Part shown: in pieces, positions 1 to 64,000 of the stretch
Layout: each line of letters opens with the position of its first letter
Numbering within the stretch: position 1 is the stretch's first letter
NCBI GenBank assembly: GCA_963402885.1
Contig: OY727093.1
Coordinates: 20,025,409 to 20,089,408 of the forward strand
Direction: 5' to 3'
Length of the DNA: 64,000 bases
Source: Antedon bifida
Taxonomy: Eukaryota; Echinodermata; Crinoidea; Comatulida; Antedonidae
Notes under the pieces: model-generated
The model's database searches: none
What the model was told of the DNA's origin: nothing
What the model saw: the letters and a program-made list of their open reading frames with translations, nothing else
Position numbers and translations under genes: made by a program

Positions 1-955
1 GCGCACTCTTTAAGGACCCGTGGTGAGATCTCGTCAGGACCGACAGCCTTAGAAGTATCCAAGCTCAAAAGTATTTCACAAACATCAGTTTCATTAATAA
101 TTATGTTAATTAGATCAGGCATATTTTCTTTTATGTTACTGGCTTCGGGTAAAACATCATAAACCTTTAGTGTACTGAACACCGAATAAAAATAGTCGTT
201 AAATAAAGTTGCCCTATCTTTAGCATCGTTATGGTTAATTACTTTAGGAAGAGATTTAGATTTGGTTTTGTTCCTCATAAAGGACCAAAATCTTTTTGGA
301 TTGTTTTCAATTGTAGACCCCATGTCACTGATATAGTCATTGAATTTGTTTGTTATTAAATTCTTGAGGCAAGGTACAAGTCTGGCTGAGGCATTATCAA
401 ACGCATTTCTAATGTTGTCAAAGTTGGCGGATTTTTGGGACTAAGTATCCGGTCTTTCCTATATATGACATAACCAATTTTAGGTATTTCGGTGTCAGAT
501 ATAGAATCTTTAAACCACTTTTCAGTAATAAAAATACAGTCATGTATTGGATGGATTACTTCCAAGTCTCTGAACTTGTTTACTTTCAGTCTTGCTGCTT
601 CTAGCGTTGATATACAAACAATTCCAGAGAGTCAGAATCGGAAGAATATTCACTGTCTAGAGATTATGTATCTTCAGTTTAAAAAAAGAAGTCACCGAGT
701 TCAGGCAAAGAACACGGGTAGCAGTACCAGTTATTGACGGATTTCGCGAAAGCATAGAACTCTTCCTCTAACAAGTTGGTACATTTCAGATGAAACCAGT
801 AATTGCAATCATCGCATTGTATACCGCATTGATTCGATCTGACACCTAGTACAAGAACCACATGGATCCTTGGTGGGCCTGGGGTTATATGCTATATCAC
901 CACACAGTGCGGGAACCAAAAGCGAAATAAATGCAAGATCATTGTTCTTATGGAT
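1..955 (-). pseudogene. CR1/L2-like LINE fragment with 2A-like, PHD, endonuclease and linker remnants
   Basis: Read on the minus strand, from high to low coordinates, decayed frames follow the order of a CR1-group LINE polyprotein. A hydrophobic stretch ends in a degenerate 2A-like motif (CGDIAYNPRP, about 877-910). A PHD zinc finger follows (about 690-880), with the Cys/His series DPCGSC, QCDDC, WFHLKC, WYCYPC. Then comes the start of an APE-type endonuclease (ITEKWF, GYVIYRKDR, 430-565). At about 433 the frame jumps to the pre-RT linker (NPKRFWSFMRNK, then KAVGPDEISPRVLKE), which runs off the left edge. Most of the endonuclease is therefore deleted, and a second frameshift lies near 840. 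The family reading rests on established CR1/L2 architecture; the exact clade is inferred. The piece lies in presumed ATIC intron and is not functional. Confidence 0.8.
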
Positions 956-2080
956 GTAGTACTTTCGGATAATGTGTTTTTTTTAAACTTCGTAGTGACA
1001 ACGAATAAAGAATCGATGTAAAGGCTGAACAGTTTTGGGAATCGTATTGTACTGTTGTTTGCGTGACCACAGTATCGATGGACTTGAACTAGTATTCCGC
1101 TTTCCCTTTGGAACATCCATTTACAAATTACGTATATTAAAAGAACTACTAGGGCAGTTCTTTGAGGTCCCATATTCACTGAATGTGACCTGTACAGTAC
1201 CGCTGTACCGCTAGTACTAGATAAATGGTACAGCTAAAATCAAAACAGAGGGTCAAAGTCAAATGTAAATTAGAAAGCAATGGCAAAATCCAATTAAAAA
1301 TAAGGTGACGTCCACTAAAAAAGTTCACAATGCATAGCATGTAACAAATACACTATCAAATATCAGTATCTCGCGTATATTACAGTAGGTTAAAACAGAT
1401 AAAAAAGTTAAAATGCAGTGATAATCAGCTTCTATAAAATATCATAGTCTAAGGTAGCGAGTATTCATTGCAGGCATACCTTAAGCAAGTTGGCCGTATA
1501 TCTAAAACACGCAGTCACGGTTGTTTCAATCGAACAAAATGGCATCCAAAAAAACATGTTCACAGGTGCAATAAACAACAACGTAACAAATACGTTGGCC
1601 AAAAATGTTATCTCTCGAGTATCACAGTGTATGTATCACAGTTAAAATGCAGTGTTTATACTAAAATAGTATACTCTTTATAGTAGAAGGTAGCGAGTAA
1701 TCTTGGTTGGCTTACCTTAAGCACACTGGCCGTACCGTTAACAATTAAACGGGAACACCGACATGAAGACACATTCCACAGTAAATCGTCAAAATACGAA
1801 CATCCAGAATGAGAGAAGTAAATCGAAATCAAAATTAGCACCAAGAACAATACTTGAGATTACAAACGTAACGATAAGGTCTCTAGGCTCAGGGTGTGTC
1901 TTTATTCGATAGCTTGGCGGGAGAATTGAACAATGTTCCCAGCACGTATGTTCATGGATTGCAGGAAATCGGCCTAGCGAGAGCGTTAAGTGAGACACGT
2001 CTTATCTCATTGAGCACCAACCACAATTGGTCATTGGTTAAGGTCAAGCACTAATAGTACAATGTTCTTCTCTTTAAGCT
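955..2080. other. Non-coding stretch, presumed ATIC intron
   Basis: Apart from the tandem duplication at 1330-1790, no exon, RNA gene or recognisable element is seen. Short open frames here have no family resemblance. Confidence 0.4.
1330..1790. repeat. Two-unit imperfect tandem duplication (about 235 bp)
   Basis: Two successive units share the order GTAACAAATAC, an ATCTCGCG/ATCTCTCGAG region, TTAAAATGCAGTG, AAGGTAGCGAGTA, CATACCTTAAGC or CTTACCTTAAGC, and TGGCCGTA. They sit near 1330-1560 and 1570-1790. No coding potential is seen. Confidence 0.55.
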
Positions 2081-2083
2081 TAT

Positions 2084-2520
2084 TTAAAATACTTTGGTTT
2101 TAACCTTTAAAAGTGTAGTTTCAGTACTACGTTGAGGTTTATATGCAGATTGCAACCCCTCAATCATGTCGTTGCGCTCCATATGTTCTCTAAATTGATC
2201 ATGTACTAGATACTCAATGAGTTTACCCAAAGCAGGTAGATTGGACACTGGTCTATAATTGTCTAACACATTAGCATCCAATGCAGGTTTCTTAGTAGAG
2301 GGGTCTTCACAACAGCAGTTTTGAGTTGAGATTGAAACGTCCCACTTATAAATAATTATTATTTTTTTGCAACACTAGGTTCTATATTATCAGCACATTG
2401 TTTCAAGAGCGAGGTTGGTATGGGGTCTAGAGGACTTGACTTGTTAGGGAGTCTAGATGAAAATCCATTAAGTTCAGAGGTACCGGTACTCAAATTTAGG
2501 GTAGATGAATTTTGAATTAC
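2084..2520 (-). pseudogene. CR1/L2-like reverse transcriptase fragment
   Basis: The minus strand encodes the linker and start of a CR1/L2 reverse transcriptase in shifted frames: LPNKSSPLDPIPTSLLKQCA (about 2400-2460), a degenerate LKTAVVK stretch, then LDNYRPVSNLPALGKLIE and FQSAY-type LQSAYKPQRSTETTLLKV (2100-2280). These match the conserved RT blocks 0-2 of the group. Catalytic blocks (FDTVNH, YADD) are absent, so the copy is truncated inside the RT. At least two frameshifts occur between 2280 and 2375. It is a separate insertion from the fragment at 1-955. Confidence 0.8.
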
Positions 2521-2897
2521 ACAATTAACATTGATTTCACCATCTAAGTTAATAGTCAGGTGGACGATCAAAGCATATTGATCGAAACGTACAGAAACAA
2601 AACAGTTCTTTTCAGAACTAATATGCGTGGTGTACTGCATCAGATAAGTCGTCATAGGTCACTTTTTATGCATACTAGTTACCCAAATCATCATTGTTAT
2701 AATTTAAAGTATTGTAGGTCATATGATATGACAAAATTTGTATCATTAGATTGAGTACAAACAAACATTCTGAGCAATTTCAGAACATTTGAAATTTTCA
2801 CAAGCCATTGCTAAGATATTAACATTCATTTAATTGCGAATTTAAGGTCAAAGGTCGAAATGTAATATTATATATTTTTTATAAGAGTAAAATATAA

Positions 2898-3870
2898 CTA
2901 GATTTAGGTTATCCGCAGCGCAAACGCCACGTGCACGTCATACGTTAGAATATTGCGCAAAGAAAAACGATTATGCCATTGAAAAAATGTTAGCGTGCTC
3001 TCTATTTTGTGTCACGTCTAAGTATATACAGTTTACACTATATATTGCATACGTACTACATACAGTGCAGAATAGGTGAAAATAAGTGACCCAAGTTATT
3101 GACGCTTTTGGACATGATGACGTCATCACAATTTAAAAAATGGTATATCGTGCGAAAGATAATTGATTGGCCTAGACAATATAAAAAAATGGGAGGAAAT
3201 GGAATACGGATAAGTGGAGATGCGCTCTATTAAATGTGATGAGCTATGACGAAGAGACAAAAATCCTCGATTTTATATTCGAGTGGCCATACGATGACGT
3301 CACAATGTCCGGTTAGCCATATCGATGCATGATTCTATATCTATAACTCATCAACTTCCATAATATGTAATAAAAAATAAACTTCACCGTGTAGTTTAGA
3401 ATTTATGACTGTTTAAAAAAAGGCATAATTTTGACGAATTTTTGAACTTTTTCATCAAAAACGCGCGCAAATTATCCAATTCCACATGCTCGTATGATGT
3501 AATTTTAAGTCTAAATTGTTTAAAAGTTGGAAAAACATAATTCACGCGAAAAAAGTATGTTTTTAATGCCACGTGCGCACACACGCGTAAAAATGGAATT
3601 GGAATTTTGGACATGCTCAAAATGACATGAAGCGCATAGAAAGTTGATTAGAAATTGAATTTTCGCATTTTTAATTTTTAAACGCGCACGCATTTTAATC
3701 CATAGAAAGTTTGCCCTTGATATAACTTAAATTTTCACCAAGTGTCAATACAAAATGACTTTTAGTTTTTAATCTATGATCAATCATTGAAATTCATAAA
3801 ATCGCGCGTAACTTACGCTGCGCAACTCAGACGGGACCGAAAACCTTATTATGACATCTTCAGATAGTAG
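2898..3870 (-). mobile_element. Helentron-like element, family A, 5'-truncated copy
   Basis: The plus-strand sequence AACTAGATTTAGGTTATCCGC at 2896-2916 is the reverse complement of a family A 3' end (GCGGATAAC then CTAG followed by TT), but the terminal hairpin is missing. The interior up to about 3870 is collinear, in reverse, with the copy at 21726-23322: it has the GTGCACGTGGCG block, GACGTCATC blocks, ACGCGCGC blocks and the TTGCGCA block near 3825. The 5' hairpin is not found. Non-coding. Confidence 0.65.
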
Positions 3871-6460
3871 AGGTCAATCGACTGATAAAGTTATACAATG
3901 TTATGTTGAGAAGGTTTATAGATACACGCGCAACAAAATTCTGGGAAAGAAAGAAGAACATAGGAAAAAAAAAAAAGATTGTGACAATAACAAGGGGTTA
4001 TCTGCCAAGTGCGCCAAAAATTAGAATTCTGAGTATTTTTACGCTAAATCTGCTAATAAACGCCTACTGATCAATGTTATTTCTATAAATGTAAATATCA
4101 CCAGGCCAATTTAAGTTCAAAGGTCAAAACAGGGCTTTCTATGGGGTTTTGATATTTTTCTTTCATTAGAGCGAATAGAAAGTGGGGTATTCTGAATAAT
4201 TTGGAACCATTTTCTACGGCTAGTCGGTAATGAGATATCGCGGTATCCTGGTTTTAGGGTCAAAATGGGTTAATGAGATATCGCGGTATATTTTTAAACT
4301 TGCAAAGAAAAAATAAATATATTTTATATGATGGGTTTTAAAAACATAATTTTAAGACTAAATTAATTATTATTTTTATCATAACTATATTATTATTATT
4401 GCATACGCATGAGCAACTCCCCAATTACAGGATGGATAAAATATAATAATTCATGTAAAATTTACCATAGAAGTAGTAGGGCAGGTTAACATTAACTGCT
4501 AGGCCTATACTCTAGTACTAGTAGCTCTATCTAGGCTTTTTCTTGCCAGCTTGTTGAATTGTATATTCTGCTTACTATATTAATTATACTAGCTATGTAT
4601 ATAGTATTGTTTAATAAATCAAGTATAATAATAATAAATCTATATATATAAAAGGCAAACAAAAAAAGTTTGTCCTCTATGCACGCCGCGGTACAACCTC
4701 TGATTGGTGTGAATTTTGCACTTGGTGTAAATTTTGCACTCAACATCAGTCTTGTAACAGAGATGGTCATGGTCTATATAAAAAGTTTGTAAACCAAATA
4801 TTTATTAAATTATGACTTATTAAATATTTTAAAAATTACCACTGGATCAAAAGGCTATGAAATGTGGTATTTCCAGAGGGCGTCATTGACTATAAAAGCA
4901 GGAACGGAGAAAAACACTACAGCAGAGGTGAGTCCATAGGGTAGGCACAATTTTTAAGTAATAGAAAAGCCATGTGGTCGTGGAATACTTCAGTTCACTT
5001 CCATTTGTAAAAATAAACATTTATAGGATGATTTATGTAGGTTATAACTATTATTGATATATAGTTCTAAAATTTGAAGTGTAGGCTGTACGTTTATTTG
5101 TTTTCTCTCATTTAGCGTGTAAAATCGTACATCAGCTATGTCACCTGTATTGTAATGATGGGAATGCGAATTATTCGTTTAAATAAGGTGATCATTACAT
5201 TAACCTGATGCTACGTTTTTATTCTAAGCATACCGCCGAATAAGTTTTTGGTTTTTGTCTGTCCAATCCAAGTAAACTTTTGTAATGAAAATCCTACAAT
5301 TAAATAAGTGTTAATGTATATAAGCTCATTGAGTAATTTATAATTCTTCTATAAGCTTCCTAATTACATGTAATGTATACAAAAAGGTAAAGGTACTTAA
5401 AAGCTTCACATTTTATATCTTATTTTTGTGTATTTGCATTGTATTTCAGTAAAAAAAATGGCTACTACTGTAAGGAAACATTTTTTTGTACTGTAAAGTA
5501 ATCATTAATTTAAATAATATTAATATTTAATTATTTGCATATCCACAGACGTACCACCATTTTCAAAATTAAAAATGTTCTAGCAATACTTTCGAATTCG
5601 TAAATAACAGTGGACTCGCCTTTTGAACTTCAGATTACGGATGGCACCAAAAACTTGCAAGAATTTAAAATATAGTGTAAAATGATCTGTATTTATTTTT
5701 GTTGCAATTCATTTTACTGACCGCATACATTGCATACTTATAATAAGCATTTAGCCTACCAGACGTATGTAATGTTAAACTTAATTTCAATTCTTTTTGT
5801 ATCAATGGATTTAAAGCATAGAAAATGAGACTTCAATTGTAACTCCTGCATATATTATGATTTTGCATACGTTTGACAAGTTTCTTCTGTGCTGTTGAAA
5901 AATCTGTTAATAGGCCCTACTATAGTGATTTAATTGGTTTGGTATTTGGTTGTTTCCGAGCGTAATGCGTATTATTCCATGAGACGTACACAGACTGTGC
6001 TTAAAAAAATGTTTCTTCTACGTAAAATCAAATCGGTACTTCACCAACTCATGTTTGCCATTTTCCTTTTGGAGGCCATCTTGGATTTCAATATGGCGGC
6101 TGAAATAGAATATTTACAACTTCTTAATAACAATATATTTGGAATAATCAGTATCACAAACATAGGTATAGAGATCATTTTTAACTTGCTACGTCACTTA
6201 AAAGTCAAGTTATAAGCCAAAATAAGTCTGAAATGGTGGCCATTTTGTTTTTCACATTTTAAGGGTGAAGATCTAAAAATTGAGCCAGGTAAACAGCAGA
6301 TTTGAATTCAGAACCCAAAAATTACCTTAAAACACATGTTTTTTCGCTTTTAACACGAAATGCCTACAGCATATGACAGGAAATATGACTATCTGGACTA
6401 GTCTAAAATGTATTCAACTATAACAACTTTTATTTCTTGTAACACAGTATTAATACAATA
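3871..6460. other. AT-rich presumed ATIC intron without recognisable genes
   Basis: No exon with family resemblance is seen. A duplicated phrase TAATGAGATATCGCGGTAT occurs at about 4208 and 4271. TCTATATATATAAAAGGC at 4640-4657 resembles the 5' end of canonical Helitrons, and a short duplicated GGTGTnAATTTTGCACT lies at about 4705-4740. At 6050-6245 there is a GC-richer dispersed-repeat-like phrase (ATGGCGGC, GGTGGCCATTTTG) related to 21190-21260. Confidence 0.4.
4893..4927 (+). promoter_or_regulatory. TATA box followed by a possible first-exon splice donor
   Basis: CTATAAAAGC lies about 30 bp upstream of ACACTACAGCAGAG followed by GTGAGT, a strong 5' splice site. The arrangement resembles a TATA promoter with a very short leader exon. 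No downstream coding exon could be tied to it, and it may be the relic promoter of a mobile element. Confidence 0.25.
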
Positions 6461-6462
6461 CA

Positions 6463-7110
6463 GATGGATAGATAGATAGATACAATTTTATTCGTCATAA
6501 AATAAATAAAATTACATTATGAAAATTGTCTTCCTTGGCAAGAATATAAATATAAAAAGACCATATATAACATATTTAAAATACTTATAAAACAAATTAC
6601 ACAAAAATATTTATAATATACTGCACAGGTATAAATAGTGAATCGGTATTACAAACTTCTCTTAAAACGTGAATTAAAAATATGAATAGCATTTGGAACA
6701 AAATATAGTCTAAAACGTGAATTATTTGATTGTGGTGGTCTAACTCTCCCTGATCTCTTTACAATAAATTCATTGTGTAATGAGTGAGAACTGTTTCCCA
6801 TAATTTTTGTGACTTTGCCCAACATTTGTTTTTCATCAACATCTTTAACAATTGAACCAATTATTCTAGAAGCTGTTTTGCACACTCTCCTTAGTCTAGT
6901 CTTATTCTTCTCTGTTAGATTCGCAAACCATGCTATACATGTTACAACGAAAATAGATTAGATGACCGATTCATAAAACAACTTAAGTGTGACATTACTA
7001 ACTTTGAAAGTATTAAAAGTTTTCTTAACCAGTACAGCCTTTGATTCCCTTTTTTAACAATCTCATCAGTATTCTTATCAAATTTCAATTTATCATCTAT
7101 GAACGTGCCT
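6463..7110 (-). pseudogene. LINE C-terminal fragment with TATC microsatellite tail
   Basis: On the minus strand, frames read NTDEIVKKGNQRLYWLRKL, then FKVSNVTLKLFYESVI, WFANLTEKNKTRLRRV, CKTASRIIG and finally SGRVRPPQSNNSRFRLYFVP. This is the post-RT C-terminal region of a common group of animal LINEs (skeleton: FY.SV, W.GN, K.A..I, SGRR..P.CRT.R...SF.P). At least two frameshifts lie between 6900 and 7050. The element ends on the minus strand with TATCTATCTATCTATC (6465-6482), the short tandem tail typical of non-LTR 3' ends. Everything upstream of the C-terminal region is missing (5' truncation). Confidence 0.78.
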
Positions 7111-7145
7111 CTTTACTCTAGCCGAAAATAAAAACATTGTTGACC

Positions 7146-7361
7146 TACGGTATTTTTTATTGGCAGCAGAAAAGGGTACAAAAAATATGGTATAAATTTG
7201 TAAATAGCGTATTTTATCCACAAAGTTTGTGGGGAAAATACGGTATACAAAATACGGTATTTTTTTTATGAGCGCTGCCAAAAAATACGGTATAAATTCA
7301 GTATTAAAAAAATACCATATTAAATACGGTATTTTCTTGGCAGCAGAAACAGGGCCTTAGT
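7146..7361. mobile_element. Small non-autonomous element built on TACGGTA palindromes
   Basis: At least seven copies of a palindromic word related to AAATACGGTATTTT occur in 215 bp. TTGGCAGCAGAAA occurs at about 7158 and 7337. The right end, GCAGCAGAAACAGGGCC, resembles the right end of the element at 42778-43208 (GCAGCAGAAACAGACCC), although that element's internal word is different. The left end is not clear. Non-coding. Confidence 0.5.
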
Positions 7362-7369
7362 GTATAAAT

Positions 7370-7651
7370 TATACACTTGATTTATAATAAAATCTAGAGA
7401 AAAAGTAAGTTTATTATTATGTAACAAGGGTGGTTTATGACATATACATGGAGGGTTGATCGAATTGTTTTATTCAACAAGAGTATATATGGCTCAATGT
7501 GCAGTGATACTGGCTATTGTATTTGCATTACCAAGATCCTATCTTTCATATATTATAAAATAAAGATTATCAATATATCTTTTAAAAATTAATCTTTATA
7601 TAAATCAATGCATATAACTTATAATTCGTCATAGTGACGAATTACATCTAG
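7370..7651 (+). mobile_element. Helentron-like 3' end, family B'
   Basis: The sequence ends with ATAATTCGTCATAGTGACGA, a hairpin, followed by ATTACATCTAG (CTAG at 7648-7651) and then host TT. The preceding AAATCAATGCATATAAC block is shared with the ends at 10081 and 47402. The left limit is uncertain; similarity to 47.4-48.0 kb suggests internal deletion. Confidence 0.55.
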
Positions 7652-7943
7652 TTAATATTGATACTGTACAATTTCCTTCAATTGTGGGATAAGTAATAAG
7701 AGATAAGTTTTGCCGGTGTTTGCGTAAGACCGTAAGTTTAATTGGGGTGCGTAAAGACGTGTGTCAAATGCATAAGGGTTTACAGGTCTGGACAGATCTG
7801 AGATATTCCAATGGGGTCTGTCTGAGACATTACTACTGTACTATTCAATTTCCTAATACATTTGAAAATTCTAATTTTATGTTGTAATTTTCTTTAAAAT
7901 TGCTTAGTGCAACAAATAAATATTTTTTCTCTTGTTGAATTAG

Positions 7944-8072
7944 ATCGATGCCAATTACACGCCAGACATTATGGAGACTCGTACACTGTATGGCATACAA
8001 ATGCAACAGTGTCGTAATGATGCGGTTATTGACAGGAACATGTTTACTAACATTGTAACAACCAAGAGTAAT
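7944..8072 (+). CDS. ATIC: ATIC exon (fifth from last)
   Basis: This exon encodes 43 residues, from [20 protein letters not shown] to [12 protein letters not shown]. The acceptor is GTTGAATTAG and the donor GTGAGT; phase 0 at both ends. It joins directly to LPESAICDL of the next exon, as in known ATIC proteins. Confidence 0.93.
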
Positions 8073-11000
8073 GTGAGTTGTATTGTTCTTTATTTTTATA
8101 TTTAATATTATTAATTTTCTTCCTTAAAATGTTCATATATTAAAGTTAAAAGTATATAGTTAGACAGTGCATCATTTTTTTAAATTTTAAGATGTCATCA
8201 TAGTAAAAAATTATAATTCATTGCGGTATGTAATAATCTATCTGCACCAAAGTGGTTACTGCATAGTAAATAGACGGAGGAATCTTTCTACAACTTTTAG
8301 TCAGTTGTGTATGGCTCGGTGGTCTGTGCTCGTGTCTATGGCATTCAAGGTACCGAGATTGAGTCTCACCTTGGGAAACGAAACGAAATAAGATTTTTTT
8401 TTTATTATCTGTATTGTTCAATTTTATTTCTTAGTGTATAGATTATACACATGATTTATAATGAAATCGAGATAAAAAGTAACTTGTGTCTTTATTATGT
8501 AACAAATGTGGTTTATGACATACGATTGTGATCCTATCATATATTATAAATAATTAGATGGTACGCGAGCGAAGCGAGCCTACCATCTAGGTCGTGCCCC
8601 ACAGATGGTTCTCGAATACATAATAATTTCAGCGCTAAAAAACTGGCGATTTCAAATGTACGTACCGCAGGACAATAATACATGTCGTTTACAGAAACGA
8701 ATAAATAGACACTGTGATTTATGTACTCAACTAAAATTAGCACCCTGGGAATTACTTCCGAAAGAGAAACTGAGACCAATTGTTTAAGTCAAATTTAAAC
8801 AAACTTAATTTGTGTTTTGTATGTAACATAGGGTTGAGGTATGGGGAAGAGGATGGGTGCAAAGAGGAACAATTTTTAAATATATTCTTTATCCATTTAG
8901 TAACGAAATATTAATTGTTTTCATGTTTTACAAATAATATACCACTAAACACAGTAAAACATTGCGATGTAATACTTTGTTGAAACTATCACCGTCCTAG
9001 TCGATTGAAATAGTACAGTACATGTAACGATACATCACTACGACGTCAGTGTATATGTTTATATAATGTAAAACAATTTGTGAAAACCACCTCTATTCGG
9101 GGCAAATCATAAATTCGATTTAATCGTCAATAAATATTAAATTATCTAACTCAAGTTAATTAGTAGGCCTAATGGTTTTCAATTCATTTTCAATCCTACC
9201 CTACCCACCAAAGTTGTTCTGCGTTTAGGGCATGTGATGCACCGTAGGCCTATGCTCTACTGGCTTTACAATGCTACTCATGCCAGTGAGGGAAGGGTGA
9301 TGATGTGGGTGGTTTAACTACAATAATAAAGATTTGTACATAATATACGGCGACTGAAAACGCTAGCTCATTATCCGTTTAAAAAAAATCTATATCCAAC
9401 CTCTGCAGCACAGATTAAAAAAAAAAATGGATCGAATTTCTGTTATGAGTATACAGTACTTGCCTTTACGATGCCTGAGGGAATAGACACTTGTGGAACA
9501 GAGATTGGAATGTTCCATTCATCGCAAATCAATACATTTGTATAAACGTATATTAAATCTATCAAAATAGTATTTTTTAAAGAAAATCGGCCTGTCTTCA
9601 ACATTATGATGCTGTACTCGAGCTGTTCAACCGGTTTTCAGCGATTAAAAACAATTATCGTAGGAGGAGATAGGAAAATGCGAAGCATCCTCGTATTATT
9701 GTATGCGAGTATTTTTCAAGATGGACATGCATTAGACAGTGTATACCACGATCGGGAAAACACCCCTATTTGGAGCAAATCGTTGAACCTAAATTCGTTT
9801 TAATCGTCAATAACTAATTATCGAACTCAATTTAATTAGTAAACAGGTTTACATCAGGTGGTTAAAATCAGTATCGAAAGTACGAACCAACTTTATATAC
9901 CATCGAGTAAACATTCTAGAAATAACGCGCGATTTACCGAATTTTGCCCTTGCGTAAATTTATATATAGATTAAAAATTCTGAGAAAATCAATCAGTCAA
10001 TATATCTTTTAAAAATCAATTATCTTTATTTAAATCAATGCATATAACCTATAATTCGTCATAGTGACGAATTAAATCTAGTTTAAATTTTATAATTTTT
10101 ATTAAAAAATACAATTATCTCTTGATATAGGCCTAGCTAGGGCCAAGGCCTATTTCAGTTTGTTCTCCTCAGCTGGGGCTGCCCACAGTATTAAGTTGTA
10201 CATACATGCAGTTGTTTACATGTAATAGTCCAGCTCCACGCTAGTCAAAAGCCCACTGCCTGGTGGACCAGCTGCAATGCTACAGCATAAGTGAATGATT
10301 TGGGATCATCTCAATCATTCAACAGAACACTGGATACGTTGTACAGTATCTTGCATACAACAGTAAACATGTGTATTTAGAATCTAGAGATCGTCTTAAA
10401 AGTTCCGATTTTTAACAAAAAGTATTTTAACTGCTACATTCTAGCCTTGTATTTTGTATAGTAAACACATGCGAATCACTTCGGCGATTGCGTAGCAATT
10501 GATTCATTTTGCAATGCGATACAGGCGAAATTATACCCTGACTAGATCCAAAATGTATTTTCTTGGGATGCAAGATTACCTGTTCAATCAGTGATTTTTA
10601 AAATTAAATAGATTGACATTTCTTAATTTGTCTTTTAACAAATTAGTTACCAGAGAGTGCTATATGTGACCTCATTGTAGCTTCAATTGCCTTGAAGTAT
10701 ACTCAGTCCAACTCTGTATGTTATGCTAGAAATGGCCAAGTAATTGGTATAGGTGCTGGACAACAGTCGCGTATCCATTGCACAAGGCTTGCAGGAGATA
10801 AAGCAAACAACTGGTAAGAATTTGATTTTTATTTTTTTTTTTGTGAATTTTTATTACGCTTTATTGTTCAAATCGATCAATTAATCAAAATTAACATTTA
10901 TTTCCAAAATGGTGGCTTATGTTGCTGTAAATCCAAATCAGTGAGTCTATTTCGTGTCTGCATACCTAGATAAACCGACAATATAGCCCTCTCTCTCGAA

Positions 11001-14000
11001 AGACAGGATCCCTCTCGAAAGAGAGGATACAATTACCGAAAATAGAAACCGTTAACCACGCCCTCAAGAGGGAGCCATCCAACATAGTAGCGTCATCATT
11101 TCTTTTCATATCGCCGTAGTGTGTGTATGTGATACAGAAACAAAGAATTACAAGAATTCCAGAGAAAGGTCTAGGGAACGTGTGGAAGTCACTGACCCCA
11201 CACCGTGCGGTAATCAGCCTACACTCGTACATTAGGATGCACACCAGTCGAGCACACTATGAAAGCTCTTCTGCCCTGCCTGGCAAACCAGCATGTTTTG
11301 GTTCATTCCAGCAGCACCATGGTCGTGGCGTATGTAAATCGTCAGAGAGGCACAAGGTCCCCAAGGTTGTGCTGCACACATAGTCGCTACTGGTGTGCCA
11401 CATCCACGTCAAATAGCGATAAAGGGAAATTAAGTGTTCCGTGAGCCGTTTTGATTTTTAAGTTAGCCTTTTTCGATAGGCTATAAATAGAAAGTTACCG
11501 AACATTTCGAGCGACTCGAGTTCTGACTTCTGTGTTTTATAGTCTGTCAAAATTTCCTTTTTAACAGGTTTATATTAAATTATATTGTTTGATTGATTTC
11601 TGTGTATTAGGAACATTTATATTAAACAAAAACCACAACAATAGCAATTTTAGTTGATTATGGATTCATTTATTCGAATTCTAAGATAAACGTCTAAGCC
11701 AAGTGTAAGCGTAAACAAAAGCGAGTGATACGACGAAAAGAAGAAAGTGAAAACTAATTTGTTAAAATAGTTAACTATAATTTGGAATTTTTAAATGAAC
11801 TTCTGAAAACGCTATAATATAGCCTTATATGTATTTTCTAAGATTGGTGGTAGTATTTTTCAAACAAATTCTATAAGGAGTTGACAGATAGAATAAGCTA
11901 AGTGGCGCTGTGGTATGACTTAACCAAGGTATAGTCTTCTTCAGCTCTATTAAATTGATTTATAAATCTGAATTCAATCTGAATTCTGAAAATAAACAAC
12001 AAGATCAAGTAAGTACAACAGTTTCTGAAAGAGTTAAAGTTAAGCTAGTTGTGAAATATCAAGGTTTTTCTGCTAGAAAACATCTGAAATCGAAGACATA
12101 CATGTCTAAGCCAGCTGAAATTGTTACCCCTACTGACATGGCGAATGTAAGACCATAAGTACGGGACTAACAAAGCCAAATACCTACACAACCAAGCTAG
12201 GAAAAATACACAAGGTGACTTAATCGAAATCGATATCCACACAGAAAGCGATCACAAAGAAAATGACGTAATAGCAACTAAACAAAAAGACCAGATCTTC
12301 TCAAGCGTGAAACCAATATTCTTTAAAGATAGCGATGCACGCAAAAGAAATGATGACTATTTGAGTGAAAAAAATATATATTTTGCTTTATGTGAAGTAA
12401 TACATGGAGATAATCTAGTAGGAATACAGAAAATTAAGAACTTATGGAGAATTTATATCAACAATCGTTCCGACAGAGTAAAGATCCTCTCAACTGGACT
12501 TAACATGAATGGCAGAAATGTGCTGGTTTACGACGTAAATCCGTATCTACCTGTGAACAACGGCGTGCGTGTTCTTGTGAAAGACGTACCAATTTCCGTG
12601 CACAACGACGAAATCAGAATCTGCCTTCAAAAACTAGGATGCAAAATAATCGGAAAAATTCAGTATGTGAAATTCCGTATAAATGTAAAACTATCTAGAT
12701 TCATAAATGGAGACAGATCCGTGATAGTTGAAAACTTTAAAGAAAGCCTGCCACGCTTCACTAAAATCAATCCAACAAATGCAGTGCCCCGACAAAAGAT
12801 AAAATACAGTCAAGCATTAAGACTTTCATCAGGCCTTTCCATAGAACCCCAGAATGAAATTGAAACAGAATCAAGAAAAAACTACAACATGCATAAGTCG
12901 AATAAAGATGATGTGGTCTCAAGGAGCCCTTCAGAAACAAAAAATAAAAAGTGAAGACGAATGAGAAGCAAATCAACGTGAAATGATAAGTACTGTACTG
13001 TTGCCTACTTACAATCCTGTTTGTACACTATCATATTTAGCATTATAGTTTATACAATATGGGTAAAAACAACAATAATGCTGCTTATCTTTAAACGTTA
13101 GAGTTTAAGGGAAAAACAGAAGCAAAGAAAAATTTTTAATTGGGTAAAAGATAACAAAGTAGACATTTTTCTGGTTCAAGAATCCCACCTCACAAAGGAA
13201 TATATAAATGAGTTCAACTTCCTTTGGGAAGGAGATACGTACCACAGTTTTGGTACACCTTTTAGTAGAGGAGTATCTATTTTAATAAAACAAAATCTTG
13301 ATTATAGATTTAAAAAAATACAAATTGACAAGTAATCAAAATTAAAGTTAAATTTGCAATAAATTTTAGAAAATTAAAAAACAAAAATAAAAAGAGTAAG
13401 AAAGAAAAATTACAAAAAGAAATCAATCAACTAAATATTGATCTGGTAACCAGTCAAAATGACGAAAAAATCAAATTAGAATTAAAAACAAAAACACAAA
13501 AATTAGAAAAAATATATACTTATGAAGCCAAAGGTGCTCAAATCCGGTCAAGAACAAAATGGATAGAAGAAGGAGAAAAAAATTGTAAATATTTCCTGGG
13601 GCTGGAAAAAAATAACAATAGAAAAAGACAAATTAAAAAAATTAAAAGAGCAAATGATACATATGCTTGAACTACTAAAGATATACTAGCCGAAGAAGTT
13701 CCAATCAAAACGTTGAACGACATAAAATTGATAATTATTTAAAATCAAACAAATCACCCAAACTTTCAATCCCCGAACAACTGTCCTGCGAAGGTGCAAT
13801 ATCCATTCAAGAATGTGAAAAAGCACTATGTAAAATAAAAATTAATAAAGCACCCGGTACAGATGGCCTAACTGTAGAATTTTGTTATTTTTTTTTGGCC
13901 AAAAATTTGTTTTCTCGTATGTAACGCTCTAAACCAATGCTTCGAGATAGGCAATCTATCACATACCCAGAGAAGAGGTGTGATTAACCTTATCTATAAA

Positions 14001-17000
14001 AAAGGAGAGCATGATAATCTAAACAACTGGAGACCTATCACTCTCTTAAATGTTGATTACAAATTAGCTGCGTTTGTTTTAACAAAAAGAGTTCAAAATG
14101 TAATAAAAAAAATTGTAAATAATGATCAAAAAGGTTACATAGAAGGCCGCTTTGGCGGCGAAAATATCAGGCTAATAGAAGATTTACTTGAATATTCCGA
14201 TTCTGAAAATTTATCAGGAGCCATTATAAGCCTAGATTTTAGCAAAGCTTTCGATACTGTAAATAGAGATTTCTTATTTAGTACATTACGTCACTTCAAC
14301 TTTGGTCCATCATTTATAAAATGGGTAAATGTCCTATATTACCGCTCAGAATGTATTGTAGTAAACAATGGATGGGTTTCAAACAGTTTCATTACACATA
14401 GAGGCATTAGACAGGGCTGCCCACTATCAGCTCTACTTTTTTTCATGGTAGCGGAAATCATGGCCTTAGAAATAAGGAATGATAATTTTATAAAAGGTAT
14501 TGTGATACCAAATAAAGAGAATCATATAAATGAATTGAAAATATCTCAGCTAGCCGATGATACAGTTTTATTTATTAAAGATGAATATAGTATTAAAAGA
14601 AGCTTAGATACAATAATAGATTTTGGAAAAATCTCAGGTTTACAACTAAATAAAGGAAAAACAATTGCCATGTGGCTAGGAAGATGGAAAATGAGGAAAT
14701 GTAATCTTTTCAATATCAACTGGACATCTTGTGGTTTTAAAATACTTGGTGTATTCGTGGGCCATGATAAAGCTTTGTGTTATACAAAAAACTGGACCGA
14801 AAAAATTGAATCACTAAAACATATACTCAATTCTTGGCGAAAAAGAAATTTGACTCTATTTGGTAAAGTTGTAATCTTGAAACAACTAGCTTTAGCAAAA
14901 CTGATTTACATGGCAAGTATTTTAACAACACCTGAATATGTCCTAAAACAAGTTGATAACATAGTATATGATTTTCTATGGGATAAAAAAGGAGAAAAAA
15001 TAAAAAGGTCAACACTTATAAATGAATATTGTCATGGTGGAATAAAGGCACCGGATCTAAGATCGCAGGTGCAAGCACTACAAATATCATGGGCTAAACG
15101 TCTCTTTAACGACGAACCTTCAAAGTGGAAATACTTACCGATTATGTATTTAAATAATATCGGACCTCTAGATGCCCTTGAAAATATGTCTCACTATGAT
15201 ATAAAATGTTGTAAAGGTATACCTAGTTTTTATCTAGATGTATTAAATGCATTAACTAAATATAATGAAATTGTATTAAAATGGCCATCAGGCTATGATG
15301 AAATATTAGCCTGATAGCCTATCACTACTGTATAGAAACTGGATAAGATCCGGTATTAGAAAAATAAATGATATTGTTTTAGGTAATAGATTCATTAATT
15401 CGAATATGTTACTTGAAATTCTAATTTCAAAATCAAATTGGATAGCAGAATTTCACAACTTACTAAAAGCCATTCCACAAGAATGGAAAGACGTTATTAA
15501 GTCAAAAAATGAAAATACAATACAGGAAAAGGTTCTGCCTGCTACTAAATTATGTAAAATAACAAGTAAACAAATTTATAACTGTTTTATTAGAAATAAA
15601 GGTATAGAACCAATGTCAAATAAAATGGCAGTTGTACTTTAATACTACAATTGATTGGAAATTAACCTGGGAGCGTAAAATAAAATTAATAAAGGAAAAC
15701 AAGCTTAAACAAATTAACTTTAAGTTACTACATAGGATTATTCCAACTAGAAAAAGGTTATGTATATGGAAAATTTTAAACATAAACAAATTTCCACAAT
15801 GCGACTGTGTTGAAGATGATGCACATTTATTTTTTGAATGTGCGGAAGCAAATAATTTGTGGCTTTACATAAATGAGCATGCACTAACTAAATTCAATAT
15901 CGAGGCAAATTTAAAAAATATAATACTTGGCACTGGAAATACATATGTAGATCATGTGTTTTCAATTGGTTTGCTAAGCATATACAAAGCTAATGTATTA
16001 AAACAACTGAATAAATGGAAATATGCCTCACTTTATCATCTCTTTATAAATGAAAAAAATATAAGAAAATACATATTATCAATGCTATAAACAACGATTA
16101 TGTATAAAAATAATGAAACGTATTACTTACCTGAAAAACTGTATAAATAAAAAAATGTATGTTTTTTTAAACACTATCCATAAGGTATAGTATTATAAAG
16201 TTTATTTTAATGTATGTGCAATATTTGTATACAGTACTATAAAAAGATTGTTTGTGTGCTGTCTTATATTAACAACTTGTTCTATAATATTATTTTTTGC
16301 ACGTAAAGTAAAGGCCTTTATAATTGATTAGTTGAATATCTAAAACAAATAAATTGTAGTTCACGATTCAGTTGAATCACTAAAATCACATTGTAGTTCA
16401 CGTAAAAGTAAAGGCCTTCAATAATAGTTAAATTACTAAAACAAATTGTAGTTCACGTAAAGTAAATGCCTTTTAGTTGAATATCTAAAACAAATTAATT
16501 GCAGTAGTTCACGATCAGTTGAACCACTAAAATATTTGTATTTAATATTGAATGTCTCCACCAACGGCCATTTGCAGGAAGTGACGTACCCGGAAGCCAG
16601 TTGAACAACAGCGCGAGTGTGTGAAAATAACCCTGTGATATCCACAAATTTCGATAGGTAACGCTAAATTTTGTCGTTGTAAAAGACAAAAATGGAACAA
16701 AAGCGTAGTACTGAAAACTAATGTTATCAAATCTACATTTCGCGGTACATCTAAGATAGATAAGGTAGGTATCCAAGGCAGAGATTTATTCCGAAGTTTT
16801 TCCATTGTGCTCGCCTATGTCAGAATTAACCATAATTTTTATATAGATACAGTATTCAAAGTCTGATTTTATTAATCTTCATTTTTCATGTTTTTAGGGG
16901 ACAATAGATCTTTAATAATTGTTTTCTTTCAATTTGAAGGTGGTTACGCCAACATCCTAATGTTTTAAACATGGTTTTCAAGAAAGGTGTGAAACGTGCC

Positions 17001-20000
17001 GAGATGTCAAATATCATTGATGTCTATGTGAATGGAACTGTTGGCCAGGTAATTAAATCTCTATTTGGGAACTGTTATTACTGTACAGTGATCGTGAACA
17101 TATTTCAATGTGTGTGCACGCATATTTTTTTTGTGTAGCGTAGAATTATTTTATTTTTTATTTCTTTCGGTTTGTTATTTATTAACAATTATGCAATTAT
17201 TTATAAGGATATGGACAAAGAAGTTTGGGAAAGTAAATTTGAGAAAGTGCCAGAAGAGCTGTCAGATAATGCACGTAAAGTATGGTTGTCCACACTTAAG
17301 GGTGTGTCTCTAAGCTCAGATGCATTTTTTCCTTTTAGGGATAATATTGACAGAGCTTACCAGGTATTGTTCTTAATTTTTTCTATTCTGTTTTTTTTGT
17401 TATTACTAGTAATAATCAATGATTGCTCATAGGTGCAGTTAATACATGTAAAAACCATTATAAGAACAACTTTAGAAAGCAAGTTAAAATACCATAAAAG
17501 TCTACGACAATAAAACTAGTGATACAGTAACTAAAAATATTTAAAAGGTAAAAATGTATGTTGAAATTATAAAATCAATCAAATGTTTTAATCAAACTCT
17601 AAATTAAGATATGTTTTAAGAGCATGTTTAAAACTAATATATGAATCACAGGATCTTATTGTACGTGGTTAAACTATTCCATAACCCTGTCTCCAGTTGT
17701 CCGAACATCTAATCATCCGATGACCTAAGTGAGCGAGCTGGTTGATAATAGGATATACGATTACTCATATAATCTGGTCTAGTATTCATTCGTGCTTTAA
17801 ATATGTGTAATTTATATTGAATCCTGCGATGAACTGGTAGCCAGTGAAGAGAAGAACTGGTGTGTTCACTGCACTTTGTTCCACTGAGGACCCTTGTTGA
17901 CGAATTTTTAAGTGGTCGTAACTTTGAAATGTAACCATTTGGAACTCCCTTATCCATTGCCATAAGAACATAATTTTGAATGGCAAGAAGAGTAGTTTCT
18001 GTACTGTGGCCTTTGCGATATGCCGACTGGAAAATTCAAAAAGATAATTTTCCTTTATATGCAATACCAATTGCAGCGACTGATCTTTCAATTAATTTGG
18101 AGATTAAGAAGTTAAGTTTGAGATTGGGACGATAATTATTTTTGACATGGCAAGTTAACTTTTTTAATTTTAATTTTTCTTTTATATTATTGATCGATTA
18201 TAAAGATTGATTGATAATCCTAGTAACACATGTAACCACTTCATCCGTACATTGTCTCAAAAGCCACGTTGAAATTTCCTGCAGTTCTTAAATTCAAAGT
18301 TTGAATAAAATACAGTATCTTCATCATTTAAATATGGCCCAATCCTGTCATGACAGACGGTACTTCAGGCCCAAAATATTATTTAACTAAGCTAAGAACT
18401 TCTCTGCTACGGATGAGTTCTCTTGGGTTCATTTATTTGTTAAAATATTTGTATATAGTAATTTATAAACATCTGCAATTGGTTTATAAACTACTCTGCT
18501 GGTGACGATCATGTTGAGATCTTGAGCGTCACCAATTTCTTTCTAGCTGTCCTGTTTTTCACAAAGTAAGCTATCATATAAACCATGAGGCCTATGTCTG
18601 ACAATGATCTTTTTTTGTCGTTCAGGAGCATGTTTGTCAAGAAGCTTTTGCAGTTTCTGTTGTAACATTGAGCAGAGTTTGTGATGTCTGTTAAATTCAA
18701 CACATTTTTCAAACATTGACTCAGATCTGCTCTAAACATATCCATGTTGATTTGGCTATACTTCCTATATACGATTTCCCTTTTGAATGGTGGTGGTTTT
18801 TTTAAAGAAATGTCTCACAAAACACATCTAAAATCTGATAATCAACACTTACATTTTTGACAAAATCTTTTTTTCCTCAGTTTTATATAAGGCAAGAAAC
18901 ATTTCAGAATCAATAAAGTTAAAGGCGTGTCGAATTATACCTATCATTGAATTGGACCGTAGACTTTAAGTCAGAAGTAACAGTAGTACCTAAACCTTTT
19001 TTCTCTTTAGAGGTAGTTAACAGTGAGCCACCTAAAGAATAACTATGTTGGGGATTTATTAAAATATATACTGTAAACAAAATGACATTTCAAATTGAAA
19101 CTTTGCAAAAGTTTAATTTATATTATGCGCTAACTTTCTGTAGAAAAAAAATTGCGTGTTTTACACAAAGTTACGCGTGGACGCGCATTTAAAATTTCAA
19201 AATGCGCAAAATTAATTTCTAATCGTTTTAAGCATGTAAAAAATTCCCACGCGTGCGCAAATTTTTACGTGTGCGGTGCGCACGTAGCATTACAAACATA
19301 TTTTTTTCGTGTGATTTATGTTTTTCCAGCCTTTTCTAGTAATTTTACCAACTTTTAAACAATTTCGTCGAATTGGCCAATTTGCGCGCATTTTTGATGA
19401 AAAAGTTCAAAAATTCATCAAAATTATGCCTTTTTTTAAACAGTCGTAATTTCTAAACTGCACGGTCAACTTTTTGTGGATGACATTTTCTGGAAGTTGA
19501 TGAGTTGTAGATATCGGATCATGTATTAATATGGCTAACCGGACATTGTGACGTCATCGTATGGCCACGCTAATATAAAATTTAGGATTTTTGTATCTTT
19601 CGTCATAGCTCATCACATTTAATAGAGCGCATCTCCACTTAACCGTTTTCCATTTTCACCCTGATTTTGATATTGTCTAGATCAATCAACTGTCTTTTGC
19701 ATGAGTTAGAAATATTTTAATTTTTTTGACATCATCATGCCTAAAAATTTAAATTACGTGTGGCATTAATTTTATCTTTACAGTAAGTTTTAATCTGTTA
19801 TAGCTCGTAAGAATAAAATGTGATAATTACGATTAAAACGTTTTATGGAAGCTATTGGATTTTAGATACGAAATCATGTGAAAATTTTGCCAATCGGATG
19901 TTGTGATGTCATCATATGGCCAGTTAAATGAAAAAAGTCGTATTTTCATCTTTTGCGTCATAATTCATTACATTTAAAAGAGCGCGCATCAATATTTCAC

Positions 20001-20670
20001 GTATTCACATTTCTTCTACACGTTAATATGTTGTTGTTGAGATAATTTCCTTCCGAAATTGCTACCTAATTATTGGTTATTGATTTAAATTATTCTTGTA
20101 ATACTAAACAATGTACAGCGGTTTGGTTTGCTGTAGCAGAGATTTAATAATATTCATTATTATTATTATTATCTTGTGTGCGAACACACACAAACAAATA
20201 CATTATGAACAAGTAATTTAAAGACTATTGTCCCTTTAAAAAATGGGTTTTTTTTCAAATTTGTTGCTGAAAACAAAATTATTTACCTGAAAAAAAAATG
20301 TAATTTTAAGCACAATAGTTTTTGGTTAACAGTTTCTTTTGTCTTTGTATAAGTGAAATAATTAATTTTTTTTTACAGAAGTGAATAACTTTATTAAAAA
20401 TGCAAAATGGCCTATTTAAAGGCTGATTTTATTAATCTTCATTTTTCATGAGGACAAATACATTTTTAAAGTGTTAATAACTATAATTTAAGAAAAAAAA
20501 CATTTAAAAAAAATTAATATTCATAATTATTATATTTATACAATTTTCAGAGTGGTGTGGAATACATAGCATCACCTTGTGGATCAGCTCAAGATAAAGT
20601 GATTGTAGAAGCATGCAACGACCATTGTATTACATTAGTTCACCACAACATGCGTCTTTTCCATCATTAA
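7944..20670 (+). CDS. ATIC: ATIC (bifunctional purine biosynthesis protein PurH), last five exons
   Basis: ATIC makes IMP from AICAR: its AICAR transformylase domain uses 10-formyl-tetrahydrofolate, and its IMP cyclohydrolase domain closes the ring, in the cytosol. Five exons joined in one frame give the last 226 residues of a protein that is about 590 residues in other animals, so only the later part of the transformylase domain is here. Diagnostic segments are [92 protein letters not shown] and the terminal MRLFHH. All four introns are GT-AG, and the phases (0, 2, 0, 0) keep the frame. No stops interrupt it, so the gene looks functional. Introns of 2.6, 6.1, 0.16 and 3.2 kb are filled with transposons. 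The N-terminal exons lie upstream of this window. Confidence 0.95.
8110..8530 (+). mobile_element. tRNA-derived SINE-like repeat, copy 1
   Basis: About 420 bp match, in inverted orientation, the segment 47980-48420. The core at 8316-8385 has an A-box-like TGGCTCGGTGG and a B-box-like GAGATTGAGTCTC (GAGATCGAGTCTC in the other copy), spaced as in tRNA-derived promoters, followed by an A/T-rich tail. No full cloverleaf folds. It lies in the first ATIC intron of the window. Confidence 0.55.
8557..8592. repeat. Hairpin resembling a Helentron-like 5' terminus
   Basis: TAGATGGTA and TACCATCTA form a 9 bp stem around GCGAGCGAAGCGAGCC and are preceded by T. The layout mimics the hairpin 5' ends of the families at 21727 and 57653. 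No matching 3' end with the same inverted word was found. Confidence 0.35.
8593..10646. other. ATIC intron, mostly unannotatable, with a Helentron-like 3' end
   Basis: No exon is seen. A family B' 3' end (hairpin ATAATTCGTCATAGTGACGA, then ATTAAATCTAG and host TT) ends at 10081, with the shared AAATCAATGCATATAACC block just before it. Two diverged copies of a phrase containing AAATTCGATTTAATCGTCAATAA or AAATTCGTTTTAATCGTCAATAA occur near 9110 and 9790. Confidence 0.45.
10647..10813 (+). CDS. ATIC: ATIC exon (fourth from last)
   Basis: This exon encodes [11 protein letters not shown] through GDKANNW, including the highly conserved [19 protein letters not shown]. The acceptor is AACAAATTAG; the donor GTAAGA splits the first W codon (TG|G). 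Confidence 0.95.
11230..11440 (+). pseudogene. DIRS-like retroelement RNase H fragment
   Basis: The plus strand reads [20 protein letters not shown] followed by [16 protein letters not shown]. The pattern HVLV.(S/T)(D)N..VV.Y(I/V)NRQGGTRS..LC is characteristic of the RNase H region of DIRS/Ngaro-type retroelements; here the usual DN is degraded. Only about 60 residues are recognisable, and no RT or tyrosine recombinase is nearby. It lies in the ATIC intron, just upstream of the Tx1 LINE. Confidence 0.5.
11955..12954 (+). pseudogene. Tx1 LINE ORF1
   Basis: The frame from 11955 reads [20 protein letters not shown] and ends [10 protein letters not shown] frameshift near 12150 leads into a second frame, open from 12151 to 12954. 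That frame carries the Tx1-type ORF1 core: [68 protein letters not shown] and SVIVE. It is a putative nucleic-acid-binding chaperone of the retrotransposon RNP. A zinc knuckle is not evident, and the C-terminus is Lys/Asn-rich. ORF2 starts about 180 bp downstream. Confidence 0.75.
13130..16090 (+). pseudogene. Tx1 LINE ORF2 (endonuclease remnant, reverse transcriptase, C-terminal domain)
   Basis: The endonuclease N-terminus remains at 13131-13335 ([30 protein letters not shown]), but the rest of the domain is missing. A Lys-rich linker follows (13350-13900) with [20 protein letters not shown] and [12 protein letters not shown]. The RT frame 13980-15314 has [40 protein letters not shown] and [10 protein letters not shown]; the catalytic Asp pair is kept, with Leu before it. 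The C-terminal region (15406-16090) includes [19 protein letters not shown] and a Cys/His set [15 protein letters not shown]. Frame breaks occur at about 13640, 13740, 13870, 15314 and 15640. All domains are standard for L1/Tx1 elements. Confidence 0.85.
16299..16533 (+). repeat. Tandem repeats in the 3' region of the Tx1 LINE
   Basis: CACGTAAAGTAAAGGCC recurs three times (about 16300, 16400 and 16455). The copies alternate with TTGAATATCTAAAACAAAT and ATTGTAGTTCACG phrases at irregular 58-100 bp spacing. Position after the ORF2 stop suggests 3' UTR minisatellite. Confidence 0.6.
16940..17048 (+). CDS. ATIC: ATIC exon (third from last)
   Basis: This exon completes the split Trp codon and encodes [20 protein letters not shown] through NGTVGQ. 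The acceptor is AATTTGAAG and the donor GTAATT. It follows the 6.1 kb intron that holds the Tx1 LINE. Confidence 0.95.
17208..17363 (+). CDS. ATIC: ATIC exon (second from last)
   Basis: This exon has 52 codons, from [18 protein letters not shown] through [17 protein letters not shown]. The acceptor is TTATAAG and the donor GTATTG. The preceding intron is only 159 bp. Confidence 0.95.
17640..18960 (-). pseudogene. Internally deleted CR1-like LINE
   Basis: Minus-strand frames follow LINE order. The post-endonuclease region (18509-18745) reads [19 protein letters not shown] and [10 protein letters not shown]. The RT start (17935-18140) reads [18 protein letters not shown], then [20 protein letters not shown] and VLMAMDKG. 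The frame then jumps directly to the C-terminal region (17709-17930): [33 protein letters not shown] and [12 protein letters not shown]. The catalytic RT core (FDTVDH to YADD) is absent, so a deletion of about 200 codons joins RT block 2a to the tail domain. It lies antisense in the last ATIC intron. Confidence 0.75.
18990..20030 (+). mobile_element. Helentron-like element, family A, truncated at both ends
   Basis: The sequence is collinear with the interior of 21726-23322: GTTACGCGTGGACGCGCATT, TGCGCACGTAGC, a run reading as AAAGTTCAAAAATTCATCAA, GTGACGTCATCGTATGGCC, ACGATTAAAACGTTTT and CTTCTACACGTTAATATGTT. Neither the 5' hairpin nor the 3' CTAG end is present. It occupies the last ATIC intron. 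Confidence 0.65.
20551..20670 (+). CDS. ATIC: ATIC last coding exon
   Basis: This exon encodes [20 protein letters not shown] through NMRLFHH and stops at TAA (20668-20670). The acceptor is CAATTTTCAG. The two final His residues match the family's C-terminus. Confidence 0.95.
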
Positions 20671-20814
20671 AACAACAAGCTGCATAATTATAATCGTTCA
20701 GGCTTACTCTAAAAGCCTCAATGTACTTTCAATATTATTAAGTAAAAAAGTTAAGTACAGAACAGATTCTATGTGTATTTTATGGTTTTTTTTGCTTTGC
20801 TTTGTTAATTTCAC

Positions 20815-20820
20815 AATAAA
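20815..20820 (+). terminator. ATIC: Polyadenylation signal of ATIC
   Basis: AATAAA lies 145 bp after the ATIC stop codon. It is the first canonical hexamer downstream and implies a short 3' UTR. Confidence 0.7.
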
Positions 20821-21725
20821 AAATTACTTCCACCTATATTCAAGTATTTTTTTAATTTCTTATATGCTACTACATGATTATTAATGAAAAACATTTAAAA
20901 AGGCCATCTGTGAGGATAGCTATAATTAAAAACCTTTTCCCCTATTCATTTTGTTTAAAAAAATATATTTAGGTTCCAAAAATATTATACAAATATGTTT
21001 TCAGAGTCTTCGTAAACCAAATATTTGATTTTGGATGTGATTTTTAGCGTACTTACATTTTTGTGTAATGTAATAAAAAACCTACCCACTTTAGACAAGT
21101 TCTATTTCCTCTGAAATATGGTGTAAGAAGCATTTTTGGGTAGAAGCTGGGATCCACTTGATTTAGGATATTTCGACCTCGCTGATTACGAATATGGCGG
21201 ATCCCAAGCGAAATTCGGCCATCTAAGCCCTTAATTTGCATGCTTAAAAATGGCGGCCATTTTTTATAATTACCCTATATCTCGAGAACCACTAGTCACA
21301 GATAATTAATTTTGGTGTCAAAATGTTTTAAATATATGTTTTTATATTCACTTTAATGACACATTTTCTCAAAAAATGGATGCAAGTCTTATTTCTGATA
21401 TTTTGACCTTTGACCTTGATTTATCGTATCTCAGTAACCAAAAATCGGAGAGACACGAAATAGGGCTCAAATTGTTCAGAAATATACATTCATATTTATT
21501 ATAATGAAATGTTTTTACAAAAAATGGCCGATTCTACAACTATTGACCTTTGAACTATTAGTCAAATATAATATTATAATTAATATAACTTTGAAAATTG
21601 TGGTCTTATGAATCTTTTTTTCTTTTTAAATTGTTTAAAACATGTGTGTTTCTATCCAGTCTAATGGCACATTTTGTACAAGAATGGCCGATAGTATGGT
21701 TTAAATCTATATATATATATATAAT
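20821..21725. other. Intergenic spacer downstream of ATIC
   Basis: No genes are seen. The stretch 21140-21700 has phrases such as ATGGCGGATCCCAAGC, AATGGCGGCCATTTTT and TATCTCGAGAACCACTAGT, like a dispersed repeat of unknown class. Its relative at 6050-6245 shares the ATGGCGGC / GGCCATTTT words. Confidence 0.4.
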
Positions 21726-23322
21726 TAGTTATCCGCTTGGTATACCAAGCGGATAACTCCTTGTTATTGTATGGGATCAATAGTTTTTTTCTGTATTATT
21801 CTTGGATCCTTCCTTCCTTTTTGTGAGTCGCGTTTCTCTAAAATGTGTAAACATAACATTTCATAACTTTGACAACATATGGGCATTTACGTGAAGTTGT
21901 GCACCTCCTATTTTTGAATGACGTCATAGTTGCGCAACGTGACTTACGCGCAATTTTATGAATTTCAATGATTGATTATAGATTAAAAACCAAAAGTCAT
22001 TTAGTATTGACACTTTGACAAAATTTAAGTCATATCAGGGGCAAACTTTCTACGGATTAAAAATGGCATGTTTCACAAGAAGTTACGCGCGCACGCGCAT
22101 TTAAAATTTCAAAATGCGCAAAATTAATTTCTAATCAACTTTTTATGCGTTTCTTGTCATTTTGAGCATGTCAAAAATTCCCACGGGCGCGCAATTTTTT
22201 ACGCACGCGGTGCGCACGTAGCGTTAAAAACATATTTTTTTCTCTTGAATTATATTTTTCAAGTCTTTCCTAGTAATTTTGAAAACAATTTAGACCTTTT
22301 CCAGTTTAAATAACGCCATACGAACACGTTGAATTAGACAATTCGTGCGCGTTTTTTATGAAAAAGCTTAAAAAATCGTCAAAATTATGTCTTTTTTTAA
22401 ACAGTCATAGTTTCTAAAGTAAACCGTGAACCGTTTATTTTTATTACAAAATCTAGAAGTTGATGAGTTGTAGATATCGGATCATGCATCGATAAGGCTA
22501 AAAAAACATTGTGACGTCATCGTATGGCCACACGAATGTAAAAATTAGGATTTTTCTCTCTTTCGTTATTGCTCATCACATTCAATGGAGCGCATCACGC
22601 TTATCTGTATTCCTTTTTCTCCTAAATTTATATATTGTGTAGGTCAATCAACTTTCTTTAGCATGAGATAAAAATATTTTAATTTTTATGACGTCATCAT
22701 GCCTAAAAATTTTAATTACGTGGGTCATTAATTTCATCTTTACAGTAAATTTTAATCTGTAATAGCTCGTAAGAATAAAATGTGATAATCACGATTAAAA
22801 CGTTTTCTGGAAGCTATTGGATTGTAGATACGAATTCATGTAAACATTTTGCCAATCGGATGTTGTGACGTCATCATATGGCCAGTTGAATAAAAAAAGT
22901 CGTATTTTCATATTTTGCGTAATAGTTCATCACATTTAAAAGGGTGCGCATCTATATTTTACGTATTCAAATTTCTTCTACACGTTAATATGTTGTTCCT
23001 GAGATAATTTCCTCCAGAAATTGCTATTTAAGTGTTTCATTTTGATACCGTCGCCATGTTAAAAATTGGAATAAATGGCGGGTCCCGTAATTTCACCTAT
23101 TCTACACTGTATGTAATATGTATACAGATTATACTCTTTGCATGTATATACTATATGACACAAATTGACAGAATTCAGCACTAACAGCATATCATATTCT
23201 TCAGTTCTTGTCATAATGCCATAATCTTTATCTGTGTGCAATATTCCAACGTATGACGTGCACGTGGCGTTTGTCGTTGTGCGGATAACTAACTCGTCAA
23301 AGTGACGAGTTTCATGTCTAGT
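21726..23322 (+). mobile_element. Helentron-like non-autonomous element, family A, complete copy
   Basis: The 5' end is a perfect 32 bp palindrome at 21727-21758 (arms AGTTATCCGCTTGGTA / TACCAAGCGGATAACT). The 3' end (23281-23322) has GCGGATAACTA, the inverse of the 5' terminal TAGTTATCCGC, then a hairpin ACTCGTCAAAGTGACGAGT, then TTCATGTCTAG(T). The insertion sits between T and T. An inverted word at the extreme 5' end but internal to a 3' hairpin matches the asymmetrical termini described for Helentrons/Helitron2 and their non-autonomous derivatives. No Rep/helicase ORF is present. The interior carries four TGACGTCA palindromes and CpG-rich ACGCGCGC phrases. Confidence 0.7.
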
Positions 23323-23586
23323 TTAATGTATAGTACGTTGTTTCTTTTTAAATGTATTTGAAAACTTTTCTTATGGCATATATATAATGTAGAAGTTTTT
23401 CAGTTACAATTTATTACTGTTTCTATTATATTGTAATCGATTATTATCCCAGTGCCTCGGTATACGGTCTATTTAAGTACTATAAAATAAAAAACACATG
23501 ACAACTTTGTAAAAGCCAACAAATTTAAAAAAATAAAGATATGTAAATTGGGTTTTAAAAAAGACCACTGACCTCAGAATCAATTT
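23323..23586. other. Spacer between the Helentron-like element and the LINE 3' end
   Basis: AT-rich, no coding or repeat structure recognised. Confidence 0.4.
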
Positions 23587-23710
23587 CATTCATTCATTCA
23601 TTCAGGCTTATCGCCTGACTTTATTTACTTTAGGCCTCTGGCCCCTAGTAATTAACAAAATAATAATTACATTGAAAAATAAAGCAATTTATGGTCACAA
23701 GATAAATGAA
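23587..23710 (-). repeat. LINE 3' terminus: stem-loop plus AATG tail
   Basis: On the minus strand the 3' UTR ends with TCAGGC/GCCTGA (6 bp stem, 5 nt loop, 23602-23618), followed directly by four AATG units (23602-23587). A terminal stem-loop and short tandem tail are the RT recognition features of CR1/L2-like LINEs. Confidence 0.7.
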
Positions 23711-24275
23711 TTAATTAATTTCGTTCTCTAAGCAAAACATATATCTTAACTTATAAGCATGATAAATATATTTAGATAGATTAGCAATAATTACTGGATC
23801 CTGTGATGACATTAAACGGCAGAATTTAAAAGTATTTGGATTTTCAAAAAATAAAGAAGGTATAAATTTTTTTCTGATTTCCTTGTAACGAGAGCAAACC
23901 GTAACAAAATGATATTCATCTTCAACTTCATTTATATTACATATTTTACATAACCTATTGCTGCGCTCTATTCTTTTCCATCTTCCCTTTTCTACCTCTA
24001 GTTGAAGTGTGCCCAGTCTTAGTTGACTTAAAGCTCGCTTATATCTAGTATCAAGAGTCTGTAGTAAGTATCCATCTACTCCGAAATTGTTTTTGAACAT
24101 TTTATAATATCTTAATTTTGAAGAATTATTTATGCTTTCATGAAAGGATTGGCGTTCCATATCGGTTAGCCTTTCTTTTATTTTATTAATTATATAAAAT
24201 TTATCAAGGACATTATTTTGTGAAAACCATATGTTTCCATGACCAATAGAGCATAACATATGCTTTACATCGCTT
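23711..24275 (-). pseudogene. LINE ORF2, C-terminal part beyond the insertion
   Basis: The frame resumes at SDVKHMLCSIGHGNIWF and ends MFCLENEIN. It carries LRLGTLQLEVEKGRW and a Cys/His set NRLCKICNINEVEDEYHFVT plus VCSRY, the zinc-knuckle-like tail of this LINE group. A translation starting inside the inserted element (YTIRIRRIRF...) is an artefact of the TATACG repeats. Confidence 0.8.
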
Positions 24276-24288
24276 CCCTTTGAAAAAA

Positions 24289-24482
24289 AGCCGTATACGA
24301 TCCGTATACGCTGAAAACGTATACGACGTATACGGATCGTATACGATTTCACTGTTTACATTATTTCCACTCTGTTGCTCCACAAAGAGTTGGCGTCGTA
24401 TACGTTTAGCATACGTAACGTATACGTTGTTTATTGATGATAAGAATATCGTATACGGGACGTATACGAATCATATACGAAC
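24289..24482. repeat. Left TATACG palindrome array
   Basis: GTATACG occurs nine times, singly or in pairs separated by 2-4 bp (ATC, GAC, AC, GGAC). It may represent subterminal transposase-binding sites (inference). Confidence 0.75.
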
Positions 24483-27264
24483 AAACTAGGCCATTTTATA
24501 AATTATAATAGTAAGTAGTAATGAGTAAAATAGAGCTAAATAAAACATTTAGATTGTCATTACAACAAATACGTACGTAGGCTGCCTCTCTGGCCTAGCT
24601 AGCACCAGCCACTAGTCTAGTAGTAGTATTAGTAGTATAGGAGCTAGGACATAATTAGACCATATTTATTTCTATTTATTAGATAGCCTAGGCTACCGAT
24701 AGAATTCAAACAACGTTTTTCGCAAGTCAATAAAATACGCTAAACAGGTATACTACTATTAGGTAGGCCTAGAAAGGACAAGACAAGGGGCCATTTTCAC
24801 GATGTTGTTTGCAGTTTTCCTTTATAAAATATGACAGAGGTCAGTAAGTTCAGCCGCCGACGACGACCGAGCGTCGCTCGGTTGCCTACAGTTGCAACTC
24901 GTGGTCGACTCGGCTCTCTGGTGGCCAATCATGCATATCATCGGGTACGTCGTTCAATCTTCTCAATTCGTCACACCACGTGCGAGCTTTGGGTGGTCAA
25001 ATTACATCGTTTATGTTAAGCGATATTATTCCGCGACATGTGTTGTAGTATAGCATGGAGATGGAGTAACAATAATTTGGCAAATAATGCCGAAGAGGAA
25101 AACCATGATCCAAAACAGAAGTGGGATGTGTTGATATGTACATTAATATTATATAATAATAATTATTTAACGATGAATACAATCGGATTTTGAATATGAA
25201 GTTGAATTAAAAAAAATTAAAAACAAAATTAGTGGTTATAGTAAATACAATTATATCGAATTTCAATTTTTTCCCGGTTAAGCGAATTGAATTGCTTTCA
25301 TTTATCTCAGCGGTATTTCTGCTTGGTGATTAAAAAATCATAAAACATGTCTTTAAAAAATAACCACCCTCAACTGTAAATAACAAATTAAATAAGTCTA
25401 CTAAACATTGTTGATTTCCCATGGACCCAACAATACCCCCAAGATTTCATTCATAATTGTTTATTTGTAACAGTTTATTTTAAATCCTTGTCCTTTGTTA
25501 ATTCAATTGTGTGACAATTAAATTAGATTGTACATGCTGATGCTGTATATTATGTAAAAAGATGAGTCATGTTTATCAGATTCTTGAAAAAAATCAAAAC
25601 TTTGAATTCTCTCATTTAGAGTTAGACTCGTACTACATTAATTAAAATGATAAACAAATATCCAGCAGCCGTGTGTACAGAGGGGGCACAACAAAACTAT
25701 TAGCTACTAATATTGTACACAATTTATTACATCCTTTTTTAAGTAACACATATTCAATATTATAGTAAAACGTCTATACGTTAATACGTAGTTACGAGGC
25801 GGTATCCTCGCAACTAGGCCTCATAGTTGTTTACCACTCCAACACATATGATATGAATAAAGCCTATCTTATTAAATAGTATCTCGCGCCCGCGCATATG
25901 CAACAAAAAGTTACAAAGGTTCACTTATTTATATTAACGATTTTTTTTTTTAATTTACGAATTAAATAAATAAAAATATAATTAAATACCGCTTGGCCTG
26001 TCAATGATGGAGGCATAAAAATGGGGGCGTGGGGTACCTTTTTACCAGGGAGATGTAAAATAAGTATTTAACATTTACCTGGTTTTACTACGTTTGCGTA
26101 TAATTTATCATTTGGATTTTTTAAGTTACATGTAGGATATGTTAAATTGTATTTATCAGTGACAACTCTAGGAAATTTACAGCAATTAGTTCTGATGCCT
26201 AAATTAGTAAAATGCTAGCGTCAGAGCTTCTTTTTTTTGTATTTTTGGCTATTGAATGTTTTGTTGGCACCCCCTAACTCTGCAACGATGATATCCATAA
26301 TGCGTCATATTTAATTTCTACTAGCTAGAGTAGGTTATTATAATAATACAACCAATATAACCAAATCTAATATATGGGGGAAAGCTAGCTAGCTTATTTT
26401 CACAATGAGTGTACCACAGACTCTTTTCCTTGGCGTATTTTTCCCAGGCCTAGTTACTCTTAGTTTACTAGAGCTGCTACAGTAGCTAGTTACTGCATGT
26501 TCGATCTATACAATTACAATATGCCTATAGCCTAGCTAGCTAGAAGTCATCGAATTTACTATCTACTTTGGCCTACTGTAACTAGGCCTACATCCCATTT
26601 TTTTATTTTTTATGGCGAGTTAAAACCCGTAGCAAAAAAAATTCCGTTTGATAACAACAATGATGATTGAAAATGAATGAAATCTGATCCATCCATGTGA
26701 TGCATGCAATGCAGCACACACACCAGGCACGTTTTGGGCGAATTTATTTGGATCATTCCATATATATAATAGGGAGCCACATGTATTCTACATTTTTATT
26801 ACATCGTAATTTATGGATTTTACTTAGTCGTTTTAAATTTAATATACTGCGGGTCCAATTTAATATTTATTTATTTATTTCCAAGTACATTAATATTAAT
26901 TAAAGCACTTTCAAATTAATAACAGCACATTTTGTATGATTCACTTATTAATGGAACGTACCAAAGGTAAAGAAATAGCAGAGGGGATAAACAAGACGGA
27001 ACAGCCTGGGTGGGTTTTTATGCTTGATAGAAAAATAACGTCTTGTAAAATACAGCACCAATTTTTTTCATTAGCGAAAACTATGAACTAAATCATCATA
27101 GGGAATTTAATGTACATATACCGACTAAAAAAAACAAACAAATTGTACACTAATTATTGAAGTCAAGATGCTCCTGCCATCGTAAACCATGCGTAAACGT
27201 ATGCTATCGTCGTCTTGTAAAAAGAGGGACAGTCCCTTTTCGCTTGGTAATATGATGCAGTTTG
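24483..27264. other. Interior of the TATACG transposon, no gene seen
   Basis: AT-rich DNA with no long ORF. A GC-rich island at 24840-25020 (CGCCGACGACGACCGAGCG, an inverted CCAAT in GGCCAATCA) could be a relic promoter. TAGGCCTA-type words are frequent at 24590-24780 and 26330-26600. Confidence 0.5.
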
Positions 27265-27472
27265 TATACACGCGTACTCGTATCGTATACGGATCGTATA
27301 CGGATCGTATAATTAGGAAATTGTTTATAAATGATCGTATACGGTTCGTATATGTTTATTATGCGGGCAGGAACTTCCGAATTGACGTATACGTTTCGTA
27401 TACGAAATGGACTTCCTATACGAAACATATACGAAACGTATGTAAATCGTATACGTTCGTATACGGCTTTTT
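27265..27472. repeat. Right TATACG palindrome array
   Basis: At least seven GTATACG words plus degenerate CGTATATG and CATATACG forms mirror the left array, though the order and spacing are not exact inverted copies. Confidence 0.75.
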
Positions 27473-27483
27473 TGCAAAGGGTT

Positions 27484-30325
27484 ACCCAACAATTACTATT
27501 ATTTTGCGCTTTATGAAGTTGAGATTTATAACATTTCTTCGCATATTTGTCCTCGTTCATATTTACTAGTCTTACCCAATAACGAATAACATTGAGTACA
27601 CTTTCGATTGATAAAGAGAATCGTCCACATTCTCCTCTAATTGAAACATTTGTGGCTGATTTCCCGACCCCTAAAACATATCTACAGAAATTATTTTGAA
27701 TATCATCAATTTTTTTGTTGTTTAGTTTTCCCCATATTTCACTACCATACAGTATAATTGGGTTTATTTTAACATCAAATAAGTAGTTCCAAATATTCAC
27801 TGGTAGATGTCCATATTTCTGATATACTATATTTTTGAGTGAGAAAAGTGCTTTATTAGCCTGTGTATTATTTTGTTCTCTGGCCTTTTCCCAATTTCCT
27901 GAACAATCGAAAGTGACTCCAAGATATTTAAGAGATTTTACTATTTCAATTTCTTTACCAAGATACATCCACTTTTCGTAGTTCTTAAGTTTTCCATTTT
28001 TTTTAAATACTATTATTTTACTTTTGTCCATGTTAACTACCAATCCCCACCTATTACAATAATATGCTAATTTATTTAAAAGATCTTGTAATGAGTACAC
28101 TGTATCACTGATTAAAACTAGATCATCTGCATACAGTAGGTGATTAATATTTATGTTATCAATTTTTATTTTGTTTCGATTTTCAGCAGTATGTAATAAC
28201 TCAGTTATATCATTAATAAAAATATTAAATAATAATGAAGATAAAGGTGACCCTTGTTGTATTCCTACTTCACATTTAAAGGATTCTCCAATTTTGTTGC
28301 CAACCTTTACATGCCCTTTTAGTTTACTATACATTGTTTTTATAACTTTGATTATTTTACCTTTTATACCAGATTTTCTTAGTTTACTTATAAGGAAATC
28401 GTGTCTAATAGAATCGAAAGCGCGTTTTAAATCTATAAACGCCATGTACACAGTTCCTCGTTTTTTTTTAGAGATATTTGTTAACAATTGTGTCTAAAAT
28501 AAATATGTTATCAATAGTACGACAATCTTTTCTAAAACCTCCCTGTTCTTGATGTAATATTTCATTTTCTTCTGTCCATTTGCTTAATCTATTGCTTATA
28601 ATGTATAAAAACACCTTGCCTAAAGTGGATATTAAGGATACGCCTCTATAATTTGCTGGTTGATCTCTTTTACCCTTTTTAAATATAGGAATAATAATGC
28701 TTGTTGCCCATTGTTGGGGAAAATTTCCAGAGGTAAAAATACTATTAAAAATTTTCGTAATTGCGCTAATAGCAAGTAAAAAATTCAATTGGGAATCCAT
28801 CTATACCTGGAGCTTTACCCCTTTTCTGTGCTTTAATTGCATAAATTACCTCTTCCCGGCTGATTTCTTCATTGTAACAATCGTTATGTTCGCAATTGTT
28901 ATCGTTATCGTCTTCTATATTGATTTCTTGTATATTATTTGTTTGATTTTGGAACATTGTTTTGAAGTAATCATGCCATTTTTTAAGTGTAATGTTTGTC
29001 ACGTTTTGTTGTCGTTTGGTTTTTAGGTTTTTCCAAAATGTTGTACTGTTATGTTCCTTTATTAACCGGATTAATTTTTTTTGTGATGAATTTTTATGTT
29101 TATTTTTTTTAAATTTTATTAATTTTTTTTAACTCCTTTTCTTTAACAGATATTCATTTAATAGGGTGTTAGTTTTGTATTTTCTATATTTGTTAAGAAT
29201 GCTACGAATAATAATTTTCTTTTTTATGCATTGACGATCAAACCATGTATTCTTGGGCAATTTTGTGTATTTTTTTTGTATTTGTGTTTGTTTTTTTGAA
29301 TTTATGTAAACATATTCTAAAGTTCTATAAAGGTTAATTAGGGCTTCATCAATATTCTTTTTTTCAATATTTTCATTAATATCATCAAGAAATTTGAAAA
29401 TTTGTTCATCATTCCATTTGTCCTTGGCTTTATTCACCTTTGTTTCGGACCATTGAAATGTTTCATGTGTTTTCCAGATTCCTTTTTTTAAATCGTTCGT
29501 AATTTCTTTTTTGTTTTGTTCAGTCTCTAATAAAATTTCAAAATGTAAAGGCATATGGTCGGATTCTAACCTAATATCCACTTTTGGTCTTATTATTTTA
29601 TCAAAATTAACTGGAAAAGTAATAATGTAATCAACAACACTTTTGCCAAAATTTCCTAAAAAAGTAAAGCACCTACTAAATTCCCTATTTATCCTACCAT
29701 TTACTATTCTCATCCCTGTTTCTTTACAATGACTTAATAAATTAGTTCCATATTCATTGACTATTTGATCTTCATTACTTCTAACACCTATATTACTATC
29801 TATTTCATTATCTTCTTTATATATATCATTATCCCAATTGAGTGAACATTCATCTTCTGTAATAAAATCATTCATTGTACCTGTTCTTCCATTAAAATCT
29901 CCCATCACATATATATTATTTCCAAACTTTTTTTTGTAATTTGTTAGGTCATTAGAAATAGTTCCAAAAAAATCTTGATAATTTATAGCATGTGTTGAAT
30001 TAACTGGTGGTCTATAAACCACTGCTAAGGCGATATTTTCAGAATTATGCTTGATAGATAACCAACATATATAATGTGATGTACTGGGAAGTTCTTTAAC
30101 GTCTAAATTTGTTTTATAATAAATAATAATACCGCCACTCTTTCTACCCCCTGCTTTATGTCTTATGGGCAACTTACTAATACAGTCATATCCTTCTATA
30201 TAACAATTTTCTACAGGCCCCGTCCATGTTTCTACTAAACATACAATATCATATTTTTTAATATAGTTCACAAAATCAGAGTCGTTTATTTTATTCTGTA
30301 AACCGTTCACATTCCAAGTAAGTTA
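27484..30325 (-). pseudogene. LINE ORF2, endonuclease and reverse transcriptase part
   Basis: The APE-like endonuclease (29470-30325) shows LTWNVNGLQNKI, IVCLVETW, VMGDFNGRTG, VVDYII and ESDHMPLHFE, so the Asn, Glu, Asp/Asn and Asp-His catalytic positions are present. A frame break in a poly-T run near 29130 leads to the linker (KAPGIDGFPIEFF, 28766-29002). A second break near 28790 leads to NYRGVSLISTLGKVF and GGFRKDCRTIDNIF. A third, near 28480, leads to AFIDLKRAFDSIRHDFL, VGIQQGSPLSSLLFN and HLLYADDLVLISD, then LKYLGVTFD and ILYGSEIWG. RT catalytic Asp residues are intact. A stop lies just upstream of LTWNVNG, so the true start is lost or frameshifted. Confidence 0.85.
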
Positions 30326-30383
30326 TGATCTGTAATGAAGTGCGTTTATTTGTTCTCCTATCGCTAGGGCCTTGGCCATACCC

Positions 30384-31310
30384 CTATAGTTTAACCAATT
30401 CCTCCTTTTCAATATTGTAGGTAAAAGCCTCTCCTTCGATGATCAGTTTATCATATCTTAAACGAAATCTTTTCTTGTTTTCTATAGCTTCTTTTATTTT
30501 TGGTTGTAGTTTATTTCTGATTGTTCTCACTCTTCTGGTAAAATCCTCACTGACACTTCTATGCTCATCTTTTCTGTAATTTTGTTTTTTTCTCCGTTTT
30601 TGTTGTAATAATCTACTCTCTTTTAAAATATTCTCTTTTTCCTTGTAATTTGCAAATTTTGCTATAATGGGTCTGGGGTTTGTTTTCGTATTGATTCTAT
30701 GGGCCCTTTCTATTGCGATGCTTTCTGCATTAAGTCCAAGCTTGTCTGTTATAAAGTTTCTTACCTTCTGTTCGCTTATTTCCCACGTTTCCTTTTCCTC
30801 CTCTGTAAAGCCGTAGAAAACTAAGTTGTTACGTCTACTTTGTGCTTCAACGATGTCCATTTGCTTTTGTAAATATATGTTGTCGGCTCTGATTTGTTTA
30901 TTTTCTTCTTCAATATCTTTCAATCGTTGATTTAAAGAGTCTATTTTCCTGTTCAAATTGTCAACTTTGTTTGAGACTTCAATTGTATTTTTAGCTATAC
31001 TTTGTTGTATTTCTTCGTTCATATCGTGCATTTGTTTAAGAATGTCTTTTAATGTAGGCTCTCTGGCTATCTCGTCTAAAGTTGACTGCCGAGTTTGAGT
31101 ACCACCGGTAGGCCTAGGCCCTGGGTTAGACTCTACGTCTCCTGCTAAGATAAGTAATGTTATTGCACAAAAGATGGCTACCCTTAGCGCACAGCTAAAA
31201 CCTATCGGTAACTTGCCATATGATTTCCCGTTACAATTATGCTTTGTCATCGTTCGTTTCCCTTTGTGGTACATCCCTATTCTTATACGATAGCTTACAA
31301 TATCAATCAT
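30384..31310 (-). CDS. LINE ORF1: 2A-like leader, coiled coil, L1-ORF1p-like RNA-binding protein
   Basis: The 308-codon frame has no internal stop. Residues 39-56 are hydrophobic (ALRVAIFCAITLLILAG) and run into GDVESNPGP at 57-65, a full match to the 2A consensus D(V/I)ExNPGP that makes ribosomes skip the final Gly-Pro bond. Residues about 85-155 form a heptad-rich coiled coil. Residues about 157-300 resemble the RRM plus C-terminal domain of L1 ORF1p (SRRNNLVFYGF, AHRI, RPIIAKFANYKEKENIL). The ORF1 protein would thus be released from a short leader that could act as a signal peptide. Translation may instead start at Met21, which would keep the 2A. The ORF2 region begins about 60 bp downstream. 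Confidence 0.8.
   Translation of the reverse strand: MIDIVSYRIRIGMYHKGKRTMTKHNCNGKSYGKLPIGFSCALRVAIFCAITLLILAGDVESNPGPRPTGGTQTRQSTLDEIAREPTLKDILKQMHDMNEEIQQSIAKNTIEVSNKVDNLNRKIDSLNQRLKDIEEENKQIRADNIYLQKQMDIVEAQSRRNNLVFYGFTEEEKETWEISEQKVRNFITDKLGLNAESIAIERAHRINTKTNPRPIIAKFANYKEKENILKESRLLQQKRRKKQNYRKDEHRSVSEDFTRRVRTIRNKLQPKIKEAIENKKRFRLRYDKLIIEGEAFTYNIEKEELVKL
31110..31200 (-). promoter_or_regulatory. 2A-like ribosome-skipping sequence in LINE ORF1
   Basis: Codons for LLILAGDVESNPGPRP follow a hydrophobic stretch. 2A-like sequences at the start of LINE ORFs are known from trypanosomes and from echinoderm and cephalochordate CR1-group LINEs. Activity here is inferred from the exact motif. Confidence 0.75.
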
Positions 31311-32340
31311 TTTAAGTTTGTTTTCAGTTCACTTCTTTTAAGATCAGCGTGTATATCCGAGGGCTCCTATCTGAGTAATTATAGCCTTATAAAAGGCCTA
31401 GCATATTTATGGAAAACAGTACTCACTCAGCATGTTGTTACTTCCGCATTCTCTGTTGTTTGTGTGCACCTGTATGGTATTAAGGTGTGGCTGCCAGGTG
31501 TTGTACTAGTTGTTCCGGCGTAGTTGAAACGCAAATAAAATCTGTATGCCAACAGTAAATTGCTAAAGGGCTCCAGTAAAATAATATACTACAGTGTACT
31601 AATACAAGTATTGCAAGTAATCTTCAGGATCCAACAGCTAAAGTGTCACAAACTTCGGCGGGCCCTTTAACTATGTGCCTGTGAGCGTGTTCGAACAAAT
31701 GAACAAAGGAGGCCTAGAGAGCGAAATACTTGATACGTCTGTACTCGACGGTGACCAGCTATGTCTCATACCAAAGTATGTCTCATATTATTATACAAAA
31801 ATCATATTGGTAAAATATAATGAAATAACTCATCTTTCAGACTATATAATATAGAAATGATATCATATCTACTACAAGCTCAACATTTTCTAGATTGTGT
31901 GCCAGACACTCTTTAGCTGGTGTGAAAAAGACATTCAATAGCTTCATGTGATTTAGGGCCTGTTCAGACTTACGGAGTTATGTTTTCGTATTGTACAACT
32001 ACATAGGTCTGATTGAACCAGGAAAACATGGAGGCCACTAATCTTTCGTTTGTTACGACAGCTCAAGGTACAAGATTAGTGAACGACGCTTAAGATACGA
32101 AAGTCATGCATTCAAGATTTTTACCTCTAACCAATCAAATTTACTCCTACATACCACCCAAATCGGTGACACTTCAGTTTGAAACGGAAGCGTTAGTTAG
32201 GCAAATCTGAACACTTTTCTGTTACGACGCTAATTATAATACGACATTGCTTGCGATACGAAAGATAATTGACCTTTACTTTTAAACATATTCTAGTGTT
32301 CAATAGGCCACCATAGTATAGTGTTCAGTAGAACTACATA
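31311..32340. other. Intergenic spacer between the LINE and FAIM
   Basis: No gene is recognised. GGGCCTGTTCAGACTTACGG at 31956-31975 looks like the end of a small inverted-repeat element; a weak inverse (ATCTGAACAC) is at 32205, but a clean pair of ends was not established. Confidence 0.35.
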
Positions 32341-32490
32341 TCAAAGAGTTGATTCTGCAATTTCAACATCATCTACAAAAAGTGCATGTAGTATTCCTTC
32401 TTTTTTTTTAAAGCTACTAACTGTCTTCACGTAACAGCTATGGTCCCTGATGTTAAAGTTGGTTTCTGTTCCATCATCTACAAATTCACC
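32341..32490 (-). CDS. FAIM: FAIM last coding exon
   Basis: Encodes GEFVDDGTETNFNIRDHSCY through VEIAESTL and a TGA stop at 32343-32341. Acceptor TTTGGATTTAG. Confidence 0.95.
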   Translation of the reverse strand, partial: GEFVDDGTETNFNIRDHSCYVKTVSSFKKKEGILHALFVDDVEIAESTL

Positions 32491-35400
32491 CTAAATCCAA
32501 AATATAAATGCAAATACAGGTAACTAGTTCTACAGTACTCTAATAATCACAACTCTGTCACATTCAAATTAGCTGAAATATGCAATGAGCCAAAAAATTG
32601 GTAACAAATTAATTTTTAACTAGAATTTAATTTGTCACTTAATTTGACGAATTATAGGTGATCATTTTATAATTTTACTGAAAATAAAATAAATTTTTTA
32701 AAAACATGCACGTACGTTAAAACATACGATTAAAAAATGTTGATGTATGCCATCCTATGACCTGATGATACATTATACGCTTAGTAATGCTGAGTTGTGC
32801 CTATAATATATGCCATATAGAGTATATACATTGGTACACACATCATAAGTTTTTTGCTATGACATTATCAAAATAAACTTGAAGATGACAATTTCGAAAG
32901 ATAAAGAATTGAGAAAATAAATATAAGAATTGGAATAAAATGAAACGCGGTGCTGCTTTGTATAACTTTGACTAAATAAATTTAAAAACTACTTTTTAAC
33001 TTCAACTGGCCGTATGATAACGTCACAACATCCGATAGGCTTAATTTTTATATAAATTCATATCTACATCTTATCAGCTTTAATAATAAGTTATAATCTT
33101 TAAGGTCACCTTTAATTCTGAAGAGCTGTAAGATATTCAAATATACGGCGAAGATGAAATTACATGACCTGCGTTATTCAATTTTTTACGCATGACTTCA
33201 TGGAGGCATGTAAGTATATAGTCAATTGACATACTCAAATTTGAATTAAAATCAAGCACAATATAACCGAGATGCGCTTTGTTAAATGTGATAATCTATG
33301 ACAAAAGAGAAAAAAACCTAATTTTGAAATTCAAGTGGCGATTTGATGACATCACAACATTTTGTACGTAAAATGTGTACATGAATTCATATCTACAACT
33401 CAATGGCTTCCAGAACAAATTGGGGGTCATCGTGCATTCTGAAGAATTAATTTCACTTTAAAAATTCCTTATTTTTACCATTTTCAGCACTTTTGTGCAA
33501 TTATTGTGCACATTTTGTCATTATTAACCTGCTCATATAGTGTTATTTTAATTCGGAATGGACTCAAATTTGGTGAATGTACTAAGAATGGCGATTTGTA
33601 CAAAAAAATCATATTTTTTACTCTTTTTAAGTATTAATAATTGTTTGAAACATGCAAATGGCTTAATTCATGCTTTAAACTTAATTTTGAGCTTTTAAAA
33701 TTTTTAATGCACGATTTCACATGAATGACCCTTGACCTGCACAAACTAAGTTCACTCGCATAATAGGCTATTGCGTGTGCGGAATTCTCAGCCCTTTACA
33801 TTCGCCGTGTACGTTTAACCTAGTGCATCAGAGCATGCGATTGTTTACTGGTTTTTAAACCAAGCAACGATCATGAAAAACATATCGTATGATGTTTACA
33901 TCATTAGATCATAATTTTATAACAAATATTCTTTAGATTATCAAAAATATCAAAATAATATCATTTTTATCACTATAATATATAAGAATAAAGTTAACAA
34001 TAATTTTATGACGTCATAACCTTTATTTTAGTACTTTTTTATAATTTATCGTATTTTAAAAGTAGAAGCTTTTTGAGAGGAGGCAAAGGGTCATAAATAT
34101 TCATGAGAAGCTAAAACAAGGTCACAGCAGTCAAGTGGAATAGAAATTGTGTGGAGGGAGGAATGTATGCCGGCAGTTGACCTTTGTTTGTATTTTTTTT
34201 AAAATTTATTTTAAACGATAAAAGATGAGGAAATCTGTGAGAATGAGAAAAAGTTGGCTCAACCGAGGCTCGAACCCGGAACCTTCTGCTTGATATGCAG
34301 ATGTCCACTGGGGCTTTCATGGTATTGTTCAAACTCGATTGGATAGCGACTCTTTAACACTCTCAGCGTGGTACGCGCCCAACTTACCATTTTTTAAAAA
34401 CTTATTTTGAAAGCTAATGAGTTGTAGATATGAATTCATGTAACATTGTTGCTTGACACGTTGTCTAATGTCATCATATGGCCATTCGAATAAAAAAATG
34501 GATTTTTGTCTCTTTTGTCATACTGTAGTACATCGCATTTAATAGAACGCATCTCGTTTATTTGTATTTCATTTTCCCCCAGTTTTTAATATTCTCTAGA
34601 TTAATCAATTATTTTTCGCATTAGTTACAACTAATTTAATTTGGATGACGTCACCACGTCAAAAAATCTTTCATCTTTACAGTAAATTTCATTGTGTTAT
34701 AACTTATAGCTTGTCAGAATAAAAAGTGATACTCATGATTAAAACGTTTTCTGGAAGCTGTTGAATTGAAGATACAAATTCATGTAAACATTTTGCCAAT
34801 CGGATGTTGTGACGTCATCATATGGCCAGTTGAATAAAAAAAAAATTGCATCTCGATTCTATGTATCAGAATTTCTTCAACAATTTAATATGGTGTTGCT
34901 AAAACAATTATCTTCCGAAACTGTTATCTTCATGCTTAATTTTGATGACGTCATCATGTTCAAAATTTGAGCTAGAAAGACACTCCGAGAGTGCATACCT
35001 CCGCCTACTGTAAAATTCTCCTACATAAGATTTCTCCGGTAAAAAAGAAATATATATATATTTGTGTGTGTCTTAATGCTGTTTGTGATTTAGGCTAATT
35101 TCACTACAAGCATGTGTATGCGAGTTTGGTGTAATGGTTATGTAACAAGCCTTTCAATTAACAATAGCTTCAGTTGACTAACAATAGAACAGCAATGCGA
35201 AAATCAAACAAGTGAGTTTGAAAAGAAATAGGTTTTTTAAACTACTCGCATCAAAAAACGTGCACATTAAATCAAATTATGTTTAAAAATTACAAATCAC
35301 AAATTATAAGCCAAAAATGTTTTTTGGACAAGTAGTTCTCGAGAAAATGCAATTTCAGTTTACATATTACTTTAAGACTGCTCGCCGGCTTTTGGAAAAT

Positions 35401-38400
35401 TCTGTCCTATCTTTTAACACTAGCAGGTCTGAACAGTATACTAAAAAAGTGGTCCAGAATTGGGACCATGGTCCCAAATGGTCCCAAATTTAATGGAATG
35501 GTCCTTGACCACATATCTATCCGTATTTTGGTAAAGATCTTGTAATTACTTTTTGAGTAATCCTGCTAACAAACAAACAAACAAACAAACACACGCTACC
35601 AATTACATATACCTCCTTGGCGGAGGTAAATAAATAAACACATTGAAAGTAGTGATCAAATACCATGTATAACAGGTGAAAACACAATTTAAGTCACTTT
35701 TTTTGAGAAATTTAGGTTCTATAAATCGAATACCCTTTCTATTGTTTTTATGAACCACGAACAATATTAACGGATCACTAATTACAATTTTGTCCCAATT
35801 CACCATATTTTTTAGCTCGATTCAGTAGCCTTACACTGTATGTAGTATGTATACAGTATTATATTCTATATACTATAAGGCACAAAATATACTTAGAATA
35901 TAGAATTTAGCACCAACAACATATTATTATCAGGTCATAAGTGCTGTAATTTTTTTCTGTTTGCATTTTCTAGTGTACGTGCACGTGGCGTTGTGTCAAA
36001 GTGACAAGTTCAAATCTAGTTTTTAATTTTAAATTAATAATAACTTAAAAATAAAATACAACTTTAAAATGTAAACTTTCATGCGTTTGTAATGAATACA
36101 TACATATGTTTTATGCACTTGGACCTGACGATCAGAGGGTTTTAAAAACAAGACATTCTGATTTTTTCGTCTTGACTTTTAATGCAACAGATTACTGTAC
36201 GCCTTAAATAACTTTACGCTGTGAGTTTGAACATACCCTTAGTCTAACAAACATTTGGTTTAAGATACTAACCAGAAATACAATTACTAATATTTGAAAA
36301 CAAAGCAACATACATATCCACAACAACTTTAACATTTAATAAATGTAATAGGAATTTGCAGTTTAGAAAAAGATGGGTTCTTATAAATATGCACGATAAT
36401 ATGCAATTGTACTTACAGCTGTAGGTAATTTACTGCCATTACACCAGACATCCATTGTGTCTTTTTCTGTATTTAAGCATAAAATAGATCAATACATTAT
36501 TATTATTTGATTTCATAACTACAAAATATTATTCAATAAATACAGTATCTTATTATTAAGATTTTGAAATTTATTTTATTTATTAATTTTTATTTCATAA
36601 TCTCATTCAACAGCGGGAAACCCGCCCCTTACAGAATGGAATAATATATATATATATCTTAAGGCCTATACAATACAAAGTTATACAATCTTACTAATTT
36701 TATTACAAAAACAATTATAACGGTCAAAAAAGAGATCAATAGAATTATCTTTAACAACACAATTATTATAAAGAAGACAAATACGTGAGATAAATACATT
36801 CTTGGTAACATTGACACGACAATAGGGCACATACAGAAGAATTTAGAATTACGAGTACGACAACCAACAGCTTTAACATGAAAGGAAAACAAGGAGATAA
36901 AATTACAATTGAAACAGGAATTCATACATTTATACAAAAACTGAAGATCGAAAATGGAACGACGAGAGACAAGAGAAGGGAGAGAAAGGAGGGCAGTGAC
37001 AAGTAGAATACACAAAACGATCTTGGACTCTTTGAAGACGGGTACTATGAGCAGACGAAAACGAATTAGACACAACACTACAGTATTTAAGATGGAGACG
37101 GACAAGTGAAACATATAAATGAATTAAAGTATTAGAATCATGCCCAACATTCTATTTGCTTTACTAACAGCAGCATCAACTTGAGGAATGTAAAAACAAT
37201 GCATTACTATAGAGAATCGCTGTACAAACTAAACGCGCAGAGCGTGCATGGAGCGCACAGCCAGTGCCGTTCCGAAATTGCTATAATTGCTTTAATAATT
37301 TTTTTTATTATTTTAACAAAAACCTTCAAACAAATTGATTGTTTTGATATTAAATTCGCCTTTAAAAGCCTTTTGAACGTTATACATTTTCAAAACAAAA
37401 ACTCAACTCCATACTCTACATAGGAATAGTTGGACACAAACATGGCTTCTAATCCATTCAAAGTCATAACTCTTTATATATATGGCTCTGGATAGGGGTA
37501 TTATATAGCGCCACCACACACACATATGTTGTTGTTCTATGCGAACATGGCGGAATGCAATCGCATCTAATAAAGTACATGTTTACCACAGTTACTAAGC
37601 GCAAGTGTCATTAATACCCCGTTATTACACCGGTCAGTAGTCATAATCACATCATTAAAAAGAGGACTCATTGGTCATTTTTCCATTGCACAAAGGCCTG
37701 GTTGTATTAATAATTTATTTATACTTATTAAACAAGGAATATATTGATATTGCGTTTATTTTGTGTAGGCTCATCGCAAAAAATACCACCTAGGACAACA
37801 AATATTGTAATGTATTATAGATCAAACATTCTGTTAAAATGAAACATTTTGTGAATAGATAATTCACTCAATCATCATCAATATTATTTAATAAATAAAT
37901 CGTAACAAATATGTTCGTTTCTGGATTATGTGTTTATTCAAAATAATTATTGAAATGTTTTATCAGTACTACTTGACATCTATAATATACAGTAATATCT
38001 TGTATGGTAAATTAACAATCCGTTTAATAGATATGAATTAGGATTGTACATAGAGAAGTACTCAAGTTCACTCAATATTATTTAATAAATAAATCTAAAT
38101 AACACTATAAATATCAATATTTTTAGATGTTTTTTTTTTTCTTTTCTGGACTATTATAATGTTTTACCAGTACTACTTGACATTCTATAATATCTTGTGT
38201 GGTAAATTTAATAGCAATGCATTAAACTTGAAGGACTTTCCAAAATAATCTGTTTAACAGTTAATAGAATAACACTGTATGACCAAGAATGACATTTGGC
38301 GAAAATTATTGGTGTGGGATTATACTCGGATTGCATTAACTATTAAACACAGTTGAAATATTTTGAAATTTATATTATTATATTCGTAGACTACAGTACG

Positions 38401-41400
38401 TAACATGTAAACCTCAACACACAGTCTTCAAAATAAATATTGCATTTAACCTAAAAATGTTATATACACACAGCCTCGGACAACGGCGCCGTAGGAAAAA
38501 ATGCCGACCAGCAATCAGCAAAAATCTGGTAACATCATCCCTACATGATGGGACTGGCGCACATACACACGTATACACAGGCTATCGAGTCAATCTAGCG
38601 CTAGGAGCGCTGTATTATGTGACAGTATTTCAAATATAAAATAATTAATATTGTTAATAATAATAAACTGTTGCTGTACGTAGTGAACTCAAGGGTGAAC
38701 TTTATAGAATTTGTGAATAATTATTAAATTACTGTAATAATAATAATGATGTTTATCAAAATATTCTGTGTTTTATAACATAATTTTCCACCATGGTTCT
38801 TGAATGTTGATGATAAAACAGTAGGTGAAAGGCAGCTGGGCCTAAACATTGTTTACACCATCTGATCTATGGCAGCAGCAGTAACAATCGACGTTTAACC
38901 CTAACGCGCATCTAACGACTAGACAATTATGGTGGCGGTTGACTGTACAATACCCTTGAATATTCAAATGAATAATTTAATTAGCTCCTTTACGATCGTT
39001 ACACGGGACAAATGATCAAGCTATCATCGGTGACCGTTTGACGCAGTTTGTACGTTTGAAAACATTTGGACATGACGCCTTATCAACATTAGTGTACAAA
39101 ATATAAAATGTTTTATTCGGCGGTTTCGGTGGAAATACGTACAATTATGTGACCAATTTACCAGATTTAATATCTAGATACTGGAAAACACCATTAAACA
39201 ATAGAAATTATCTTTGGTAAAAGAATTACTCGTAATAAAAAACTCACCAAACACTATTCTTGTATCAATTCCATCTAATGTAAGAGTCCAACATTTGGCT
39301 GTTTTTGATCTTTGTTCAGTGAATTTTTTTAAGCTTTTCCCATCAACTTCTAATGAATACTCATATGCAAATCCACTAGTTGCCTCTATTGTAACAGTAG
39401 CCTTGTGCTTTCCAATGTAAAAAACTTCCCGTCCAACCAATTTAAACATCCAGTTCTTTCGAAAGATTTCCTGTCAGGAACATTGTGTAATCAGATACAT
39501 TTACATTAATGTTTTGAATTCAAATATTGAGCTGCAAAACACACCAGCACTATTAGACATGAATTTTTGTACACAAAAGCTTTATAAAATGAATAATGAA
39601 ATATGAATCATTTATTTATCTTTAAATCAAATTTATAGCAATGGTTGTGTTTTAATACAAACGTCAGGGGGGGGGGGGGGGGGGTTCAAACATGAAGATG
39701 ACAATTTCAGAAGAAATAATTTGAGCAAAATGATATTTGAAGCATGGTGCGCTCTCTTTTGAATTAAATAAAAATTACTTTTTAAATTCAGTTGGCCATA
39801 TGATTATGTCAAAACATCTGGTACTATTATTAGGCATAATTTCTACATTTCAGCAGCTTTGTTATCAACATCAAGGTCATCTTTAATTAAGAAGAGCATG
39901 ATATTCAAATATACAGTATTGGTGAAATTTACGTGACCCACATTATTCAAATTTTTAGATGTGATGATGTCATCAAATGAAAATGGTGTTAAATCTGTGA
40001 GAAAGATGATTGTTTGAGAAAGAACATACAAATTTAAAGGCCAGGTGCAGGCAAAAAATTTCTATTGATCATACATTCAAATAATTATCGATCTATAGTT
40101 TCCCCTATGTTTCATAATTTTTGGGATTTTATTTGTGTTACACGAGCTTGTTGAAAATAAGCACTTTCTTATCATTGGGGGGATAGTTCAAATTACACAG
40201 TAAAATCTCTATTCTTTTGTACACAAATTTTGTAAATAGAGAGGCATTTTAAAAAGCTATGAAAAATAAACGGTGTGGTAAAAAATGTTATCAGATGACT
40301 AATTATAGGTAATATAACTTGAATTTTACATTTCTGGTATTTTTTATTCAATTTCAGATTTTTATTTTCATGGTATAGCAACAATTATCTACCGTATATC
40401 CACCATTTTTTTTTCACCTTCTAGGGAGTCAACAGACATGTTATTACATTAGGTTAAACTACCTAACTACTGAAAAAAGGTCTGCCTGGCTTTTATGGCA
40501 GAATTTTGCCAAATTTTGTATTTGACCATATTAAGAGAAATTCATGTTTTTTGTCTTGATTTCTGTTACAAATATTTGATTTATGTACAATTAACCAGAT
40601 ATTATATTTAAAATTCATGCCTGTACCTGAGCTTTAAGAGAAAATCTGGCACAGATAAGTAAGATGCGCTCTGTTGATTGAATCCTATTTTTTTCAAATT
40701 CAGGTGGCCAAATCATACCATTTTGTATGTCTAATATGTACATGATACGGGTGCAGGTCAACTCGGCCCTAAATTGTCTCAACCAAAGTCAAGTCGGCCC
40801 CACGTCAAGTCGGCCCAAAGTCAACTCAGCCCCAAGTCAAGTCGGTCTCAAGTCAACTCGGCCCCATTAAAGTATGGAATGCAAAAAGTGCTAATAGTTA
40901 ATATTATAATGGCAGGATTAGTAAGGTTATGCCTACACATAGGCCTAGACAAAATAAAACAGCAAATTCAATATAAATTTTTTTTCCGTTTAATTGATAG
41001 ATAGGCCTAGTATTTATTTATATTATATTAATATTATTATTAGGGCCGAGTTAACCGATTAGTTTTTGGCCGAGTTGACTTGAGGCCGAGATGACGTTTA
41101 CTTCCTTGAAAGTGATTACACAATATTTTCCAAAAACTCATTTCTAAAAAAATCGGTCAGAAAATAGTGTTTTTAAGTTTTTTAATACATTACACTTTTT
41201 CAGTAACTTAGAGGTTATTAGGCGAAACGCGTTACACTTGGCAAGAATGCATTACACTTGGCAAGAACGTGTTACACTTGGCAATGGACGTGTTTTGTTC
41301 GTCGGTGAACGCATTTATATCATTTCTCCCTTATGGTCAATTATAGTGTCGAAAAATGGCGAATCAATTTTATACACGCAATTAATGCAATGCAATGTAT

Positions 41401-44400
41401 ATGCATTGTATATGCATTATTTTTACAAAACGTCAACAATTGTAGGGAATGGGTCTTTAATGTAAAATGCAACCAACCATCAATAAAAGATGATTGAATC
41501 ATCGTGGTGATGTCTCAAAAGTTAGGAGAAAAAACAAATGTCTAAAACAAAAATATGATTAGAAAATATGTATTACAAACAATGTTAATGTGTAGAAGGA
41601 ATGATTATTTGAAAGAGTAGTAGAGAAATGAATGAATTAACAAAAAAATAGGTTGAAAAATTAATTTTAGTTCTATTGTATAGCACTATAAAATATTTAT
41701 TATATATTATTACGTGCAATGTATTTCAATATTTTAAAAGATGATGAAATAAAAGTGGGACAAACTCACATAAAACAAAAAAAAACAGTTGAAATGTATG
41801 AAAAATAGGAATATTCTGGGTGGAGCTCCACTTTAAAATAAAAAAAAAATACGCAGGTGATACAACTGTATTTGAAAAATGAACAATCAGTGTACAGTAC
41901 ACCCTATTTAATTACTTGACTAATTTAGTAAGGCTTAAAACTTACGATGTATGTGGTTAGGATCAGGTAGATTTCAAAATGAAACCTTTTGATTTAGAAT
42001 GGCCTCCATTTAATCAACCAATAAAAGTATTGTGAGTGTTTTTCTCATATTACAATACAATTTTAAACCGAAAGTTATTCAGCTGAACAAAATTCTTAAA
42101 GACCCCTTCCCTGCAATTTTGGACGTTTTTTGGAAAATAATACATATATATCACTTTAAAAACATTAAACCATGTCATTCCTTGTCTTAAATGTACGTTT
42201 TATGGTAAATTATGATAAAAAGTGAGAAACAATGCACTACCTAAGTAGCTCGCGGCGATCGATCTCTCGTGGACGGTCTTAGGCCTAGCCTAGCTAGGCT
42301 TAGTTTTGTAGGCCTAGTTGGTAAACATCGGTAACGTACGAACATCGTACGCTAGCTATATACCTAGCCTGACGTTGTATAGTTGCTGCATTAATTGTCT
42401 TTCTATTTTTGCCAGACTCCGTTGATACAAATTGGGGAAAACCCGGTATTTTCGCTGAAAAGTTAGGAGTCTTCCACTTGTTTTGGCCTCACGATCGATC
42501 GAAAAGTGGGCGAATTACAGGTAAAAAACAAAAATATCAATCCGCGCGCAATGCATTTTGGGATTTATAGCGGGCCGCTATAATTATTAGAATCGACTTA
42601 TTTTTCATATTTTTAACCGTTTAAAGACGAAAAAAGTTATCGCAATATGACCATATAGTATTATTTTTACATTAAATATAGTTTGTGATCTTAAATTAGA
42701 TCTAAAAAATGTAGGGAAGGGGGCTTTAATGTCTGGAGAACAAGGCAGTTGAGTCTGTGGGGAAAATCAAAACATTTGGGTCCTGTTTCAGCATAAAAAT
42801 AACCGGTTAAAAACGGTGTGAATAAATTAACTCCAATTTCTTGGGAACAGAAACAGGACAATTTTGTGGTAACCGGCTAAAATGCAGCGCAAAATAAACG
42901 GTTAAAAACACCCATTCAATTCAGTGTTAGAACGCCATTTAATCAGTTATTGCTGGGCAACTTTAGCTGCAACAGAAAATAACGGTTATTTGATTGACAG
43001 TTGCTGACCTCGAGTCAACTACACAGCAGTAACGAATTAACCACCAGGACTAATTTCATTTTGGGTAATTCTAATGATTTTTTTCAACAACCACCCACTG
43101 ATTTAAATGGTTATTTTGGAGAAAAAATTGAGCAAAAATGCAGTCAATATAAAAATTAAATTTTTGAAATAATCGGTTTATTCGGCGCTATGCAGCAGAA
43201 ACAGACCCTTGGATTCTCTCAATTTTATTTACTTGGCCTCTGTCCTTCATGTCTCTACTCATGTTATTAATAAAATTGAGAAAATGTATGCTTTTTTGTG
43301 AAAGGGCAGTAATGGCTTTGTTAAAAGAAAAGTAATTATTAGGGATCTCAAAGGAGGAGGCCTAAAAATGATTGACATAAAATCCATGAACTAAACTAAA
43401 TAGTACTAAATAGTATCTGTATTATTACCTCCGCCAAGGAGATTATGTTTTCACCCCTGTATGTTTGTGTGTGAGTGTGTTTGTTTGTGTGTTTGTGTGT
43501 GTTTGTGTGTGTCTGTGAACAGCCTGGAGGCCACAGTTTTCATCCGATTCTCACCAAATTTGGCCACAATGATATATTCCCCAAAAGCTTGGACGAGTTC
43601 GATTGCGAGGGGAAAAGGTCATAGGTCAAGGTCACAACTAACAAAAAACTATTTTACTGCCTAGAGACCATAGTTTTTATCCGATTCTCACCAAACTTAG
43701 CCACAATGATCAATGACTCATCATATAATTGTGTTTAAATTTTGAAGGGTCAGGGTCAAAGATCAAGGTCCACAAAAAAAATATTCAATACTCTGGTTTA
43801 TAAAAGAAATGATTGTAAAAAGTATAGGTTTTAAAAACTATTTATCAAATATTAATTGAAAGAATTAAAGAACCCTTTACATCTCAAATAGCGAAGACAA
43901 TGAGACATCTTTTTTTATTTGATTGTGATGAGGTAAAACCTGTATGGTTAGGTTTTTTTTTAAAGAAATTACTTGAACTTCATCATAAGGCAGAAAAAAA
44001 TATTGCCATGAAAAGAAATTACCATGTTCAAATTGTTAATGAAATGGAGTGGAATTATAGAACACCTCTACTAGTATTGTAATGTAGATAGATTAATAAT
44101 TCTAGGTATACACATTAAAAATTCTGTTTTACTGTTAACTTTATGGATAATTATTATTAAGAAAATGATACTGTATTTAATAGTAGAAGTGGAAATTAAG
44201 TAAACTATTATTGCCAGGGAAAGAAATACCATGTTTAAAGACACCTTCCCTACAATCTGTGACGTTTTGTAAAAATAATACATATATATTACTTTAAAAA
44301 CATTAAACCAGGTCATTCCTTGTCTTAAATGTACGTTTTATGTTAAATTATGATAAAAAGTGAGAAACAATGCACTACCTAAGTAGCTCGCGGCGACTGA

Positions 44401-44827
44401 CCTCTCGTGGATGGTCTTTAGGCCTAGCCTAGCTAGGCTTAGTTTTGTAGGCCTAGCTGGTAAACATCGGTAACGTACGAACATCGTACGCTAGCTATAT
44501 ACCTAGCCTGACGTATAGTTGCTGCATTAATTGTCAATTGTCATTCTATTTTTGCCAGACTCCGTTGATACAAATCGGGGAAAACCCGGTATTTTTGCTG
44601 AAAAGTTAGGAGTCTTCCATTTGTTTTGGCCTCACGATCCAAACTCAAGAATAATATTTAAGGTATTAAGATAACCCCAAAAAACATATTCCTACTAACA
44701 CTGGGCAATTACCTACCTTACTATCCAGGTTAATAACTCTCTTGCCAGATGTTGTTCCATGTTCAAAGATTACATTATGAATGCCATCACTTAGAGATAC
44801 ATCCCATTGTGCAACAATATCCGACAT
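32341..44827 (-). CDS. FAIM: FAIM (Fas apoptotic inhibitory molecule), four coding exons
   Basis: FAIM is a small, conserved all-beta cytosolic protein, known in mammals as an inhibitor of death-receptor apoptosis and linked to protection against protein aggregation. Splicing 44827-44717, 39470-39248, 36466-36417 and 32490-32341 gives a 177-residue protein, close to the roughly 180 residues of the short animal form. Hallmarks are MSDIVAQWDVSLSDGIHNVI, EHGTTSGKRV, WMFKLVG, GFAYEYSLEVDGKSLKKF, MDVWCNGSKL, GEFVDDGTETNF and the C-terminal VDDVEIAESTL. All introns are GT-AG with consistent phases and there are no stops, so the gene looks intact. Introns of 3.9, 2.8 and 5.2 kb are packed with mobile elements. 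It converges on ATIC. Confidence 0.95.
32619..33760 (-). mobile_element. Helentron-like element, family B, 3'-end copy
   Basis: Reading the minus strand, the element ends ATGATCACCTATAATTCGTC, a loop, GTGACAAATTAAATTCTAG (CTAG at 32623-32620), then host TT. The adjacent interior matches the copy at 56097-57685 (ACATGCACGTACGTTAA, GCCATCCTATGAC, AAGATGACAATTTCGAAAGATAA, ATCCGATAGGCTTAATTTTTAT). No 5' hairpin is seen, so the right limit is approximate. It lies in FAIM intron 3. Confidence 0.6.
34262..34326 (-). repeat. tRNA-like sequence (T arm and anticodon arm)
   Basis: The minus strand folds a 5 bp anticodon stem TCTGC/GCAGA around ATATCAA and a T arm CCGGG-TTCGAGC-CTCGG, with a B box GGGTTCGAGCC. 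The acceptor stem is not complementary and no clear D arm exists, so it is probably a tRNA pseudogene or SINE head. Confidence 0.45.
34390..36019 (+). mobile_element. Helentron-like element, family A relative, interrupted
   Basis: The interior matches family A (GTTGTGACGTCATCATATGG, ACGTTTTCTGGAAGCTGTTG, GATGACGTCATCATGTTC). The 3' end has GCACGTGGCG, a shortened hairpin GTGTCAAAGTGACAAG and TTCAAATCTAG (36016-36019), then TT. The 5' hairpin is absent. An unrelated element at about 34978-35640 splits it near its 3' third. Confidence 0.55.
34978..35640 (-). mobile_element. CCTCCGCC-ended non-autonomous element
   Basis: The left end reads CACTCCGAGAGTGCATACCT then CCGCC; the right end (35606-35630) reads ATACCTCCTTGGCGGAGGTA. 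On the minus strand the right end leads into a (GTTTGTTT)n block (35573-35590) and AGCAGGATTACTCAAAAAG. Similar ACCTCCGCCAAGGAG ends occur at 43429. I recognise this layout as a widespread invertebrate repeat whose class I cannot fix. It also contains a TGGGACCA word cluster at 35463-35510. Confidence 0.5.
36417..36466 (-). CDS. FAIM: FAIM third coding exon
   Basis: A 50 nt exon completing the split Glu codon and encoding KDTMDVWCNGSKLPTA. Acceptor TAAATACAG, donor GTAAGT. Confidence 0.93.
36545..37200 (-). pseudogene. CR1/L2-like LINE C-terminal fragment
   Basis: Frames on the minus strand read YIPQVDAAVSKANRMLGMI, LIHLYVSLVRLHLKYCSVV, RLQRVQDRFV, RSIFDLQFLYKCMNSCFN, FHVKAVGCRTRNSKFFC and, after a shift near 36830, VNVTKNVFISRICLLYN. 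This is the post-RT region of a CR1/L2-like LINE. It ends with a GCGGGTTTCCCGC hairpin, GAATGAGATTATG and A/T-rich AATAAA repeats (about 36560-36630). The RT domain is missing. It lies in FAIM intron 2. Confidence 0.7.
37862..38290. repeat. Imperfect tandem duplication (about 200 bp units)
   Basis: Two units share TTCACTCAAT, ATATTATTTAATAAATAAAT, CAGTACTACTTGACAT, ATAATATCTTGT and ATGGTAAATT-like phrases, at 37862-38060 and 38066-38270. Confidence 0.55.
38291..39247. other. FAIM intron, nothing recognised
   Basis: No repeat family or exon is seen apart from AT-rich sequence and scattered CpG-containing phrases. Confidence 0.4.
39248..39470 (-). CDS. FAIM: FAIM second coding exon
   Basis: Encodes EIFRKNWMFKLVGREVFYIG through GIDTRIVF plus the first base of a Glu codon. 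Acceptor CCTGACAG, donor GTGAGT. Confidence 0.95.
39667..39684 (+). repeat. Poly-G run of 18
   Basis: Eighteen consecutive G residues lie in FAIM intron 1 (C-rich in the FAIM transcript). The run may form G-quadruplex DNA; its length is prone to sequencing error. Confidence 0.8.
39700..40030. mobile_element. Helentron-like family B interior fragment
   Basis: AAGATGACAATTTCAGAAGA, GGCCATATGATTATGTCA and GATGATGTCATCAAATGAA echo the interior of the family B copy at 56.4-56.8 kb. No ends are seen. Confidence 0.4.
40749..41095. mobile_element. Word-array element, AAGTCGGCCC type
   Basis: The left end ACGGGTGCAGGTCAACTCGG leads into about six 16 bp units of TCAAGTCGGCCCnAAG type (40762-40866). 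The right end (41044-41095) carries inverted units GGGCCGAGTTAAC, GGCCGAGTTGAC and GGCCGAGATGAC. The 170 bp core is AT-rich and non-coding. Confidence 0.6.
41395..41460 (-). mobile_element. Terminal fragment of the TTAA-target element
   Basis: On the minus strand TTAAAGACCCATTCCCTACA followed by ATTGTTGACGTTTTGT matches the left terminus of the element at 42094. Only about 60 bp remain. Confidence 0.5.
41470..42090. other. FAIM intron 1, nothing recognised
   Basis: AT-rich and A-rich sequence without coding or repeat structure that I can name. Confidence 0.4.
42094..42733. mobile_element. TTAA-target inverted-repeat element (piggyBac/Kolobok-like MITE), complete
   Basis: TTAA at 42095-42098 is followed by AGACCCCTTCCCTGCAATTT. 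The other end reads AAAAATGTAGGGAAGGGGGCT followed by TTAA (42727-42730). The inverted termini match at about 17 of 20 positions. A TTAA duplication is diagnostic for piggyBac-type and Kolobok transposons. The 630 bp interior has no ORF. Partial copies lie at 41395-41460 and 44236-44640. Confidence 0.7.
42778..43208. mobile_element. Word-array element, AACCGGTTA type
   Basis: The left end GGGTCCTGTTTCAGC and the right end GCAGCAGAAACAGACCC form inverted termini. Inside are repeated AACCGGTTAAAA, AACCGGCTAAAA, AACGGTTAAAAAC, AACGGTTATT and AATCGGTTTA words. Length 431 bp, no ORF. Both sides are flanked by TT. Confidence 0.6.
43427..43790 (+). repeat. CCTCCGCC repeat with TG-rich block and two diverged tandem units
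   Basis: ACCTCCGCCAAGGAGATTAT and TTTTCACCCCTGTATGTTTG lead into a TG-rich block (43455-43515). Two units of about 145 bp follow (43516 and 43660) with TTTTCATCCGATTCTCACCA or TTTTTATCCGATTCTCACCA, GCCACAATGAT and GGTCAAGGTC. Its start matches the inverted end of the element at 34978-35640. Confidence 0.5.
43791..44235. other. FAIM intron 1, nothing recognised
   Basis: AT-rich sequence between two repeats; no coding or element signature seen. Confidence 0.35.
44236..44640. mobile_element. TTAA-target element, truncated copy
   Basis: About 400 bp are nearly identical to 42094-42500 (TTAAAGACACCTTCCC, GTGAGAAACAATGCACTACC, AACATCGTACGCTAGCTATA, GGAAAACCCGGTATTTT). The copy stops at CCTCACGATC, so the right terminus is missing. 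It lies close to FAIM exon 1. Confidence 0.65.
44717..44827 (-). CDS. FAIM: FAIM first coding exon
   Basis: Encodes MSDIVAQWDVSLSDGIHNVI through GKRVINLDSK (37 codons), donor GTAGGT. The ATG is preceded by TTAAATGTAG|GTAAAAAT, a good acceptor about 9 nt upstream, so the 5' UTR is probably split. Confidence 0.93.
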
Positions 44828-45235
44828 ATTTTTACCTACATTTAAGCGGCAATAAAATAATATATTAAGCAAACCAAATGAAACAACAATTCTCACATAC
44901 GCATCACAAGCAAGGTTATCAAAGTATCGTTATCGGTAGATCCGACAAGCGCACATAGTAGAGTAGGTTAGGTGGGTGCATAGGCATAGAAAGAACGTAT
45001 CATTTGTTAAATAAATACTCTATTACTAATTATAAACTATTTTAACTATTAATTTCTTTTCAGAAATAACATTTTTTACAATGATTTTCAAAGAGCACAC
45101 ATTCACAAACTTCTTGCAACCTGTAAAATAAACAAATATTGACCAGAACCAATAACCGCAAATACACTGGATGATTTTTATCGGAACCAAAATAAAACAT
45201 GATTGATTTTACCATATTGAACACAAGACTATATC

Positions 45236-45375
45236 GGGGGATACAGGTCAACTCGTACCCATGCCAACTCGTACCCACATTTTGTCTTACTCATACCCAA
45301 TATTTTGGCTCACTCGTACCCATCATGGACTGGTTTGTACCCATCATAGGCTGGCCCGTACCCATGTTTAATGCT
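45236..45375. mobile_element. Word-array end, ACTCGTACCC type
   Basis: GATACAGGTCAACTCGTACC starts a run of six or seven degenerate units (ACTCGTACCC, ACTCATACCC, TTTGTACCC, GCCCGTACCC) separated by AT-rich 8-14 bp spacers. No opposing array is nearby, so it is a single end. The family also occurs at 61137-61512. Confidence 0.5.
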
Positions 45376-45702
45376 ATTTAAAGTATTTATAGTACATTTA
45401 AACCTAGTTTTTTACATTGTTAGATACCAATCATAATGATCGATATATAATGGCGAAAACTTCTGACCTAAAAAGTATATATGTACAGACTCATACGAAA
45501 AAAGCACAGCTTCCACCGTATTCAATTTGGGTATCCTAGCCAAGTTAATAATTGAGGGCACTGTTGTAGATGGAAGATGTCATTGGCTGCTTAGTCCTGT
45601 GTGATGAAGTCTTAAATTATTATAATAAGTAGGCCCATGCCTACTATATTTATTGCTGCATTCTATTTTTTTATGAATAAGTTATTAATATATTATTAAA
45701 AT

Positions 45703-46215
45703 TTAATTGCCTTAAACAAACGTGTATATGATCATTTCACTGAATTATTTACAAAATAAATGGAAAACGATCATACGTCATTGTTGCGTTGTTTATTTGA
45801 CAACTATAAATGCATGTTTTTTTTTTATAAAAGGGAAATCCTCAGTCAGCAAAAACACGTAGCTATTATAGAGGAAACATCTACAAAAATGTTTATCACC
45901 TAAACAAACTGTGTATCATCATTTTACTGAATTATTTAATAAAAAATATATGGAAAACGATCATGTCATTAATGCGTTTTTGACACACCCTATAAATGCG
46001 TAGGGAAATTCCGGTCAGCAAAAACACGTAGCTGTTATAGCTAAATTGCCTTAAACAAACGTGTATATGATCATTTCACTGAATTATTTAATCAAAAAAT
46101 ATATGTAAAACGATCATATGTCATTACTGCGTCGTCTATTTCAACACCCTATAAATGGATGTTTTTTTTTTTATAAAAGGAGAATTCCGGGTCAGCAAAA
46201 ACACGTAGCACGAAA
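45703..46215. repeat. Three-unit tandem repeat (about 145-190 bp)
   Basis: Units share CCTTAAACAAACGTGTATAT, GATCATTTCACTGAATTATT, AAAACGATCAT, CTATAAATG and GTCAGCAAAAACACGTAGC, starting near 45703, 45898 and 46044. The region continues to 46360 with CCTGCAGGTTTTTTGCTTAA and GGGAGTTGTTAATTC, and reappears inverted at 62170-62600. Confidence 0.65.
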
Positions 46216-46623
46216 TCTACGAGTAATTTGTACCACATAGCCCTCCTGCAGGTTTTTTGCTTAAAACAGGGAGTTGTTAATTCAAACAATCTTATATACC
46301 AGTAAAATGTACAATGTGTTTTTATTGAATCTAAATAGAAATATATATATTATAAAAATTGATAACTTGTATAAAAATGATACGTAATGGTACTTTACCT
46401 CTGCTTAATTGAATTGTAATATGTACTGTACATTACTATACTAAAACAGTAAAATGATTTTTCTAAATTAAATGTTCTCTACGTAATAAAAGACACAAAC
46501 GTACGTTCTCTATTATACAGATATTGCCTGCTTAGAGGTGGCCTGCTGGGTTGGGTGAAGCTAGGCTAGGCCTCCTATAGTATTTGTATTGTATGTATAA
46601 CAAGCCTGCCTAGTCACCTTACC

Positions 46624-46810
46624 TTGCGAAGAATAATATACAGATAATTACTAATTAATGATTCCTTGGCAATAAAATATTCACTTAGGCCTAGGTCGTT
46701 TAAATTAACAGAAGAATTTCCATCAATAAGCCTATTAATAATAATATTATAATCAGGTAGGCCGAATAAACAATTCGTCTTCTTCTCTTCGAGGAGCCGA
46801 ATCACTGGAT
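46624..46810 (-). other. FAIM: Probable 5' leader exon of FAIM
   Basis: A minus-strand segment ends at CTTCGCAAG|GTAAGG (donor at 46623) and precedes the acceptor 9 nt upstream of the FAIM ATG. It contains an open frame without ATG (VIRLLEEKKTNCLFGLPDYN to YLYIILRK). Because the frame is open over about 60 codons, a coding role cannot be excluded, but no family resemblance is recognised. Confidence 0.4.
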
Positions 46811-46880
46811 GTTCAGCGCGTACTAGTTACTAGGTTACTACCGTGAGTATTGACCAATCACAAACGGTGTTTCATCGCAT
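46811..46880 (-). promoter_or_regulatory. FAIM: Possible FAIM promoter
   Basis: An inverted CCAAT box (TGACCAATCAC on the plus strand, 46850-46860) lies about 40-50 bp upstream of the putative leader exon. No TATA box is seen. Confidence 0.3.
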
Positions 46881-46963
46881 TTAGGGAGGACTAATAACAA
46901 ATGAGGGCGCTATGTATGCATAGCTTAAATAGTTTAGAATATTAATTTCTTCAAGCAAGTTCC

Positions 46964-47036
46964 GTGGCGCAGCGGTTGAAGCGTTGTCTTGTGATGGAGT
47001 GACAATTTAATCGGGAGTTCAAGACCCACTAGATGA
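46964..47036 (+). repeat. tRNA-derived sequence (SINE head or tRNA pseudogene)
   Basis: TCCGTGGCGCAGCGGTTGAA has an A box (TGGCGCAGCGG), and GGGAGTTCAAGACCC has a B-box-like core at tRNA spacing. The anticodon stem is poor (TTGTC/GACAA with a 12 nt loop), so it is not a functional tRNA. Confidence 0.5.
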
Positions 47037-47401
47037 CTTGTTTATTTATCGGCAAATGCGAGTGTTGCCACACGAAAATTACACAGTCAATATCATCGTA
47101 CTCGAGAATTTATATGATTAATGACAGGGACACGATAATTACGCGAAAATTACTCAGTCAATATCATCGTTCTCGAGGATATATACGATTTACGATCCTC
47201 GCAGCGGTAGTCATGTGATGCAATTTCAACCAATCACGTTCACATATTTACATGTAATATAAAAATATATTATATTTAAATGAATGTTAACAAATAAATA
47301 TGGCTAATTAAACAATGTTTACAATCAATGGTCATTTTTATTGGCACACATTTCTCTGAAACCTGTAAAATAAAAATAAAAACAATTTAAATATATTATA
47401 A

Positions 47402-48420
47402 CTAGATTTAATTCGTCACTAACGAATTATAGGTTATATGCATTGATTTAAATAAAGATAATTGATTTTTTAAAAGATATATTGATTGATTGATTTTCTC
47501 AGAATCTTTATTTATGATAGGATCTTGCTAATGCAAATACAATTATCACAATCCGATCAAAGATCCCTCTGCGTGATGATTACTGCCTCTCCGCTGAAAA
47601 GTCTGCCGACATTTCCGCTTGGGCTGCTCCGTAAATCTCTTTTACCAGTTTCTTCCAATCGGATCTTTCATCGGCTAGTTCTTTAAGTTGTTTGATGTCT
47701 TTCTTGGTTTTCAATTGTCCGGGATACTTGATGTTTGTGTTCTGCTTATGTCGTTGCTGAGAGTTATTGGTAGGGTGGTTCTCGGTCTTCCTCGAAATTT
47801 TATATTGGTAGTGTTGCTGAAATAATAGCTTATTGCTGTGTTGGCTGGTGTACATGGGTCTTGTCTAAGTATGTGACCCAATAGTCTCCATCTTGCGTCG
47901 ACTATTTCTAACGAAATTGGTTTTGTTTCTGTCCTGTATAAATTTATGTTCGATATCCTGTCTGGGAATATCCCTCTGCGTATAATGTCATAAACCACAT
48001 TTGCTACATAATAACATGGAGAAAAAGATACTTTTTATCTAGATGTCATTGTAAATCATATGTATAATCATACACTAAGAAATAAAACAAATACAAACAA
48101 TACGGATAATAAAAAAAAAATCTTATTTCGTTTCCCAAAGTGAGACTCGATCTCGGTACCTTGAATGCCATAGACGTGAGCACAGACCACCGAGCCATAC
48201 ACAACTGACTAAAAGTTAAAGAAAGATGCCTGCATGTATTTACTACTATGCAGTAACCACTTTGGTGCAGATAGATTATTACATACCACAATGAATTATA
48301 ATGTTTTACTATGATGACATCTTTAAAAATTTAAAAAAAATGATACACTGTCAAACTATATACTTTCAACTTTAATATATGAACATTTTAAGGAAGAAAG
48401 TTAATGTTAAGTTTGTTATT
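47402..48420 (-). mobile_element. Composite repeat: Helentron-like 3' end carrying a LINE tail and a SINE
   Basis: The plus-strand left edge ACTAGATTTAATTCGTCACT is an inverted family B' 3' terminus (hairpin, CTAG at 47402-47405, then TT on the minus strand). Upstream on the minus strand come AAATCAATGCATATAACC, a LINE C-terminal region (47580-48000) and the SINE-like segment matching 8110-8530. Related but internally deleted versions occur at 7.37-7.65 kb and 8.1-8.5 kb. The 5' limit is uncertain. Confidence 0.5.
47575..48000 (-). pseudogene. RTE-like LINE C-terminal fragment
   Basis: Two overlapping minus-strand frames read VYDIIRRGIFPDRISNINLY, SLEIVDARWRLLGHILRQD, CTPANTAISYYF, KFRGRPRTTLPITL, then KTKKDIKQLKELADERSDWK and KLVKEIYGAAQAEM. 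The RWRLLGHILR and RGRPRTTLP motifs are typical of the tails of RTE-like endonuclease/reverse transcriptases. One frameshift near 47720 separates the frames. The RT is absent. Confidence 0.7.
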
Positions 48421-49500
48421 TCGGCCTAAGAAAATGTCATAATTTGTTTGATTGTCGAAATTAATTTTTAAAATTTAATATGCAATTAATGATGACTTAA
48501 TCAACTTTTATTCTCTTAATTTCATAATAAATCATTACATGATGATACATAGGCCTACACTTCAAGAAAATGAAATGAAAAATAGGTGTTCCCGAGCATT
48601 CTGACGATCTATATTAATTTTAAAATTTAGCATATTTTCACCATTTTGTTAACTTACACATGCGTAGCCTGTCACTTTTGACGTGCTCGTATAACGCAAT
48701 TTCCAGTTGAAAAGTTAATAAAATACGATGATATTATTAAAGAAAGGTTGTAAAACAGAAATCTGGCAAAAAGAGTGCATATTAATGTTTGACGCGCAGT
48801 GCGCGCGCAAAAATATGCGCACTCATGGCAATTTTTTAAACAATATTGAAAATTTTAAGCGCGTGTACGCATGTACAAGTCGCACTTTATATTTCATCAA
48901 AACAATATTTTTTTAAATTATAATTAACGATGTATAAGACGCACTTTATATTTCATCAAAACAATATTTTTTTAAATTATTAATATTATTGTAATAATAT
49001 ATTTTGTTATATCTACAACGGCGTCCTTTATTTAGATTTTTTCTTAGCTAGGCTCAGCCGCGCCCAGCCTCAACAAGAATGGAAGTCCCCCATTCCGTCA
49101 GTTCTTTCTAACTTGTTATTCCTGAGGTTCGCACCCGCAACATCGAGTGCATCACCGTGTGTAATACGTGTGTGTGGGCTAGCCTTTTTCGAGAGGGAGC
49201 ACAGACAATCTTATTTGATTAGTATCTATGTATCCAAGTGTGTACGCTAGGTCCATGCTATAATCAACTGGAGAATATACTAGTTGAATACAGTACACCA
49301 AGAAGGGCTCGCGCTGGGGGGTACGGCGGTCGGGCGTATATATAACTATAATACTATTCCAATCGTAAACGTTTAAAAATGAAATCCCTAAATTAAAACA
49401 GCTCCTGGCCATAATGAACAAATCTTTTCATCATATTTAGTATTACATCACGCTAAAATGCCTTGAAAACTAGGCAGAAGCAGGTTGCCGTTACGTTAAT
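48421..49500. other. Intergenic, with Helentron-like and possible tRNA-like scraps
   Basis: At 48540-48900, phrases such as GACGCGCAGTGCGCGCGC and AAAATATGCGCACTC resemble decayed Helentron-like interiors. A 50 bp phrase containing AGTCGCACTTTATATTTCAT or AGACGCACTTTATATTTCAT is duplicated at 48875 and 48935. On the minus strand near 49125, GCGGGTGCGAACCTC is B-box-like. No gene is seen. Confidence 0.35.
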
Positions 49501-49935
49501 ACATAATAATAATAATAAAAAACTTTATTTAATCACGGTAACACTTGTTCACCTCAATGGTGTTTTTCGACAAGGCCGTAAGACATTATACACTATTTAG
49601 CAATTAAACAATTAACAACAAGAGTTTAACTTGACAATGACAATGACACTTAATACTAAAGATATTAATTAAATTATTAATAAGGATTTAACCAAAAACT
49701 GAAAATCTTAATTTACACATCTACATCAATATTAAATTACAGTATTAAAACAAATTAGAATTTTAAAATTTGTAAAATCCAAATCGTACAAAAGAGTGAA
49801 CACCAATATTAACATTAAGAAAGTAATTACTTACAAATAAATGCTCTAACATATTAACCTTATTGAATTGAAAATCTTAAATACATTTCTGACATCATAT
49901 AATTTGAACTATAGTATACTTAAATATAATGGTAA

Positions 49936-51993
49936 TCATACATTTTTTAATTTTAATTTAAAATTAAAAGATGTTTTTACATTTTTTATGTCATCACTTA
50001 GTTCATTCCATAATTTAGCACCTCTATAAGACAGGCTCCGTTTTTTATAGTCCGTTCTAGGTTTAGGTAGCATTAGTTGATCTTGAGATCTTGTGTCATA
50101 ATGATTTTCTTTGATATGAAATCTGTTTATTAGGTAAGTTGGTGCTAAATTATTGGTAATTTTGAACATAGTGATGGCTTCATTTATATACAAACGTTTC
50201 TCAAGATTATCAAAGTTAAGGCTGTGCAAGGCTTCACTACTAGAATCACTTCTACTCTTCTTAGTTATTATTTTGGCAGCTCTGTTTTGCATAACTTGAA
50301 GTTTGTTACTTTGTAGTTGGTTTGAACGTCCCCAGACAACATGGCAGTATTCAAAATAGGGAGCAATTAACGATTTGTACATTGTACATTGAGTATTTTT
50401 TGGTAAAATAGAATTTGCTTTTTTGAGGTAGTAAAGTCCTTGCAGTGCCTTACCTTTTACATAGTCAGTATGTTTATTCCAAGAGAGATTATCAATATCA
50501 TCAATAATCACACCAAGGTGTTTACAATGTTTGACACGATTTAGCTTTTGACCATCAATATTTACATTTAAATCATTAATTTTTGAAGTTTTTTGTGAAG
50601 TACTTATAATCATATATTCAGTTTTCTGTACATTTAAACTAAGTTTATTTTTAATGAGCCAGTTTTTAATACTATTTAAGTCAACATTTAGAGCTTCAAT
50701 TACATCATTAATATTGTCAGATGAGTAATGAATAGCTGTATCATCTGCATACATGGAAACGTTACTATTTTGTATATTTTGAGGCAGATCATTAATATAA
50801 AGTAAGAATAGTAATGGGCCTAGAATAGACCCCTGTGGAATGCCACAGGTACTTTTACATGTGCTTGACGAGACACCATTTACACTTGTAATATGATTTC
50901 TATCTAGCAGGTAGTGTTTTATCCAGTTTATTACATTATCTTGGAGATTGAAGGATTTTAGTTTTTTAAGTAGGAGCTCATGGTTTACAGTGTCAAATGC
51001 TTTTTTTAAATCAATCATTGCAATGCCTATATACTTTCCTTTATCAATGGATTCAAGCCACTCTTCAGTTAAATTAAAGAGAGCAAAAGTGGTTGAGTAT
51101 CCTGGTCTAAAACCTGACTGATGCTCATATATCATATCATAGGAATGTAGATAGGAATAAATTTGGTCAAAGACTACTCTTTCAAGAATTTTAGAGAGAA
51201 CAGGCAGAACCGAAATAGGTCTGTAGTTGCTTCTTTCAGTTTTATCACCACCTTTATATATGGGACAGATTTTAGCACTTTTCCATTTGGCAGGGAATGT
51301 TGATGTTGAGAGAGATAAATTTATTAAGTAGGTGAGTGGATACACAATAGAATCTTTTGCTACATTTATAAGGTAGGCTGGAAGCATATCATTTCCAGTC
51401 GCCTTTTTTATTGAGATAGAAGTTAATAGTTTATATACATATTCACAGTCAATATTTTCAAAGTTAAATTTTTCGGGATTTTCAACATTTGTGTTTTGTA
51501 CAAAATCATCATTATTTACATTCGGAATTGTTTTAGCAAGGTTTGGACCCACATTAGAAAAATACTCATTTAAAGCATTAGCTATATCACTAGAATTAGA
51601 CTGTGTACCACTCTCACTTTTCAGATTTGTTATATCAGTATTTTTACTTTTGCCAGGAACAATGAGTCTTATGTTTTCCCAGATCTTTTTGGGGTTTTTA
51701 GTATTAAGTTGATCTGAGAAGTAATCCTGTTTGCATTGTTTAATTTTTGAATTAACTTCATTTCTTTTTGCTCGATATTCATCCCATAAGGGTGCACTGT
51801 TCTTCCTTATGGCTTTCCGTTTTAATGCGTCTCTTTCTTGTATACTTTTTATCAGATCCTTTGTTAACCAAGGGCTTTGTTTATGCCTGACTCTTCTTTT
51901 TCTTAGGGGTGCATGTTTATTAGCCACTTTTATGAACTTATTTTCAAAATCTTCAAGGGCCTTATCAATGTTATCATGTTTTGAAATTTCCAT
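49936..51993 (-). CDS. CR1-group LINE ORF2, reverse transcriptase part
   Basis: A 685-codon open frame. Residues 1-150 are the post-endonuclease linker (APLRKRRVR, PWLTKDLIKS, KKIWENI). The RT blocks are KKATGNDMLPAYLIN (196-210), YRPISVLPVLSKILE (257-271), HQSGFRPGYSTTFAL (291-305), MIDLKKAFDTVNHELL (326-341), GIPQGSILGPLLFLLYINDL (384-403) and MYADDT (414-419). CKHLGVIIDD and RGAKLWNELSDDIK follow in the C-terminal region. Catalytic Asp328 and Asp417/418 are present. The frame continues upstream of the first Met as DLLNVNW to the insertion at 52018, so the Met at 51993 is not the real start. It copies LINE RNA by target-primed reverse transcription; this copy lacks a connected endonuclease. 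Confidence 0.9.
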   Translation of the reverse strand: MEISKHDNIDKALEDFENKFIKVANKHAPLRKRRVRHKQSPWLTKDLIKSIQERDALKRKAIRKNSAPLWDEYRAKRNEVNSKIKQCKQDYFSDQLNTKNPKKIWENIRLIVPGKSKNTDITNLKSESGTQSNSSDIANALNEYFSNVGPNLAKTIPNVNNDDFVQNTNVENPEKFNFENIDCEYVYKLLTSISIKKATGNDMLPAYLINVAKDSIVYPLTYLINLSLSTSTFPAKWKSAKICPIYKGGDKTERSNYRPISVLPVLSKILERVVFDQIYSYLHSYDMIYEHQSGFRPGYSTTFALFNLTEEWLESIDKGKYIGIAMIDLKKAFDTVNHELLLKKLKSFNLQDNVINWIKHYLLDRNHITSVNGVSSSTCKSTCGIPQGSILGPLLFLLYINDLPQNIQNSNVSMYADDTAIHYSSDNINDVIEALNVDLNSIKNWLIKNKLSLNVQKTEYMIISTSQKTSKINDLNVNIDGQKLNRVKHCKHLGVIIDDIDNLSWNKHTDYVKGKALQGLYYLKKANSILPKNTQCTMYKSLIAPYFEYCHVVWGRSNQLQSNKLQVMQNRAAKIITKKSRSDSSSEALHSLNFDNLEKRLYINEAITMFKITNNLAPTYLINRFHIKENHYDTRSQDQLMLPKPRTDYKKRSLSYRGAKLWNELSDDIKNVKTSFNFKLKLKNV

Positions 51994-52018
51994 CCAATTT
52001 ACATTTAGCAGATCTAGT

Positions 52019-55000
52019 TAGTTATCCGCTTAGTAGCGGATAACTCCTTGTGATTGTAGTGGATCATTATTTTTTTTCTGTATTATTAGTTATCCGCATT
52101 CAGCGGATAACTCCTTGTAACTGTCCTGTTTCATCATCTTTTTTTTTTTTTTTTTCTGTATTCTTCTTTCTTTCTGTCATTTTTGTGTCACACGTAACTC
52201 AAAAACGTGTAAACATAACATTTTATAACTTTGTCAACATGTGGGCATTCACGTGAAGTTGTGCACCTGCTATTGTGAATGACGTCAGAGTTGCGCAACG
52301 TGACTTACGCGCGTTTTTATGAATTTCGCGTATTTAACATAGATCGAAAACCATATAACATTTTAATTTGAAACTTAGAAAAAGTTTAAGTTATATCTTG
52401 CGCTAACTGACTGTGGGAAAAAAATGACATGTTTCACACAAAGTTACGCGTGCACGCGCGTTTGAAATTTCAAAATGCGAAAAATCAATTTCTAATCAAC
52501 TTTCTACGTGTTTCATGTCATTTTGAGCATGTAAAAAATTCCCACGCGCGCGCATTTTTTTACGCGCGCGGTGCGCACGTAGCGTTGAAAACAATTTTTT
52601 TCTCGTGATTTATGTTTTTCCAGCCTTTTCTAGTAATTTTACCAGCTTTTGAACAATTTCGATATAAAATTACGTCATACGGGCACGTCAAATTGGATAA
52701 TTTACGTGCATTTTTTATTAAAAAGTTCAAAAAATCGTCAAAATTTGTCAAAATTATGCCCTTTTTTAAACAGTCGTAGTTCCTAAACTAAACGGTGAAA
52801 GTTATTTTTTTTGCATATTCTGGAAGTTGATGAGTTTTAGATTTTGGATCATGCGTTAATATGGCTAACCGGACATTGTGACGTCACCGTATGGCCACGC
52901 GAATATAAAATATAGGATTTTTGTATCTTTCATCATAGCGCATGACATTTAATAGACCGCATCTCCAATTATCTGTTTTCCATTTTTACCTAAATTTGTA
53001 TATTATCTAGGTCAATCAACTATCTTTCGCATGAGTTAAAAATATTTTAATTTTTATGACGTCATCATGTCTAAAAATGTAAATAATGTGGGTCACTTAT
53101 TTTCATCTTTACAGTAAATTTCAATCTGTTATAGCTCGTCAGAATAAAACGTGATAATCATGATTAAAACGTTTTCTGGAAGCTATTGGATTGTAGATAC
53201 GAATTCATGTGAACATTTTGCCAATCGGATGTTGTGACGTCATCATATGGCCAGTTGAATAAAAAAAATCGTATTTTCATATTTTGCGTAATAGTTCATC
53301 ACATTTAAAAGGGCGCGCATCTATATTTTACGTATTCAAATTTCTTCTACACGGTAATATGTGGTTGCTGAGATAATGTCCTTCCGAAATTGCTGTCTTA
53401 GTTTTTCATTTTGATACCGTCACCATGTTAAAAATAGGAATAACCGGGGGTCCCGTAATTTCACCTATTCTACACTGTATGTAATATGTATACAGATTAT
53501 ACTGTTTATACTGTATATACTATATGACACAAAATTGACAGAATTCAGCACTAACAACATATCATATTCTTCAGATCAGGTCATAATGCCATAATCTTTT
53601 TCTGTGTGCAAAAGTCTAACGTATGACGTGCACGTGGCGTTTGTCGTGCGGATAACTAACTCGTCAAAGTGACGAGTTACATGTCTAGTTCTTATTTCTT
53701 TCCCGTTTTTTTGTGGCTCACGTATCTCTAAAATGTGTAAACATAATATTTCATAACTTTGACAACATGTGGGCATTTACGTGAAGTTGTGCACCTCCTA
53801 TTTTGAATGACGTCAGAGTTGCGCAACGTGACTTACGCGCGATTTTATGATTTTTTATGATTGATCATAGCTTAAAAACCAAGAGTAATTTTTTTTTTAC
53901 CCTTTATGAAAATTTAAGTCATATCAAGGGCAAACTTTTAGTTAACTAAAAATGGCGTGTTTTACAAGAAGTTACGCGCGCACGCGCATTTAAAATTTTA
54001 AAATGCGCAAAATTAATTTCTAATCAACTTTTTACGCCGTTCATGACATTTTGCGCATGTCAAAATTTCCCGCGCGCGCGAACAATTTTACGCGTGCAGT
54101 GCGCACGCAACATGAAAATCATGTTTTTTTCTATTAAATTGTGATTTTCCAGCCTTTCCTAGTCATTTTTAAAAAGATTGACATCATTTCAAATTAAAAT
54201 GACGTCATACGTACACGTTGATTTAGACCATTTGCATGCGTTTTAGTTGCAAAAGTTACAAAATATTGTCAAAATTATGCCTATTTTGAATCTATTATAG
54301 CTCCTCAGGATCAACCGTTACCCCCGAGTTTTTTAACTTAATATGTAAGCAGATATGTTGTAGATATGAATTCATGCAGAATTTTTTCCTTACGGATGTT
54401 GTGACGTCATCGTATGGCCACACAAATGTAAAAAATAGGATTTTTGTCTCTTTCGTTATTGCTCATCACATTCAATGGAGCGCATCACGCTTATCCGTCT
54501 TCCATTTTCTCCGAGATTTTAATATTATCTAGGTCAATCAATTTTCTTTCGCATGAGTTAAAAATATTTTAATTTTTATAACGTCATCATGCCTAAAAAT
54601 TTAAATTACGTGGGTCATTAATTTTATCTTTACAGTAAATTTTAATCTGTTATAGCTCGTAAGAATAAAATGTGATAATCACGATTAAAACGTTTTCTGG
54701 AAGCTATTGGATTGTAGATACGAATTCATTTGAACATTTTGTCAATCAGATGTTGTGACGTCATCATATGACAAGTTTAATTAAAAAGGTCAAATTTTCA
54801 TATTTTGCGTAATAGTTCATCACATTTAAAAGGGTGCGCATCTATATTTTATGTATTCAAATTTCTTCTACACGTTAATATGTTGTTCCTGAGATAATTT
54901 CCTTCTGAAATTGCTATCCAAGTGTTTCATTTTGATACCGTCGCCATGTTAAAAATTGGAATAAATGGCGGGTCCCGTAATTTCACCTATTCTACACTGT

Positions 55001-55213
55001 ATGTAATATGTATACAGATTATACTGTTTGCATGTATATGCTATATGACACAAAATTGACAGAATTCAGCACTAACAGCATATCATATTCTTCAGTTCTT
55101 GTCATAATGCCATAATCTTTATCTGTGTGCAATATTCCAACGTATGATGTGAACGTGGCGTTTGTCGTGGTGCGGATAACTAACTCGTCAAAGTGACGAG
55201 TTTCATGTCTAGT
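52019..55213 (+). mobile_element. Helentron-like family A copy (outer), split by a nested copy
   Basis: The outer copy consists of a 68 bp 5' stub (hairpin AGTTATCCGCT/AGCGGATAACT at 52020-52045, ending GTATTATT at 52087) and the remainder 53690-55213. Its 3' end has GCGGATAACTA, hairpin ACTCGTCAAAGTGACGAGT and TTCATGTCTAG(T). Comparison with 21726-23322 shows the outer copy is contiguous once the nested copy and one TT are removed (CTGTATTATTCTT in both). It sits in LINE ORF2 at a TT site. Confidence 0.7.
52087..53689 (+). mobile_element. Helentron-like family A copy (inner), complete
   Basis: The 5' hairpin AGTTATCCGC-ATTCA-GCGGATAACT is at 52088-52112. The 3' end has GCGGATAACTA, a CTCGTCAAAGTGACGAG hairpin and ATGTCTAG(T) at 53685-53689. 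Like the 21.7 kb copy it is about 1.6 kb, non-coding and has four TGACGTCA palindromes at matching places. Confidence 0.75.
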
Positions 55214-55380
55214 TTGAAATTAGTTTCGTCAAGGTTTTTGTAATTTCTATTTGTTTTATACCTATGGTTATTAACACTTTTCTTTTGTTTACCAATTACA
55301 GCATAAATAATAGAATGGTCACTTATACCACTATGTAATACACCAGCATTGCTTACTTTTTCTGTATTAGAGACATATGT
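55214..55380 (-). pseudogene. LINE endonuclease, C-terminal piece
   Basis: Reads YVSNTEKVSNAGVLHSGISD followed by HSIIYAV and RNYKNLDETNFK. GISDHSIIY is the Asp-His catalytic block of the APE endonuclease. It is bounded on the right by the TIR element and on the left by the Helentron-like nest. Confidence 0.85.
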
Positions 55381-56096
55381 GGGCAGTTTTGAAAAAAATG
55401 GCTCCAAATTGGGACATATTGATTTTTTTTTCTGAAAATGAAAGTTGCATATATTTCTACCATTTATGTCTTATTATGTTGACACAAGGTTAAATTCTAG
55501 GGAACAAATCAAGGATCTGACAAAACAATTTGATTAACCTTTTTTTTTACATGTTTAATAAAAAAAACAATTTTATTTTTTGAGAAAAATATGTAAACAC
55601 TTCTTTTGATTTTCATAAGTATTTATTAGTATTTACAATATTTGTAAGTTTCAACTGTCAGTATACTAATTGGATAACAGAAAAAATACAATTTTGTTTA
55701 CATACAGTAGAAAAAAGTAGAAAAAATAAAATAAATATTAAAAAAAAATCATATGTTTTAAAACCAGTATGCTAAAAGTTTTTATTTTTCAAATAATCTG
55801 TTGTACAGAAGCTTGTAACTATTTTTTAAAATGACAACTTGGTAAAACCAATAAATACTGAAAGTTTGGACTTCATATGACAGGGTATGGCAATACAGTG
55901 TTCCGCTATTGAAATGCTATACAGTACATTGCTCTGTGGGGTGTTACACTCCTGACATTAGTATTTACTATTTTAGCATGGTTATGAGAGCACAACAAGT
56001 CCCTTCAAAATCATGAGGTAGACATAATAGTGGTAAAAAAGATGTGTGTTTACACAAACATTACAATTCTAATGGGAAATACTGTACTAATACAAA

Positions 56097-57685
56097 CTAG
56101 AATTTAATTCGTCACTTTGACGAATTATAGGTGATCATTTTTATCATTTTAATGAAATTAACATTTTTTAAACATGCACGTACGTTAACATACCATCATA
56201 AAAAGTTGATGTACGCCATCCTATGACATGATGCATATACACTTATAGCGCTGAGTTGTACCTATTATGTGTCATATACAATATGTACAGTATATACTGT
56301 ATATCTATATACAGTGTAGCATAGGTGAAATTATGGGACCCACATCATGTTCTAATTTTTTGGTATGATGGAATTATCAAAATAAACTCGAAGATGACAA
56401 TTTCGAAAGATAATGAATTGAGCAAATAAATATAAGAATTGGAAGAGAATTTGGCACGTAGAAGCGCTGTGCGCGCTCTTTGAAATTTGTATAACTTTGA
56501 CGAAAAAGATGAAAAAAATACTTTTTAACTTCAACTGGCCATATGTTAACGTCACAACATCCGATAGGCTTAATTTTTATAAGAATTCATATCTACATTT
56601 CATCAGCTTTCATAATAAATTATAATTATCAAGGTAACCTTTAATTCTGAAGATCTGTAAGATATTCAAATTTACGGCGAAGGTGAAATTACACGACCTA
56701 CGTTATTCAAGTTTTTACGCGTGATGACGTCATCAAAATAAAAAAAGTGGCAGGTCATGAGAAAGTCAATTAATTGAGCAATCACATACTAAAATTTGAG
56801 CAAAAATCAGGCACAAATTATTAGAGATGCGTTCTATTGAATGTGATAAAATATGACAAAAGAGAAAAAAAACTTAATTTTAAATTGAAGTGGCCATTTG
56901 ATGACGTCACAACATTTTGTACGTCAAATGTGTACATGAATTCATATCTACAACTCAATGGCTTCCCGAATAAGTTTAAAAAAATGGGGGTCATCTTGCA
57001 TTCTGAAGAGTTATTTTCATTTTAAAAATGCCTTATTTTTTACCATTTTCAGCACTTTGATGCAATTAATTTGCGCATTTTGTCATTTTTAACGTGCTCG
57101 TATAGCGTTATCTTAAGTTGGAATGGACTCAAAATCGGTGAATGTACTAAGAATTGTGAGTAGATTGTGATTTATACATCAAATTTTATTTTTTACGCGT
57201 TTTAAGAATCGCGTGCGCAAAAACGTGTTTTTGCGCAGTAATTTTTTGAAACGCGCAAATGGCCTAATTCATGCTCTAAATTGATCAAAACTTAATTTTG
57301 AGCGTTCTAAATTTTTAACGCGCGATTTCACGTGCATGACATTGAAACGCGCAACTTTTTATTTGCTAATATTTTTACCGTTGACCTGAAGTTTACGTGT
57401 AGTGAATTTCATTAATATGTGATAATGAATTATGGAAATATGATTGATAATGTGATTTCACAAAATGGCGTATAAATGACGTCACGGTTGAGTGATCACG
57501 CTGAAAAGCTTATTAGGATTAAGTTACAGTATTTGAAAGATATTGTGAAATTTTTGTGATCATTGACATATAACTTTTTGAGATATTTGTTACACAAAAT
57601 AGTGTACAGAAAGAAGAAGAAGAAGAAGAATAAAGATTTCATACAATAACAATAGGTGATCATTTTATTCTAAATGATCACCTAA
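56097..57685 (-). mobile_element. Helentron-like element, family B, complete copy
   Basis: The minus-strand 5' end is the hairpin TAGGTGATCATTT / AAATGATCACCTA (57684-57653). The 3' end has AAAATGATCACCTA, the inverse of the 5' terminal word, then hairpin AATTCGTCAAAGTGACGAATT, AAATTCTAG and host TT. The organisation is identical to family A with a different terminal word. About 1.59 kb, non-coding, with TGACGTCA at 56722, 56900 and 57477. A (GAA)n run lies at 57610-57630. Confidence 0.7.
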
Positions 57686-57714
57686 TAATCGCAATTCTAA
57701 TATAGTTTAACCAT

Positions 57715-59018
57715 GTTACACTCCTGACATTTTGGGGTAGTTGATAGGCAATTATGAACCATTCATTCATTAAATTGATAACTGCATTCAATATCATATT
57801 TTTGAGTGCCACAACAACTACTGTCAACATTTAAGAAAGAAAAATGGCTTAACTTCCTACCTTATTTAATATTCTTAATATTTTTTCCAAATATTGCAAT
57901 TTGTCCTCGTTTTTTAAAAAGTGGTTTATTAATGTCATATCAAATATTTTAAGTAACGTATACAAGATAAATGTCATCATGATTGCTTTTTTTTAAGTTT
58001 ATACAATTTACTTTTTCAGAATATGCATCTGCCAGTTAAATTTGAGGAGTGGTTTTAGTGTACTAGATCATTGAAAATGCATATGCATTTTTTCATGTCC
58101 AAATAAAGTGTTACACTCCTGACCATTTCTGCATCATAATCGGGCATAATATTTTTTTGCAAACACATAAGAAGATAATCTTTTGACACAAAAATAGTAT
58201 TATGTTTGCACATATTTCAGAATAATTCTCTAATCTGGAAATGGCTTCAATTTAGTTATACTAGGCAAAAACTTTGTTGATATTTTGTTTAGCGTTACAC
58301 TCCTGACATACACCATTATGCCATCTGTAGCAGACATAATCCAAAATATGTTTTAACCTTTTTTATTTTTGGCTACTTAGTAGCACATACTACTATACTA
58401 AATTGGTATATTTAAATTAAATACAGCATACAAGTTTTACATTTTTGATGCAACGTCAATGTTACACTCCTGACATTTTAGGGTAGTTGATAGGCAATTA
58501 TGAACCATTCATTCATTAAATTGATAACTGCATTCAATATCATATTTTTGAGTGCCACAACAACTACTGTCAACATTCAAGAAAGAAAAATGGCTTAACT
58601 TCCTACCTTATTTAATATTTTTTATATTTTTTCCAAATATTGCAATTTGTCCTCGCTTTTTAAAAAGTGGTTTATTATTGTCATATCAAATATTTTAAGT
58701 AACGTATACAAGATAAATGTCATCATGATTGCTTTTTTTTAAATTTATACAATTTACTTTTTCAGAATATGCATCTGCCAGTTAAATTTGAGGAGTGGTT
58801 TTAGTGTACTAGATCATTGAAAATGCATATGCATTTTTTCATGTCCAAAAAAAGTGTTACACTCCTGACCATTTCTGCATCATAATCGGGCATAATATTT
58901 TTTTGCAAACACAAAAGAAGATAATCTTTTGACACAAAAATAGTATTATGTTTGCACATATTTCAGAATAATTCTCCAATCTGGAAATGGCTTCAATTTA
59001 GTTATACTAGGCAAAAAC
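57715..59018. repeat. 557 bp direct repeat inside the 3.67 kb element
   Basis: 57715-58270 and 58461-59018 are nearly identical, from GTTACACTCCTGACATTTTG to TAGTTATACTAGGCAAAAAC, separated by 190 bp. Differences are a handful of substitutions, so the duplication is recent. Confidence 0.85.
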
Positions 59019-59054
59019 TGAAAGGAGCCATTTTTTTCAAAACTGCCCATATGT

Positions 59055-59733
59055 GATCTATCAAAGTGGATGTACTGCTTGTAATTCGTGTAGATTCAGT
59101 AATTATCATTTTTAAATGGTGATTTGTAGTTATCTCATTTAATCTATTTGTGTAACATGAAGGAGTGCTTGCGTTAATATCACAATTCAAATCACCAATT
59201 ACAATTAGTTCATTGTTTGTGTATGTACTTTCTATATCATTAAGAACATGTTCAAATATTTCAAATAAATTTATACTTGAATTAGGCGGGCGATACCAGG
59301 CTAACAAGATTATTGGCTTCATTTTTGGTTGTGTAATTTCAATAGCAATTAATTCTAGTTCAGGTTTCATTAAATTTTCTTTAATTTTATATGTGAAGCC
59401 ACCATTTTTATTAACATATAATGCAACACCACCACCTTCACGATTACGGTCCTTCCTAAAGATATCATACCCATTGATTGCAATGTCATTATTATTAATT
59501 TGATTATTAAGTCGTGTTTCATTTAGTACAAAAATATCAATTTTGTTGTTTTCTAAAAGAAATTTAAATTCATCGAACTTACCAGGGAGAGTTGCAATGT
59601 TTAGACCTGCTATGTTTAAACCTTTATCATTAAATATTTTACATTTTTCGGTGAATATGTCACTTTTATCAAGGCACGAGTCCACATCAGAGAGTTCATT
59701 ATTGTCCATATTATTGTTATTGGTTTTTTCCAC
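59055..59733 (-). pseudogene. LINE endonuclease, N-terminal piece
   Basis: Reads GLNIAGLNIATLPGKFDEFK, IDIFVLNETRLN, INGYDIFRKDRNREGGGVAL, WYRPPNSSINLFEIFEHVL, IVIGDLNCDIN and SSTSTLIDHI. The Asn, Glu (NETRL) and Asp-Asn (GDLNCD) catalytic positions of APE-type LINE endonucleases are present. The frame is cut at LIDHI by the inverted-repeat element; the residues after it (WAVLKKMAPF) are translated from that element. Confidence 0.85.
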
Positions 59734-59797
59734 GTTTGGAATTTCTTCTACGGCGATTTCATCGTTGCCAGGCTCTCATTGTTGTGTGTTATAATAT

Positions 59798-60511
59798 TCA
59801 CAGAGTTATACTGGATACATATACATTTCCTGAGATCCTTGCAATTAGGTTGGATGTAAGGTTGTGGAAGTCATTCTTTAAGTTTGTGATATTAAAATCA
59901 TCGCTACAGCAATCATTGGTTCCAACGTGCAGTATGATATTCTCTATATCCGACATATCGTCTTCTGACACTAATTTAAACAGTTGGGATGTAGTGGCTC
60001 CTCGATGTGTTTTGATAGAAGTGTTTAATAGTCCCCTTGTTTTGACATGCTTGACCATAGAGTCACCAATTATCAGATTTCTTCGCTTTGAGGAAAGTTC
60101 AGGTTCATCTTTAGGTTGGCAAACATATGTCACATTTAAATTGACATCTTCGGCATCATCATTTAAAGCATCATATTGGTTGGCAGTGGGCAGAGGTGTA
60201 TAGGAACGAACATTATCATTCACATCAGATGATTTGCACAGACTTGATTTGGCAGATTCACTTGGAATTTTGTTGGCTTCGACAGGCTTGGTGCAATTAA
60301 TTTGGTTTTCACTTGGTGATTTATCATTTAGTTTGAGCAGAAGGAAGCTTACAGTAAGTTCAAGAGTGTTAATCCTACTTTTGAGTTCTTTAAGTTCTTC
60401 TGATTTTGTTTCAACCATTTGCATAGGTGTTCCTCTAGGTTGATTTGTGATACTAGGAGTAGATGACATTATTTCATGATCCATGAATCCATAAAAACTT
60501 GACTCATCCAT
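59798..60511 (-). pseudogene. LINE ORF1 with SGNH esterase domain, truncated
   Basis: The 237-codon frame has a short coiled region (residues about 34-62, EELKELKSRINTLELTVSFL) and an SGNH/GDSL esterase-like domain from about 143: RRNLIIGDSMVKHVKTRGLL with the catalytic Ser in GDS, then ILHVGTND (block III). It stops after NVYVSSITL, before the expected C-terminal Asp-x-x-His block, so the triad is incomplete. Esterase ORF1 proteins are known in CR1-group LINEs. A frame upstream of the Met is open too (MDTVFEGLDLANL in a neighbouring frame), so the true start is uncertain. Confidence 0.8.
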
Positions 60512-60600
60512 AACCGAATTAAAGACGCTTGGTAGACTTAGGTCGGCAACACTACTGTAGGTAGGCTCAAATTGGCCAGGTCTAGGCCTTCAAAAACAGT

Positions 60601-61136
60601 ATCCATGATGAACTGAATGCTGGTGTGGTCGTGATGACTCAGTTTGTGAAACAAAAGACAGGGCCTAGCTTATCTAGCCCTATTGAATAGAACAAAGAAG
60701 CTTTCCAAGAGGTGCTAAGACTTGTTTATCTCTTCAAGTTGGTTTCTAAGTTTGACTTCACCTTAGCCTAGGATTAGACTAAAAATTTTACCTTAAAAGT
60801 CCAAAAAATGGTTGGATCAGTATCCTTGTATAATCAGCAAACAGATAATATTAGATTTAATGATGAATTCCAGCACTTTAGGTGATATATAATTTATGAT
60901 TACTGTGCCATTTAAGAGACTTCCATTCCATTCAGAGATATACAATATACACTGTAGCTAGGCCCTAGGCCTACTCTTAGTACTAGGCCTTACCTTAAAA
61001 AGCCCAGGCCTAGCCAACGAGGTGTCGATATGTACAATCTGTGTGGTGAGGCAATAATGTTCGGTGTATAAGACACACCCTTAATTTAGAGGTCAAATTT
61101 GCGTGTCAAAAGTGCGACTTATACACCGAAATATAC
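60601..61136. other. Spacer upstream of the LINE
   Basis: May include the LINE 5' UTR. TAGGCCTA-type words are frequent at 60955-61015. No other gene is seen. Confidence 0.35.
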
Positions 61137-61512
61137 GGTAAGCCAAATAATGGGTACGAGTAAGCCAAATACTTGGGTACGAGTAAGCCAAATAATTAGG
61201 TATGAGTTTGCATGGGTACGGGTTGGTTTGGATACGAGTAAGCCAAAGTGGGTACGAGTTGACCAATTATTTGGGTACGTGTTGGTTTGGGTACAAGTTG
61301 CCTAGCGCTAAGACGATCAGGCCCAGCAAATAAGACGATCGGGACCACATTTTCTGGGCCCGATCGTCTGAAAACCCATCTGTAGTAGGCTGGACGGGTG
61401 CTGGTCAACCCGTACCCAAACCAACCCGTACCCATGCCAACTTGTACCTAATTATTTGGCTTACTTGTACCCAAGTATTTGGCTTACTCGTACCCATTAT
61501 TTGGCTTACTCA
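61137..61512. mobile_element. Word-array element, ACTCGTACCC type, with a nested GACGATC-word core
   Basis: The left array (61140-61300) has about eight GGGTACGAGTAAGCCAAA-type units. The right array (61392-61510) has inverted units CCCGTACCCAAACCAA and TTGGCTTACTCGTACCC, bounded inside by GACGGGTGCTGGTCAACCCG. The core 61303-61375 is another small inverted repeat with AAGACGATCAGGCCC / GGGCCCGATCGTCT. No ORF. Confidence 0.65.
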
Positions 61513-61559
61513 TACAATTGGCTTAATTACTTACCGATTTTGCTGTGTGAATAATAATG

Positions 61560-62035
61560 CATGATAATGCATTAACCTATTGATTCTGTCAGAATCTTTA
61601 TTTATTTATTTATGTGGTTATGTTTTCAAGGTGCGCAATCAAAAATTACTCAGTCCACGCGCGACTTAACGAAATCACATTTGTAATCGTATCTTCACAA
61701 GCATGAATCACAATTGAACAAAATTTGGTACTCATAAATTTCAGGTCATATTTCATCATGACAATACAATTACGTGCGTAGCGCATATAACGCATGTGTA
61801 CGCGCGCTTAACATTTTCAAAATTGTCAAAATTTATTTTCGATGAAATTTAGAGTACGCTTCAGGCAATTTTAAGTGTTTAAAAAATTGCCATGAGTGCG
61901 CAGATTTTTGCCCGATTTCTGTTTTACAACCTTTCTTATTGTCATTTGTAAACATAAAAAACATTTACATTGAAATGAATTTGAACGGTTTCGGCTAACA
62001 GCAAATAAATAGAACTTAAACTACGTGGTGGAACT
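61560..62035. other. Decayed Helentron-like interior, otherwise empty
   Basis: CpG phrases such as TACGTGCGTAGCGCATATAA, CGCATGTGTACGCGCGCTTA and AAATTGCCATGAGTGCGC resemble interiors of the Helentron-like families. No termini or exons. Confidence 0.35.
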
Positions 62036-62037
62036 AT

Positions 62038-62155
62038 CCCCCGCCGGACACCATCCCAGTATTTCTAAAACTGGTTTCGGGGTTGGTAAAAAACTAAACC
62101 CCGCCGGACACCATTCTGGAATTTCTAGGTTTCGGGGTTGGTAAAAAACTACATA
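62038..62155. repeat. 60 bp tandem duplication
   Basis: Two units run from CCCCGCCGGACACCAT to TTTCGGGGTTGGTAAAAAAC, at 62039 and 62099, differing by a few bases. Confidence 0.75.
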
Positions 62156-62159
62156 TACA

Positions 62160-62600
62160 AAATTACATATATTTGATCAAGTAAATATTATTTCTATTTA
62201 GATTCAATAAAAACATTATGTACATTTTATTGGTATATAAGATTGTTTGAATTAAGAACTCCCTGTTTTAAGCAAAAAGCCTGCAGGACGGCTATGATAT
62301 CGAATTACTCGTAGATTTCGTGCTATGTGTTTTTGCTGACCGGAATTCCCCTTTTATAAAAAAAACATGCATTTATTTGGTGTCAAATAGATGACGTAGT
62401 AATGACGTAGGCCTATGATTGTTTTCCATATATTTTTTTATTAAATAATTCAGTGAAATGATCATATGTACATTTTATTGGTATATTATAAGATTGTTTG
62501 AAAATTAAGAACTCCCTGTTTTAAGCAAAAAGGTGGCAGGAGGGCTATGGGGTCGAATTACTCGTAGATTGCGTGCTACGTTTTTTTTATTTTTTATTTT
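62160..62600. repeat. Inverted relative of the 45.7-46.4 kb repeat
   Basis: Contains, in inverse order, TATTTCTATTTAGATTCAAT, AGATTGTTTGAATTAAGAAC, TCCCTGTTTTAAGC, GAATTACTCGTAGATT, GTGTTTTTGCTGACCGGAAT and ATTCAGTGAAATGATCATAT. The GATTGTTTGAA to GTAGATT block occurs twice (about 62240 and 62490). Confidence 0.6.
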
Positions 62601-62689
62601 ATTCAATCGAAACCAACAGCGATATTTACCGCCACTAACAGGTTTGATACAAACAAAGCCAGGACTGTTTAAAGAACCTTGATTGGTCC

Positions 62690-63556
62690 TGTCACGACAA
62701 ATAATTATGGTCCGGTGCCAAAATCGGTCCGGCCGGACCAGTTTTGGCTCTAAATAGTTGGCCAAAAGTAGTCCGCCACTGCCAAAATCGGTCCGGGTTT
62801 TTCTTTTGTCAATTTTATTAAAATTCTAGGCCTATGACTTGTTTTAAGTGGTTTTTGTCTAGAAAAAATATCCAATAGTGAGTATATCTCATTCAATAAA
62901 TGCACAAAATTAACAATTTTGCAAAAAACAAAGACCTTGTCCAACAACGGATTTCGTCCAAATTTCAGACTGTCCCACATTCACGTGAATGTGTATGGGA
63001 CGCCTATATTGCCTTTTACACCTGCTATTCTTAAACAGTGATATTATGAGCGCAATGAACAACGTTTATACGTTTGTTTAACAAGATAGAAGATATATTT
63101 AGTGTCAATTATGGAAATAAGAAAGGAAAATTGTTTTTTCCTGATTTTAAAACTATAGTAAATATACATACCTAGATGGAAAAAAAAACCAAAAAGGGTT
63201 AAAATATAAGGTTGCACAATTAATGAATCATAGGTCAGGGAGTTTTTGAAGTTTAGTTAAAATTACATACTAAACATGTGCCCAGAGGACACTTGCGTTT
63301 ATTAAAACCGTGTATGGATGTGCATACAGAACACGTACAGTGTTAATTTTTATCAATATAAACATTACCAGTAGAGTAAAATTGCGATCATATTGTGACT
63401 ATACTAAACTCTTTCTTATTTGCGACCAATTTGTCACACCATATTTAAGCAAGGTCGGGTCATATTTAGCGGCCAAAAGCAGTCCTGCCACCCGGACCAG
63501 TTTTATCCAGGCCGGACCCAATTTGGCAACCAAAATCGGTCCACAGGACCGATTTT
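62690..63556. mobile_element. Word-array element, AAATCGGTCC type
   Basis: The left array (62693-62800) contains GCCAAAATCGGTCCGGCC, GGACCAGTTTTGG and GCCAAAATCGGTCCGGG. The right array (63455-63556) has GGCCAAAAGCAGTCC, GGACCAGTTTTATCC, CCAAAATCGGTCC and AGGACCGATTTTCC. The 650 bp between has no recognisable ORF. Confidence 0.55.
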
Positions 63557-64000
63557 CCATTCCATTCCGTTCCATTATAGGCCTAGCCTAGTTTATAATT
63601 GATTTCTACTAGCCTTGACCTAGGCCTAGGCCTATATCATATGACGTTACAGTAGCCTACTACTACTAGCTAAACCGCTAGGTAGGCCTATAGGCTAGGC
63701 CCTAAGTAATTTCTAATGTTCGGCTAACCCAGGCCTAGAGAACGTAGGCCTGGCAGTGGTACTACTTTACAGTTACCTTCAAAACAAAGGGATCAAAGTT
63801 GTACTCTGTAGGCTGTCCAGGTCATTTGTGTGTGAATGAGTATTCGATTATATTCTTGGTTGTTGTGTTGGTCCCGTTTTGTGTTGTGTTGTCGTCGTTG
63901 CTATGACATTTTCTCGAATCCAGGACGATTCGGCCCGCATTGAGACGATTCGGTCCACTTTTGGGCCGAAGAAACGTATCACTCACACACTAGCCTAGGC
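63557..64000. other. TAGGCCTA-rich DNA and a GACGATTCGG word pair
   Basis: CTAGGCCTAGGCCTA and close variants recur at 63575-63750. CAGGACGATTCGGCCCGCAT and GAGACGATTCGGTCC at 63922-63956 look like the edge of another word-array element. No gene is seen. Confidence 0.4.

What the first reader, a model, noticed from the sequence alone, without database searches (positions are those of the whole stretch)
7146..63975. Many small elements share one architecture but each uses its own short word
At least eight groups end in, or are filled by, arrays of a 7-13 bp motif: TACGGTA (7146), TATACG (24289), TGGGACCA (35463), AAGTCGGCCC (40762), AACCGGTTA (42778), ACTCGTACCC (45236, 61140), GACGATTCGG (61303, 63922) and AAATCGGTCC (62693). 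Words are often palindromic or in opposing arrays, with AT-rich spacers. Inference: this may be one diversifying transposon class in which subterminal sites change in concert, for example by coevolution with transposase DNA-binding domains. I do not know a description of such word-switching.
Basis: partly seen in the sequence, partly recalled or inferred. Interest (0 to 1): 0.75.

Follow-up and report, generated by a model that had tools for sequence, protein, structure and literature searches.

The report
Animal transposons with family-specific binding-site arrays
This stretch of animal DNA holds several unrelated jumping elements whose ends carry clusters of a short repeated word, most likely landing sites for the proteins that move them, and related elements use different words; similar word differences are already known in plant transposons.

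Summary
The short-word clusters are real: in 11 of 14 regions the top 7-mer recurs more than dinucleotide shuffles allow (p<=0.007); E, H-right and I do not pass. They are not one class. Called ends fall into at least three types: A/E (GGYCCTGTTTC-like, fitting the PIF/Harbinger G(N)5GTT motif), D/F/G (CAGGTCAACTC-like) and B (CCCTTTG). Target duplications differ: 2 bp for B, where removing the element plus one TT restores a 524-residue LINE frame, and 3 bp for E. H and C stay unassigned. "Same ends, different word" holds for D versus F/G: 12 identical terminal bases in D and F, yet 8 of 8 D sites have a G core and 17 of 17 F/G sites a TACC core. It is weaker for A versus E. Best explanation: subterminal binding-site arrays for element-encoded DNA-binding proteins, grown by local tandem duplication and diverging by family. 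Such divergence is in print for VANDAL/VANC (PMC5735166) and CACTA elements (PMC2613891). None of 30 reading frames scanned is a transposase; no host genome or relatives were available, so coevolution is inferred, not shown.

The parts
7143..7356 (-). A: array of ATACGGTAT; right terminus (read on the minus strand) GGCCCTGTTTCTGCTGCC at 7356, flank TTA; by eye a second, decayed copy of the same end at about 7143-7178; no left end found
   Evidence: k8 p=0.0005
24276..27481 (.). B: 3206-bp element, TIR CCCTTTGMAAAAAAGCCGTATACGA, TSD TT, inserted in a LINE reverse-transcriptase ORF; no coding capacity found
   Evidence: (I23), (of removals of 0-9 bp tried, only 2 bp opens the LINE frame)
24292..24479 (.). 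B left subterminal CGTATACG array (9 exact, 10 with at most 1 mismatch)
27284..27465 (.). B right subterminal CGTATACG array (7 exact, 10 with at most 1 mismatch)
35449..35512 (.). C: short GTGGTC...GACCAC stretch with TGGGACCATGGTCCCA and GGTCCCAAA copies; not assigned
40754..41095 (.). D: starts CAGGTCAACTCGGCCC; GTCAASTCGGCCC array forward at left (6 sites) and reverse at right; mostly 16-bp register; right boundary uncertain, no TSD found; between two FAIM1-like exons
   Evidence: FAIM1
42779..43208 (.). E: 430-bp element, ends GGTCCTGTTTCAGCA / GGGTCTGTTTCTGCT, TSD TTG (TTGG if the left end is placed one base in), sparse TAACCGGTTA-like sites (array not significant)
45244..45363 (+). F: left end CAGGTCAACTCGTACCC and CGTACCC array (16- then 21-23-bp spacing); right end not found
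61135..61306 (-). G-left: CGTACCC array on the minus strand, end GCTAGGCAACTTGTACCC at 61306
   Evidence: (I4)
61309..61373 (.). Gc: about 60-bp mini-element with GACGATC words between the two G arrays; its left end matches I
61401..61515 (+). G-right: CTGGTCAACCCGTACCC end and CGTACCC array; a 102-bp stretch is 94% complementary to G-left
62709..63573 (.). H: CCAAAATCGGTCC words at two ends of a possible 865-bp element, candidate TSD ATTAT; left array supported, right not
63921..64000 (+). I: CAGGACGATTCGGCCC start, 2 exact GACGATTCGG, cut by the window end; array not significant at k=7

Best explanation
The region carries copies and remnants of several different, apparently non-autonomous DNA transposon families. 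In several of them the sequence just inside the ends holds clusters of a short word that most likely bind an element-encoded DNA-binding protein (a transposase domain, or a partner protein such as the Myb-like protein of PIF/Harbinger) made by full copies elsewhere in the genome. Clusters grow by local tandem duplication of an 11-, 16-, 20- or 23-bp unit, which would spread a mutated word through the array; hence related families (D versus F/G; less surely A versus E) keep their ends but differ in word. Shown: arrays, called ends, the TSDs of B and E, the D versus F/G difference. Inferred: protein binding, tandem duplication as the spreading step, coevolution, and the existence of autonomous partners.
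For: Array enrichment in 11 of 14 regions. B: at most one mismatch, 47.6 sites per kb in each 210-bp end against 0.4 per kb in the middle, matched TIRs, and a LINE frame restored by removing the element plus TT. E's two ends and A's end fit the published G(N)5GTT PIF/Harbinger motif. D and F are identical over 11 terminal bases, while 8 of 8 D sites and 17 of 17 F/G sites found by a pattern allowing either core keep their own core. TRF finds tandem units of 11, 16, 20 and 23 bp. Precedents, read as passages: the Harbinger3_DR Myb-like protein recognises a 9-bp subterminal motif (PMC9710019); Galileo TIR tandem repeats hold several THAP sites (PMC3688188); VANC (PMC5735166); CACTA (PMC2613891).
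Against: No transposase among the 30 reading frames scanned (some are shorter than 70 aa, and the window has 109 ORFs of 70 aa or more, so most were not scanned). No other copies of any element were available and ends were placed by hand. E, H-right and I arrays do not pass the chance test. No convincing TSD for D, C, Gc or G in the offsets tried; F, A and I lack a second end. The shared D/F end overlaps the word itself, so it is not an independent marker.
Confidence: 0.6

Rival explanations
1. Independent tandem-repeat expansions inside unrelated elements, with no protein-binding role; the words are whatever happened to be duplicated.
For: TRF detects true tandem units in several arrays; arrays E, H-right and I are weak; families differ in ends and TSDs.
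Against: B has the same palindromic word at both ends, 2.8 kb apart, and no exact copy between; D has the word on opposite strands at its two ends; spacing in B is irregular (9 to 59 bp).
Confidence: 0.2
2. The arrays are targets of an element-encoded anti-silencing or regulatory protein, as VANC is for VANDAL, rather than of the transposition machinery.
For: Closest described evolutionary behaviour: a short motif in tandem arrays in non-coding parts, different between related TEs (PMC5735166).
Against: In B the sites sit at the two ends, whereas VANC21 signal is reported in introns, intergenic and terminal non-coding regions. No VANC-like gene was seen; none was sought beyond Pfam.
Confidence: 0.15
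3. One diversifying transposon class in which all eight words descend from one another.
For: D, F and I begin CAGG (G-right CTGG), and D and I agree at 13 of 16 terminal bases (p=0.012 uncorrected); shared architecture.
Against: At least three end types without mutual similarity, and TSDs of 2 bp (B) and 3 bp (E).
Confidence: 0.05

Closest known systems
VANDAL (MULE) transposons and their VANC proteins, Arabidopsis (PMC5735166 passages; PMC10398659 abstract and outline)
   Same: Short motif arrays in non-coding parts, formed by tandem repeats, different between related elements, tied to an element-encoded DNA-binding protein
   Different: Plant elements with an identified and tested protein; here animal, no protein found, sites at the element ends
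CACTA/EnSpm subterminal repeats bound by TNPA-like proteins (PMC2613891 passages)
   Same: Conserved terminal repeats with subterminal repeat words that vary in size and sequence between elements; the authors raise coevolution
   Different: None of the 12 termini listed begins CACTA or CACTG
PIF/Harbinger and Tourist-like MITEs (PMC2213677, PMC2836001, PMC9710019 passages)
   Same: A and E ends fit G(N)5GTT; E has a 3-bp TSD; a Medicago PIF/Harbinger subfamily with subterminal tandem repeats in opposite orientation is described
   Different: E's TSD is TTG, not TTA/TAA; no transposase or Myb-like gene found
PHIS group at large, such as ISL2EU and Spy (PMC10045372 passages)
   Same: B's 2-bp TSD lies in the 0-4 bp range given for the group
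   Different: No transposase and no terminal motif tested; a lead only
Foldback-like elements, Galileo and Tetris (PMC3688188, PMC4079207 passages; sea urchin TU elements recalled)
   Same: Inverted arms built of tandem repeats that can carry transposase sites
   Different: G's arms are about 100 bp and run the wrong way round for one element; no TSD longer than 4 bp found at the outer edges, against 8-10 bp in Tetris

Membership tests
PIF/Harbinger (A, E) | TIR with G(N)5GTT | tested here: met
   E left, E right and A right all match (motif from PMC2213677 passages)
PIF/Harbinger (A, E) | 3-bp TSD, TTA or TAA | tested here: inconclusive
   E: TTG on both sides, or TTGG if the left end is placed one base in; A: right flank TTA, no left end
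PIF/Harbinger (A, E) | DDE transposase plus Myb-like protein in an autonomous partner | not testable with these tools
   no host genome held; none among the 30 reading frames scanned
PIF/Harbinger (B) | TIR with G(N)5GTT and 3-bp TSD | tested here: not met
   ends CCCTTTG, TSD TT
CACTA/EnSpm | ends beginning CACTA or CACTG | tested here: not met
   none of the 12 termini listed
Tc1/mariner (B) | TA target duplication (PMC10045372 passages) | tested here: not met
   TT
VANDAL/VANC | element-encoded VANC protein binding the array | not testable with these tools
   no coding copy available
Foldback (G) | long inverted arms of tandem repeats bounded by a TSD | tested here: inconclusive
   102-bp arms 94% complementary; only a 4-bp candidate ATAC at the outer edges

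The most novel reading that the evidence does not exclude
D, F/G and I belong to one animal transposon lineage whose binding word has two halves that change separately: D shares its left half (GTCAAC) with F's end and its right half (TCGGCCC) with I, as if a two-part DNA-binding domain swapped one half of its specificity at a time. The right-half difference runs through the D and F/G arrays; the left half is less regular (GTCAAC exactly at 1 of 6 F sites; GACGAT at 2 of 3 I sites). The probability was lowered from 0.15 to 0.12 on recounting this.
Probability: 0.12. Interest if true: 0.6.

Novelty: new member of a known kind. Interest (0 to 1): 0.33.

Why it matters
Transposons whose ends stay the same while their protein-binding word changes would be a natural record of how DNA-binding specificity evolves. 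The principle is documented in plants; an animal case with related families side by side, if confirmed with coding copies, would allow the protein side and the DNA side to be compared directly.

Tried and rejected
Outside relatives: exact two- or three-word patterns gave 4, 0, 4, 0 and 0 stretches in viral contigs. I read the matched stretch of all 8: short repeats, several coding-looking, with no element ends that I could see; judged unrelated by eye. One prokaryote-genome scan gave 24 stretches, 4 of them with two matches each; I saw titles only and did not examine the sequences. Word strings in the paper library gave 15 papers, listing only; I took them for primers and opened none.

Simple microsatellites: rejected as a sole explanation (see rivals). 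A single foldback element at G: not accepted, because its arrays point outwards. Helitron-type central arrays: not tested. Coding capacity of B: no Pfam family passes its cut-off among 10 of its reading frames (best E=0.027 for Fibrillin_U_N, below its cut-off). tRNA and Rfam scans of the window: nothing.

Literature on word change: searches. One search (six terms) found one paper, on bacterial REP sequences, listing only; (six terms including coevol) found none; the VANDAL and CACTA papers came.

Full report
What the window is. It is animal-type DNA: a LINE reverse transcriptase domain and two exon-like matches to FAIM1 on the minus strand (E=6.7e-28 in 39177-39473; E=1.3e-11 in 44669-44929). 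GC is 32.3%. No genome is held for it, so the comparisons below are within the window.

Observation. Word clusters exceed chance. Order-2 Markov simulations of the window (10 per k) gave one cluster in one run at k=6 and none at k=7 or 8, against 22, 27 and 40 observed (many observed entries are overlapping words of one array). Region by region, the commonest 7-mer beats 2000 dinucleotide shuffles at p<=0.007 in 11 of 14 regions; E (0.05), H-right (0.62) and I (0.18) do not. Of 60 random windows 0 reached 0.005 and 2 reached 0.05, one of them overlapping H-left. I chose the regions after seeing them. The listed AACCGGTTA at 42778 is a single exact site, not an array.

Element B is the best-defined. 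Its ends CCCTTTGAAAAAAAGCCGTATACGA and CCCTTTGCAAAAAAGCCGTATACGA enclose 3206 bp. The word CGTATACG has 9 exact copies in the left 210 bp, 7 in the right 210 bp and none between, one there with a mismatch. It lies in a LINE ORF: of removals of 0 to 9 bp tried, only 2 bp (TT) gives one open frame across the junction, 524 residues long. Ten of its reading frames hold no Pfam family above its cut-off. Its 2-bp TSD lies in the 0-4 bp range given for the PHIS group (PMC10045372 passages), but its superfamily is open.

A and E. E is 430 bp with ends GGTCCTGTTTCAGCA and GGGTCTGTTTCTGCT and TTG on both sides; A's only end is GGCCCTGTTTCTGCT with TTA outside. All three ends fit the PIF/Harbinger motif G(N)5GTT used in PMC2213677 (passages). 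A's end and E's right end share 13 identical bases. By the Repbase rule quoted in PMC4455052 (passages: same TSD length and at most 1 mismatch in bases 1-11) A's end agrees with E's left end at 1 mismatch, and differs from E's right end at 2; A's TSD is unknown. A has an ATACGGTAT array; E has sparse TAACCGGTTA-like sites that do not pass the chance test. Recalled, not from a call: TAACGG is a Myb-type recognition word.

D, F, G, I. D and F start with the same CAGGTCAACTC (0 mismatches in 11); G-right differs at 2, I at 3. In a pattern search allowing either core, 8 of 8 D sites had the G form (CGGCCC, CAGCCC, CGGTCT, CGGCCT) and 17 of 17 F/G sites the TACC form (F 6, G-left 6, G-right 5). Before this count I dropped three F matches that overlap other sites out of register (45339-, 45345+, 45360-), all three of the G form by pattern. 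The pattern missed one D site at 41067-41079 and two G-left sites at 61230 and 61273 that one search lists with mismatches; read by eye, the first is of the G form and the others of the TA form. Spacing starts at 16 bp in F and G-right and is 31, 16, 16, 16, 16 bp in D's left array; F and G also use 20-23 bp. D and I match at 13 of 16 terminal bases, p=0.012 uncorrected among 136 pairs, so only suggestive.

Clustering of ends. Of 136 pairs among 17 hand-placed 40-bp ends, 11 reach p<=0.001 against 2000 random 40-mers of the window: the two ends of B, D, H and Gc, the two G ends with each other, F with both G ends, F with both D ends, Gc left with I, and A with E right. D and G are linked directly only at p=0.012. 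Nothing links B, H or C to the others at p<=0.001. So there are several families, not one.

Mechanism. A word at both ends of an element, palindromic or on opposite strands, close to matched termini, is what binding sites of a transposition protein look like. In PIF/Harbinger the Myb-like partner recognises a 9-bp subterminal motif (PMC9710019 passages); in Galileo the tandem repeats of the long TIRs hold further THAP sites (PMC3688188 passages). TRF shows several arrays to contain true tandem units of 11, 16, 20 and 23 bp, a simple route by which a changed word could spread. The binding and the coevolution are inference.

Known or new. Hosaka et al. [quoted passage not shown] The finding is therefore an animal instance of a known kind, with at least three end types in one window.

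Noticed in passing
31139, minus strand (LINE ORF 30384-31310): A 2A-type ribosome-skipping motif (GDVESNPGP) behind a hydrophobic stretch near the start of an ORF upstream of a LINE reverse transcriptase; 2A motifs in LINEs are recalled as known.
   Followed up: partly
57713-58273 and 58459-59019: 561-bp direct repeat, 98.2% identical, 185 bp apart: a recent duplication or LTR-like pair.
   Followed up: no
39177-39473 and 44669-44929, minus strand: Two exon-like FAIM1 matches (profile 34-108 and 1-34); D, E and the 41226 array lie between them.
   Followed up: partly
42096-42496 and 44235-44639: Direct repeat at 92% identity beginning TTAAAGACMCCTTCCCT, with an inverted partner at 41409-41460: possibly a TTAA-type element.
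   Followed up: no
45705-46348 and 62185-62587: A repeat family in several copies near both F and G, inverted between the two places, up to 87% identical.
   Followed up: no
62032-62151 and 52018-52144: Two tandem repeats of 60 and 67 bp with hairpin-like units by eye.
   Followed up: no
46960-47040: Looks by eye like a tRNA-derived SINE head (A- and B-box-like words, recalled); ARAGORN and Rfam report nothing.
   Followed up: partly
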